Part shown: positions 1 through 64,000 of the stretch, one piece after another
Layout of the letters: each line of letters begins with the position of its first letter
How positions within the stretch are numbered: the first letter of the stretch is position 1
From: Spongilla lacustris
Taxonomy: Eukaryota; Porifera; Demospongiae; Spongillida; Spongillidae
DNA length: 64,000 nucleotides
Direction of reading: 5' to 3'
Assembly (NCBI GenBank): GCA_949361645.1
Contig: OX442426.1
Coordinates: forward strand, 3,592,673-3,656,672
Made by a program: the position numbers and the translations under genes
Notes under the pieces: generated by a model
What the model was told of the DNA's origin: nothing
Seen by the model: only the letters and a program-made list of their open reading frames with translations
Databases searched by the model: none

Positions 1-519
1 TATTAGATTTAATTTACCAATGAATGGTTTATGATAAACCATTTTAAACCATAAGTGTTGTCTCTAAACTGAGATATTCACAATGCATGTATTATCATTA
101 AAATCATAATAACGACTTTTATTAATTATACTATTACATATTAGTAAATCTATTTCCATATGGATAGTATGTCTGAGTGTATTAGATTTAATTTACCATT
201 GAATGGTTTATCATAAACCACGTTAACCAATAAGTGTTGTTTATAAACTGAGATATTCACAATGCATGTAGTATCATTACAATCATAGTAACGACTTTTA
301 ATAATTAAGCCATTACAAATTAGTAAATCTATATCCATATGGATAGTATGTCTGAGTGTATTAAGTTTAATTTATTATTGAATGGTTCATGATAAACCAT
401 GTTAATCCATAAGTGTTATTTCTAAACTGAGATATTCACAATACATGTAGTATCATGAAAATCATAATAACGACTATTGATAGTTTAACCATTACTTGTT
501 AGTAAATCTATATTTATAC
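1..519 (+). repeat. Sat179 satellite, about 2.9 units
   Basis: Tandem satellite with a period of about 179 bp: the word starting TTAGATTTAATTTA recurs near positions 1, 180 and 359. Each unit carries a hairpin-forming word, ATGGTTTATGATAAACCAT (8-bp arms, 3-base loop), and usually the palindrome ATCCATATGGAT. The array stops abruptly near 519, where the 26-bp satellite begins. The same unit recurs in seven other parts of the window. No coding capacity is evident; the short open frames across it are incidental. Confidence 0.95.
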
Positions 520-520
520 C

Positions 521-2911
521 ATAGCACCAACAGTAGGCCTACTACGAGTGCACTAACAGAAGGCAAGCTATCAAAGCACCAAAATGTCGGCCAACTTCCA
601 GAGCACCAATACTACTAGTAGGCCAACTAACGGAGTACCAACAGTAGGTCTATTTCCAGAGCACCAACAGTACTATTAGAGCACCAACAGTATAGGCCTA
701 CTATCATAGCACCAACAGCAGGCCTACTATCAGAGCACGAACAGTAGTCCTACCATCAGAGCACTAACAGTAGGCCTACTATGAGAGCACTAACAAAATA
801 GGGCTACTAGGAGATCACCGACAGTAAGGCTTCAACAAGAGCACCAACAGTAAGCCTACTACCGGAGCCCCTATAGTATACGGCTACTCTATGACAACCA
901 AGAGTACTGTAGGCCTACAATCAGAGCATCAACAGTAGGCCTACTATCAGAGCACCAACAGTAGGCCTCCTATCAGATTACCAACAGTATAAGCCTACTA
1001 TCAGAACACCAAATTTTCTAGTAGGCCTACTATCAGAGCACCAACAGTTGGCCTACTCTAAGAGCACAAACAGTAGGCCTACCATCAGGGCACTAGCAGT
1101 AGGCCTACCATCAGAGCACTAACAATATTGGCCTGCTACCAGAGCACAAACAGTAGGTCTTCCACCAGAGCCCCAGTAGTATACGCCTACTATCAGAACA
1201 CCAACCGTGCTAGTAGGCCTACAATCAGAGCAACAACAGTCGACCTACTATCATAGCACCAACAGTAGACCTTCTATTAGTGCTCTGATGGTAGGCCTAC
1301 TTTCAGAACAGAAACAGTAGGCCCACTTTTAGAGCACCAAAAGTAGACCTACAACCATAGCACCAACAGTAAGCCTACTGTCAGGGAACCAACAGTACGC
1401 CTACTATCAGAGCCCCAGTAGTATACGCCTACTATCAGACCACCAACTGTACTAGTAGGCCTACTATCAGAGCATCAACAGTAGGCCTACTATCATAGCA
1501 CCAACAGTAGACCTTCAGCTAATGCTCTGATGGTAGGCCTACTAACCGAGCACCAACAGTAGGCCTACTATCAGAGCACAATCAGTAGGCCTACTATCAG
1601 AGCACAATCAGTAGGCCCACTTATAGAGCACCAAAAGTAGATCTACAACCAGAGTACCAACAGTAGGCCTACTATCAGAGAACCAACAGTAGGCGTACTA
1701 CCAGAGCACCAACAGTAGGCCTACTATAAGAGCACCAACAGTAGGCCTATTACCAGAGCACCAACAGTTGGTCTACTACTAGAGGACCAACAGTAGGCCT
1801 ATAACCAGAGCACCAACAGTAGGCCTATGCAATCAGTGCACCAAAAGTAGGCCTACGATCAGAGCACCAAGCAACAGTAGACCTACTATCAGAACTTCCA
1901 TAGTAGGCCTACTATCAGTGCACCAACAGTGGGCCTACTACCAGAGCACCATCAGTAGCTCTACTATCAGAGCACCAACAGTAGGCCTATGATCAGAGCA
2001 CCATCGGTAGGTCTACTACCAGAGCACCAACAGTAGGCTTACTATCAGAGTACTAACAGTAGCCATACTGTCAGAGCGCCAACATTAGGGCTACTACCAG
2101 AGCACCAACAGTAGCCCTACTACCAGAGCACCAATAATAGGCTTACTATCATAGCACCAACAGTATAGGCCTACTATCATAGCATCAATAGTAGACTTAC
2201 TATCAGAGCACCACAATACGCCTACTACCAGAGCATCAACTGTAGGCCTACTACCAGTTCACTAACAGTAAGCCTACTATTAGAGCGCCTTCAGTAGGCC
2301 TACTATCAGAGCACCAACAGTATAGGCCTACTATCAAAACACCAGCAGTACCAGTAGGACTACTATCAGAGCACCAACAGTAGGCCTACTATCAGAGCAC
2401 CAACAGTAGGCCTAGTACCATAGCAGCAACAGTAGGCCTACTACCTGAGTACCAAATGTAGGCCTACTATCAGAACACCAACAGTACTAGCAGGCCTGCT
2501 ATCAGAGCACCAAAAGTAGGTCTTATACCAGAGCACCAACTACGCGTAGACCTACTATCAGAGCACCAATATTAGGCTCATTACCGGAGCACCAACAGTG
2601 AATAAACTACCAGAGGACCTACTGTAGGCCTACTACCAGAGCACCAACAGTAGGTCTACTATTAGAGCACCAATAGTAGGCCTACTATCAGAGCACCAAC
2701 AGTAGGCCTACTATCGGAGCACAAACAGTAGGTTTACTACCAGAGCACCAGCAGTAGGCCTACTATCGGAGCACCAACAGTATAGGCCTACTATCATAGC
2801 ACCAACAGTAGACCTTCTATCAGAGCACCAAAAGTAGGCCTACTACCAGAGTATCATCACTAGGCCTATTACCAGTTCACTAACAGTAAAGCTACTATCA
2901 GAGCACAACAG
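521..2911 (+). repeat. Sat26 satellite array, block 1
   Basis: About 90 degenerate copies of a 26-bp unit whose core reads CACCAACAGTAGGCCTAC followed by TATCAGAG. The centre GTAGGCCTAC is a perfect 10-bp palindrome. Single units vary by substitutions and by small insertions such as an extra TA after CAGTA. Short flipped units (reading GTGCTCTGATGGTAGGCC) occur near 1270-1300 and 1515-1540, so local inversions have happened inside the array. No coding signal. Confidence 0.95.
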
Positions 2912-2913
2912 TA

Positions 2914-4817
2914 AGGGTGAAAATCCATTTAAGAACCGCATTTACTTTCAGAAATCATAGCTCTCTGCGCACACCGAGTTTTGATGTGATTTCTTTTTTT
3001 ATGATTTCTTTTGAAACCCATTTCCAAATTCATTGAAGAACACTCGTAAACTATTCACTTGTCTCCATCTGGTATTGTTGGTCCGTTTTTGACCCCTTAG
3101 TGATCAGGGGGGGTTGGGTGTACATGACCTAATAAGAACCAATGGACTCTAGGTGGCAAACGTACTTCAATTTAATTTAGGGGCCTCTGATTAGACTTGA
3201 TTCATAACATGAACTGTTTTTTTTTCGCTTACTAGCTCAACCAATGATCGATACTTAGCTGTGGATGCAGATGCATGCGGATGTATACATTCGCAAGCAC
3301 ACGCACACAACTACTACTAACCTTCCAGCCATATTTTCATTTGATGGGTTGTAACACATTGCAAGTTAGAAATATTGGTGGGAGGGGGCTACACATCATG
3401 CAGGTTTTAAGTGACATATCTATATAGGAGCCACCACAGTCTCCATACTGGTAGCAGTGGTTTATGTCTTGGCAAGCCACTGGTGCCCTGACTGCTTCTC
3501 CGTGACATCATTTAGGAAGGGAATAAGCATACTGGAGGTCACTCCCTTTTGAAAGCATCAAGTCTAATTTCTTCGTAGTGACACGTACATGACTCTACTT
3601 ATTTAACTTTTGGGACTTTAATGAACTGACTCAAGGTAACATATAAAAAGCCCTGGGACCCTAGAAGAGTGGCAACCATGTGCTGCTCATCTATTATTAG
3701 GTCATCTGCAGTCAAGCATCCTTCTCAAGTATGGTAAAGCATTCATCCCTCCAGCCCTTTAATTTTATGGCAAGCTCTGGATAACTGCAGAAAAGGCCAG
3801 CCAGCCTTGGCCTTGAACCCCTGCATTCAGCCACATTATTTTCTTTATTTTTTGGCCAAAGCCATGGTCATCATGTTGGTAGCATACTCCATGAATATCC
3901 TTCCCTACAACACACCAGTAGCACAGACTAGCCACTTATACTTCATGGCAATTCAATTCTGAGATGGCCATACTAGCTCCTACCTATTCCTGAGGTTCAA
4001 CCTCACTGGTCATTTATCCTAAGTGCCTTCAATTTCCTCAACACATTTGATAGCTTTGATCAATCGAACATGGGCATCACCTAGAGAATAGTTAGTCACC
4101 TCCTGACCGTCACTCCCTTCTTTGGGTTGTTCTCCTTACCAGTAGATCTGGTTGAATAAGTAAGGCATTAGAGGCTAGGCCAATAAGCTGGGCCAGGGGC
4201 TCCCTCCCTTCACCCTTAGCATTCTTATAGGCGGTCTCCCGGGCCCACACCTGGACGACTGGGGCTGTTCTTGTTCTTTCCCAATCAACGCCCTAGTTGC
4301 TTCCTTCTGTAAGAGAATCGTAGCCATATCCAGCTGAGCTTTATCATGGGTCAGAAATAACTAGTTGAAAGCGACGGGCCTCGATAAAAGTGTACTAACG
4401 CTCCTTAATTCATGACACCAATTGGCAACATTAACACCCTTTTCGTGACACAAGCGTACGCTGATCATGAAACTCACCGGCTCAATATTGGAGTAGTATG
4501 CTTACCGTATGGCCATGATGGTTAGCTCCAAGTGGACGATAAACAAACGAGTGGTCGAAGCCAACAAGGCTGGTTTCAAATGTTTTCGCCCAAATACAGT
4601 CCCCCCGATCGTAATAGAAGTTAAACAAGAGAGAGCCACCCGTCACGAACACACACGCATACACTCGTAGTAGAAGTTTTAAAAAAGAGAGAAGGAAGCT
4701 AACAAGGCTGCACACGTTTTGTTGTTTCGCTTTTAAAAACTTACGTGTTATACACAGACCCTACCCCCCCCCCTTGGTTCATATTGGGACACCGGATCTT
4801 AAATAGATAATTACCCT
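2914..4817. mobile_element. TA-flanked DNA transposon-like insertion in Sat26
   Basis: This 1.9-kb non-satellite block interrupts the 26-bp array. Its ends are imperfect inverted repeats of about 25 bp: the left begins AGGGTGAAAATCCATTTAAG, and the right end read on the minus strand begins AGGGTAATTATCTATTTAAG. Both sides are flanked by TA (2912-2913 and 4818-4819). Removing the block plus one TA leaves a join resembling Sat26 units that read CAGTATAGGCC. A TA duplication fits Tc1/mariner-like and some other cut-and-paste families. I recognise no transposase inside; a 77-codon frame at 4482-4715 (minus) has no recognisable motif. Probably non-autonomous or decayed. Confidence 0.6.
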
Positions 4818-4819
4818 TA

Positions 4820-6350
4820 TAAGCGTACTATCAGACCACCAGTAGTACTAGTAGGCCTACTATCAGAGCACCAACAGTATAGCAACTATCAGAGCACCAA
4901 CAGTAGGCCTATTACCAGAGCACCAACAGTAGCCCTACTACCAGAGTACCAAATGTAGGCCTACTATCAGAGCACCAACAGTACTAGTAGGCCTACTATC
5001 ACAGGACCAGCAGTAGGTCTACTACCAGAGCACCAACCGTAGGCCTACTAACAGAGCACCAACAGTAGGCCCACTACCAGAGCACAAACAGTAGGCCTAT
5101 ACTATCAGAGCACCAACAGTAGGCCTACTATCATAGCACCATGTAACTGTAGGCCTACTATCAGAACTCTAACAGTAGGCCTACTATCAGAGCACCAACA
5201 GATCTAGAGGGCCTACTACCACCATCAGAGCACCAACCATAGGCCTACTATCAGAGCACCAACAGTAGGCCCACAACCAGAGCACCAACAGTAGGCCTAT
5301 ACTATCAGAGCACCAACAGTAGCCCTACGCTCATTGAATCGGCCGAAGGCGGACAGCACCCCCCCACTCGTTGTATCGGCCGAATCGCGTGACGCAAGGT
5401 CACCTTGTATAAAATTTCGACCCCCCCTGTCCAGAAGGCTGCGTACGCCCATGCAGCAGTGGGCCTACTACTAGAGCACTAACTACCAGAGCTACTAACT
5501 ACCAGAGCACTAACAGTAGGCCTGCTACTAGAGCACTAAATATAGGCCTAATATCAAAGCACCAAACGTAGGCCTACTACCATAGCACCGAATGTAGTCC
5601 TACTATCCGAGCACCACCAGTTCTAGTAGGTCTACTATCAGAGCGCCAACAGTAGGTCTACTACCAGAGCACCAACAGTAGGCCTACTATCAAAGAACCA
5701 GCGGTAGGTCCACTATCAGAGCACCAACAGTAGACCTACTGTTATAGTGCTCTGATGGTGGGCCTACTACCAGAGCACCAACAGTAGCCCTGCTATCAGA
5801 GCACAAACAGTAGGCCTACTCAAAGAGCACCAACAGAAGGCCTACTACCAGAGCACTAACAGTAGGCCTACTACTAGAGCACTAAACGTAGGCCTACTAT
5901 CAAAGCACCAACGTAGGTCTACTACCAGAGCATCAACAGTTCTAGTGGGCCTACTATTGGAGCGCCAACAGTAGGCCTACTATCAGAACTCCAATAGTAG
6001 GCCTACTATCAGAGCACCAACAAAGGGCTTAAAACAAGAGCACCAATAGTGGGCCTATATACCATCAAGTCACCAACAAAATGTCCACTTTCAGAGCAAC
6101 AACAGTAACCCTACTATCCGAGCATCAACAGTAGGTCTACTATCAGAGCACCTGTTGTAGGCCTACTATCAGAGCACCAACAGTATGCCTATACTATCAG
6201 AGCACCAACAGTAGGCCTACTATCAGAGCACCAACACTTGGTCTACTACCAAGTCACCAACAGTATAGGCCTACTATCAGACCACCAACACTACTAGTAG
6301 GCCTACTATCAGAGCACCATCATTAGGCCTACTACCAGAATACCAACAGT
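4820..6350 (+). repeat. Sat26 satellite array, block 2
   Basis: Continuation of the 26-bp satellite on the far side of the 1.9-kb insertion, in the same orientation and equally degenerate. A flipped unit is visible near 5733-5765. The array is interrupted at about 5329-5457 by unrelated sequence and ends at 6350, where unique sequence starts. Confidence 0.95.
5329..5457. other. Short GC-richer insertion inside Sat26
   Basis: About 130 bp of non-satellite sequence with two copies of the word ATCGGCCGAA and runs of C. I see no clear terminal inverted repeat, target duplication or RNA-gene signature. It could be a fragment of a larger mobile element. Confidence 0.5.
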
Positions 6351-7059
6351 CGTGGGTAGGATATAGTGGTATAGGCATATATAAACTGTCTCTTACAGGG
6401 TTTTTTAACCTTTAACAAAATAGGCTCAGTACATGTACTTATAACCTTAAAGATGGTCAAAGTTCACTACTCTAAAACTCGTTCCCGTGGAAGTTGGCTA
6501 GCTAGCCTCGTGGACACTGGCGTTGCGAGTCAGTTGCACTGCAGGTGGTTTATATTATGCTTCTAGAGCGAATTGAACGGCAAATGGGGTGTTTGCCCAC
6601 CTGTCCGGGAGGTATGCCCTCTGTATGGGAGCTATGCCCACTTGTATATCGGCTTGGGCTAATAGTGATTAAGTGGGCCCCTCAAAAGCCTAACATACAA
6701 AATGTTGTGAAATCCACAGCTTTCTTCATTTCGTAATTGGGGGGGGATAGCTTAATTGTACGCAACAAACAAACACTAAGCTACAGGTGGGGTGCCTGGT
6801 GTATGAAAAATAGGCCATGTGCTTTAAAAAGATGGAAAATGTACGAAAAGGATCTCAGGTAACGGTATCGACGCACACTATCTCTCCGTGTTTTAATAAT
6901 AATCACGCGCACGAGTACATGTAAATTACACAATCAATTCTAACACTCCCCCGCGTTGACAAGTGTCAACTAGTCAACGATAGATAAATCCAATATTCAG
7001 TTTAGACAAAGTCTAATCTTCTCTAAGGCGAGACTTGAGGCCTTTCTTGGTTGACCTCT
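6351..7059. other. Non-satellite stretch, no recognised gene
   Basis: This block separates Sat26 from the BEL/Pao remnant. A 63-codon frame at 6545-6736 (plus) has no recognisable motif. The part nearest the remnant (about 6880-7059) may be the 3' untranslated region or LTR of that element, but no second LTR copy is in the window to prove it. Confidence 0.5.
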
Positions 7060-7795
7060 TCAGTTCTCTACATTCTGCTCCGTACTGGAATCTTGGGGAT
7101 CCACTGGTTCTGTCACATCATCTGTGACATCATTTGGTGCTTGACCTTGTGCAGACATCTCCAGTGGGTAGAGAAATTGGAGTGGGCATCTCAAAGTTAC
7201 AGTGCCCCTTGCAGATGATAGGCGGACAACTGCTCCTCGTGCGACTCCATCCCGTCCAGTTATCAGCTTCTCCACAATGCCAGTTTTCCTGAGTACTCGG
7301 GAATGGTCAGCGTCATGTACTATCACCATATCACCAACTCCAATGTAGCCAGATCCCCGAGGTTGTTTCGCATAACGATGTGCATCTCTCAACTCCTTCA
7401 GATATTTGTCCAGCCATCGTTTTCAGAAGTGTTCCATCACTGACTTCATGTGTTTCATTCATTGAGTGATCACCGTTGGGGTTGATGTGAGGCTGAAACC
7501 AGGATCACTCTGGTCTCCCTCACATTCGGGTAGGCTCAGCAATCTATACCCAACTAGTAAGTGTGATGGAGTGATAGACTCTTCCAAGTCTTCTGACGAC
7601 ACGTAGGTGAGTGGTCCTTAGTTGAGCGTACCTTCTACCTGGGTGGTCATAGTCAGCAGCTCATCATATGAGAGTCAGGCTCCACCTATCGCCTTCTTCA
7701 AACACATCTTCATTGAGCGAATCACTGGCTGATTTAAATGTCTTGCTATTGTGTGAAATCACTCTAGATGGGACTCCTCGGCGTCCTGTGAACGT
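7060..7795 (-). pseudogene. BEL/Pao retrotransposon pol remnant (integrase core to DUF5641-like C-terminus)
   Basis: Minus-strand remnant of the 3' part of a BEL/Pao pol gene. Near 7740-7795 the sequence reads FTGRRGVPSRVISHNS and KTFKSA, matching the integrase-core segment around the second catalytic Asp in this family (here H-N, so the Asp looks changed). After frameshifts and stops come HLLVGYRLLSLPE and KYLKELRD. The last stretch is an open frame of about 110 codons (7060-7392) with the typical BEL/Pao C-terminal pattern: GDMVIVHD, then GIVEKLITGRDGVARGA, then PLQFLYPLE. Naming the family comes from knowledge of these patterns; the breaks are visible. The fragment ends at 7795 against Sat26 and is dead. 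Confidence 0.8.
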
Positions 7796-7814
7796 ATTAA
7801 AACACCGTAAGAAG

Positions 7815-10764
7815 GCACCATCAGAGGACCAACAGTAGCCCTACTATCAGAGCACCAACAGTAGGCCTACTATCAGGGCACCAACAGAAGGCCTACTACC
7901 AGAGCACAAACAGTACGCCTACTACCAGAGTACTAAAAGTAGGCCTACTATCAAAGCACCAATAGTAGGCCTACTACCAGAGGACCGAATGTAGGCCTAC
8001 TATCAGAGCATCAACAGTACTAGTAGGCCTATTATGAGAGCACCATGCAACAGTAGGCACACTATCAGAACTCCAACAGTAGGCCTACTATCAGAGCACC
8101 AACAGTGGGCCTACTACCAGAGCACCAACAGAGGGCCTACTATCAAGTCACCAACAGTAGGTCTACCATCAGAGCACCATCAGTAGCCCTGCTATCAGAG
8201 CACTAACAGTAGGCCGACTACCAGAGCACCGACAGTAGGCCTACTATTAGAGCCCCAATTGTAGGTCTACAAGCAGAGCACCAACAGTAGGCCTACTATC
8301 AGCGCACCTACAGTTGGCCTACTATCAGAGCACCAACAGTAGGCCTACTACCAGAGCACCAACAGTAGGTCTATTACAAGAGCACCAACAGTAGGCCTAC
8401 TATCAGAGCACCAACAGTAGGCCTACTATCAGAGCATCAACAGTAGGCCTACTATAAGAGCACCAACAGTAGGTCTACTATCAGAGCACCAACCGTAGGC
8501 CTACAGTCAGAGCACCAACAGTTAGCCTATTATCAAGTCATCAAAATTAGGCCTACTACCAGAGCACCAACAATACGCCTACTATCCGAGCACCAATAGT
8601 AGGCCCACTAATAGAGCACCAACAGTAGGTCTATTACAAGAGCACCAACAGTAGGCCTACTATCAGAGCATCTACAGTAGGCCTACTACCAGAGCACCAA
8701 CAGTAGGCCTACTACCAGAGCACCAACAGAAGGCCTACTACCAGAGCACCAACAGTAGCCCTACTATAAGAGCACCAACAGTAGGTCTACTATCAGAGCA
8801 CCAACAGTTGGTCTACTACCAGAGCACCAAAAGTAGGCCAGAGTACCAACAGTAGGTCTACTACCTGAGCACCAACAGTAGGCCTACTATCAGAGCACCA
8901 ACAGTAGGCTCATTACCAGAGCACCAACAGTAAGCCTATACTATCAGAGCACCAACAGTTGGCCTGCTATCAGAGCACCATGCAACAATAGGCCTACTAT
9001 GAGAATTCCAACATTAGGCCTTCCATCAGAGCACCAACAGTGGGCCTACTACCAGAAGTCCAACAGTAGGCCTACTATCAGAGCACCAACAGTAGGCCTA
9101 CTACCAGAGCACCAACAGTAGGTCTATTACAAGAGCACCAACAGTAGGCCTACTATCAGAGCACCAACAGTAGGCCTACTATCAGAGCATCAACAGTAGG
9201 CCTACTACCAGAGCCCCAACAGAAGGCCTACTACCAGAGCACCAACAGTAGCCCTACTATCAGAGCACCAACAGTAGGTCTACTATCAGAGCACCAACCG
9301 TAGGCCTACAATCAGAGCACCAACAGTTAGCCTAATATCAAGTCATCAAAATTAGGCCTACTACCAGAGCACCTACAGTACGCCTACTATCCGAGCACCA
9401 ACAGTAGGCCCACTAATAGAGCACCAACAGTAGGTCTATTACAAGAGCACCAACAGTAGGCCTACTATCAGAGCACCTACAGTAGGCCTACTACCAGAGC
9501 ACCAACAGTAGGCCTACTACCAGAGCACCAACAGAAGGCCTACTACCAGAGCACCAACAGTAGCCCTACTATAAGAGCACCAACAGTAGGTCTACTATCA
9601 GAGCACCAACAGTTGGTCTACTATCAGAGCACCAAAAGTAGGCCAGAGTACCAACAGTAGGTCTACTACCTGAGCACCAACAGTAGGCCTACTATCAGAG
9701 CACCAACAGTAGGCTCATTACCAGAGCACCAACAGTAAGCCTATACTATCAGAGCACCTACAGTTGGCCTGCTATCAGAGCACCATGCAACAATAGGCCT
9801 ACTATCAGAATTCCAACAGTAGGCCTTCCATCAGAGCACCAACAGTGGGCCTACTACCAGAAGTCCAACAGTAGGCCTACTATCAGAGCACCAACAGTGG
9901 GCCTACTACCAGATGACCAACAGTAGGCCTACTATCGAGTCAACAACAGTAGGTCTACTATCGGAGCACCAACAGTAGCCCTACGATCAGAGCACCAACT
10001 CCGGATCCAGGCCTACTATCAGAGGACCAACAGTAGCCCTACTATCAGTGCACCAATGGTAGGCCTACTACCAGAGCACTAACAAAAGGCCTGCTATGCG
10101 AGCACTAACAATATAGGCCTACTACCAGAGCCCCAATAGTATAGGCTTCCTATCAGACCACCAACAGTACTAGTAGGCCTACTATCGGAGCATCAACAGT
10201 AGGCCTACTATCAGAGCACCATCAGTAGGCATACTATCAGAGCACCAACAATAGGCCTACTATCACGGCACCAACAGTTGGCCTACTATCAAGTCACCAA
10301 CAGCAGGCCTACTACCAAAGCACCAACACTAGGCCTACTACCAGAGCACCAGCATTGCGCCTATTATCAGAGCACCAACAGTAGTCCCATTTCCAGAACA
10401 CCAACAGAAGGTCTACTACAAGAGGACCAACAGTACGCCTACTATCAGAGCACCAACAGTAGGTCTACTACCTGAGCACCAACTGTAGCCCTACTATCAG
10501 AGCACTAACAGGTCTACTATCAGAGCACCCACAGTAGGCCTACTACCAGAGCACAAACAGTAGACCTAATATCAGAGGACCAACAATAGCCCTACTATCG
10601 GAGCACCAACAGTAAGCCTACTACCTTAGCACCAACAGAAGGCCTACTATCAGAGCACAAACAGTAGGTCTACTGTCAGAGCACCAACAGTAGGCCTACT
10701 ACCAGAGCACCAACAGTTGGTCTACTCAGTAGGCCTACTATCCTAGCACCAACAGTAGGCCTAC
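7815..10764 (+). repeat. Sat26 satellite array, block 3, with an 805-bp segmental duplication
   Basis: Long array of the 26-bp unit. Within it a segment of about 805 bp (31 units) is tandemly duplicated: rare variants recur at that spacing, for example AACCGTAGGCCTACA at 8491 and 9296, TGCAACAATAGGCC at 8981 and 9786, and CTACCAGAAGTCC near 9048 and 9853. This is higher-order structure from a recent large duplication. The array ends exactly at the left LTR of the gypsy element, with target duplication CTAC at 10761-10764. Confidence 0.92.
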
Positions 10765-11750
10765 TGTAACGAGACAAAGACTTAATCTGAGAACCCCGCA
10801 TACACTCACATGCACAACATATATAGTTATATGGGACAGTTTCCGCGAAAATGTCACCCTTTTATAACATTATAGTGTTATAAAAATGCTTCTTATTTGA
10901 ATCGATATATCTTCCGAACGCTAAACGCTATCGACTTCCTATTTTCAATACTTCATACTACGCCATTTCTATACAAATAATAACTTTTTGGAGTCTTACA
11001 CTTGCTCCACACTAATATTGCAACGTTCGATACCCGACCGGGTTCAAACCCTTCATAACTTTAGGTAGGAGTAATCAAATCACTTCAAAATCGGTTTGTA
11101 GGTACAGAGGTCCTATACCTATCGATTTGTTCTGTTCGTTAATTTTTATGCCATTCGTTACGGAGATACATTTGAACAAAGTACGTCCACTTTTCCCGCT
11201 CGATTCGCGCCAATGATTTTGGCAAATCGCGTCCCGCTCAATGTATGGGAGGCGGGGATTATAACATTGGCGCGTATCAAGCGGGAAGAAGTGCACGTAG
11301 TTTGTTCAACTGTATCTCCGTAACGAATGGCATAAAAATTAACGAACAGAGCAAATCGATAGGTATAGGACCTCTGTACCTACAAACCGAATGTGAAGCG
11401 ATTTGATAACTCCTACCTAAAGTTATGGAGGGTTTGAACCCGGTCGGGTATCGAACGTTGCAATACTGGCGTGGAGCAAGTGCAAGACTTCAAAATGCAA
11501 TTTGGCATAGAGAAATAGTGTAGTATGAATTGTTGAAAATAGGAAGTAGATGGCGTTTAGCGTTCGGAAGATATAGCCATTCAAACAAGAAGCATTTTTA
11601 TAACCTTATAATGTTATAAAAGGGTGACATTTTCGCGGAAACTGTCCCATATTATATAGCTAAGAATGTTCTGGAACAGGCAGGCTTAAACTTGCACTTG
11701 AGTGTTGATTGACCAGCTGACTAAGGTTGATGATCTCACATGTCGTTACA
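10765..11750 (-). repeat. 3' LTR of the gypsy element, split by a DNA transposon
   Basis: Matches the 165-bp LTR at 20026-20190 once the insertion 10833-11648 and one copy of its 4-bp target duplication are removed. On the coding strand it starts TGTAACGACATG just after the polypurine tract and ends CTCGTTACA. The pol stop codon lies inside its first 15 bases. Confidence 0.93.
10833..11648. mobile_element. Non-autonomous foldback DNA transposon (816 bp), 4-bp target duplication
   Basis: The two halves are inverted copies of each other: arms of about 380 bp (10833-11216 and about 11266-11648) around a spacer of about 50 bp. The ends read GGGACAGTTTCCGCGAAAAT, with a near-perfect mirror at the right. 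ATAT flanks both sides (10829-10832 and 11649-11652), and the other LTR at 20080-20105 shows the uninterrupted site with a single ATAT, so the boundaries are exact. There is no coding capacity. The superfamily is not assigned: a 4-bp duplication occurs in several groups and I do not recognise the terminus. Confidence 0.92.
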
Positions 11751-14700
11751 TAACTCCTCCCTCCAGCTTCTTGCGTCCTCGCAAGATAAGTAATCAACAG
11801 ATACGTAGTCTCCATAACGTAGAGGTGGGTGACGATTTCTTGGGGGATTTCGTCTTACATCCAAAGGCGGATTTTCCGCTTCTAGCACCTGATCTTCATT
11901 TTCAATAGTGGCACCCTCAACTGGTATAATTATGTCATCTTCGGTGACATCTGGTACAGCCTCCGGTTCTTGATATGCTACATCTTGCATGGCCCCCATA
12001 TCAGTACCACTAGAACCATCACCCTCTGAGATGGTTGCGCGTGCTGTTGCTTCCAGTAGATGGCTATTGGCCTTTTCAGGATTTGGGTCACTAAGGCAGA
12101 GTTTCAGTCTGTTGCGATGAACAATCCACTTTTGGGTGCCACCAATCAGTTGCACATGGTAATTCACTGGGCCCACTTTGTCAATAATAGGGTATGGACC
12201 CCTCCACAAAGAAGCGAATTTCTTGGTTTGTCCCTTTTTGATTGTTGGAACAAAAAGCCATACACGATCCCCAACTTCAAAGGCCTCTCCACTGATGGTC
12301 TGATCCTTCGCTTGCTTTTGTCTTTGGTGAGCCTCATGTGAGCGTTGCCGAACCACAGAAAATGCTGACTTGAGAGACGACTGTATCTTTTTGACGTAAT
12401 CAGGTGACTCCTGACCTTGAGTTTGGGCTCGTCCAAGTAGTATGTCTATTGGCAAGTTAGGAGAACGACCGGATTTTATGAAATATGGGGTGTACCCAGT
12501 TGTATCATGGACAGCAGTTCTATAGGCAAATATGACTTTCTGCAGGTGATCATCCCAGTCCTTCTGATGTTCCTCAATTTCCTTTGACAGCATTGCTTCT
12601 AGTGTGCGATTGAAACGTTCTACCTGGCCATTACCTTCCGGATGATATGCAGAAGTTTGTGTACGATTAATGCCTAGGTTAGTGCACAGTGATTGAATTA
12701 CTTCACTCACAAAATTTGCACCTTGGTCACTGTGAAGTGACTCAGGAACACCATACCGACAAATAACTTCATCTGTAAAGATCTTTGCCAGTGTGACACT
12801 GTCAGTTGCAGCAAGTGGGAAAGCTTCCACCAATTTACTGAATAAATCTGTCACAACTAAGATATACTTATGACCCCGAGGTGTAGTAGGCAGTGGGCCC
12901 ATTATATCCCATGAGAGTCTTTGAAAGTGATGTTCACTCTTAATGGTGCCTAATGGTGCTTGGGGTGCTGGTACTGGTGAATTGCGATGCTGACAGGAAT
13001 CACAACTCCTAACAGCATCCCGTATTTCTTGCTCGTAACCTGGCCAGAAGAAACGCTCCTTTACCTTTTCCAAAGTTTTGTGTATGCCAAGATGGCCCGA
13101 CCTGCTGTGCAACATTTCAAACACAAGTGGCCTCAAGGATTTTGGTACCACTGTCTGTGTTTTGGGATTGCTGACATCCTTGGCATGGCGACATAAAATG
13201 CCATCTCTAAGAAAGAATGTACTCCATTTCCCATCCCGCGTAGAGAGAGGTGTTCCCTTTTGAATGGCCTGTATTATTTTTAATGTAAACTCATCTGTGG
13301 CCTGTTCCCGTTTCAACATCAGCTGATCTCCCAAGTGTGTAATGCTATTCACAACTGCATCATCATTTAACACAGGCACCTCCACCTTCTCTGATCGGTA
13401 TTTAATTGTGATGTCAAATTGCTGGAGAAACAGCAGCCAACGTGTCAATCTTCCTCCAGAATCCTTTAACCCACGAAGTGAGGTAAGGGGATTGTGGTCT
13501 GTGAGCAAAGTGAATGCTTTTCCATACAAGTATGGGAAAAACTCTTTGATTGCTGCTACCACAGCTAGTGCCTCCCATTCTATCGTTGAGTAGTTTCGTT
13601 CGGCTTTACTCAACTGACGACTCCAATAGGCTATTACCTTTTCCTCTCCTTGCTGTTCCTGACTCAATACTGCACCTATTGCACAACCAGATGCATCAGT
13701 GGCCACTATAAATGGTAAATGGAATTGTGGGTATGCCAATATTGGGGGTCTGACTAAAAGCTGCTTCAGGTGTTCAAATGCATTCTGGCATTCTGTGTTC
13801 CACACGTAGCCACCTGCCGTTTTCCGTGTCAGCTTATGCAAAGGTTCTGCTATGCTGGAGTAACCCTTGATAAAACGGCGGTAGTAGTTTGTCAGTCCAA
13901 GAAATTGCCTCAATTCCTTGATGTCATTTGGTACTGGAAATGAAACCATGGCACTTGTTTTTTCAGGGTCAGCTTGTATCCCTTGTCTGGATACTACATG
14001 GCCAAGATATCGAATTTCAACCTTAGCAAAATGGCACTTATTGGGTTTCAGTTTTAGTCCTGCATTATCAAGGTGCTGAAACACAGCGCTCAGACGCTCT
14101 AAATGTTGATCAAAGGTTACACTAAATACCACAATATCATCAAGGTAAATTAAACACTCCTCATAGGTCAAACCTGCCAACACACATTCCATAAGCCTTT
14201 GAATCGTGGCTGGGGCATTTGTCATTCCAAACGGCATTACATTAAATTTAAAATGCCCGTCCCTAGTGGAAAATGCTGCCTTCACTCGGTCAGCCTCTTC
14301 CATCTCCACCTGCCAATATCCAGAAGCCAAATCTAAAGTTGTGAAAAACTGTGATCCGGCCAGGGCCTCCAATGTTTCATCGATGCGAGGTAAAGGGTAA
14401 GCATCTCTCTGGGTCATGCTATTAACCTTTCTAAAGTTTACACAAAAGCGCCATGATCCATCTTTTTTCTTGATCATCACAATTGGTGATGACCATGGGC
14501 TACTGCTTTCCCTTATCACACCGTGTTGGAGCATTTTCTCAACTTCTGCCTTAACTGTGTCTTGAAGCATATGTGGTATCCTTCTCAACGGTTCCCAAAC
14601 TGGCGGGCCATTTGTTACAATATTATGCTTGACCTTTGATGTCCGACCAGTAGGACCGCCCTCCGTGACAAAGAGTCCCCGAAACTCCCCTATCAATTTC

Positions 14701-14936
14701 TTCAAGTCTCGTTTCTGGGAGTGGGTAAGATCTGCCCCTGTCAAATCAACTTTGGGCATCTCAGTGCTGTGTGATTCACAGGAATGTTTGTCAATGCTCA
14801 TTATGCATTGACCCAAGCTGAAGTTCGCAACTCGCATGCCCTGGTACAGTGTCACTTCCTTGGATGCAATGTTGGTGATTTGGACATTCACTTCATTAGT
14901 ACCGCCAACAGTGTCCAGGCTCCTAGCAATCAGCAA
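11736..14936 (-). CDS. pol: Gypsy pol polyprotein: reverse transcriptase, RNase H, integrase
   Basis: Open frame of about 1066 codons. Reverse transcriptase occupies roughly residues 100-300, with VMPFGMTNAP and the active site YLDD near 264. RNase H follows with ATDASG (Asp near 416), the WEAL motif near 454 and LLTDHNPL; the last family Asp motif (usually NADALSR-like) is not visible and the sequence reads VLNDD instead. Integrase shows an HHCC finger (GHLGIH...CDSC, about 615-648) and a D677, D737, E773 triad with the canonical 35-residue spacing (SDQGANF, GNGQVERFNRT). The first in-frame Met is doubtful, since the frame overlaps gag-protease by 14 bases in the +1 frame. The stop lies inside the 3' LTR. 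It would copy and integrate the element if expressed with gag. Confidence 0.93.
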   Translation of the reverse strand: MLIARSLDTVGGTNEVNVQITNIASKEVTLYQGMRVANFSLGQCIMSIDKHSCESHSTEMPKVDLTGADLTHSQKRDLKKLIGEFRGLFVTEGGPTGRTSKVKHNIVTNGPPVWEPLRRIPHMLQDTVKAEVEKMLQHGVIRESSSPWSSPIVMIKKKDGSWRFCVNFRKVNSMTQRDAYPLPRIDETLEALAGSQFFTTLDLASGYWQVEMEEADRVKAAFSTRDGHFKFNVMPFGMTNAPATIQRLMECVLAGLTYEECLIYLDDIVVFSVTFDQHLERLSAVFQHLDNAGLKLKPNKCHFAKVEIRYLGHVVSRQGIQADPEKTSAMVSFPVPNDIKELRQFLGLTNYYRRFIKGYSSIAEPLHKLTRKTAGGYVWNTECQNAFEHLKQLLVRPPILAYPQFHLPFIVATDASGCAIGAVLSQEQQGEEKVIAYWSRQLSKAERNYSTIEWEALAVVAAIKEFFPYLYGKAFTLLTDHNPLTSLRGLKDSGGRLTRWLLFLQQFDITIKYRSEKVEVPVLNDDAVVNSITHLGDQLMLKREQATDEFTLKIIQAIQKGTPLSTRDGKWSTFFLRDGILCRHAKDVSNPKTQTVVPKSLRPLVFEMLHSRSGHLGIHKTLEKVKERFFWPGYEQEIRDAVRSCDSCQHRNSPVPAPQAPLGTIKSEHHFQRLSWDIMGPLPTTPRGHKYILVVTDLFSKLVEAFPLAATDSVTLAKIFTDEVICRYGVPESLHSDQGANFVSEVIQSLCTNLGINRTQTSAYHPEGNGQVERFNRTLEAMLSKEIEEHQKDWDDHLQKVIFAYRTAVHDTTGYTPYFIKSGRSPNLPIDILLGRAQTQGQESPDYVKKIQSSLKSAFSVVRQRSHEAHQRQKQAKDQTISGEAFEVGDRVWLFVPTIKKGQTKKFASLWRGPYPIIDKVGPVNYHVQLIGGTQKWIVHRNRLKLCLSDPNPEKANSHLLEATARATISEGDGSSGTDMGAMQDVAYQEPEAVPDVTEDDIIIPVEGATIENEDQVLEAENPPLDVRRNPPRNRHPPLRYGDYVSVDYLSCEDARSWREELCNDM
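11752..11765 (-). other. Polypurine tract of the gypsy element
   Basis: Coding-strand GGAGGGAGGAGTTA directly abuts the start of the 3' LTR. This is the expected position for the primer of plus-strand DNA synthesis. It overlaps the end of pol. Confidence 0.75.
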
Positions 14937-16101
14937 CCCACTCGAGCTCTACCAATCCCTCCTTTCCTGTTAACAAGCTAGAGTGCTCCACCCTTCCCTT
15001 GACCAACATCCCAGATCTTGCCGGTATTTGGATAGTTTCTGCAATGCTAACCGTGAATATACCTTCATGCATTGGCTGTACCACCCCCGCGCTCCCTTGG
15101 CTAGGTTTACTGGCGAAAGACAACGTATTTCTTGCGCAATCAAGCACCGCTCCATGACAAGACAAAAAATCAATTCCTAGTAAGCAGTCCACAGTAAGCT
15201 TCCTAGCTACAATGAATACATGTGAAGTACAGACATTGTTCACGTTAACCTGAAGATTCACGCTACCCAGCACATCTAATGGGAGGCTGTTTGCTCCCAC
15301 CGTAAGAGGAGCCGCCTTAGTGATGTCCGCGCGGGCGCTGGTGGATAAAATATCAAGACTGACGACTGATACAGCAGCACCCGAATCTATCAAAAAGTGA
15401 ACCGGTCGACCCCCGAGCAGCCCGCGTGCACACATCGTGGTGTAACTAAGAGTACAGCCACATACCTGGAATGGTGCCTTACTCCATTCGCCGTACCCAC
15501 GGCCTGATTCATCAATTTCCGTGTCATTTCCTGTTCGCCGTTGACCCCGCCCTGCAAAAGGACAGTGACGTTGAATGTGGCCTTCTCTGTTGCAACTATA
15601 ACAGAGATAGTTTGCTGCCGCTCGGCGTCCTGATCCGAATCGCTGCTCCAATGATTCCATACGGTGCAGTACTTGGTCCAGCTTCTCCTGCAACTCGAGC
15701 TCGCTCTTTTGACCATGACCCTTCACTGGTGTCTCTACCACTCGCAATGCCTGTACTTGCTGTGTTTCGACGGTCTGGAAACCAAAGGCTCGCTCAATTT
15801 CTATCGCACTTTTTACTGCGCCTTCCATCGTGGTCGGGCTACCACGCAGTAACATCTGCCTCGTTATTTCAGGGAGTAACCCAGTGACGAAACGTCCTAA
15901 CAAGTCGCTAGATTTGCTGGCATCCTCTCCCGGGTAGGCTTCACTAAACAACTTTCTAAGATCCGCTTCAAAGTACCTTACAGACTCTTTCGCATCCTGC
16001 TTCTTTTCCGTAAACTTCTTCGCTGACGCTAATGGATCTTTAGTGAGGCCGGCTCGATCACTTAGTGCTCTCTTCAGTGCCGCTAGGTCCTTTTTTTCGT
16101 C
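14923..16101 (-). CDS. gag-pro: Gypsy gag 3' part with zinc knuckle and protease
   Basis: Open frame of 393 codons with no start of its own: it runs in frame up to the 3.7-kb insertion at 16104, so it is the downstream part of a gag split by that insertion. The capsid-like segment is helical and charged (GRFVTGLLPEITRQ). A CCHC knuckle, CYSCNREGHIQRHC, follows, and then an aspartic protease with the FLIDSGAAVSVVS active site. It stops at 14923, overlapping the pol frame by 14 bases. Pol lies in the +1 frame, so either a frameshift is programmed there or one base was gained or lost; related elements usually read straight through. Confidence 0.88.
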   Translation of the reverse strand, partial: DEKKDLAALKRALSDRAGLTKDPLASAKKFTEKKQDAKESVRYFEADLRKLFSEAYPGEDASKSSDLLGRFVTGLLPEITRQMLLRGSPTTMEGAVKSAIEIERAFGFQTVETQQVQALRVVETPVKGHGQKSELELQEKLDQVLHRMESLEQRFGSGRRAAANYLCYSCNREGHIQRHCPFAGRGQRRTGNDTEIDESGRGYGEWSKAPFQVCGCTLSYTTMCARGLLGGRPVHFLIDSGAAVSVVSLDILSTSARADITKAAPLTVGANSLPLDVLGSVNLQVNVNNVCTSHVFIVARKLTVDCLLGIDFLSCHGAVLDCARNTLSFASKPSQGSAGVVQPMHEGIFTVSIAETIQIPARSGMLVKGRVEHSSLLTGKEGLVELEWVADC

Positions 16102-16129
16102 ATCCCTAGCAAAAATACCTATAGGATCT

Positions 16130-17720
16130 TATCAAGAATTAGAAAGAATCTTATAAGAACTTCATTTCTTATAAGATTCTTATAAGAACGAAACAGGAAT
16201 CTTATAAGAATAGACGCTGCAGGATTCTTGTAATATAAGAGTCTTGCAAGATTTCTTATAAGATCAAAACAGGAATCTTATAAGAATAGACGATGTAGGA
16301 TTCTTGTAAGAGTCTTGTAATATTTCTTATAAGAACAAAACCGGAATCTTATAAGAATAGACGCTGCAGGATTCTATAAGAACGAAACAGGAATCTTATA
16401 AGAATAGACGCTACAGGATTCTTGTAATATATACGAGTCTTAATTGCAATTATAAGCTTTCTTATAAGATCAAAACAGGAATCTTATAAGAATAGACGCT
16501 GTAGGATTCTTGTAAGAGTTTTGTAATATTTCTTATAAGAAAACACAGGAATCTTATAAGAATAGACGCTGCAGGATTCTTGTAAAAGTCTTGCAAGATT
16601 TCTTATAAGATCAAAACAGGAATCTTATAAGAATAGACGCTGCAGGATCTTGTAATATTTCTTATAAGAACGAAACAGGAATCTTATAAGAATAGCTAGA
16701 CGCTGCAGGATTCTTGTAAGAGTCTTGCAAGATTTCTTATAAGATCAAAACAGGAATCTTATAAGAATAGACGCTGCAGGATTCTCGTAAGAGTCTTGGA
16801 ATATTCCTTATAAGAACAGAACAGGAATCTTATAAGAATAGACGCTTCAGGATTCTTGTAAATATTTCTTATAAGAACAGAACAGGAATCTAATAAGAAT
16901 AGACGCTGCAGGATTCTCGTAAGAGTCTTGGAATATTTCTTATAAGAACAGAACCGGAATCTTATAAGAATAGACGCTGCAGGATTCTATAAGAATGAAA
17001 CAGGAATCTTATAAGAATAGACGCTACAGGATTCTTGTAATATATACGAGTCTTAATTGCAATTATAAGCTTTCTTATAAGATCAAAACAGGAATCTTAT
17101 AAGAATAGACGCTGTAGGATTCTTGTAAGAGTTTTGTAATATTTCTTATAAGAAAAGACAGGAATCTTATAAGAATAGACGCTGCAGGATTCTTGTAAAA
17201 GTCTTGCAAGATTTCTTATAAGATCAAAACAGGAATCTTATAAGAATAGACGCTGCAGGATCTTGTAATATTTCTTATAAGAACGAAACAGGAATCTTAT
17301 AAGAATAGCTAGACGCTGCAGGATTCTTGTAAGAGTCTTGCAAGATTTCTTATAAGATCAAAACAGGAATCTTATAAGAATAGACGCTGCAGGATTCTCG
17401 TAAGAGTCTTGGAATATTCCTTATAAGAACAGAACAGGAATCTTATAAGAATAGACGCTTCAGGATTCTTGTAAATATTTCTTATAAGAACAGAACAGGA
17501 ATCTAATAAGAATAGACGCTGCAGGATTCTCGTAAGAGTCTTGGAATATTTCTTATAAGAACAGAACAGGAATCTTATAAGAATAGACGCTTCAGGATTC
17601 TTGCAAGAGTCTTGCAATATTTCTTATAAGAACAGAACAGGAATCTTATAAGAATAGATGCTGCAGGAGTTCTTTTTAGAGTATTGTAATTTTTCTAATA
17701 AGAAAAAATAAAAAAATACA
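16130..17720. repeat. Left subterminal array of CTTATAAG words, with a 613-bp duplication
   Basis: Dozens of copies of a short module built on the palindrome-bearing word ATCTTATAAGAATAGACGCT alternate with GGATTCTTGTAAGAGTCTTG. At larger scale a block of about 613 bp is duplicated: the rare word CTACAGGATTCTTGTAATAT occurs at 16411 and 17024, and the following sequence matches for several hundred bases. An open frame at 17372-17617 (minus) is a by-product of this periodicity. Confidence 0.9.
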
Positions 17721-18299
17721 CATTTCAGGATTCTTGTATGAGCCAAGATTTTTCATAAGAACAAAACTGGAATAGAACTTAGACACTGTAGGATTTAAAT
17801 GACTTTTTTGAGTCTATTTTTAGCTAGGTGACTAATACATCGCGTCACACCTTTTTAACCAAACGAGTGGGTCGATCTCATGGATATAAGAGTACTCTAT
17901 GGATACGTTACACGGCAGCGAGTTCATGCCAACCGATCGTTTGTAGGATGTAGAAATGGCAACTAGCGCTTGTACCAATACGTTCGTTACAGATGCTGTG
18001 GTAAGCATGGACGCTATCAAGCGGAAATTATGGAAATTGGTTGTTTTTATTATAAAGTAAGTACTTGGGAGTCGGACGGACTAAGTGTTAGACATCGTTT
18101 TATTATAAAGTAAGTACTCTGGAGTTGGAATAAGTGTTAGACAATCATGTTGACCACGCGGATTGTGCAGAAGTGTGTATTTCATGGGTACCACCTTTGT
18201 GTGTGAATCTTGCGTGTGCATTGTTGACCACGCGGATTGTGCAAAAGTGTGTATTTCATGTGTACCACCTTTGTGTGTGAATCTTGCGTGTGCATGGTG
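17721..18299. other. Spacer within the 3.7-kb DNA transposon
   Basis: Low-copy sequence between the left array and the 24-bp minisatellite. It has two local tandem duplications: a TTTTATTATAAAGTAAGTAC segment near 18049 and 18098, and a segment of about 76 bp starting near 18152 and 18228 (word ACGCGGATTGTGCA). No coding signal. Confidence 0.6.
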
Positions 18300-18798
18300 T
18301 GTGTACCTTTCGTGTGCACTGTGTATGTACCTTGCTTGTACTTTGCGTATGTGCATGGTGTGTGTACCGTGCATGTACCTTGTGTGTGCATGGTGTGTGT
18401 ACCTTGCATGTACCTTGTGTGTGCATGGTGTGTGTACCTTGCATGTACCTTGTGTGTGCATGGTGTGTGTACCTTGCATGTACCTTGCTTGTGCATGGTG
18501 TGTGTACCTTGTGTGTGTGCATGGTGTGTGTACCTTGTGTGTGCATGGTGTGTGTACCTTGTGTGTGCATGGTGTGTGTACCTTGTGTGTGCATGGTGTG
18601 TGTACTTTGTGTGTGCATGGTGTGTGTACCTTGTGTGTGCATGGTGTTGCATGGTGTGTGTACCTTGTGTGTGCATGGTGTGTGTACCTTGTGTGTGCAT
18701 GGTGTGTGTACCTTGTGTGTGCATGGTGTGTGTACCTTGTGTGTGCGTGGTGTGTGTACCTTGTGTGTGCATGGTGTGTGTACCTTGCGTTTGCATGT
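18300..18798. repeat. 24-bp minisatellite
   Basis: About 20 copies of a 24-bp GT-rich unit containing CCTTGTGTGTGCATGGTG. Because the period is a multiple of three, several frames on both strands stay open for 130-240 codons with repetitive Cys/Val or His/Thr composition. These frames are artefacts of the repeat. Confidence 0.95.
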
Positions 18799-19179
18799 AG
18801 ACATCTGGACAGTAAGAATATTATTAAGGATGTGTGTTTGAGATACTATGGGAAATGTGACAGAGGAAGGGAGAATGGAGGAAAGGGATAAGAGATGAAT
18901 ATGCAGACAAATTTTATAAATAGAATAAAATATGATGAATTTGTGCATCACCTGTGGTGTAAAGCATTGGAATTTTTTTTCATTTCAAGAATGCATAGAA
19001 GTGAAATTTGGAAGAGGCACAATTGCTTCCAAGGGAAGTCAAAGTGATGCCAGCTGCAATCAAAAATGCCTGAACACAATAAAGAAATTAAAGAATTGAA
19101 CTATATATGTAACATTGGAATGCATGTATTATTTTTGTATGTGTAATTTTTGTTGTTTTGTACAAATGAACTTACAAGA

Positions 19180-19800
19180 TTACTTCCAGGATTCCTATCA
19201 AGATCTTGGTCCTAAATTTCTTGCATCTTTTAGGATTCCTTTACAGGAATTCATCGCAGGATCCTGAAAGAAAAACCTCCAAGATCCTACGGGATTCCTA
19301 ATAAGATCATGGTCCCAATTTCTTGTATCTTATAAGATTCCTATATAGGAATAACTAAAAGGATCTTGTACGAATCCTACAAGTTCCTTTAAGAGACCCT
19401 TCAAGATTCGATTAAGAAACTTATAAGATTCTTATCAGATCCTACAGGATTCCTAATAAGATCTTGGTCCCAATTTCTTGTACCTTATAAGATTCCTATA
19501 CAGGAATAACTAAAAGGATCTTGTAAGAATCCTACAAGTTCCTTTAAGAAACTTATAAGATTCTTATCAGATCCTACAGGATTCCTAATAAGATCTTGGT
19601 CCCAATTTCTTGTATCTTATAAGATTCCTATATAGGAATAACTAAAAGGATCTTGTAAGAATCCTACAAGTTCCTTTAAGAGACTAGACCCTTCAAGATT
19701 CTGTTAAGAAACTTATAAGATTCTTATCAAATCTTATGGGATTCCTAATAAGATCTTGGTTCCAATTTCTTGCATATTCTTAACTCATTATAATTCTTAT
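19180..19800. repeat. Right subterminal array of the 3.7-kb DNA transposon
   Basis: Repeats of GATTCCTAATAAGATCTTGG and TATCTTATAAGATTCCTATA alternate with GGATCTTGTAAGAATCCTAC, at a period of about 120 bp for three to four copies. In word content they resemble the left array read on the other strand, giving the element an overall inverted layout. The stretch between the minisatellite and this array (about 18800-19180) is plain A+T-rich DNA with nothing recognisable. Confidence 0.8.
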
Positions 19801-19827
19801 AAATTCTTACAGGATTGTTTGCTAGGG

Positions 19828-20010
19828 ATCGCTCAGTGTGGTATAGAAGTCCTGGAGTTTTCCCCTAAGCAGTGCCGGCAGTATCACCAGGTCTCAGCCA
19901 TTATCCCACTTGTTTGCCGCGGCGATAAACTCAAACCTAGTCCAGGAGTGCTCAAAGTTTTCCACACTTATCTCGGGAAGCGCTAAACCGATGATTGCCT
20001 TGCCATAACC
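19828..20010 (-). pseudogene. gag: Gypsy gag 5' fragment
   Basis: Minus-strand remnant of the gag amino terminus, just downstream of the primer site. The frame reads LPEISVENFEHSWTRFEF, IAAANKWDN, then an in-frame TGA at 19894-19896, then LPALLRGKLQDFY, the pattern typical of gypsy gag starts. The ATG nearest the LTR is in another frame. The fragment ends at the 3.7-kb transposon, beyond which gag continues at 16101. The stop and the insertion both make it non-functional. Confidence 0.8.
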
Positions 20011-20011
20011 G

Positions 20012-20024
20012 ACCGCTGCCACCA
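20012..20024 (-). other. Primer binding site of the gypsy element
   Basis: Immediately inside the 5' LTR the coding strand reads TGGTGGCAGCGGT. This is complementary to the CCA-ending 3' terminus expected of a leucine tRNA (acceptor end ACCGCTGCCACCA). The position and the leading TGG are diagnostic; the tRNA identity comes from memory of animal tRNA-Leu sequences. Confidence 0.75.
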
Positions 20025-20025
20025 A

Positions 20026-20190
20026 TGTAACGAGACAAAGACTTAATCTGAGAACCCCGCATACACTCACATGCACAACATATATAGTTATATTATATAG
20101 CTAAGAATGTTCTGGAACAGGCAGGCTTAAACTTGCACTTGAGTGTTGATTGAACAGCTGACTAAGGTGATAATCTCACAAGTTGTTACA
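20026..20190 (-). repeat. 5' LTR of the gypsy element
   Basis: 165-bp LTR bounded by TGTAAC and GTTACA on the coding strand and followed on the plus strand by the target duplication CTAC. It carries the uninterrupted TTATATTATATAGC site into which the 816-bp transposon inserted in the other LTR. Confidence 0.93.
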
Positions 20191-21553
20191 CTACTACCAG
20201 AGTACCAATAGTAGGTCTACTACCAGAGCACCAACAGTAAGCCTACTATCAGAGCACCAACAGTAGGTCTACTACCAGAGCAGCAACAGTAGGCCTACCA
20301 TCAGAGCACCAACATAAGGCTCATTACCAGAGCATCAACAATAGGCCCACTCTATCAGAGCACCACAAGTAGGCCTACAATCAGAGCACCATGCAACAGT
20401 AGGCCTACTATCAGAACTCCGACAGAAGGCCTATCATCAGAGCACCAATAGTGTGCCGACTACCAGAACTCCAACAGTAGGCCTACTATCAGAGGACCAA
20501 CAGTGGGCCTACTACCAGATCACCAACAGTAGGCCTACTATCAAGTCACCAACAGTAGGTCTACTATCGGAGCACCAACAGTAGCCATACTCTCAGAGCA
20601 CCAACTGTAGGCCTACTATCAGAGGACCAACAGAAGCCCTACTATCAGAGCACCAACGTAGACCTACTACCAGAGCACCAACAGTAGGCCTACTACCAGA
20701 GACCTAACAAAAAGCCAGCTATAAGAGCACTAACGATATAATCCTACTACCAGAGCACCAACAGTATAGGCTTACTATCAGACCACCAACAGTACTGGTA
20801 GGCCTACTATCGAAGCATCAACAGTAGGCCTACTATCAGAGCACCAACAATAGGCCTACTATCAGGGCACCAACAGTTGGCCTACTATCAAGTCACCAAC
20901 AGAATGCCTACTACCAGAGCACCAACAGTAGGCTTACAACCAGAGCACCAACAGTACGCCTTCTATCGGAGCACCAACAGTAGGTCCACTATCTGCATGA
21001 GCACGAACTGCAGCCCTACTATCAGAGCACCAACAGTAGGCTTACTACCAGAGCACCAACTTTAGGCCTACTAAAACAGGACCAACAGTAGCCCTACTAT
21101 CAGAGCACCAACAGTAGGCCTACTACCAGAGCACCAACAGAATGCCTACTACCAGAGCACCAACTGTAGGCCTAATAACAGAGGTCTAACAGTAGCCCTA
21201 CTATCAGAGCACCAAGAGTAGGCCTACTACCAGAGCACCAAGAGTAGGCCTATTACCAGAGCACCAACAGAAGGCCTACTACCAGAGCACCAACAGTAGC
21301 CCTACTATCAGAGCACCAACACTATCATAGCACCACCAGTAGCCCTACTATCAGAGCACCAACACTATCATAGCACCAACAGTAGCCCTACTATCAGAGC
21401 ACCAACAGTAGGTCTACTATCAGAGCACCAACAGTAGGCCTACTATCAGTGCACCAACAGTAGGCCCATTAACAGAGCACAAACATAAGGCCTACTATCG
21501 GAGCACCAACAGTAGGCCTACTACCAGAGCACCAACAATAGGCCTACTACCAG

Positions 21554-23577
21554 CTACTGTTGGTGCTCTGATAGTAGGGCTACAGTTGGTGCTCAGATAG
21601 TAGACCTACTGTTGGTGCTCTGATAGAAGGCCTACTGTTGGTGCTCTGGTAGTAGACCTACTGTTGGTACTCTGGTAGTAGGCTTACTGTTGGTGCTAGG
21701 ACAGTAGGCCTACTGAGTAAACCAACTGTTGGTGCTCTTGTAGTAAGCCTACTGTTGGTGCTCTGATAGTAGACCTACTTTTGGTGCTCTGATAGTAGGG
21801 TTACTGTTGGTGCTCTGGTAGTAGGCCTTCTGTTGGTTCTCTGGTAGCCGGCCTACTGTTGGTGCTCTGATAGTAGGTCCTCTGATAGTAGGCCTACAGT
21901 TGATGCTCTGGTAGTAGGCCTACTGTTGGTGCTCTGATATTAGACCTACTGTTGGTGCTCTGATAGTTGGTGCTCAAATAGTAGACCTACTGTTGGTGCT
22001 CTGATAGAAGGCGTACTGTTGGTGATCTGGAATTAGGCCTACTGTTGGTGCTCTGGTAGTAGGCCTACTGTTAGTGACTTGATAGTAGGCCTACTGTTGA
22101 TGCCCTGATAGTAGGCCTACTGTTGGTGCTCTGGTAGTAGGCCTACTGTTGATGCTCGGATAGTAGGCCTACTGTTGATGCTCTGATAGTAGGCCTACTA
22201 GTACTATTGGTGGTCTGATCATAATTAAGCCTATACTGTTGGGGCTCTGGTAGTAGGCCTACTGTTGGTGCTCTGGTAGTAGACCTACTTTTGGTGCACT
22301 GGTCGTAGGCCTTTATTGTTAGTGCTCTTAAAGTAGGCCTACTGTTAGTGCTCTGACATTAGGCGTACTGTTGGTGCTCAGATAGTAGGCCTACTAGTAC
22401 TGTTGGTTGTCTGATAGTAGGCCTACTGGTACAGTTGGTGGTCTGATAGTAGACCTATACTGTTGGTGCTCTGATAGTAGGTCTACTAGTAGTGCTGGTG
22501 CTCTGGTATTAGGCCTAAGGTTTTGTGCTAGTAGGCCTTCTGTTAGTGCTCTGGTAGTAGGCCTACTGTTGGTGCTCTAGTAGTAGACCTACTGTTGGTC
22601 CTCTTGTTGTAAAGCTACTGTTGGTGCTCTGGTAGTGGGCCTACTGTGGTGCTCTGATAGTAGGCGTACTGTTGGTGCTCTGGTAGTAGGTCTACTGTCG
22701 GTGCTCTGGAAATAGGCCTACTGTCGGTGCTCTGGAAATAGGCCTACTGTTGGTGCACTGATAGTAGGCCTACTGTTGGTGCTCTGATAGTAGACCTACT
22801 TTTGGTGCTATGATATAGTAGGGCTACTGTTGGTCCTTTGTTAGTAGGCCTACAGTTGGTGCCCTGGTAGTAGGCCTTCTGTTGGTGCTCTGGTAATAGG
22901 CCTATTGTTGGTGATCTGATAGTAGGGCTACTGTTGGTCCTGTGTTAGTAGGCCTACAGTTGGTGCTCTGGTAGTAAGCCTACTGTTGGTGCTCTGATAG
23001 TAGGGCTACAGTTCGTGCTCAGATAGTGGACCTACTGTTGGTGCTCTGATAGAAGGCGTACTGTTGGTGCTCTGGTAGTAAGCCTACTGTTGGTGCTCTG
23101 GTAGTAGGCCTTCTGTTGGTGACTTGATAGTAGGCCAACTGTTGGTGCCCTGATAGTAGGCCGATTGTTGGTGCACTGATAGTAGGCCTACTGTTGGTGC
23201 TCTGATAGTAGGCCTACAGTTGATGCTCCGATAGTAGGCCTACTAGTACTGTTGGTGGTCTGATAGTAAGCCTATACTGTTGGGGCTCTGGTAGTAGGAC
23301 TATATCGTTAGTGCTCTTATAGCTGGCTTTTTGTTAGGTCTCTGGTAGTAAGCCTATTGTTGGTGCTCTGGTATTAGACCTACTGTTGGTGCCATGATAG
23401 TAGGCCTACTGTTGGTGCTCTGGTAGTAGGCCTACGTTGGTGCTCTGATAGTAGGGCTTCTGTTGGTCCTCTGATAGTAGGCCTACAGTTGGTGCTCTGA
23501 TAGTATGGCTACTGTTGGTGCTCCGATAGTAGACCTACTGTTGGTGACTTGATAGTAGGCCTACTGTTGGTGATCTG
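21554..23577 (-). repeat. Inverted 2-kb block of Sat26
   Basis: The units here read as the reverse complement (GTTGGTGCTCTGATAGTAGG) over about 2.0 kb and return to forward orientation at TGCATGCATAGGTCTACTATC. Both switch points fall within satellite sequence, consistent with inversion by recombination between palindromic units. Confidence 0.93.
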
Positions 23578-24279
23578 CATGCATAGGTCTACTATCAGAG
23601 CACCAACAGTAGGCCAACTATCAGAGCACCAAAAGTAGGTCTACTATCAGAGCACCAACAGTAGGCCTACTACAAGAGCACCAACAGTTGGTTTACTCAG
23701 TAGCCCTACTATCAGAGCACCAACAGTAGGCCGACTACCAGAGCACCAACAGAAGGCCTACTACCAGAGCACCAACAGTAGCCCTATATACTATCAGAGC
23801 ACCAACAGTAGGTCAACTATCAGAGCACCAACAGTAGGCCTACTACCAGAGCACCAACAGTTGGTTTACTCAGTAGGCCACTATCCTAGCACCAACTGAT
23901 GGTGCTCTGATAGTAGGCCTACTACCAGAGCACCAACTGTAGGCCTACTGTCAGAGCACCAACAGTAGCCCAACAGAGCACCAACAGCTACCAGAGCACC
24001 AACAGAAGGCCTACTACCAGAGCACCAACAGTAGCCCTACTATTAGAGCACCAACAGTAGGTCTACTATCAGAGCACCAACAGTAGGCATACTACCAGAG
24101 CACCAACAGTTGGTTTACTCAGTAGGCCACTATCATAGCACCAACAGTAGGCCTACTACCAGAGTACCAACAGTAGGTCTACTACCCAGAGCACCAACGG
24201 TAGGCCTACAATCAGAGCACCAACAGTAGGTCTACTACCAGAGCACCAACAGTAAGCCTACTATCAGAGCACCAACAGT

Positions 24280-24504
24280 CGAAGCAGGTGTATGTTAGGA
24301 GAGAGGGGGCCCGAAGGGCCCCTTTAGGGTCTAGGATAGGTCGCGCAAAGCACGCGGGTGGACCCAACTTTCCACCCGGAGAACAAATCCGGTGTCAAAT
24401 TACACGCCCCGTGCTAAACACACACTCTCCAATGAAGAAGCCTATCGAAATAAAAAAATTGTACGGCCTCGTCCTGAGTCCGCTTCGCGCGCTATACAAA
24501 CTCG
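24280..24504. other. Non-satellite insertion with a GC hairpin
   Basis: 225 bp of unrelated sequence within Sat26. Near 24305-24321 it holds a perfect hairpin, GGGGCCC, loop GAA, GGGCCCC. An 81-codon frame crosses it but has no recognisable motif. There is no clear inverted repeat at the ends and no convincing tRNA-like fold, so its origin is unknown. Confidence 0.5.
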
Positions 24505-25451
24505 CCTACTATCAGAGCACCATGCAACAGTAGGCCTACTATCAGAACTCCAACAGTAGCCCTACCATCAGAGCACCAACAGTAGGCCTACTACCAGAAC
24601 TCCAACAGTAGGCCTACTATCAGAGCACTAACAGTGGGCGTACTACCAGATCACCAACAGTAGGCCTACTATCAAGTCACTAACAGTAGGTCTACTACCA
24701 GAGCACCAACAGTAGGCCTACTACCAGAGCCCTAACAAAAGGCCTGCTTTGAGAGCACTAACAACATAGGCGCACTACCAGAGCCCCAACAGTATAGGCT
24801 TACGATCAGACCACCAACAGTACAAGTAGGCCTACTATCGGAGCATCAAAAGTAGGCCTACTATCAAGTCACCAACAGTAGGCCTACTACCAGAGCACCT
24901 ACTACCAGAGCACCAACAGTAGGTCTACTACAAGAGGACCAACAGTACGCCAACTATCATAGCACCAACAGTAGGTCTACTACCGGAGCATCAACAGTAG
25001 GCCTACTACCAGAGCACTAACAGTAGGCCTACTATCAGAGCACAAGCAGTATAGGCCTACTATCAGAACACCACCAGTACTAGTAGGCCTGCTATCAGAG
25101 CACGAACAGTAGGCCTACCATCAGAGCAGTAACAGATAGGCCTACTGCTCAAGCAGTAACAAAATAGGCCTACTACCAGAGCACCAACAGTAGGCCTACT
25201 ACCAGAGCCCCAATAGTATTGGCCTACTATCAGACCACCAACAGTACTACTAGGCCTACCATCAGAGCATCAACAGTAGGCCTACTATCAGAGCACCAAC
25301 AGTAGGCCTACTATCTACTATCAGAGCACCAACATTTGGCCTACTATCAAGTCACCAACAGTAGGCCCACTACCTGAGCACTAACAATAGGTCTACTACA
25401 AGAGGACCAACCGTACGCCTACTATCATAGCACCAACAGTAGGTCTGCTAT

Positions 25452-26292
25452 GAATAGTATGTTTAAAGGTTTTAGATTTAATCTGATGTCATCATGGAAT
25501 ATGATAAACCATGTTAAACCATAAGTGTTATTTCTACACTGAGATATTCACAATGCAGGTAGTATCATTAAAATCATAATAACGCCTTTTAATAATTAAA
25601 CCATTACTAGTTAACAAATCTGGATACATAGGGATAGTATGTCTTAGTGTACTAGATTTAATGTACCATTGAATGGTTTATGATAAACCATGTTAAACCA
25701 TCAGTGTTATTTCTACACTGTGATATTCACAATTCATGTAGTATCGTTAAAATCATAATAGCAACTTTTAATAATTAAACCATTACTAGTTAGTAAATCT
25801 AGATAAGTACGGATAGTATGTCTGAGTTTATTAGATTTAATTTTAATTTACCATTCAATAGTTTATAATAAACCATGTTAAGCCATAAGTGTTATTTCTA
25901 CACTGAGGTGTTCACATATCATGTAGTATCATTTAAATCGTAATAACGACTTTTAATTATTAAACCATTACTAGTTAGTAAATCTAGATCTACATACATA
26001 TGGATAGTGTGTTTAAAGGTTTTAGATTTAATCTGACTTCATCATGGTGTATGATAAACCATGTTAAACCATAAGTGTTATTTCTAAACTGAGATATTCA
26101 CAATGCATTTATTATCATTAATATCATAATAACGACTTTTAATAATTAAACCATTACATATTAGTAAATCTATTTCCATATGGATAGTATGTCTGAGTGT
26201 ATTAGATTTAATTTACCATTATTCGGTTTATGATAAACCATGTTAAACCATCAGTGTTATTTCTACACTGAGATTTCACAATACATGTAGTA
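25452..26292 (+). repeat. Sat179 satellite, about 4.7 units, mixed types
   Basis: Two unit types alternate. Type A continues after GGATAGTATG with TCTGAGTGTATTAGATTTAA; type B continues with TTTAAAGGTTTTAGATTTAA, followed by a TGACGTCA-like word. Type B units start near 25452 and 26009. The array is cut at 26292 by a retrotransposon, in the middle of the word ATGTAGTATC. Confidence 0.94.
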
Positions 26293-29200
26293 CAGAATAC
26301 ATAAAAGGTTTGTTGCTCTAAGGATTGCAAAAGACAGTCGTGTTCTCATCCATCCCAATACCTCACTGTTTGACTTATCCCACTTATGAGCAAGTTTCTG
26401 AGCAAGATGTTTGATAAAAAAGCTAGCTTCTCCACCCAGGACTCCATCGACTGACACAACAAAGGATGTGAATGATGCTCGGCGAAGAGCTGCTGCTTCA
26501 GAGTACTTCTTTTTCTTCGCTTCCTCAGCTGAAGAGAGAATGGCAGAAACAACTCGCTGTGAGTGGGACGGGGCGTCAGTGTCTGTGACACGTACATCAA
26601 ACAACGCCACGGTCTGGGGCTGCCATACTCCTCTGATACTAAGGTCGGCAATTAGGGAGGGTACACCTTCAGCATCATTTGCCTCTTGCACGACTGGTTC
26701 TTTAACAACTTCCTTGACAACAACTGATGCTAAGTCGCCAATAACATCTCGAACTTCATTGTGACGTTGGGTTACCAGACCTCCCTGCTTGCAGTCAAGG
26801 GCATGCTCCAAACTAGTTGCAGCTCCACATCCATCACAATTTGAGGGCATATTCAACAGTGGTCGATTGTATCGCAATGTGATGGCATCATGGAATTCTG
26901 TGGCAGAAAGATCAAAGTGATGGTGAGCAATAGGCAGAGCAGTTAACCATGATGATGTCTTGCCCTCCACGGCCCGTTGTATTGCCCGTCTTGTTTTTGC
27001 ATTTAGCTCTGAATTGGCCAATGTTGAGCGAAGTGTGACCTCATCTTGCTGCTGGAGGGTGGTGTGCATGTTTGCCATTGCATCAGACATTTGAACATTG
27101 TGATCAGGTTTCCTTTGATGGCATCCACAAAGCTTGGTGTGCCTGCTCTGGATGTGGTTTAGGCAATCTTGGCACTTTCGATTGGATTGCGAACTCCCAT
27201 GCAACCTAATCGTGCAGGAATTGAGAATAGCTGCTTTTCATGATCAGAGATTGTACCTTCAAAAATGGCAGGCCAGAAATATTGGTACAAAGTATTCCAG
27301 ATTGGAGTAAATGCTTCCTCACAACAAGGAAGGATTCTTTGCAGGTAGGACCACTCAAACTGCATGGATTTGGATAGTGCAGCAAAAGCTGCTTGAGGCT
27401 GTGACTCAGCAGCTTTGGATAATTTGAGAAGATTGCTCACCCACCCTGTGATCTTGTTGTCAAGAAATTGTTTTGTGCTTTCACGGTCTCCAATGAACCC
27501 ACCTAAGAAGCGGTAGCCATTCACAACCTTAATACCCAGAGGTTGAAACATTGACTTAGCTTTTGCTTCATGATCTGCATCCACAATAAGGATACACTTC
27601 TCTGGCTCTGGATGATATCCATACTTGGGACCAAGATCACAAAGCTTGTCAAACCAGACACAGAGATCTGTGAGCTTGGCTGTGCAGGAGGAGTCATCTG
27701 CATACCAGTTTTGAATCCATGTAGTAGGATTAGAGAGTGATTTAATGAGTGGCATCAGTGCAGAAGCATACATCAGCATGGATAAAGGGTCACCTTGACC
27801 AACTCCTTCTTTGCTGTAGAGAGCTTCAGACTTGGTTGATCCTTGTAAAATAAGTGATGGATAACCACGATAGGTGTTAAACAAGAATCTGGAACAGCGA
27901 GGCCATTGAATACGAGAGTTCCAAAGGGCAGCAGCTCTGTTCAATGAATTAAAAACCTTCCTGGCATCCACAAGTAGCAACCCCCATCCTTCTGAGTGTT
28001 TTTCCTCATACAGCTCTCTCATAGCATGTACTGAACCTTCAATACCACTTTTCAAGCCTGAGCATAACTGGTCTACGCCACACAGATCTGTAAAGTCATC
28101 ACGTGTTACCATAGCAATGACTTTGCATAAGATACGTCTGGGAATCTCTCCAATAGCGATAGGTCGAACACCAGGACACTTGTCTAGTGCAATCAAACGA
28201 CTGGACATCACTGCCCTGATGTCTGACCATTCCACAATGCTGTTAGCTAAATGCCTGGCAAGTTCTGCAATTGCATCATGTAATTTCACACTGTGTGCAC
28301 CATAACGTAGAAGGAAGTCTTGCCAATGTGACGCTGTGGATCCACCAGGACCAGCACTGCCCTGAATCTGTCGGGCTACCTTCTCAACATAGGAACCTGT
28401 GATATCAACATCTATCAGGGGTGATAGCTCACTGCATGACAGGAAAGCCTCATCTGATGATTGGGCAGGATCAGGGTGTTTTTCTTTAAGGACATCCAGA
28501 ACTGTCTTTGGGCCATCGTTGGTATAAGTGGATATGTCCAGCACACCACCTTTGTCTGCTCTCTCGGTAAGCCATCGGACTGCTGCCCTAACTTGTCCTT
28601 TCAACATCAGATGGGTGAATACTTTAAGGATATGATGTTCATTGGATGAGGCATGAAATGACTTCGGCTGTTGTTTGGAACATCTGTTAAATTCAAAAAG
28701 GAGATCTTCATACATATCAGTTTTCCATGCTTGAATGCGACGTCGCAATAGCCTACCTAATATCACATCCTTTCTTTACCATGTTGTCACGTTGAAGCAT
28801 AATGCCTATAAATACAATGAATCTTTCAGAACGGACACGTGCCCTACATAACATTGAGACTTCTTGTGTGCGTATGTCAATGAACTCTCTCCCCACAGCA
28901 CCACAGGGCAGGTCGTAGTAACTACATCTTGTGGACACGATTTTTTTCCATCTTTTGCACCTGGTATCATCATCGTCAATCCTTGTATTCCGAGCTAGAG
29001 GAACACCAAAGGCCTGCCGCATTTTCCCGTCTTCTGTAAACTGATGTGGTAATTTCAATTGATCTCGGGCCGATAACCTCGGTGTGATGATGGACTCTGG
29101 AGATTGAGAAGAGCTGTTGTTGACAATAACCAGATCGTCTGATAGACTGCTACATGAGGTCGCGGACAGCTGGCAAGATGGTTCAAAGGAAGGCAGCTGT

Positions 29201-29433
29201 TGAACATCATTCTGTAACTTTGACTGTGACTCAGCCACTACGAAACAATTTGGCTGAGAAGCTGATCCTTTGTTTTGACAGTGACCGTGATTTGATGGGT
29301 GGCAATTTGTACATGGCTTTTTCGCTCTCGCACACACGCAGCGTAAGCATTTCGCATGTTCGCCGTTGCAATTACAACAACGAGACTTACTTGTTTGTTG
29401 AAGCACCGATAAAATTTGATAATCGCGGTCAGA
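26263..29433 (-). pseudogene. Family 1 retrotransposon protein: Cys-rich finger, RT, CCHC and restriction-like endonuclease
   Basis: The coding region lies in three frames: 28753-29433, 27159-28766 and 26263-27204. Breaks near 28760 and 27190 are placed by comparison with copy B. The N-terminus has a Cys-rich motif (CCNCNGEHAKCLRCVC...PCTNC). The RT core has the RPIAIGE segment, GVGQGDPLSMLMY and active site YADD. After it come CDGCG...HALDC (CCHC) with TQRHNEVRD, then ADLSI...FDVRVTD and KKKKYSE. This order and these residues fit the C-terminal restriction-like endonuclease of R2-group LINEs, which nicks target DNA to prime reverse transcription. The stop codon comes from satellite DNA beyond the element's end. 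It is non-functional because of the frame breaks. Family placement is inferred. Confidence 0.85.
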
Positions 29434-29484
29434 CATGCTAATGATGAACACACGCTACAATATGATCACAAAACCTAAAAACCT
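26293..29484 (-). mobile_element. R2-like non-LTR retrotransposon, family 1, copy A
   Basis: Minus-strand insertion splitting one Sat179 unit. Left flank ends ATGTAGTA (26285-26292) and the right flank resumes ATGTTGTATCATT (29485 on), giving an 8-bp target duplication with one mismatch. The element holds one long broken coding region: cysteine-rich N-terminus, reverse transcriptase, then CCHC plus endonuclease. The leader before the first likely ATG (29433) is only about 50 bp. The 3' end stops inside or just after the last codons with no tail. Confidence 0.88.
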
Positions 29485-31466
29485 ATGTTGTATCATTAAA
29501 ATCATAATAAGGACTTTTAATAATAAACATAATAAAATAATAAAAAACAGGCCTGTTCCAATGCTGGTTGCGTTAACAGTTTAGTGCGCTCGTTGAACTA
29601 TACTGATTAAAAATTGACTTAGGTTGCAGTGTCACGTTGACTTATATACGTGCACAAAACCACTCCAGATTCATTACCTATAGTCACTCTCCATATTACG
29701 ATATTCACAATACATGTAGTATCATTAAAATCATCATAATAATTAAACCATTCCTAGTTAGTACATATCGGTAGTATGTCTGAGTGTATTATATTTAAAT
29801 TACCATTAAATGGTTTATGATAAACCATGTTAAACCATCAGTGTTATTTCTACACTGAGATATTCACAATTCATGTAGTGTCATTAAAATCATAATAACA
29901 ACTTTTAATACTTAAACCATTACTAGTTAGTAAATCTAGATACATACGGATAGTATGTCTGAGTTTATTAGATTTAATTTACCATTGTATGGCTTATGAT
30001 AAACCATGTTAAACCATGTGCTATTTCTACACTGAGATATTCACAATTCATGTAGTATCATTAAAATCATAATAACGACTTTTAATAATTAAACCATTAC
30101 TAGTTAGTAAATCTATATTTATAAGGATAGTGTGTTGAAAGGTTTTAGATTTAATTTGACTTCATCATGGTGTATGATAAACCATGTTAAACCATCACTG
30201 TTATTTCTACACTGAGATATTCTCACAATTCATGTAGTATCATTAAAATCATAATAACGACTTTATATAATTTAACCATTACTAGTTAGTAAATCTAGAT
30301 ACGTATATACGGATAGTATGTCTGAAGGTATTAGATAAAATTTACTTATGAATGGTTTATGATAAACCATGTTAAACCATAAGTGCTATTTCTGCACTGA
30401 GATATTTCACAATACATGTAGTATCATTAAAATCATAATAAGGACTTTTAATAATTAAACCATTTCTAGTTAGTAAATCTAGATACATATGGATAGTATG
30501 TCTGAGTGTATTATATTTAATTTACCATTAAATGGTTTATGATGAACCATGTTAAACCATAAGGGTTATTTTTACACTGAGATATTCATATATCATGTAG
30601 TATCATTAAAATCATAATAACGACTTCTAATAATTAAGCTACTACTAGTATGTAAATCGAGATACATATGGATAGTATCCATGAGTGTATTAGATTTAAT
30701 TTACGATTGAATGGTGTATGATAAACCGTGTTAAATCATGTGTTATTTCTACACTGAGATATTCACAATACATGTCGTATCATTAGAATCATAATAACGT
30801 CTTTTAATAATTAAACCATTACTAGTTAGTAAATCTATCTCTATTTATAAGGATAGTGTGTTTAAAGGTTTTAGATTTAATCTGACTTCATCATGGTGAA
30901 TGATAAACCATGTTAAACCATCAGTGTTATTTCATGTAGTATCATTAAAAACATAAAAACGAAATTTAATAATAAACCATTACTAGTTAGTAAATCTAGA
31001 TCCATAAGGATAGTATGTCTGAATGTATTAGATTTAATTTACCATTCAATGGTTTATGATAAACCATGTTAAACCATCAGTGTTATCTCTAAACTGAGAT
31101 ATTCATGTAGTATCATTAAAATCTTAATAACAACTTTTAATAATTAAACCATTACTAGTTAGTAAGTCTAGATCCATATGGATAGTATGCCTGAATGTAT
31201 TAGATTTAGTTTACCATTGAATGGCTTATTATAAACCATATTAGACCATTAGTATTATTTCTAAACTGAGACTACACTGAGATATTCACAATACAAGTAG
31301 TATCATTAAAATCATAATAACGAATTTTAATAATTAAGCCATTACTAGGTAGTAAATCTATATAGTATGTTTAAAGGCGTTAGATTTAATCTGACATCAT
31401 CTTGGTGTATTATAAACCATGTTAAACCATAAGTGTTATTTCTACACTGAGAATTCACAATACATG
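29485..31466 (+). repeat. Sat179 satellite, about 10 units
   Basis: Mostly type A units, with type B units near 30130, 30860 and 31370. Interrupted at 29544-29699 by a dispersed 156-bp repeat. The array ends at 31466 within the word ACATG, where the family 2 retrotransposon begins. Confidence 0.94.
29544..29699. repeat. Dispersed repeat, copy 1 (156 bp)
   Basis: Near-identical to 45918-46064, starting AAAAACAGGCCTGTTCC and ending CTCTCCATATTAC. Copy 1 has nine extra bases (ACTTAGGTT, near 29620). No inverted ends or coding potential are seen. It sits within Sat179, so it is a mobile or transduced short element. Confidence 0.88.
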
Positions 31467-31500
31467 AGAAGATTGCCCATGGCTTGAGAGCGTGTGTTAA

Positions 31501-32218
31501 CACCGCGTCCGCGAGTTAAGTGGGTAAAATTTAGGGGAAACTAAGAAACTAAAAGCTCCGCTAGCAATAAAATCACAGGTACTGGTTGTAAAATAAGTAG
31601 AGTAACCTTTTACACTATGTTTGCATTATAATTTATAAGAGCTGCAACTATCGCAGTTTTGATGCACACACTTTAAATAGGCATATTGTGGTACTACACT
31701 TATCATTTTATCATTTTGCACCCCTTCCCTTCTTGACTGTAAATTCATAAGCATACATGAGCCATTTATATCAATGCAGCTCTTGGTTTCCCTAATAATT
31801 AAAATCATATGTGCATGCAGACTCGCAAAACCTCGTGAAAAGCATCCAAGCACGCGTAAATGTATTGAGTTATTTAGACACGATAGAACACATGCACACA
31901 GTTAAAAAAATACATCGCTTACGACTGAAAATCGATTGAAATGTGTAAAAGTTCAACCTGGCTTATACAATGTGATTATTGCCGTTTTTCTATGATGATG
32001 AATTAAGGTTTCATCGGAATGGACCCCTTTTATATCGCCGCATTTGTAGCATCCAGCGAGCTGAATGATCTCTCACAAAATGCATCCAATGTTGTCTCAA
32101 GAGTCGTACTTTCACATTACTGTATTTAAAAACAAAAATACCCATCAGCGGACCTTTTAGTTTCTTTACTTCCCCCAAAAAAGGCTTAAATTTACCCACT
32201 TTACTCGCGGACTCGGTG
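31501..32218. mobile_element. Non-autonomous TTAA-flanked DNA transposon (718 bp)
   Basis: The ends are inverted repeats: CACCGCGTCCGCGAG on the left and, read on the minus strand, CACCGAGTCCGCGAG on the right, with similarity continuing for about 60 bp. TTAA flanks both sides (31497-31500 and 32219-32222). Removing the element and one TTAA restores the RT reading frame (CVNKYWLDDDF), which matches copy C (CVEKHWMDEDF), so the boundaries are certain. TTAA targets are used by piggyBac and Kolobok among others; I do not assign a superfamily. Frames inside show no transposase. Confidence 0.92.
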
Positions 32219-32724
32219 TTAATAAGTATTGGCTGGATGATGACTTCGTGGTCCTAAAGGTGGACATGAAGAATGCCCTAAATTTGGTCTCACGGGACGC
32301 TATCCTCTCGGAGTGTAGCAAACACTTCCAAGAGCTGCCCCCTTGGGCCACCTGGTGTTACAGTCAGCACCCCATTCTGTGGCATCCTATGCATAGGCAG
32401 CTTACATTAAGAACAAGGGTTTCAGCAGGGTGATCCTCTTGGTACTCTGCTCTTCTCCCTGGTTTTAAACAAGGTAGTGTCAGAAATCACTGCTAACTCT
32501 GTGTGTGCAGATTTGTCCTACCATGCCTGGTACCTGGATGATGGTGTGCTGGCTGGTCCCAGGTCTGCTGTTCTTCAAGCTCTCTCCATCATGCAAGAGA
32601 TTGGTCCTCTTAATGGTCTCATTGTAAACTTCCATAATGTGAGATATTTAGCAAGCATGATTTCAGCCTTTTCCCTCCAGAAATGAAAGGATGAACACCC
32701 CCTAATATTGTCATCTTGGGCATC
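32219..32724 (+). pseudogene. Family 2 RT core, copy 1
   Basis: Encodes DFVVLKVDMKNALNLVSRDA (RT block with the first catalytic Asp), then after a frameshift near 32415 FQQGDPLGTLLF, then AWYLDDGVLAGPRSAVLQ with the YLDD active site. It aligns with 60720-61250 of copy C throughout. It is cut at 32724 within the words for VILGIP by the 3.86-kb transposon, beyond which the frame resumes at 36582. Confidence 0.88.
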
Positions 32725-32981
32725 CCCAGCAAAAAGTTCTTGCGCAAGACTTGCCCAAGATCTTGCCTTCTTGGGCAAGTCTTGCCCAAGATTACTCAAG
32801 ATCTTGCCTTCACAGGCAAGAAATGTGTAAGGTACTTTGAGTTCTGCGTCAGAGCATAGGACAAGAGGTACTCATTAATTTACTGCCCCTTTTAGTGAGG
32901 TTTCTGTACATTACACTGATGCAAATTACATTTATAATGTCAAAACAGCATACAACAAGTATAGCTCAGCTCCATTATTTC

Positions 32982-33439
32982 TCAGTGTTTTTCATAAGAA
33001 TTAACTATTATATCACTATGAGAATGTTTGATAGCTATAGGGATATGTATATGCATTTCTGTACTAATGACGGAAGCTACTGTAATAATCTTTGTAATAG
33101 ACACTTTCTTCCCTTTTACAAAGAATATATCTGTTGCTGCATTTGCTAAGTCAGGCTTGCTAAATGGTATGTCATTCAAAATGCCATCCTGCTCTCACTC
33201 AAATTAAGACATCAATTCAGTATAGCAAAAGGTCCTTCTATCAATATACAGAATTTTCTAACTGACCCAAGCCTTCTGATTCCTTCATCCTCAAACTCAC
33301 AAACTGAACTGTCTCGTAGTGTCTTCTTATCTTTTACATGATATGAAGTGTTTTTCAAATAGTATGATTTAAAGGTTGACACAGCATCATCTGTACCCTG
33401 AAACCCAGCATTACGAATAGCTTCTAGCTTATCTTTCAA
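32982..33439 (-). other. Unrecognised coding-like stretch in the 3.86-kb transposon
   Basis: Two adjacent minus-strand open frames (33212-33439 and 32982-33179) have balanced, protein-like composition, for example KDKLEAIRNAGFQGTDDAV and NDIPFSKPDLANAATDIF. I do not recognise the family. They could be exons of a captured host gene or of a decayed transposase. No splice structure can be proven. Confidence 0.25.
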
Positions 33440-34429
33440 TAATTAATAAAACACCTTTTACTATATATTTTTCTTCGTATTCCATCTTCATTGCAATCTC
33501 CATACTAAAAATCCATTCCTAATCATTCAAGTGCCTGGTAGACAGCAACATAATATAACTCTGTGTAATTAGTTCTTCTCTCACATCTAATGTAATTCCA
33601 GCATCCAGCAAGCCTTAAGTCATATGAATGTTCTTACCTTCTAAAACGATTTTTCAACTTGACTACCTCTTACACAACATTTCATTTCATTAAAAAAAAA
33701 AATCTATCATACATGTAAAGGTGTTACAGAAATACGTAGTGAATTACAATTGGAAAATCATAATCCATGAAGGGCTTCATTTGAAACATGTACAAGTTTT
33801 ATAAGGTCTGACAAAGCTTTTTAAAAGTGAGATTGTGACGAAGAGACTATTGCACAAAAAGTATACTAGATTTTGGAGGAGTTTAAGTCCCAGCGTATTA
33901 GTGCTTGAAGGTCGGTCGCTAAAATCGGTCGGTAGCTCGGGTTCATCGGGCAAATACTTACTCCAAAGACTGAAAAAAAGTCTTCTGCTGCACATTCGAG
34001 CCCATTTTGTATGATTCCGTCAGATGTTTCACTAGTCTGGGGATCAGACTGTAGTACAGCCATCTGTCTGGTCCCCAGACTAATGTTTCACATGGCACAC
34101 CATTTAATATTTTTAAAAGATCGTACGCGTGTCCCAGTCCATCGAGCAACCATGTGCATCATCAGCTTTTTTTCTAAGCGCCTTCTTACGTATTAGGCTA
34201 CCTAGTAGATCTACTGAGTCGACGCAACTTTGGATAAAGGTCTGAAACGGTAATCATCGTAGACCGCCATCATCTTTTCAGTTATCTCCTCACGTGACAT
34301 CAAATCACGTGATATACAATACTCTTGTTCGGCTATAATGTGGTAGTGAAAAGAAGGCGTGCAAATGAGCGACTTAGTACTGGTGCGGTGACTGATCGAC
34401 GAGACACTGTGCGTCATATCAACAGCAAA

Positions 34430-35100
34430 TGCCGAAAACGCTGGTTCCTACGTTGGAGCTATTTCTAGAATCCGATGGAGTGGATATTATGAAGAGCAAA
34501 AAAATAAGCCAATTACAGTAACACATCAGGTAAGTCGTTCGGAGACTATTTTAATTTATAACCTTAAACCTAATCCTCCCTTTTAACATACCTTACATAT
34601 ATCAGCTATGTCTAGTAACAGTGATGATGATAGTTTCCAATAATATCATCTCATTGCCATCCAATGTCAGGTAAGCTATATTGTACATTTGTGTTTATTT
34701 ATGCATGTGTATACTATTACTATTTGATGCTTCACATATATGTATAGGCAGACAAGAACAAAGTCTCAATGAACAGGTTGGGATTTATTGATTATGGATG
34801 TGTCCTGATTCTTCTCTGGTACTTAGGTGACATATACATATATGCTGCGGTGGACTGCAATGAGGCCACTGTACAGCATAGGAAGAAGCAGCCAGTCTGC
34901 AGACTACGTACAAGATGACATTCCTAAGCAGCGTATAGTAAGGAGTCCTGGAGCAGCCAGTCTGCAGACTATGTACACGAAGACACTCCTAAGCAGCATA
35001 GTAAGGAACAGCCTGCCGATCCTGTTGATGAGAGTAGTGAGTCTAATCTTGTTATTTTTTTGCCTCAATCATTTTAATTCACATCATACAGTGGCTTAGA
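34430..35100 (+). other. Possible short exons in the 3.86-kb transposon
   Basis: An open stretch (about 34420-34529) reads through AGSYVGAISRIRWSGYYEEQ to a consensus donor, CAG|GTAAGT. Further donor-like CAGGTAAG occurs near 34670. A stretch of about 65 bp carrying AGCAGCCAGTCTGCAGACTA is repeated near 34888 and 34952. This may be part of a spliced gene carried by the transposon, but no protein family is recognised. Confidence 0.25.
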
Positions 35101-35375
35101 AAGCTAGTGAAGCCAGCAGTGCCTGTGAATAGGAAACAGGTACATTGAAATATACTATTCATTTATACATTGCAGGTTGAATTGCTATACCCAATGCCAA
35201 CTAGATGAAGCAGTTGACCAGAGCTATGATTGTCATATGGAGCTTGTTATAAGTCTAATGCCAGTGTAGCACCCAGCCAGCGTCAAAATGGTAATAGCAA
35301 TGAGAAGTGCAATACATACATACAAATGACGCCTTATATACTATACTAAAAGAATATTCTGGAGCAGTTCAGCAC

Positions 35376-35870
35376 GTGATGCCGTTACACTGCTTCCTCC
35401 TTCAAAAGGACATGTCCACATGTCATGCTAAAAATAAGTCACACTTCCAAGCCTTTCAGGAGGCTGCCTTATGCGGTTGGAACGACGTAGTTGGACCTGC
35501 TCAACCTGTTGAGGTTCCATGTCATCACCCTCCATGGCTGGGTTTTCAAGGTTGTCCCCTGCTGGCTCCTCCTGCTCAACTGGCTCCTGATTTTCTGTGT
35601 CAGCTGGTGCCAACTGTGCAGTCCTATTCCGTACTACCAGCATGCCATAATTTTCGTCCTCTGACTCGGCTTCTACCTCCCTTTTCTCCCCAGAATCTGC
35701 CTTTTTCTCTTCCCACGGCACATCCTCTGGCACATCACCCTGCTGGGAAGGACTGGTTTCTTCTCTCTGCTCTGCCCTGTGCACATATGGCTTCAACCTA
35801 TCAAAATGTACTGTGTGCTGTTTGTGGGGACTGACATCTTGTTTGTGATGCCGTTACACCAGTATTCTTC
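35376..35870 (-). pseudogene. Fragment of a second gypsy element: pol C-terminus, polypurine tract and LTR start
   Basis: Minus-strand frame (35428-35796 and upstream) reads TVHFDRLKPYVHRAE, then an acidic linker, then QLRRSNRIRQPPERLG, the usual C-terminal end of gypsy integrase. Downstream on the same strand are a purine tract (GAAGGAGGAAGCAG) and TGTAACGGCATCAC, the expected start of a 3' LTR with an AGTATATAAGG TATA-like word beyond it. The same 15-bp word (plus strand GTGATGCCGTTACAC) stands at 35376-35390 and at 35845-35859, where pol sequence begins. No other part of the element is present. Confidence 0.75.
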
Positions 35871-35879
35871 ACACCTTCT

Positions 35880-36260
35880 ATCATGGATGTGTCAAGTCGC
35901 GGAGCTAATGCATATGTAAGACAACATTAAAACGCACCAGATCTGGTTAAGTATGGTCTTGCATTGCTCGATTGCATCTTCAGCAAACATGAGCAATGAA
36001 CTCCACAACGAGCAAAACTTTGTCCACAAAACCTCCTTTGTCACCTACAAGAGTGAAGTTACTTGAAGGTACAATATTTGAAGTCAACATTGTGAAATAG
36101 TTATCTTATCCATTTACAGAATGTATTGACAAAACGTTTGAGAATGGATCATGATCAGTGACAGCACATGATTACGAGATCAGGAAATCCCTCAATCCAA
36201 AGTGTAGGAACAAGCTGAGAGAGAAACTGTTTTTAAAAAGAAAAGTTGCTGAATGGCAAG
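35880..36260 (+). other. Decayed BEN-domain-like stretch (tentative)
   Basis: Pieces such as DLVKYGLALLDCIFSKHEM and, after interruptions, SLNPKCRNKLREKLFLKRK resemble the start and end of BEN domains (DNA-binding domains often found in animal transposon-linked genes). The match is from memory and weak, and frames are broken. Confidence 0.2.
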
Positions 36261-36581
36261 TAGTGCATGATGTGTTAACATACAACACTGTAATGTGCAA
36301 TGAGAGCTCCGATAGTATGATGATTTGAAAAAGACATTCATGTCAAGTCATGTGATGTGGGAATGGGTCCACGGCATTAATACTCTTCGACAAGAGTCTT
36401 GAGCAAGTCTTGGACAAGATCTTGTGCAAGACTTGCCCAAGATTTTGGCTGCCATAATCTTGGCGTCTTGGACAAGATCTTGGGCAAGTCTTAGGCAAGT
36501 CTTGGGCAAGTCTTAGATAAGTCTTGCCCAAGCTCTTGCCCAAGATCTTGGGCAAGTCTTGCGCAAGAACTTTTTGCTGGG

Positions 36582-37865
36582 ATCCCCATTGGTGACTAGG
36601 CTTTTTGCTCCACCTTCATTTCGGAGAAACATGTAGAAGCCAAAGCTCTCCTGCTCAAACTGGAGGAAGTGAGTGCAGTTGACCCACATGTGGCCTTTTT
36701 CCTTCTACGTCAATGTGCGGGATTCTGTAAGCTGGCCCACATTGCTCGTGGCACACCACATTCCCAAGCCATATCAGCCCTTGAGGCCTTTGATCACAAC
36801 ATCCGATCAACCTTCTCCAAGTGCACAATAGTTGACACCTCCAATCAGGCCTGGCAACAGGCGGAGCTCAGCTTAGGCAGGGGTGGCCTGGGCATGCGCT
36901 CCCTGAGTTGGCATTCACCAGCAGCATACATTGCCTCTCTGAGCTCCTCTGGTGCTGGTCCATTGTCCCAAGAACACCTTACCCATGCAGTAGAGTTGTT
37001 TAACTCACTTGTTCCTTCATCTGAAGCGATTAGCATTGAAAATATGTTGACATCCCCTATCAATCAGAATGTGCTTTCCAACAAAATAGACAGCCACCTG
37101 TTTAATGTACTATTGGAGCAATCTTCTCCTGCAGATAGAGCACGCCTTCTCTCTGTCTCCTCCCCTCATGCTGCATCTTGGGTGTCAGTAATTCCCTCCG
37201 AGGGGCTAGGCCTTCATCTTCAGCTTTCAGAGTTCCGGGTGGCCATCAAATGGTGGCTGGGCCTAGACACCTCAGGTGGCTCAATTTGTCCCCTGTGTCC
37301 TGGAAAAGTGCTGGACCCCCTTGGCCATCATGCACTTACCTGCAAGCGTGGTGGAGATGTTGTAACCCGCCATAATAAACTGCGTGACACCCTTACTGAG
37401 ACCTGTCGCAGGGCCCACCTGAGTGTTAAGGTGGAGGCAGGAAGTAGCCTAACTCATGACCATAGCCACACTCGCCCTGCAGACATACTAGTACCCAACT
37501 GGTCTCTGGGTAAGCCGGCAGCCTTTGACTTGTCTGTGACGTCACCGCTTAACTCCAATGTTTTACTTGAAGCTGGACTAGCAGCAGGTCAGGCTGCCAG
37601 AGCTACTGAGCTGAGAAAGCATGAAGAAAACGATGCCAAATGCAAGGAGCTAGGGTGCGTTTGTGTCCCCATGGTGGTTGAGGCATATGTTGCTTGTGGG
37701 AAAGAAGCAATGGAGTCTTTGGCACTTCTGGCCTCTCGCCTTGCAACCAGCTGCAACAGGGCTAAGGCTGTGGTCCTAGCTGAGCTGTACGGCAAGCTGA
37801 ACCTCTGCTTAGTTAGAGCCAACGCTGTAGCCATCCTCTCCAGATGTTTTGTACCAGACCAGTAG
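36582..37865 (+). pseudogene. Family 2 retrotransposon C-terminal half: linker, CCHC and restriction-like endonuclease (copy 1)
   Basis: A long open stretch from about 36626, after an in-frame TAG close to the transposon boundary (36617-36619). The middle region (FHLQLSEFRVAIKWWLGLD-like) leads to CPLCPG...GHHALTCKRGGD (CCHC finger), TRHNKLRD, then RPADILVPNW, AAFDLSVTSPLN, a basic helix (TELRKHEENDAKC) and VPMVVEAY. The spaced acidic residues in PAD and FDLSV plus the Lys-rich helix fit the R2-group PD-(D/E)XK-type endonuclease. It aligns with copy C along its whole length (61300-62471). The C-terminus is VRANAVAILSRCF. Confidence 0.88.
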
Positions 37866-37911
37866 TAATAATAGGGTGTATTTATGCATTGTGAATATCT
37901 ATTAACATGTA

Positions 37912-37914
37912 GGT

Positions 37915-37945
<31 letters not shown>
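37912..37945 (+). repeat. (TAA)n tail
   Basis: About eleven TAA triplets after the coding end of copy 1. Copy C also ends in (TAA)n directly against satellite, so this looks like the 3' tail made during target-primed reverse transcription. It could instead belong to the minus-strand fragment that follows (reading ATT on that strand). Confidence 0.75.
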
Positions 37946-37948
<3 letters not shown>

Positions 37949-37999
37949 ATGTTAAACACAAATTTCAATATTGAACTAGTAAACTATGTAACTATGTAT

Positions 38000-38391
38000 G
38001 AGTCAACTATCTAAGTAGAGGTCTGAGACTTTAGCACGGGGACCTGCCCTTGCAAGAAATGCTCTGGCATTCGAGCGCACAAGGGAAAGGTTTAGTCTTG
38101 AATAAATGCTGTCCAGAGTGGTGGAAGTGGAGGAGTTAACCTGAACTGAAAGGCGGGAAGCAAGTTTCTTGAAGGTGTCAGAGGCAAGTTGGCCCCATGC
38201 CCCGAAATGAATCGACAACAAGCGGTATGCAGCTCCAGCCTAGTTCTGCACAAATCCCAGAATTTGCTAGTATCTTTCGCTGTTCTGTGGCAAAAGCTGC
38301 AGTGCCTGCTGTGTGTCCCGCTTCGGAAACTATTAACATGTATATAATATATTCCAAACACAAAAAAAATATTATTATTATTATTTTTATT
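38000..38391 (-). pseudogene. Family 2 retrotransposon fragment, minus strand, tail-to-tail with copy 1
   Basis: Broken frames on the minus strand read CAELGWSCIPLVVDSF, FKKLASRLSVQV, then YSRLNLSLVRSNARAFLAR, matching the last 90 or so residues of copy C (ADLGWVCVPVVAESY...LSMNLVRANATAILSR). It is a 5'-truncated, diverged copy facing copy 1. Its right side abuts (ATT)n and then satellite word ATGTAGTATCATT. It may have inserted into the same satellite site or into copy 1's tail. Confidence 0.8.
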
Positions 38392-39938
38392 ATGTAGTAT
38401 CATTAAAATCATAATAACGACTTTTTGTAATTAAACCATTATTAGTTAGTAAATCTATATTTATATGGATAGTATGTTTAAAGGTTTTAGATTAAATCTG
38501 ACGTTATAATGGTGTATTATAAACCATGTTAAACCATGTGCTATTTCTACACTGAGATATTCACAATACATGTAGTATCATTAAAATCATAATAACGACT
38601 TTTAATAATTAAACCATTACTAGTTAGTAAATCAATATTAATATGGATAGTATGTTTAAAGGTTTTAGATTTAATCTGATGTCATCATGGTGTATTATAA
38701 ACCATGTTAAACCATAAGTGTTATTTCTACACTGAGATATTCGCATTACATGTAGTATTATTAAAATCATAATAACGCCTTTTAATAATTGAACCATTAC
38801 TTGTTAGTAAATCTAGATCCATATGGATAGTATGATTGAGTGTATTAGATTTAATTTACCATTGAATGATTTATGATAAACCATGTTAAACCATAAGTGT
38901 TATTTCAACACTGAGATATTCACATTACATGTAGTATCATTAAGATCATAATAACGACTTTTAATAATTAAACCATTACTAGTTTGTAATTCTGTTTATG
39001 TGGATAGTATGTTTAAAGGTTTTAGATTTAATCTGACGTCATCATGGTGTATGATAAACCATGTTAAACCATGTGCTATTTCTACACTGAGATATTCACA
39101 ATACATGTAGTATCATTAAAATCATAATAACGACTTTTAATAATTAAACCATTACTAGTTAGTAAATCAATATTTATATGGATAGTATGTTTAAAGGTTT
39201 TAGATTTAATCTGACGTCATCATGGTGTATTATAAACCATGTTAAACCATAAGTGTTATTTCTACACTGAGATATTCTCATTACATGTAGTATTATTAAA
39301 ATCATAATAACGCCTTTTAATAATTGAACCATTACTAATTAGTAAATCTAGATCCATATGGATAGTATGATTGAGTGTATTAGATTTAATTTACCATTGA
39401 ATGATTTATGATAAACCATGTTAAACCATAAGTGTTATTTCAACACTGAGATATTCACATTACATGTAGTATCATTAAGATCATAATAACGACTTTTAAT
39501 CATTAAACCATTACTAGTTAGTAAATCTATATTTATGTGGATAGTATGTTTAAAGGTTTTAGATTTAATCTGACATCATCATGGTGTATGATAAACCATG
39601 TTAAACCATAAGTGTTATTTCTACACTGAGATATTCACAATAATACATGTAGTTAATTTACCATTGAATGGTTTATGATGAACCATGTTAAACCATGTGT
39701 TAGTTCTAATCTGAGATACTCACAATACATGTAGCATCATTAAAATCATAATAACGACTTTTAATAATTAAACCATTACATATTAGTAAATCTATTTCCA
39801 TATGGATAGTATGTCTGAGTGTATTAGATTTAATTTACCATTCAATGGCTTATGATAAACCATGTTAAACCATAAGTGTTATTTCTAAACTGAGATATTC
39901 ACAATACATGTAGTATCATTAAAATCATAATAACAACT
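38392..39938 (+). repeat. Sat179 satellite with B-B-A higher-order repeat
   Basis: About 8.5 units in the order B, B, A, B, B, A, B. Private variants recur at a spacing of about 535 bp: GTGCTATTTC at 38540 and 39073, TAACGCCTTTTAATAATTGA at about 38772 and 39307, and ATTAAGATCATAATAACGAC at about 38939 and 39473. This is a true trimeric higher-order repeat. Type B units carry TGACGTCA. The array is cut at about 39938 by copy B of the family 1 retrotransposon. Confidence 0.93.
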
Positions 39939-39970
39939 CATACTATCCATATGGATCTAGATTTACTAAC
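39939..39970 (-). repeat. Flipped 32-bp Sat179 fragment
   Basis: After forward satellite ending TAATAACAACT the sequence switches to reverse-strand satellite, CATACTATCCATATGGATCT followed by AGATTTACTAAC, directly before the start of copy B. The flip is centred near the palindrome ATCCATATGGAT. Confidence 0.85.
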
Positions 39971-39978
39971 AAAATAGA

Positions 39979-42900
39979 ATGGCGTCTCAGAAGGTGAATA
40001 CTAAAACTTCAAAGTGTTGCCCCTGCAACGGAGATAACGCTGTTTGTATGTTTTGTGTTTGCGTGAAGTCCAATAGAAAATGTTGTTGCCAACCCATGAA
40101 GCGTGGAGGGTGCGCTAACTCCAATAAAAGTGCCACTTCGTCACCTCCTGTGCAAGACAAGTCAGTGTCTTTTAGTTCTATGTGCTCACAGCCATCCGTT
40201 CCAGTGAACAAACTTCCCGGACTTCCTCCCGAAGCTGTAACATCATATTAACAATCTTTGGTTCGACAACCGCAGCAACCTCAACCGCAACCGCAATCGC
40301 AACAGTCTTCATCCTCACCGCTTGTATACCAGCCACATTCTCCGGGCCCACCCCAGGTATCTCAATCAGTAGACCAGCCCACAACCCAAACCCAAACGAC
40401 GGTAGGTGCCACCTATTCCGAATTCGTTAATGCTAAAATGTGTCAAGCTTTTGGTGAGTCACTGGCTAAGGACGGAAGTTGTAATAGCAACAAAGATGTT
40501 TGGGTGCAATATTGGAGAAAAGTTGTCACTGTTAGAGGTAATCACTATATTTTACCAAGGGGTTCTATTGGAAGAGAGATTATCGACCGTTTAGCAGAGG
40601 AAATAATTTGTCTAAGCAGACAGTCTGTTCCCTCAGAACGTGTTATAGTTTTTCTAGCAGTTATGATGCAAAGAGATAAAATGGTGAAGAAAGGTGCTGA
40701 TATTCGAAGGCTCTTGAAAAGGAGAATAGATGAATGGAGGCAGGAGAGGTTTCCGGAACTTATACATGAATATGAGAGATGTGCTAAGCAGTTGTCAAAG
40801 TCACATGGTGTCAACTTGGACAGGAGCAAGGATCATGTCCTAAGGGTATTTTCCAACTTAAAGCTTAGAAGGGACATCAGATCAGCTGTAAGGTGGTTGA
40901 CAGACCAAGCATGTAGTGGAGGTGTTTTAGATCCTTCTCAGCTGGTAAATGGCAAGTCTGTTGCCCAAATCTTGCAAGAGAAACATCCAGAAGCATCACA
41001 GTCAGGCACACGAGCATTTTTGCCATGTGATGAACTTCCTCCACTTGTTGATGTTGACATCACAGGATCACATATTGAAAATGCTGCCAGGAAGATTCGT
41101 GGTAGTTGTGACCCAGGAGGTTCAACGGCTGCTCAATGGCAATGCTACCTTTTGAGGTTTGGCTCTTCTAGTAGCTCTTTGAGGGATGCTGTTGCTGAAC
41201 TGGTGAGATGCCTTGCAAATGGCATAGTAGAATGGGCACAAATCAAGGCACTTATGTCTTGTCGATTGATAGCACTTGATAAATGCCCTGGAGTGCGACC
41301 TATCGCTGTGGGGGAAGTACTTAGAAGAATAATTGGAAAAGTGATGGCCTTGGCTATAGGTATTGATGTTGAGGAATTGTGTGGAGTAGATCAGCTGTGC
41401 TCTGGACTGAGAGCAGGAATTGAAGGTGCAGTTCATGCGTCAGCATACCAGTTCTGGATCCACTTGCCCTGATCTGTAAGATGTTTAATAAGTGGCATTA
41501 GAGCGGCAGCATACATTAGCATTGAAAGTGGATCTCCCTGTGCAACACCTTCTTTGCTAAGGATTACCTCAGAGCTGCCCTGTAAATGGAGTGATGCATA
41601 ACCCCTATAGGTGTTGAATAGGAAACGTGAGCATCTGGGCCATTGAGCTCTAACATTCCATAAAGCTGCAGATCTATTAAGAGAATTAAAGGCATTCTTG
41701 GCATCAACTAATATAACTCCCCATCCATCTTCCCGATGCTCATCATATAGCTTTCTCATGGATTCAGCCTGCACTGCGAAACTTTCAAACTGGAAAGTTT
41801 GGTTCCAGAAATTATGTGAACTAGGTCCAGATTATGGTTACCACCCTGAACCTAAAAAGACGGTTTTGGTTATTAGAGCCACAGAGTAGGCTGAAGCTAA
41901 GGCACTGTTTGAAGAACTTGGAGTAAAAATTGTTCGTGGACATCGTTTCTTGGGAGGATTCATTGGGGAGGAAGAGGATGTGCATGCTTTTGTTTTAGAA
42001 AAGGTTAAAACTTGGACATCTGGAGTGGGTGTACTGACTGAGGCAGCCGAATTATACCCCCAGGCTGCATTTGGAGCTCTTTCCAAATCACTGCAATTCC
42101 AATGGTCTTACCTGCAAAGAGTGGTACCAAATTGTGAATCCTCCTTTGAAAACCTGAGCAATGCATTGAACGACATCTTTTGGCCAGCTTTATTCCAGGG
42201 AACTGTAAGTGACTCTGAAAAGAAACTGTTTTCACTTCCAGCCCGTCATAGAGGACTGGGAATTCGAGATCCTCTATCAACAGCTGTATCTTCCTTTGCA
42301 AGTTCAAGAAAATGTACAGCTCATATAGTTGATGCAATCAAGTGTAATTCATCCTTCTCAGTATTTAATCACATAGACCACCTTTCGAAGCTACACCGGG
42401 AATTAAATCATGACATTGAAATCCAATACCAGAACCTTCTGAATTCAGTTCTACAAACCTTTGACAACAACAAGAAGAGAGCTATACAACGAGGAATTGA
42501 TGGAAAGACCTCAGGATGGTTGACAGTGATACCAATGGCATACCATCATTTTGATCTATCTGCCACTGAATTTCGGGACTCACTGGCACTGAGATATCAT
42601 CGACCATTACTACGATTGCCAGCTCTTGTGATGGTTGTGGTAGTCAGTTCAGCACTGGACATGCCCTTGATTGTAGAAAGGGAGGTTTAGTCATCCAAAG
42701 ACATAATGAGATTAGGGATGCCCTTGGTCATTTGGCTTCAATTGCATACAAAGATGTTGTGAGAGAACCTGTTGTAAGAGAACCCAATGACCATGAAAAG
42801 GTTCCTGCTTTGGTTGCTGATCTTTCTGTTCGTGGTGTATGGCAGCCTCAAGCTACTACTTTTTTTATGTTTGAGTAGTAGATTCAGATGCGAATTCTTA

Positions 42901-43228
42901 CTTGCATCGTGATGTGGGTGCAGTTCTTTCCTCAATTGAACACACTAAGAAACACAAATACTCACAAGCTGCTGAAACAATCAATGCTTCTTTTACACCT
43001 TTTGTTGTGACAGCTGATGGGCACTGGGTCTTGAGGCAAAGACATTTATATGTCATTTTAGCTGCAATGTGGCACAAGTCTTACAGTGAAGTGCTGGGCT
43101 ATGTGCGTGCAAGAATGCTTTTTGCTGTCCATCGTGCTACAAATCTGTGCATTCGCGGCAGTAGAGTGAAATGGAGGAGAAGGATGGAGATTGAAGATGG
43201 AGCAAGGCTTCCATACCTGCCAGAATGA
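39979..43228 (+). pseudogene. R2-like non-LTR retrotransposon, family 1, copy B, with inverted RT core
   Basis: Starts ATGGCGTCTCAG with the Cys-rich motif (CCPCNGDNAVCMFCVCVK). A TAA at 40249 interrupts the frame, which then runs through a Pro/Gln-rich linker and the N-terminal region to the RPIAVGE block, ending in CGVDQLCSGLRAGIEGAVHA. The next 340 bp or so are inverted (see separate entry). The frame resumes at about 41778 with CTAKLSNWKVWFQ, a TAG at 41887, then RFLGGFIGEEEDVH and GLGIRDPL. A frameshift near 42640 hits the CCHC finger, and the endonuclease part continues in other frames (42700-43228), ending LPYLPE. It aligns with copy A throughout. The 5' flank is rearranged satellite; the 3' flank is not satellite. 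Confidence 0.87.
41438..41778 (-). other. Inverted segment carrying the RT catalytic core of copy B
   Basis: Read on the minus strand this segment encodes MRKLYDEHREDGWGVILVDA, FLFNTYRGYASLHLQG, GVAQGDPLSMLMY and QNWYAD, exactly the part missing from the plus-strand frame between AVHA and SACTAKL. In copy A the same block is in the normal orientation. The right junction shows GATTCAGC, shared between the inverted end and the flanking codons (D-S-A), suggesting inversion between short inverted repeats. It inactivates the copy. Confidence 0.9.
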
Positions 43229-43268
43229 ATTTCAGCACAGCTTCTCATGTTTCTTATAATATACAAGT

Positions 43269-43541
43269 AAATAAAAAACATTCTCTATGAGAAAGTTGGT
43301 GGCATATAGGATTTGAAGGCAATGGTGGTGTAAAAAGGAAGGAAACAAGGGTCTAATAATAAGGGAAAATGGAATAGTCCTATATTTAGCACATTTAGGA
43401 TATAGTATGCTGTTCGTGTGCTAAACATAGGACTATTCCATTTTCCCTTATTATTAGACCCTTGTTTCCTTCCTTTTTACACCACCATTGCCTTCAAATC
43501 CTATATGCCACCAACTTTCTCATAGAGAATGTTTTTTATTT
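43269..43541. repeat. Near-perfect long hairpin (124-bp arms, 25-bp loop)
   Basis: The arms 43269-43392 and 43418-43541 are reverse complements with, by my reading, one mismatch (CCTATATTTAGC against CCTATGTTTAGC). Outer ends read AATAAAAAACATTCTCTATG. It begins right after the coding end of copy B. Such symmetry implies a recent inverted duplication or a foldback-type element. No clear target duplication is seen. Confidence 0.93.
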
Positions 43542-45917
43542 GTTTCATTAATTTTTTTTTCATACCCGATTATTAATCTTGGCCCCAGACCCGTTCGCAG
43601 CAGCGAATGGATTACATCACCACTACGCGGAAATTGTTACGTACATTTAGGTCTGGGTATGAGACTAAGAAAGAGGAGAGCCTACCCCGTAGCTTAATCG
43701 ATTCATGGATATGCATGTGTCTAAAACCAAGGTAAAGACATTTGGGCTAAAAATCTGTTGCTATACACTTGTTTAGCCCTTCGATCTGAGAGTATCATGC
43801 GGTGCTAGCTCTTTAATCAATGTAGTTCAGTAGTTGTCATCCCGGGAAAGTCAGTCATCACTCTTTTTTGATGTGCTATGTATATGTACTATTATCGCGT
43901 CATTAATTAATATTACATTGTTACTATGACTATACCCAATTGGTGCCTATGTCACATGATGCACACTATGACTACAACACAACACAGCAACTAGGTAAAA
44001 TCCACATTATGCGGCAAAAACAGACTAACTATCCTGCTCCAACACAAACAACTGCAACAGTCCGTTCTGAGTCGCAAAACACCAACATTTTCGAGTCACC
44101 ACCAGCCATGTCAGCTGAACTCCAATCAAAGACCAAATAAAAGCACTCCATTTATTACATTCTGGAGGAAGCTTCAACAAATCTGATCCCTGAAAAGTGT
44201 GATGTACCATCACTAATTCCACACACCTACATTTGTACACAACCATCACCAAGTCTGGTCCCTAACTCCACTGAACAATCTTCGCAGTACATGCCATCAT
44301 CACATTGCATTGCCAACCTAAGCCTCTCAGGACCAACATCATTCAAACACTACTGTCATCCTCCTATACATGTAGAGTACACCAGTGAAATAGTGAATCA
44401 TCATATTTATATCATACCTTTACTTTTAGTTGTGACCTGTACACAGTAAGTGTTCAAATGAAATCTTAGAAGTGTTGATGGAGTCATACACTGCTGTTAA
44501 GTTACATGTATACATGAGCAATTAAATTGCGGAGTGTAGATACATTCAGGTAAACAGAAGCCATATCAACACCAGCAGACCTAAACATGTTTGGTAATCA
44601 CATAAGATGTTCAAAGACGCAGTGAATACTAACATGCATTTACTGATAGGATGCAATCTACAAAAGTGATGACTGTACATGTACATGTACCGCCAGCTGG
44701 TACACACTCTACAAGCCCATATAGATCTACAGGCACCTTCTTCTCCCCCCCTGTTACTAGACACATACGTCACTTTGAAGGGATGAATGCAGTATCTTAC
44801 TGATGTTCCATTAAGCCTTTTTTTTTCCCCTTTCAAAGCTCTTTAACCTGGTGTTGGTAGAGGCTCAGTAAATGTCACCTGTACACCACCATTACCTTTT
44901 TCTTTTACAGCTTGTTTCATTGTGTACCAATGACTGGTGTATGGAGAAATAAGGTAATATGGGCGCTGGTAGCTCCCCTACGAGTGACTCTCCCATGGTA
45001 GCTGATTGCATTGAGGCAGACTGGTAGCTGTAGGACCCACTGCTGTATCTTGGTGGTGTTCCATACAGTTGCTATTTTTTTCTGGTGTTGGTAGAGGCTC
45101 AGAACCAAATGTCACACCACCATTTTTGCAACTGACAGAAGACACTGACGCACATCTCTACAGAGTAGATAAAGAAACATTACTAATACACTCAACTTGA
45201 TGCAGCATTCATTAACCTTGATATTGCACCAACATCTTTACACTATTAAAGCCATATCAGCTAACAGCGTGGGAAGGGCTAAACATCATGGCATGCTCAG
45301 GCAGGCCATTGACACCTATGCATACCTCAACAGGTCTTCAAATGGAGAATGCCCTTAAACTTCTGCAGACCTATGTAGATGTACTCTTCTATACATTGAG
45401 TACACCAGTCAAATAGCGTAACATGATTTTTATATCCATACCTTTGTTTTCCTTTCCAAAGTTACACATGTGACCTGCACAGCTAGGAAGCGTTCTAAAA
45501 TGTTAAAACAGAATGGAAGAATCAAGTCTTGGAGGTGTTGACAAAGACATACATGTAAGCAGATAGCATGCTTGGTAAACAGAAGCCATATTTAGTCACC
45601 GCAGTGCGCACTTCAAAGAAACATTGAATAAAATTATGCAGGCAGAACACAATAGTGGGAAGGGCTAAACTGCTCAGGCCTGCTCAGGCAGGCCATTGAC
45701 ACCTATGCATACACGACCAATTCCTAACAGTCCTAAACCAGTCCTGCAAAACCTGTACCAGTCCTGATTGTCCTGTACCGGTACTGGTACAGGACTTCGG
45801 CCCTGTATTGATCGTGTTTTTCGGGGTCGGAATTCTGACCGTATTACGTACGTTTATAATTATACGCACTAATCATATTTTAATTAGAAAACCTATTACT
45901 TCCTTGTATTTACCCCG
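43542..45917. other. Unique-looking region with diverged internal duplications, no recognised gene
   Basis: No coding stretch here is convincing; frames are short and motif-free. Diverged repeats occur: GGTGTTGGTAGAGGCTCAG at 44852 and 45084; GTGGGAAGGGCTAAAC followed by GGCAGGCCATTGACACCTAT near 45268 and 45655; and GAGTACACCAGT at about 44377 and 45400. A block starting AACAGGTCTTCAAATGGAGA near 45330 recurs at 49830. The palindromic word TGTACCGGTACTGGTACAGG lies near 45775. These look like decayed copies of one dispersed repeat. Confidence 0.5.
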
Positions 45918-46064
45918 AAAAACAGGCCTGTTCCAATGCTGGTTGCGTTAACAGTTTAGTGCGCTCGTTGAACTATACTGATTAAAAATTGCAGTGTCAC
46001 GTTGACTTATATACGTGCACAAAACCACTCCAGATTCATTACCTATAGTCACTCTCCATATTAC
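45918..46064. repeat. Dispersed repeat, copy 2 (147 bp)
   Basis: Near-identical to 29544-29699 but lacking nine bases (ACTTAGGTT). Flanks differ completely from those of copy 1, so this is a mobile or duplicated unit. Confidence 0.88.
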
Positions 46065-46673
46065 TACGTGAATAAGCCGGTGAATTCCAAAATAGGCTCA
46101 GAGCCAATCGTGGATATATTAAATACATATAGCATGCATGCTAGGAAGAACTAGAACCCAGAGCATGCTGTATGTTTATAGTGCTGGCTGAGTGGAGTTG
46201 CTCTGTAAGTCACAAGGAATAAAGGGGGCCAGGGGGCATGCTTCATGTTGCAGGTTCAGCATCATTGTCTACAACACAGAAAGGTCAGACATTGATGTGT
46301 TACCAAAAAGCTATTTGCAGATGTGAGGCTTATAATTCTTTGATTTGAAGCCAGAACGAATATATGGGCTCCTAGCAAGGACATTGCACACAGTGTTTCT
46401 GTGCTAAATGAGCATTCTTTACATCATGATTAACTCCTAGTGGTATGCATAGAGTTTTAACCCTATCTGTTAGAAATACGAGTGTTGTGGATGCATGTTA
46501 TTGATGCAGATGCAGTGATGATCTACTAGTAAAGCTTTTTAGCTCTACAATGGTGACTCTTAACTTCATAAGGTATATGTATTGTACGTGGGGAGGGGGG
46601 GTATGTATACATGCATATATATGTGTGTGTATGTATGTGTGTGTGCACGTGTGTGTGAGCGCCAGTGTGTGTT
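46065..46673. other. Non-repetitive stretch without a recognised gene
   Basis: Ordinary A+T-rich sequence ending in a short GT-rich patch (46600-46660). Frames crossing that patch are low-complexity. Nothing recognisable apart from the RT remnant that begins next. Confidence 0.4.
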
Positions 46674-47340
46674 TGAAAAAGGCCTATACCTTGTGGTTGC
46701 TACTAGCACGATTGGGCTTCCCATCAAAGTTAGTCACATATTAAGAGGCCTTCATGTCAATATGGAAGCCTCAGTTCGTGTTGATGGTGTCATCAGAACC
46801 TCTTCAAGTTTCAACTGGTCTCAAACAGGGGTGTGTGCTGGCACCCTTCCTGCTTAACCTACTTCAATAAAGTACTAGTGATGCATCAAGACGTGACCAC
46901 AATGATGGTGTTGAAATTAAGTATAGGTTGGATGGCAACATATTCCTGACACTACACTGTTCTCGCAAGATCCCACCTCCAACATCATGCCTCTACTCTT
47001 ATTTCCATAGCTATGCTACGGTGGCTGGGCCATATCTACATAATGGAGGACAATTAATGTACAGACTTCCTAAACAAATACTTTGTGGGGAAACTTCATC
47101 TGCAAATTGCCCACAACATAAATCAAAATGTGGATGGAGGGGCTGTGTTTCTAAAGACCTCTCCTTTTGGTCTCTCCAACAACTGGCAATGTATTGCAGT
47201 ATTGAGGTCACAGTGGAGAACTCGCTTTTTAATGGCGTGGCCTTAATGGAAGCAAAGCTTAATGAGAAGGCTAGGATGTTGCGAGACTGCCACAAGGGTG
47301 CATCCTCCCTACAGCATAGCTGCTATTGAGGAATCTGTAA
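46674..47340 (+). pseudogene. RTE-like LINE reverse transcriptase remnant
   Basis: Broken frames read ILRGLHVNMEASVRVDG, then in another frame STGLKQGCVLAPFLLNLL, the conserved RT block around QGxVLxP typical of RTE-like and related LINEs. Further down, MLRWLGHIYIMED and MYRLPKQILCGE match the C-terminal region of such elements (LRWLGHV..R.P). The catalytic Asp pair and the section between are missing or scrambled. Family assignment is from memory of these motifs; RTE versus a related clade cannot be settled here. Confidence 0.7.
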
Positions 47341-47406
47341 TAAACGTTTCACTAGTCAGTGTGAAATATCTGAGAAATCATAACACCCCAAAACATGGTC
47401 AACATG

Positions 47407-47476
47407 CAAGGGCTACCCACCCTTAAAGGGCTACCCACCCTCCTAGGGCTACCCACCCTCCAAGGGCTACCCGCCC
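47407..47476 (+). repeat. Short tandem repeat, about four 17-18 bp units
   Basis: Four copies of AGGGCTACCCACCC with short spacers, a local tandem expansion with no coding meaning. Confidence 0.9.
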
Positions 47477-47623
47477 ACTTAGTGACTTTTCATGCCCTGT
47501 CCCTCTATGTTCCTTTACTTTGAACTCTCTCTATAAAAGTACATCAACACTCAAACACAAGGAAAAAGCTGGTGATATATCTATGTTATACTTGTATAAA
47601 ACAACGGCATATTATTATTGTTA

Positions 47624-47637
47624 TATATGTGTGTGTA

Positions 47638-47669
<32 letters not shown>

Positions 47670-47712
47670 CACATGTGCATGCATGCATGCATGCATGCAT
47701 GTATGTATGTAA
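47624..47712 (+). repeat. (GT)n and (GCAT)n microsatellites
   Basis: A GT run is followed by six or so GCAT and three GTAT repeats. Frames crossing it are low-complexity. Confidence 0.92.
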
Positions 47713-47910
47713 GGAAGAGACTAGACTGGCATAGTTAGCCTGAGAACATATATATCACCAAGCTAACAACATTCAAAGTTCTACAGCATCTACATCAGAT
47801 TTTGACCAAAGATGTGTTTTACAGAGATGGATTTTAACTCCTTTAGCGAATGTAGATCGGAAGTAGCAATCTGAGGCTGGACACAACACAGAGTGGGCGT
47901 ACTGGTTGGT

Positions 47911-48074
47911 GTATGTATGTATGTATGTATGTATGTATGTATGTATGTATGTATGTATGTATGTATGTATGTATGTATGTATGTATGTATGTATGTATGT
48001 ATGTGTGTGTGTTTGTGTGTGTGTGTGTGTGCATGTATGTAAGTGTGTATGTACGTATGTATTTATGTATGTAA
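47911..48074 (+). repeat. (ATGT)n microsatellite
   Basis: About 23 pure ATGT units (47911-48003) are followed by imperfect GT-rich sequence. The period of 4 keeps all three frames open as Met-Tyr-Val-Cys-type cycles, producing spurious frames of about 80-110 codons on both strands. Confidence 0.95.
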
Positions 48075-48079
48075 CAGTA

Positions 48080-50210
48080 CATGTATACATGGTTGCGATG
48101 GATATGATGTTTCTACATATGTATGCATGTAAGTATCAATGCATGCAGAGATGTAAGTTTCCATTCTATATTGCTAGGCGCGGCTGTGCATTATCGGATG
48201 GTATGATGTACCTCCACAGTGTGGCACATCTGTGATTAAGTTGAACTTGAGGATGTCAAAATCCAGCTATGCTTATGTCTAATTCCTATGCCGCATGGAG
48301 TGAACTGCGATACTTCTGTACCTCAATGGGCAGTGTAAATTTGTTCAGCTTAAGCAACAGAGGACAGAGTTGAGTGAAGTGAGTTAGGATGGTGAAATAT
48401 TAGTACCCTTCAGTTCTGCCCTCTAGTGGCATGTAAGACTAGCGGTGATCCAAGCCACTTTGTATTATCCAGCAAATGGATGAGGTCGCACAAGGATAAC
48501 AGTTGAATGGATTTCTCTGTCCTTTATTCACAATAACAAATCTTCTGAGATTGGTTGTCTTCACAGAAGTCTCATCAGTGTGGACAGTACATCAAACCAC
48601 AATCAGTTGAACATAAACCAGCCAGCCAGAATAAATGTATTTACAATCATAACCGAGCTATGGGAAGTACATTCGTCCAATACTGCCTTGTCTGCAGAGA
48701 ACATTGAAAGCATTAAAAAATTACTTATCTGTCTCATGTTCAAATAACAATTAATGTATGGTAGGTATCTTACATCTCATGTTCACCAAGTTACCAATAT
48801 CACGTGCGCGGCAAATCTGAGCTCGCGTGACCTGAAATGTCTGTGAGGACGTAGAAAGCCAAGTTGACGGAAGCCCAAGTACACAAAGAGCTATTCGCCA
48901 GGAAAAAATAACTGCCCGTTCATGTAAGTTCTATCCAGCTTGTATTTTGGTATCATTCTGTTTTGTATATACCGCTACGCAAGGATCGATACTTTTTACT
49001 AGAGCAGCCAAAACGGGTATGAAGCAGTACCAGGTAAGCTTCCTATGTTAAGCCTGTATCTTAGGGTTTACATGTGTGCATTTCAGCTAAACAGAAATAA
49101 GCCTGTTGCTGGTTTACCATGACTAGGCCTACCGCGATCGTAAGTTACTTACGCACGTGGCTTGCTAAATGGTAGCAACGCCATCACCAGTCGTAAGTTA
49201 CATATGCCAGTTGTTTATTTAAGCTCTATAGCTTTCAGTGTCAATTTACCAAGATCACCTCGAGCGTAAGTTCCATACCTATATGCTTTGACATTGTACT
49301 GCTGTTCGTTTTTGTAGGGATTGAAATGGACTTCATTTAGACAGTAAGTTTATATATACTATTCTTTCACTATGTAGATAAACAGAGACATTCACTGGTT
49401 AAACGCCAGAAGCAGGCGTCTTCCACACGTAAGTAAAGCAAAATATGTTGTTTTATAACTTCATTTGTACTTTTACAGTGGCAAATGATGGCAATCATCA
49501 TATCATCAAACCTGGTGTTGTGCTCCCGAACATGCAGCAGTAATAGTGATGTATGGACGTATTTGTAATTTTGTTTTTCAATGAAGCTTTTGACAACAAA
49601 TGAAAACGATAATAACTAGAAATAAATTTTATGCTATAGCATCGAGGCCACGTTTGAATGGCCATACCAGTCCTGGTACCGGGGTGTTTCAGGTTGTTTC
49701 AGGCCTGATAAATTATTCCCTGGTCCCGGGTATTGCCCGCCCGGGTCAAAACAATCCTGATGTATTAGGGTCGGAACAGGTTGCTCACAACCCTGGAACA
49801 GGTTGAAAATAATTGGTTGTGTTACTCAACAGGTCTTCAAATGGAGAATGCCCTTAAACTTCTGCAGAACTATGTGGCTTGCTGCCTCCATATCTGCCTT
49901 GACCCCCCATCAAACTTGCTGTAACACCTATATAGTTATTACAATAATTGAACCACACATGTCTGAGCTGTCAGTAGAAAGACACCTTCCCACACACAGT
50001 AGCTGAATATAGAACCTTCTGAGAGAATGTGCAGGATAGAGGGATGAGGTTGCCCTGGTAATATGGGCACTATGTCCATGGTGACTTAGCAACGCAAAGG
50101 TCTATAAACATTATTTTATAATACACGCATGCATGTACATGTTCAAAATACGTATTGTATCACTCATTCGAATTCGAACGTATACGTACCTTTGGGGTTT
50201 ATATTGGTAC
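48080..50210. other. Region without a recognised gene; cluster of GTAAGT words
   Basis: No long coding frame. Between 48920 and 49440 at least six GTAAGT or GTAAGC donor-like words occur (near 48925, 49032, 49141, 49196, 49265, 49342 and 49429), with acceptor-like TTTGTAG or TTTACAG before 49319 and 49480. This could be a small spliced transcript or chance. Around 49665-49800 is a CCTGGT/CAGG-rich segment, and 49826-49880 repeats part of the dispersed sequence at 45326. Confidence 0.35.
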
Positions 50211-50212
50211 TA

Positions 50213-50627
50213 TGGTAGATATCTTTCTAAGCCCATTATCCTCGCGCGGTGGCATTTGCTTCGTGCAGCATGTTGATCTGTCGGTCGTTCTTGCAATCGC
50301 ATTCTTTTCGCAGGAGAAGCGATGGAACCGTCCCAATGCTCTGCCCTGTTCATGGCCACTTTATTTTCATTGTACCATTGCCGCTTTAAAGATAGTATTG
50401 GCTCGGGGTTCTTGTATATTTTTCCCACTCAGCGGCTTGCTTTCGATCGGAGTTCTGGTGATATCGTTCTTCCTCAGCGGTTAGTTTTGGCTCAGGGTTC
50501 CGGTGATATCGTTCTCAAGCTTTTTCTTTGCTCTCTTCTGACGACCGTTCCTTCAATATTTCCTCTCGCTTTTGGAGGTATTCTGCTCGACATTTAGCTC
50601 TAGCCTTACGCTGACGTGAAGGCATTT
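50213..50627 (-). pseudogene. Fragment of a repeat-rich N-terminus resembling Helitron-associated proteins
   Basis: Minus strand starts MPSRQRKARAKCRAEYLQKR, then has repeats of about 15 residues: ERYHRNPEPKL, ERYHQNSDRK and, after a one-base shift, EKIYKNPEPIL, then NENKVAMNRAEHWDG. An in-frame stop follows the first 37 codons. Similar charged repeats stand at the N-termini of proteins near Helitron helicases in cnidarians and sponges, to my recollection. No helicase follows, so this is a fragment at most. The plus-strand frame over it (50155-50484) is a shadow. Confidence 0.4.
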
Positions 50628-50639
50628 TGACAAAAGCAA

Positions 50640-51404
50640 CTTCACTAACAAAAGCAAATGATATATACTATGAATAGGAACACCATGTACAAAGCCTCAC
50701 ATGTAGTTCTATTTAAGCTCAAGTAGGTGTGGCTTACAGCATATATCATGGCCGTATGGCTTGAAACACACCATTTCTAGCCTGAGCTACTGTAACAAGC
50801 GATCCCTATGAACATACTCACTTGTACGGATATAACTTGAAATTCTGAACCTATTGATACCACTGAAGTTGTTTGAAACAGCTCCTGTGTCGAGTTTTAT
50901 CCCCAGTAAAGTTATCAACATACTAGTATACATTTATGTTATCAGTTCAAGGTCCAATAGGATCCACGAGTATCTGACTCAAAAGGGCACTGCCGCTTGA
51001 AATTCTAAACGTACTGGCATCATTCGCGTCCTTTAAAACGGTTCTTATCTCGAGTTCTTTACAAATAAAGGAAGGAGAAAATGGCCGCCGTTCCGTCTGG
51101 GGACGAGGAAAAACAGAATCCCTTTTGTTCTCTTGAACGACACGGTTATGCGACATCAAACAAACACAAAACGGCTCTCTTTTGATTCCTTGTTCGATAC
51201 CGACAACTATCTAAGCCATCCGATCGATAGGAGTCCCGTTAAAAACGGGTCCCGTTTTTGTAATGATATTCACAATCGGGGTCAAATCCTGTATGAGAGT
51301 TACTAACGTAACTCTCGATATTTATTGGCTTCTGTAGTAGTTTGTGTGTGTTTTGTGTTATTATAATCATTGTATAGGTGAAATTATATATATTATTACA
51401 AAGA
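50640..51404. other. Spacer without a recognised gene
   Basis: Ordinary sequence with a small inverted word, AAAAACGGGTCCCGTTTTT (near 51241-51259). No motif-bearing frame. Confidence 0.4.
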
Positions 51405-51978
51405 TCTTTTCATAATTAAAACATTAAACCTACTTCCATATGAATAGTATGTCTGAGTGTATTAGATTTAATTTACCATTGAATGGTTTATGATAAACCA
51501 TGTTAAACCATAAGTGTTATTTCTAAACTCAGATATTCACAATACATGTAGTATCATTAAAATCATAATAACGACTTTTAATAATTAAACCATTACTAGT
51601 TAGTAAATCTAGTTCCATATGGATAGTATGTCTGAGTGTATTAGATTTAATTTACCATTGAATGGTTTATGACAAACCGTGTTAAACCATAAGTGTTATT
51701 TTTAAACTGAGATATTCACAATACATGTAGTATCATTAAAATCATAATAACGACTTTTAAAAATTAAACCATTACAAGTTATGAAATCTAGATCCATATG
51801 GATAGTATGTCTGAATGTATTAGATTTCATTTACCATTCAATGGTTTATGATAAACCATGTTAAACCATGTATTATTTTTATACTGAGATATTCACTATA
51901 CATGTAGTATCATTTAAATCATAATAACGACTTTTAATAATTAAACCATTACTAGTTAGTAAATTCAGATCCATATGG
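51405..51978 (+). repeat. Sat179 satellite, about 3.2 units
   Basis: Three type A units in forward orientation, ending abruptly at CCATATGG (51978), which is inside the palindrome ATCCATATGGAT. Confidence 0.94.
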
Positions 51979-52655
51979 CACAGCCCTATGCGGCCATACA
52001 TTTTGTGGACAAAAGGCATACCTATAGAAATATTGAAAAAGTGGCGTAATGCCTTAGCAACCACCCTTGACAACCGACAACCTTACAAACTTTGCACTAC
52101 GTGTTAACATGTTTGAACTTGTCACCATTTAAAGGCCATACATGGGAATGAAGTACCTTTGTTCTATTAGTAGCCAATGTCACATGGCCTAGTTTTCTCT
52201 CCACTGCTTCCTACAAGCAGCCATTTTTTAACGAACCCATCGACTTCAACGTACTTTTTCGACCACGCAGACAAATTCTGCTCCCCAGATGGAAGCACAG
52301 AACAAAAGGAGACAGAAGGTACTTACAATATGTAGTATGAAACTGTAGCCATACTTTTTCTTCGCGATGGTATACACGTGTGAACTATACTATGGTTTGA
52401 GCCGTGATAATTATTAATGATACATGTGCGTATGGACGTGTTTGAAAAGGGATAGAATGCCTATCCACGATTTTTTTGCTTTGTTTGGCGTGGAATTGCT
52501 TTCACAATCCGGGGTGCAATGGATAGCCTGTGCTCTTGAACAATAAGAGAGGGGTGTGGACCTTGTTGTGGATACATTGATAAGTTCTCTGTGTGGGCAT
52601 GGATAGTCAGGATAGACTCTACCCCCAAGTAGACCAAAGCCTGCACCCGTCCACC
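51979..52655. other. Spacer without a recognised gene
   Basis: No convincing frame, repeat or RNA signature. It leads into the polypyrimidine tract. Confidence 0.4.
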
Positions 52656-53298
52656 TTGCCCATTGTTATACTCCCCTCTCCTCCCTCCCCTCTCCTCTCC
52701 CTCCCCTCCCTCCCCTCTCCCTCCCTCCCCTCTCCCCCTCTCCCTCCCCTCTCCCTCCCCTCCCTCTTCTCCCCTCTCCTCCTTTCCTCTCCTTCCTCCC
52801 CTCTCCTCCTTCCCTTTCCTCCTTCCCCTCTCCTCCCTCCCTTCCCTCCCCTCTCCTCCCTCCCCTCTCCCTCCCCTCTCCTCTCCCTCCCCTCTCCTCT
52901 CCCTCCTCCCTCACCACCCCTCCCCCTTCCTACCTTTTGCCTCCACTGCTCCCTTTTCTCCCTCTCCCCTCCCTCTCCACTCCTCTCCTCCCCTCTCCTC
53001 CCCTCTCCCTCCCCCTCTCCTCCCCTCTCCCTCCCCCTCTCCTCCCCTCTCCCTCCCCTCTCCCTCCCCCTCTCCTCCCCTCTCCCTCCCCCTCTCCTCT
53101 CCTCTCCCTCCCCCTCTCCTCCCCTCTCCCTCCCCCTCTTCTCCCCTCTCCCTCTCTCCTCTCCTCCCCTTTCCCTCCCCCTCCTCCCCTCTCCCTCCCA
53201 CACTCCTCCCCTCTCCCTCCCCTTTCCCCTCTCCTCCCCTCTCCCTCCCCTTCTCCTCCCCTCTCCTCCCCCTCTCCTCCTTCCCTCCCATTCTCCCT
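52656..53298 (+). repeat. Polypyrimidine tract of about 640 bp
   Basis: Almost pure C/T on the plus strand, made of CCCTCTCCTCC-like and CCTCCCCTCTCC units of varying length; the only sizeable break is near 52910-52960. Every frame is open because the strand lacks stop-forming bases, giving Ser/Pro/Leu frames on plus and Gly/Arg/Glu frames on minus that are not genes. Mirror-type pyrimidine tracts like this can form triplex (H-)DNA. Confidence 0.95.
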
Positions 53299-54023
53299 GG
53301 TTGTTACACTTTCCCTTCTATTTACTGTACTACACTAATGCCAGTTTAAACAGAATTCTCCTTATACACTTATAACTACACTGTCAAAGTACTGCTCATA
53401 CACGTCACAAGCACCGAATGGCACTTCCAGTGGGTGCCATCAGGGGGTGTATACTTATGGTAACTCTGAACATTGATAGAATGGCCTCCTTTTCTTCCTT
53501 GTAGCCACCAAAAGGCTTCCATAGACTCTGCAACGTTTCTGGAGCTGGTCTCTGTGGTAGGCTATGTGACCGAACAAAGCAACTGAAGCCGCATTATTCA
53601 TAGCCAAACAAAACCGTTTATTGTGTGATGAAAAAAAAAGTATGGCTGCATCTGAATGGTGTTACTGTACACCTAATTGTGTGTAGTTGACGGTGCGGCA
53701 AACCAACCATCTTGAGAATTTGTCTGTGCTTGGTGTTTTCAGCCTAAAGCTACCCCTTTCCCTTACGATATCCAAACATAAATTGGCTGCGCGTTATTAA
53801 GGTTTGCGATATGAAGAGTGCGCATATGGTATAGTCTCTACTACGATGATACACCAGTTAAATGGAAGGGCTGAACAGGTATTCGATGGTAAAATGAACA
53901 AGATATAGCTCTCTCAAAAAAAGCCATTTTAATGAGGCCATGGCGCATATAGCCGCAATGGATTTTTTTGGTTTACGGTATTGTCTAATTATGGACCCTT
54001 TTGTCCAGTCGCGGAGGGCTGTG
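53299..54023. other. Spacer without a recognised gene
   Basis: Mixed sequence with no motif-bearing frame. The last 75-codon minus frame (53858-54085) runs into satellite DNA and is incidental. Confidence 0.4.
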
Positions 54024-54766
54024 ATGGATAGTATGTCTGAGTGTATTAGATTTAATTTACCATTGAATTGTTTATGATAAACCATGTTAAACCATAAGTG
54101 TTATTTCTAAACTGAGATATTCACAATACATGTAGTATCATTAAAATCATAATAACGACTTTTAATAATTAAACCATTACTAGTTAGTAAATCAAGATCC
54201 ATATGGATAGTATGTCTGAGTGTAATAGATTTAATTTACCATTGAATGGTTTATGATAAACCATGTTAAACCATCAGTGTTATTTCTAAACTATATTCAC
54301 AATACATGTAGTATCATTAAAATCATAATAACGACTTTTAATAATTAAACCATTACATATTAATAAACCTATTTCCATATGGATAGTATGTCTGAGTGTA
54401 TTAGATTTAATTTACCATTGAATGGTTTATGATAAACCATGTTATACCAAAAGTGTTATTTCTAAACTGAGGTATTCACAATACAGTGTAGTATCATTAA
54501 AATCATAATAACGACTTTTAATAATTAAAACATTACTAGTCAGTAAATCTAGATCCATATGGATAGTATGTCTGAGTGTATTAGATTTAATTTACCATTG
54601 AATGGTTTATGATAAACCATGTTAAACCATAAGTTATATTTTTAAACTGACATATTCACAATACATGTAGTATCATTAAAATCTTAATAACGACTTTTAA
54701 TAAGTAAACTATTACTAGTTAGTAAATCTAGATCTATATGGATAGTATGCGTGTATTAGATTTAAT

Positions 54767-54769
<3 letters not shown>
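54024..54769 (+). repeat. Sat179 satellite, about 4 units
   Basis: Type A units in forward orientation, cut after GATTTAATTTA (54769) by the tail of the CR1/L2-like element. Satellite resumes at 58525. Confidence 0.94.

Positions 54770-54798
<29 letters not shown>
54768..54798. repeat. (TAA)n tail of the CR1/L2-like element
   Basis: About ten TAA triplets on the plus strand ((TTA)n on the element's coding strand) mark its 3' end against satellite. Confidence 0.85.
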
Positions 54799-54864
54799 TT
54801 CATGTGCATGTAATATACACATAGGCAAGTAATGGCATAAATTAGATATGCACTAGTATACTGC

Positions 54865-57647
54865 CTAAAATGCGTAGCATTTACAAAAAATAGATAAATC
54901 AACATTGTTCAGCATTAACCTAAACGTACTTTCTGAGGATGATTTAACAACAGTGTCAGGCAGTGAGTTCCAAATCGGTATGATTCTAACTGAAAAGAAA
55001 TTTGCACGGTAATTGTGATGTGGTGTTGTTAGAGGACTAAGTTTGATGGAGTTCCCTCTTGTTGTATAGGGTGACAAGTTTATGTGGAAAAAATCTGATG
55101 CATCAAGGTCAACAAGTTTTTTCACTATTTTAAAGCACATAACTAGATCCAAAAACACTCTTCTATACTCCAATGAATGAAATCCAAGCATAGAAAGCCT
55201 ATCAGCATAACTAGTCATAGGTATCTTTATTCTTTTAAAGAGTGATCTGGTAAAGTAACGTTGAACTCTTTCAAGAGTTTTAATATCTTTTACAAGCCAA
55301 GGATTCCATACTGGAGCATTATATTCCAGAATGGGTCTCACATATGAATGAAACACTCGACACAGCGCAGATATATTCAGTGTACGAAGAGCTTTAAGTA
55401 GGAGTGAACACCTTTGAAAAGCCTTAGCAGCAATATATGCACAATGCAAGCTCGGTTTAAAATCAGATGTGATATGTACACCTAGGTCACGGATATCAAA
55501 AACTCTATTCAAAAGCACGCCACCTAGAGAATAAGAGTGACTCGCTGAGTTATGCCCAAAGGATATCACGCTGCACTTCTGAAATGCAATATTAAGCTGC
55601 CAGGTTTGAGACCACACACTAAAATTTAATAAAGATAAAGTCAAAGGTGAAGATGAGTTGGATGAATGAGTAGCATACTGTTTGGTATCATCTGCAAAAA
55701 TTTTAGCTTGAACTGGTGGCTCTAAACACTCAGGAAGGTCATTGATATAAATGAGGAACAATAGAGGTCCAAGTACTGATCCTTGAGGAACACCACTGGA
55801 TACAGGTAGGGAAGAAGATAAGGACTGACCAATATAGACTTGCTGTGAACGATTCGTAAGAAAAGAAGATAACCACTTTACCAAGGAAGAACTAAATCCA
55901 TAGCATTCCACTTTATGCAGAAGCTTAGTGTGAGATATAGAATCAAACGCTTTAGCAAAGTCTATATACACAGAATCAACCTTATCGCCAAAATCAGTAT
56001 GTAGAGTCCATTCATTAAGTGTCATTAACAATTGAGTACAAGTGGAACGCCTGGCAAGAAAGCCAAACTGGTCTTTCGAGATAAGACTGTTTGAACGTAG
56101 AAAGGTAACCATTGATTCACACACAATAGACTCCATTACTTTGCAACAAACACTAGTAAGAGAAACTGGACGATAATTGCTGGGTAATTTACGCAAACCT
56201 TTCTTGAATATAGGACAGACCATCGCCTTTTTCCAACTTAGAGGTATATCCCCACAATCCATAGACAGTCTAAAAAGCCTGGACAACGTTATTGCAATAC
56301 CAGGGGCGACTGATTTTAAAAACCCAGCAGGAAAACCATCTGGTGTTCTAGAGTATTTGGAAGGAAGACGATTTAGGGCACATATAACATTATCATAAGT
56401 AAATTCAACTTGTTGAGAAACTTGTATACTAGATACCGCAGGATGGAAGATGGGTAGAACACCATTATCAGTTGTAAATACAGAAGAAAAATAATCATTG
56501 AAAACATTGCATTTGTCATAATCCATTGTAGCAAGGGAACCGTCTGACTTCATTAAAGGTGGGATAGACAATGTGTGACAAAGTTTCATATTCACATATG
56601 AATATAGTTTAGATAAATCATTACTGTTGATGACATATGACTCACGATAATCATAAAAGGATTTCACCGCCAGTTCATACTCCTTAGCAATTTTGTTGGA
56701 TTTCACTCTATTTTTATGAAACCACTTCTTTTTTAAGAGCAACAATTTACGAATATGTTTTAAACATTTTGGTTTACTAAATAAAACGACCCTTCGTAAA
56801 GGAACAAACTTTTCAATGCATTCATTTAACTTCATAGATAAAACATCCCAATAAACATCCACCGAACAAGATTGATCAAGCATTTGCCAATTGACATCCA
56901 TTAAGAAAGTTATCATTGAAGTGTAATCTGCAGCTTTAAAGTCTCTACAATACAAGATGGAGTTTGCGGTATGATGGCAAGGACATACAATCGTGAATTC
57001 AACACATGAATGATCGCAAGAGATAACAAAAGGATCAACAACTGAAATATCAACAATATATTGACATCAGAAACCATCACAAGGTCGATACAGTGATTTC
57101 CCCGAGTAGGGGAATTAACAAGTTGAGTAAGACCATTTTCTAAGACACACGTCAAGAAAAGACTGCTACAAATTGAACCATTATTGACAGGGACACTTCA
57201 ATCAATGTATGGGTAATTAAAATCACCAACAACTACAACTTGCATCTTGGAGATGCAATAACTGTCAAGACATGAGCATAAACATGAAATATGAGTAACA
57301 TCATTTGCCATGGAAGGAGGATTATAAATACAAATAAAGCGATACTGTACAGAGGAAAACAACACATCAAAAATGATGCATTCAAGCCGTTGAAAACAAG
57401 GTAAAAGATCAATATACTCAATCTTTAACCCATGTTTCACAAAAACTGCAACACCACCAAAATTATCAGGCCTATCTTTGCGTATCAATGTATATGCAGA
57501 ATTACAAAGCAGAAGAGAATCAGTGATATCAGAATAAAGCCATGTTTCAGTAACAAATATAAGATCAAATTCACAAGTCAAAAGCAAGATATTTAGGACA
57601 TTTAATTTGTTACACAATGATCTCGCATTAATCAATTTACACTTCAA
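54865..57647 (-). pseudogene. LINE ORF2: AP endonuclease and reverse transcriptase
   Basis: The N-terminal endonuclease of the apurinic/apyrimidinic type shows LINARSLCNKL, FVTETWLYSD, GGVAVFVK and GDFNYPYID; an in-frame TGA (57198-57200) follows where Trp is usual. A one-base shift near 57060 moves the frame before the final SCDHS motif. The rest (54865 to about 57060) is one open frame: YFSSVFT, SRTPDGFPAGFLK, PVSLTSVCCKVME, YIDFAKAFDSI, SGVPQGSVLGPLLFLIYIND, FADD active site, and YNAPVWNPW. These blocks are characteristic of CR1/L2/Jockey-type LINEs. With only two lesions this copy is young but not autonomous. Confidence 0.92.
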
Positions 57648-57671
57648 ATTTCCACTACTTGCCTGCCTGTC

Positions 57672-58523
57672 CTATACATTACCACTGCGACCAGATGCTG
57701 TTAAATCAGAAGAGTTGGAGTCACGTACTTTACTTTCTCTAACCATCCACTGAGAAACGGGGCCACGCCTATCTATATAATAGCTCTGACCAGATTCAGT
57801 TCTTTTTGTCTGCATGATTTCATAAAGAGTACGAATATGACTACATTCAGCAGAAGTATGGCTGGGTCGAATAAAAACATTTTTGAATTTCACCGACTCT
57901 TTAAGTATCTTTGCTTTCCGTAGAATCGCAGTTCTCTGATTTGCATTACCCACACGAACTTTGACTAAACGTGGTTTTGCACTAAGTCCTTCGCTTGACT
58001 CGCTTGACTCCTTCCCAAGTCGGAAGGCATCAATTAGAACAACACTATCTTTGCAAATGGAATCAAAAACTTCTTTAACCGCTGCCTTATCAGTAACGAC
58101 GCTACCAGTTTCCTTCACTCCAGAAACAATAACACAAAACTTTTCATCATGGGCTGAAATAACTTCCTTTACAGCTTTGCTGACATCCACAGGAGCAACA
58201 GTACATGCATTACCCCCTACGGAACTATGTAGAGTCGAAGGCCCAACAGCGCTAGTTTCCGTTTTTGCTACAAACTCAGCAAACTTCTGCTCAAGTTTTG
58301 AAACCCTAAGCGGCAAGTCTTTTAGGGATGTTTCGCAATTCGGACACGGAGTACAAACTTTTTTTACCACACATAACACGTCATGACTCACGTTTACAAA
58401 CGTACTCGAGCATTCCGAATGAAAAAACAACCCGCAGTATGTGCAACACAATCCATTTGGCTTCGTCATATCCACCGACCTCTTTTCACAGACAGAGCAC
58501 TGTTTACCCGGCGCCATTTTCAT
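57672..58523 (-). CDS. LINE ORF1 protein with PHD-like zinc finger and coiled coil
   Basis: Intact frame of 283 codons starting at the edge of the satellite (MKMAPGKQ). Residues of about 9-75 hold a Cys/His pattern of PHD type: CSVC, CCTYC, FHSEC, CTPCPNC. A short heptad-like helix follows (LPLRVSKLEQKFAEFVAKTE). The second half (CVIVSGVKE...VKVRVGNANQRTAILRKAK) resembles the RNA-binding ORF1 domain found in many CR1/L2 elements. It should package element RNA. A second Met at residue 3 could be the real start. The frame shows no breaks, unlike ORF2. Confidence 0.85.
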   Translation of the reverse strand: MKMAPGKQCSVCEKRSVDMTKPNGLCCTYCGLFFHSECSSTFVNVSHDVLCVVKKVCTPCPNCETSLKDLPLRVSKLEQKFAEFVAKTETSAVGPSTLHSSVGGNACTVAPVDVSKAVKEVISAHDEKFCVIVSGVKETGSVVTDKAAVKEVFDSICKDSVVLIDAFRLGKESSESSEGLSAKPRLVKVRVGNANQRTAILRKAKILKESVKFKNVFIRPSHTSAECSHIRTLYEIMQTKRTESGQSYYIDRRGPVSQWMVRESKVRDSNSSDLTASGRSGNV

Positions 58524-58524
58524 A

Positions 58525-58632
58525 GAATGGTTTATGATAAACCATGTTAAACCATAAATGCTATTTCTAAACTGAGATATTCACAATAGATGTAGTATCA
58601 TTAAAATCATAATAACGGCTTTTCATATGGAT
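58525..58632 (+). repeat. Sat179 fragment
   Basis: The remainder of the unit interrupted by the CR1/L2-like element, ending at TTTTCATATGGATA. Confidence 0.9.
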
Positions 58633-59350
58633 ACCCCAGAGACCTCTCATTTAGAAAAATTCAATTTTAATCCTTAGCACATAATCATGATATTTGCATT
58701 TGTACTTATTATATCAAGTATTCTACACGTAGAAATGCTTTTTAAAGTTACGTACCGTGCTTACAAACGCAAATACTATGATTCTTTGCTGCATTTTTAC
58801 TATGACATACGGAGAAATCCTAAAAACAGATGAAAAATGGCTTTCAATGAGCATTTCATGGATTGTTTAATGCCGATAGCAAGCTGCCAAAAAAATGTTA
58901 TAAATTATATAAAACCCCAGAGACCTCTCATTTAGAAAAAGTCAATTTTAATCCTTATGTCAAACTAATTTGTCCGAATTCATACGAAGACCACGCCTCC
59001 CTCTGAAAAGTGATACTTTCCTACCGATCTCTATAGCGAGTGAGACTTAAGAGCTCAACACAACACTTTAGGTACTCACCTATATTGGGTACATACAAAA
59101 AAATTTGGTAGCTTAACTACAAAGTATAGAGGAATTATAGCCTTGAACATCCTACCTGACCAGCAGTTGTTTACTAAGGTGCATTGTTTTGTTTACAAGT
59201 TATAATTGAATTAAATCAAATGTATTCCGTTCAAATGTAGATGGTGAATCTAAAATTGTAATTGGCATAATATAATTATATACCATTCATGAGATAAAAT
59301 CAAAAATGTGCATAATTGCATTTTTCCCCTCTTTCGGTGAACACCACTGT
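58633..59350. other. Spacer at the satellite orientation switch, with a 40-bp duplication
   Basis: ACCCCAGAGACCTCTCATTT and the next 20 or so bases occur at 58634 and 58915, one mismatch apart. No coding frame. Satellite is forward to the left and reverse to the right. Confidence 0.6.
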
Positions 59351-60437
59351 ACATGTATTGTGAATATCTAAGTTAAGAAATATCACTTATCGTTTAACAT
59401 GGTTTATCATAAACTATTCAATGGTAAATAAAATCTATTACACTTAAAGTCGTTATTATTATTTTTTATGATACTACATGTATTGTCAGTGTAGAAATAA
59501 CACTTATGGTTTAACATGGTTTATCATAAACCATTCTATGGTAAGTTAAATCTAATACACTCTGACATACTATCCATATAGATCTAGATTTACTAACTAG
59601 TTATGGTTTAATTATTAAAAGTCGTTATTATGATTTTAATGATACTACATGCATTGTGAATATCTCAGTGTAGAAGTAAAACTTATGGTTTAACATGATT
59701 TATCATAAGTCATTCAATAGTAAATTAAATCTAATACACTCATACACACTATCCATATGGATCTACATTTACTAACTAGTTATTAAAGTCTTTATTATGA
59801 TTTTAATGATAATACATGAATTGTGAATATCTCAGTTTAGAAATAACACTTACGGTTTAACATGATTTATCGTAAACCATTCAATGGTAAATTAAATCTA
59901 ATACACACACACTATACATATGGATCTAGATTTAATGACTAGTAATGGTTTAACTATTTAAAGTCTTTTAATGATACTACAGTCAAAGTGATGTAGGGTA
60001 GATATATAGTTAGCATTTTGTGTACATTGTGTTTAGTCTATGTTTATATATCAGTGTATTTGTGCATGTCCATTTATCCTGTAATGATTATAAATTAATG
60101 AATGTCAAAGACTGCATTTATTGTGAATATCTCAGTTTAGCTTATGGTTTAACATGGTTTATCATAAAACATTGAATGGTAGATTAAATCTAATATACTC
60201 AGACATACTATCCCTATGCATCTAGATTTACTAACTAGTAATTAATTATTAAAAGTCTTTATTATGATTTTAATGATAATACATGTATTGTCAGTTTAGA
60301 AATAACACTTATGGTTTAACATAGATTATCTTAAGCCATTCAATAGTAAATTAAATCTAATACACCCATACCCACTATCCATATAGATCTACATTTACTA
60401 ACTAGTTATTAAAAGTTTTTATTATGATTTTAATGAT
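59351..60437 (-). repeat. Sat179 satellite in reverse orientation, about 5.3 units
   Basis: Units now read as the reverse complement (TGTGAATATCTCAG ... GTTTATCATAAACCATTC). It is interrupted at 59981-60113 by a short insert and ends at 60437 (GATTTTAATGAT) where copy C begins. Both interruptions fall at the same place in the unit. Confidence 0.94.
59981..60113. mobile_element. 133-bp insert at the shared Sat179 target site
   Basis: Reverse satellite reads ...TTTTAATGATACTAC, then 133 unrelated bases (AGTCAAAGTGATG ... GTCAAAGACTG), then satellite again from CATTTATTGTGAATATC. The break lies in the same word (GATACTACATG) as in copies A and C. It has no coding content and may be a severely 5'-truncated 3' untranslated region of a related retrotransposon; that is inference. 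Confidence 0.65.
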
Positions 60438-62471
60438 GCAGCAGAAGTACACCTACAAATACCTATGCTTCAATCACTTAGAGCAGTCATCAACATGCTG
60501 GCACTGGGTAAAGCTCATAAAGAGGTTTCTGTTTACCTGGCTGGAGCCAACCTCACAGCTCTGAATAAGTCATCACCAGGAGATATCCGCCCTATTGCAG
60601 TTGGTGAGTCTCTTTGTAGGTTGACGGCAAAATGCCTATGTGTGGCAATAAAGACAAAGGCTGCAGATTTCTTTAATCCTTTTCAGTATGGTGTTGCGTG
60701 CTCCTTTGGAGCTGAGAAAATTGCACACAGTGTAAGATCTTGTGTTGAGAAGCATTGGATGGACGAGGATTTTGGAGTCCTCAAAGTTGATATGAGGAAT
60801 GCTTTTAACCTAGCTTCTCGTCAAGTTCATATATCCGAGTGTGAAAAGCATTTTCCAAAGTTGCTTCCATGGGTAAGTTGGTGCTACAGTAAGCACCCAT
60901 TGTTGTGGCATTCTATGGGATCCCTCACATCAGAGTCTGGAGTCCAGCAAGGCAATCCTCTGCCTTTTTTGCCTTGTTCTGAACATCCTAGTGCTTAAAA
61001 TACATGTAGCTAAGGACATTGATTGCTCGAGCCTTTTGCTCCATGCATGGTACTTAGATGATGGGGTCCTAGCTGGTCCAAGGTCTGCTTTGCTGAGGGT
61101 TATATCACTGCTCCAACAGGATGGACCCTCTTTAGGGCTTTTCATCAATGTTGGCAAGTGTGAGATCTACGGTCGTAACCACCTAGAGGGATTTCCTGAG
61201 CAGATTGTTAAGTCAAACAAAGCATGTTTTGTAATCCTAGGAATCCTAATTGGTGATGCAGAGTTCTGTGCCTCGTTTATTTCTTCAAAGCGTGTTGAAT
61301 CCAAATTACTTCTAGATAAACTTGAGGAAGTTGGTGCAATTGACCCTCATGTGGAATTAATTCTAATTCGCCTTTGTGGTGGTTTTTGTCGCCTAAATCA
61401 CATTGCTCGCGCTACCCCCCCCCCCCCCCCAATCCATTTCGTTTAAGGCTTTGCAATTGTTTGATGAGGATGTTCGCCGGTGTTTCTCATCATCCACAGG
61501 CATTGAAATGTCCCTTGCCCATCATGCAAGTGCTGCCTTTATTTCTTCTTTGTCTTCCCCCAAACTCTTCCCAACATTTGTCTGATGCAGTGGGCATGTT
61601 TAATCAGTTAGTCCCTGCTGAGGACAGCATTAAGTTTGAGGACTTCCTGTCATCTGCTATCTCTCAGGGCAAGTTATCAGAGAAACTCGATAACCAACTT
61701 CTCAGTTCCCTCATGGAAGCTTCTACAGTTGCAAACAAGGCTCATTTGCTGTCCGTCTCGTCACCTCATGCAGCCTCCAGGTTATCAATGCCACCATGTG
61801 AGCGCCAGGGGCTCCACCTTGAACCATCACAATTTCAAGTTGCTGTCAAGTGGTGGCTAGGTTTAGACACTTCTGGTGATGCCCAATGTGCACTGTGTCC
61901 TGAAAAAAGTCTAGATCCTCTTGGCCATCATGCCACAACATGCAAGCGTGGTGGGGATGTTGTCTATCGCCATAACAGGCTTCGGGACATTGTGATCGAG
62001 TCCTGTCGCCATGCCCATCTTAGTGTCCATTTAGAAGTAGGCCATAACCTTACTCCCGACCACAGCAACACACATCCAGCAGACATCCTCATCCCTCACT
62101 GGTGCATGGGCAAGCCTGCGGCTCTGGACCTATCCGTTACTTCTCCGCTTAACCCACTTACCCTTCTGGAAGCGGGAGTGACGGCTGGCGCAGCAGCTAA
62201 GGCTACCGAGGAGAGAAAGCTTAAAGCCAACATGGGCAAGTGTGCTGATTTGGGTTGGGTATGTGTCCCGGTTGTTGCGGAGTCTTATGGGGCATGGAGT
62301 TTGATGGCTAGGGATTTCTTTTCTAAACTTGGGTCCCGTTTGGCTACATCATTGGGAAAGTCAAAGTCAGTGGTCATCCATGAGCTGTACGGGAGGTTGA
62401 GCATGAATCTTGTCAGGGCCAATGCCACCGCGATCCTGTCCAGGTCCATACCTCCTCCTGAGCTTCAGTAG
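60438..62471 (+). pseudogene. Family 2 RT with CCHC and restriction-like endonuclease (copy C)
   Basis: Frames 60438-60998, 60991-61446, 61403-61585 and 61374-62471 together give one protein. RT blocks: GDIRPIAVGESLCRL, FGVLKVDMRNAFNLASRQ, GVQQGNPL, AWYLDDGVLAGPRSALL, FVILGILIGD. A shift near 60975 and the C run (61415-61430) with its neighbourhood break the frame. The C-terminal part holds KWWLGLDTSG, CALCPEKSLDPLGHHATTC (CCHC), YRHNRLRD, HPADILIPHW, ALDLSVTSPLN and TEERKLKANMGKC, the endonuclease signature shared with 36582-37865. The stop is 62469-62471. N-terminal domains are absent through truncation. Confidence 0.9.
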
Positions 62472-62560
62472 GCTAGCAACTTGTTTTGTGCATATCATGT
62501 GTCTGTGTCATGTTTGTACTGTATCAATCCAATATGAATTAATAGTAATAATAATAATAC
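60438..62560 (+). mobile_element. R2-like non-LTR retrotransposon, family 2, copy C (5'-truncated)
   Basis: Inserted in reverse-oriented Sat179: the left flank ends GATTTTAATGAT and the right flank resumes ACAATACATGAATTG after a (TAA)n tail (62540-62559). The coding part starts directly at the junction without a start codon, as expected of 5' truncation. This is the longest family 2 copy not split by other transposons. Confidence 0.9.
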
Positions 62561-63228
62561 AATACATGAATTGTAAATATCTCAGTTTAGAAATAACACT
62601 TATGGTTTCACATGGTTTATCGTATACCATTCAATGGTAAATTAAATCTAGTACACTCAGACATATACTATCCATATGGATCTAGATTTACTAACTAGTA
62701 ATGGTTTAATTATTAAAAGTGGTTATTATGATTTTAATGATACTACATGAATTGTGAATATCTCAGTTTAGAAATAACACTTATGGTTTGACATGGTTTA
62801 TCATAAACCATTCAATGGTAAATGAAATCTAAAACACTCAGACATACTATCCATGTGTATCTAAATTTAATAACTAGTAATGGTTTAATTATTAAAAGTC
62901 GTTATTATGACTTTAATCATATTACATGTATTCAGAATATCTCAGTTTAGAAATAACACTTATGGTTTAACATATGCTACATTAAATCTAACACTCTTAA
63001 ACATACTATCCATATAGATATAAATTTACTAACTAGTAGTGGTTTAATTACTAAAAGTCGTTTTTATGATTTTAATGATACTACATGTATTGAGACACAT
63101 GGTTTAACATGGTTTGTCATAAACCATTCAATGGTAGATTAAATCTAATACACTCAGACATACTATCCTCATAGATCTAGATTTGCTAACTAGTAATGGT
63201 TTAATTATTGAATTATGATTTTAATTAT
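62561..63228 (-). repeat. Sat179 satellite in reverse orientation, about 3.7 units
   Basis: Reverse units continue from the copy C right flank to 63228, where they break at GATTTTAATTAT, corresponding to GATTTTAATGAT in the copy C left flank. Confidence 0.93.
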
Positions 63229-63984
63229 AAATATTATTATTATTCAAGAAAATGGCGGGCATGGAAGAGGCGGAGGACGAAGATGAGGATGAAAGCCGTT
63301 TGGAACTTTGTGATAGATACTTTGTGGAGGGAAAATCGGAAGAATCAGATGAATCGGAAGAGGATGGGCTAGCGAAGGACCCCGATCATATTAGCTGCGG
63401 TACCAGATGGCTAGACAGTGACGACAGCTCGCAGGTCATTACAGATTGCACTCCAACAAGCAAAGTGCCGATGCATAGAAGCGCAAGTGAAGCTGGAGGA
63501 AACTCCTTCCGGCACTCGTTTCAAGAGAAAAGCGGCTTCTTTTTACGAACTCTGCAATCAAGAGGAGGAAAGTGCACGTGTAGAGTTACTTAAGTATGAA
63601 GAAGAGGGAGTTATATGTGATCTCCGTCACGTTCGTGCATGATCAGATCTGGTTGAAGAAATTGATAGCTTGACGCGTTCAATTGGTTGGATGGTAGTTG
63701 ACCTTAAGCCAGACCAGAAATGGGAAGTTGCGCACGACAGAGTAATGGCACAAGATCTGCTGTCGCGTAGTGAAAGAAAAGCGGGAAACCTGAAAAAAGC
63801 ATTGAGAGATTGGGATGCAGGGCATACTGGTGACAATGCGGAAGGGTGCGACTCGGAAGTGGCTGTGAAAAGGGAGGGGTCCCAGATCCCTCTACCGATT
63901 AACACCATGCAAGGGCCTGTACATCCGAAAGCTGTCTCAAACGACTTCGTGAATCTTTCAAAAAACCCACCAAAAGTTGAATGA
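63229..63984 (+). pseudogene. N-terminal protein of another element at the Sat179 site (copy D), function unknown
   Basis: After the satellite break and a short (ATT)n run comes ATGGCGGGCATGGAAGAG. The first frame (63252 to about 63420) is strongly acidic (EEAEDEDEDESRLELC, SEESDESEEDG). A one-base shift leads to a helical, charged frame (IALQQAKCRCIEAQVKLEE, ESARVELLKYEEEG), then an in-frame TGA (63640-63642), then DLVEEIDSLTRSIGWMV to a stop at 63982-63984. I recognise no domain. From its position at the shared target it may be the 5' gene of a full-length element related to copies A-C, with the RT beyond the window; that is inference. Confidence 0.45.
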
Positions 63985-64000
63985 GGCTAGACCAGCAGAG

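What the first reader, a model, noticed from the sequence alone, without database searches (positions are those of the whole stretch)
26285..63240. Five insertions at one nucleotide position of a 179-bp satellite: a satellite-targeting R2-like LINE system
Seen: copy A breaks the unit at ATGTAGTA (26292), with an 8-bp duplication at 29485. The copy 1 composite leaves satellite at ACATG (31466) and re-enters at ATGTAGTATC (38392). Copy C leaves at GATTTTAATGAT (60437). A 133-bp insert breaks at GATACTAC (59980). Copy D breaks at GATTTTAATTAT (63228). All fall within about 8 bases of the same point in a 179-base unit, on both satellite orientations. Copies A and C, the minus-strand fragment at 38.0-38.4 kb and D face the same way relative to the unit. 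Known: R2-group LINEs carry a restriction-like endonuclease and are often site-specific (rDNA and other repeats). Inference: this lineage has adopted a satellite as its safe target. Copy B, with a rearranged 5' flank, does not show the site.
Basis: partly seen in the sequence, partly recalled or inferred. Interest (0 to 1): 0.82.

Follow-up and report, generated by a model that had tools for sequence, protein, structure and literature searches.

The report
Jumping-gene hot spot in sponge satellite
In a freshwater sponge, several families of R2-like jumping genes have landed at nearly the same few bases of a probable centromere repeat, but the copies checked sit mainly elsewhere, one family often in short TAA repeats, so the repeat looks like an occasional landing spot and not a dedicated home.

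Summary
The junction clustering is real but smaller than claimed; the "satellite-targeting system" reading fails its own test. In the window, A, copy 1, the 133-bp insert and C break Sat179 within units 1-8. Two claimed members drop out: the 38.0-38.4 kb fragment lies in copy 1's 3'UTR with a 13-bp duplication; D matches no element protein used as query. Of 13 RLE-derived insertions with mapped junctions, 9 lie in units 175-10 (scan p 2e-5); with pessimistic aligner placements 7 of 13 (p 0.002). Outside the window, without a pattern-selected case, it is 4 of 7, or 2 of 7 pessimistically (scan p 0.055 both). Six families by 3' end take part; six hits run against the unit, three with it. Yet among 30 held loci each of families 1C and 2, long Sat179 flanks only the window copy and its C17 duplicate, about the chance level for a satellite near 1.2% of the genome. 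Family 1C has (TAA)3 in 10 of 22 5' flanks; family 2 in 1 of 25. Sat179 is probably centromeric; the host is probably Spongilla lacustris.

The parts
25449..26292 (+). Sat179 array, left flank of copy A; ends at unit 8
26293..29484 (-). Copy A, family 2 RLE LINE (RT frame 27159-28766, RLE-side frame 26263-27204, N-terminal frame 28753-29451); 8-bp duplication of ATGTAGTA; lacks about 140 bp near its 3' end compared with relatives
29714..31466 (+). Sat179 array between copy A and copy 1 (A's right flank starts at 29485; 29528-29713 is poorly matching)
31467..38391 (+). Copy 1, RLE LINE running with the unit, 5'-truncated (RLE frame 36669-37865); junctions at units 3 and 1; carries later inserts
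37912..38329 (-). Later RLE fragment inside copy 1's 3'UTR, flanked by CTATTAACATGTA; absent from the C17 duplicate; not a satellite-site insertion
38392..39938 (+). Sat179 array, right flank of copy 1
39976..43228 (+). Copy B, related to family 2, with an internal inverted piece; 5' junction at unit 47-54, a miss; 3' limit approximate
54770..58520 (-). CR1-like element in Sat179 at unit about 109 (control; limits approximate)
59982..60110 (+). 133-bp insert: 3'UTR of another RLE family (same sequence follows an RLE frame in L058); 5' junction at unit 2
60438..62563 (+). Copy C, family 1C RLE LINE, 5'-truncated, with a (TAA)n tail; 5' junction at unit 8
62564..63229 (-).

Best explanation
Several co-resident families of R2-like (restriction-like-endonuclease, RLE) LINEs in a freshwater sponge spread by target-primed reverse transcription. 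As far as sampled none has the satellite as its main home; family 1C often enters (TAA)n tracts, including TAA tails of other elements, which builds head-to-tail trains. When they land in the probable centromeric satellite they favour one short stretch (units 175-10, CACAATACATGTAGTATC, beside the imperfect TAATGATAATAC tract of the other strand), because it suits their endonuclease and tail-annealing preference better than most of the unit. Shown: the families, their R2 kinship, the junction cluster, the dispersed copies and the TAA flanks of family 1C. Inferred: target-primed reverse transcription, that sequence preference and not chromatin picks the site, and that Sat179 is centromeric.
For: 9 of 13 mapped RLE events lie in units 175-10 (A, C, 133-bp, copy 1, L075, L077, L108, L070 family 3, L118), scan p = 2e-5, 4e-5 without L075, which a pattern aimed at the site had found. 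Six of the nine run against the unit, the strand with TAATGATAATAC; several 3' junctions merge TAA tail and tract. Target-site duplications at A (8 bp), L077 (8 bp), the 37912-38329 fragment (13 bp). Family 1C: (TAA)3 sense in 10 of 22 5' flanks, 4 of 22 antisense; family 2: 1 of 25 each; random windows 0.5% (window) to 0.8% (family 2 loci), 5.3% in the tail-rich 1C loci themselves. In 10 of 28 family 1C copies the 3' end runs within 35 bp into a same-strand RLE/RT frame, 0 of 28 in family 2. R2 kinship. One miss, L109 at unit 43-48, lies at another TAA-like tract of the same strand.
Against: With the aligner's literal placements (L077 at 169, L108 at 12, A at 1, B at 47) only 7 of 13 fall in the stretch, scan p = 0.002, and outside the window 2 of 7 instead of 4 of 7; scan p there is 0.055 either way. 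Equal or better TAA-like 12-mers on the other strand (units 14-16) and equal palindromes elsewhere are not hit. Family 2 has no TAA habit, yet A is at the site. Three hits run the other way. A Penelope-like element (GIY-YIG) sits at unit about 10 in L110. RLE against non-RLE clustering is not significant (9 of 13 v 1 of 5, Fisher p = 0.12).
Confidence: 0.5

Rival explanations
1. The hot spot belongs to the satellite and not to the elements: units 175-10 are an exposed linker between phased, perhaps centromeric, nucleosomes or a recurrent break point, so elements of different kinds and repair filler land there.
For: Six families and both orientations meet there; a Penelope-like element with a different endonuclease sits at unit about 10 (L110); an internal RT fragment without its own 3' end lies at 169/172.
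Against: Two CR1-like insertions (about 109 and 141/134), the 26-bp-repeat block (74/73) and a 2-kb insert (77/74) are elsewhere; six of nine RLE hits share one orientation.
Confidence: 0.27
2. A satellite-targeting R2-like LINE lineage.
For: Position preference; family 3 has 3 of 40 scored copies with a 3' end directly in Sat179, P = 0.013 for 1.2% of the genome, though only 2 of these 3 (L070, L118) are at the stretch.
Against: Families 1C and 2: only the window copy and its C17 duplicate among 30 held loci each; copy 1's family 2 of 20 fetched flanks, one being the C17 duplicate. In Cuscuta, 91% of L1-CS copies are associated with their satellite (PMC8091179).
Confidence: 0.08
3. Small-number or duplication artefact: a few events multiplied by segmental duplication.
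For: C17 holds a 98.5% inverted copy of window 58521-64000 and L077/L078 are near-identical; the independent set is small and its scan p is 0.055.
Against: Both duplicates were collapsed before counting; the nine hits differ in family, truncation point or contig; pessimistic placement still gives p = 0.002 over 13.
Confidence: 0.1

Closest known systems
Dong (R4 clade, Bombyx mori), an RLE LINE flanked by TAA repeats (recalled; passages of PMC3774820 show the TAA-repeat 5' junction)
   Same: Family 1C: RLE-type element, TAA on the 5' flank in 10 of 22 loci, TAA tails.
   Different: Clade not tested; family 2 lacks the TAA habit; occasional entry into a satellite.
HERO clade LINEs, some microsatellite-specific (PMC4640811, passages)
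   Same: RLE-encoding; mix of non-specific and microsatellite-associated families.
   Different: No tree could be built; clade membership unknown.
L1-CS LINEs in the Cuscuta europaea satellite CUS-TR24 (PMC8091179, passages and section 3.3)
   Same: LINE insertions prefer defined positions of a satellite monomer.
   Different: There 91% of copies are satellite-associated and one L1 lineage is involved; here few copies and several RLE families.
R2 of 28S rDNA (structures 8gh6, 8iby, 8ibw, 9nl2)
   Same: Only confident sequence and fold matches.
   Different: Copies are dispersed; no rDNA target seen in the flanks looked at.
YURE of Ciona, occasionally in a U2-derived satellite (PMC4640811, passages)
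   Same: RLE LINE that only sometimes enters a satellite.
   Different: Target there is a U2-like sequence; not examined here.

Membership tests
R2-group (RLE-encoding) LINEs | RT related to R2 | tested here: met
   R2 proteins are the best solved-structure matches by sequence (9nl2 E 6e-5; 8gh6 E 4.7e-4) and the only fold matches below 1e-3
R2-group (RLE-encoding) LINEs | CCHC motif followed by an RLE domain | tested here: inconclusive
   C363, C366, H376/H377, C381 and P426-A427-D428, D443 are invariant in the 18-row alignment A1; naming them CCHC and RLE core is recalled, no Pfam match covers that part
R2 proper | Insertion in one site of 28S rDNA | not tested
   Copies are dispersed, but flanks were not searched for rDNA
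Dong-like TAA-repeat insertion | TAA repeat on the 5' flank | tested here: met
   Family 1C 10 of 22 against 0.5-0.8% background; not met for family 2, 1 of 25
R4, HERO or NeSL clade | Position in an RT tree | not tested
   No reference sequences of these clades were available in the calls
Satellite-targeting LINE (Cuscuta L1-CS type) | Most copies in the satellite | tested here: not met
   Families 1C and 2: one event plus its duplicate in 30 loci each
Satellite-targeting LINE (Cuscuta L1-CS type) | Insertions cluster at a preferred monomer position | tested here: met
   9 of 13, scan p 2e-5; pessimistic placement 7 of 13, p 0.002

The most novel reading that the evidence does not exclude
Units 175-10 are a structural hot spot of a sponge centromere: an exposed linker or recurrent nick in phased centromeric nucleosomes that captures RLE LINEs of several families, Penelope-like elements and repair filler alike, so that the insertions map centromeric chromatin at base resolution in an early-branching animal.
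Probability: 0.2. Interest if true: 0.65.

Novelty: new member of a known kind. Interest (0 to 1): 0.4.

Why it matters
It replaces an apparent satellite-specific LINE by a more exact statement: several R2-like families in one animal, one of them drawn to TAA repeats, share a preferred landing stretch in a probable centromeric satellite. Because six families, both orientations and one unrelated element type meet within about 15 bp, the satellite is a natural assay for whether LINE landing is set by endonuclease sequence preference or by chromatin. The Spongilla and Ephydatia genome papers do not use the word satellite in their main text (term look-ups in two papers), so Sat179 may be a first look at sponge centromeric DNA; no wider search was made beyond.

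Tried and rejected
Satellite-specific lineage: rejected for families 1C, 2 and copy 1's family. Pattern search for TAA tails abutting the site: 27 rows, of which I fetched 17 regions (the C4 and C16 rows were not fetched); 12 were only natural satellite variants (GATTTTAATAATAATACATG and the like), 2 were copy-1 3'UTRs (L071, L074), L075 was an insertion at the site and L077/L078 carried one nearby. ACATG as a shared target word: suggested by some family 2 flanks, not borne out. TAA tract or palindrome as sole predictor of the site: neither is unique in the unit. D and the 37912-38329 fragment as site insertions: rejected. The structure model is weak (pLDDT 57.5) and serves only for R2 kinship.

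Counting. Hits: A, C, 133-bp, copy 1, L075, L077, L108, L070 family 3, L118. Not in the stretch: RT fragment (169/172), B, L109, L101. For L118 and L101 only the 3' junction is known. Where the aligner bridged gaps or tail microhomology (L077, A, L108) I placed the junction by eye; one search gives the result without that. Dropped before counting: C17 duplicates of window copies, L078, D, the 37912-38329 fragment, L115 (satellite not directly adjacent), and rearrangement borders at 39642/39653, 39938/39939, 51406 and 58627/59350. For the TAA test L061/L062 and L023/L025 share a flank each; in the train count L043/L047 and L061/L062 do.
Full report
Setting. The window is G000:C13:3592673-3656672 of a 248.56-Mb assembly in 51 contigs. 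The named relatives of copy C's protein in the listed best 120 are from Ephydatia muelleri. Span and longest contig (31.127 Mb) fit the published Spongilla lacustris assembly (248.7 Mb, longest scaffold 31.14 Mb, though 70 scaffolds; PMC12141999, abstract and passages), so the host is inferred to be S. lacustris. Sat179 has a 179-bp unit. A 22-mer of it has 8,903 matches with up to one mismatch, which at the hit rate in held satellite means about 3.0 Mb, 1.2% of the genome. Only 100 places of that search were listed; from these, and the fetched loci, Sat179 is seen on 15 contigs, in one interior region each apart from a single stray hit at C2:3.857 Mb. A centromeric place is likely, not shown.

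What the window holds. With phase 1 = ATGTAGTATC, copy A breaks the unit at 8 and 1 with an 8-bp duplication, copy 1 at 3 and 1, the 133-bp insert at 2, copy C at 8. The 133-bp insert is the 3'UTR of another RLE family (the same sequence follows an RLE frame in L058; 40 scored copies). The minus-strand fragment at 37912-38329 lies in copy 1's 3'UTR between two copies of CTATTAACATGTA, and the C17 duplicate has the empty site. D gives no match and its satellite flanks face opposite ways. Copy B is a miss at unit 47-54. Non-RLE inserts in the window lie at 74/73, 77/74 and about 109.

What the elements are. Among solved structures the matches below E = 0.001 are 9nl2 for A's RT and 8gh6 for P0001, a 96%-identical relative of copy C, both R2 proteins; the four fold matches below 1e-3 are all R2, from a model of low confidence. 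Cysteine/histidine and P-A-D ... D columns are invariant in 18 aligned proteins; reading them as CCHC and RLE core is recalled. The clade (R4/Dong, HERO or other) was not tested.

Genome-wide test. Family 1C: 40 of 429 first-look candidates were scored and 30 loci with 1.5-kb flanks held; Sat179 longer than 100 bp is present only beside the window copy and its C17 duplicate. Family 2: 40 of 325 scored, 30 held, the same. Short satellite-like pieces of 19-72 bp occur in L013, L016, L044 and L046. Copy 1's family: 40 of 919 scored, 20 3' flanks fetched; Sat179 in L088 (the C17 duplicate) and L101 (C15, entering at unit about 96-105, a miss). Family 3: 40 of 249 scored, 98-100% identical; of 14 examined 3' ends three run directly into Sat179, L109 (a miss), L070 and L118; three of 40 has P = 0.013, a hint of enrichment. 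L108 family: 40 of 498 scored, one in a known block by coordinates alone. 133-bp family: 40 of 335 scored; the window copy, the C17 duplicate, and one in the C1 block whose 3' flank is not Sat179. One satellite insertion in 40 copies is what random landing gives (P of one or more = 0.39).

Where they go instead. In 22 family 1C loci with a placed 5' edge, 10 have (TAA)3 on the sense strand next to it and 4 have the antisense form; family 2 has 1 of 25 each way; random windows give 0.5% (window) and 0.8% (family 2 loci), and 5.3% in the tail-rich 1C loci. In 10 of 28 family 1C copies the 3' end runs within 35 bp into a same-strand RLE/RT frame, 0 of 28 in family 2. This resembles Dong, which is flanked by TAA repeats (recalled; passages of PMC3774820).

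The preferred position. Thirteen RLE-derived insertions in Sat179 have a mapped junction. Nine lie in units 175-10 (A, C, 133-bp, copy 1, L075, L077, L108, L070 family 3, L118), one RT fragment at 169/172, and B, L109 and L101 elsewhere. Scan p for nine in any 15-bp stretch is 2e-5; without L075, found by a pattern aimed at the site, 4e-5. With the aligner's literal placements it is 7 of 13, p = 0.002. Outside the window and without L075 it is 4 of 7 (binomial 0.0014 for the predefined stretch, Rayleigh 0.09) or 2 of 7 with literal placements, scan p 0.055 in both. L108-L110 were fetched only because they interrupt the satellite. Six hits run against the unit; copy 1, L070 and L118 run with it.

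Mechanism. I favour a shared target preference during target-primed reverse transcription: the stretch lies beside the imperfect TAA tract TAATGATAATAC on the strand that most hits follow, and several 3' junctions merge tail and tract. Gaps in this: TAA-like 12-mers as good or better on the other strand are not hit, the palindrome is not unique, family 2 has no TAA habit, and a Penelope-like element (RT plus GIY-YIG) sits at unit about 10 in L110. An exposed linker or break hot spot is the main rival. RLE against non-RLE clustering is not significant (9 of 13 v 1 of 5, p = 0.12).

Known and new. [quoted passage not shown] What is added is several RLE families in a sponge converging on one short stretch of a probable centromeric satellite. 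Searches listed no such report in the titles and abstract openings shown; the library lacks most subscription papers.

Noticed in passing
L046 (C1:25715673-25719210), oriented positions 2404-2495: An RLE copy carries about 90 bp of rearranged Sat179 between its 3'UTR and its TAA tail, as if satellite RNA had been copied along with it.
   Followed up: partly
L013, oriented positions 2407-2425: A 19-bp exact Sat179 piece lies beside a family 2 3' end; it starts within two units of the piece in L046.
   Followed up: no
window 37881-37897, and L090-L107: The 3'UTR of copy 1's family holds ATGCATTGTGAATATCT, 16 or 17 of 17 bases like Sat179 just beside the preferred position, possibly satellite picked up by an ancestor.
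   Followed up: partly
C17:3674379-3679898 (L070): A 98.5% identical inverted duplicate of window 58521-64000, suggesting exchange between the satellite blocks of two chromosomes.
   Followed up: partly
about 31500-32220: A DNA-transposon-like insert with terminal inverted repeats (ACACCG...CGGTGT) interrupts copy 1 (read by eye).
   Followed up: no
41439-41762: Copy B contains an internal segment in inverted orientation.
   Followed up: no
523-25451: Large arrays of a 26-bp repeat with a Gypsy-like element and other repeats interrupt Sat179 at units 74/73.
   Followed up: no
L110 (C2:8134250-8144100): A Penelope-like element (RT plus GIY-YIG) of about 9.3 kb interrupts Sat179 at unit about 10.
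   Followed up: partly
40 places listed: RLE family 3 has 40 scored copies at 98-100% identity, which suggests recent activity.
   Followed up: partly
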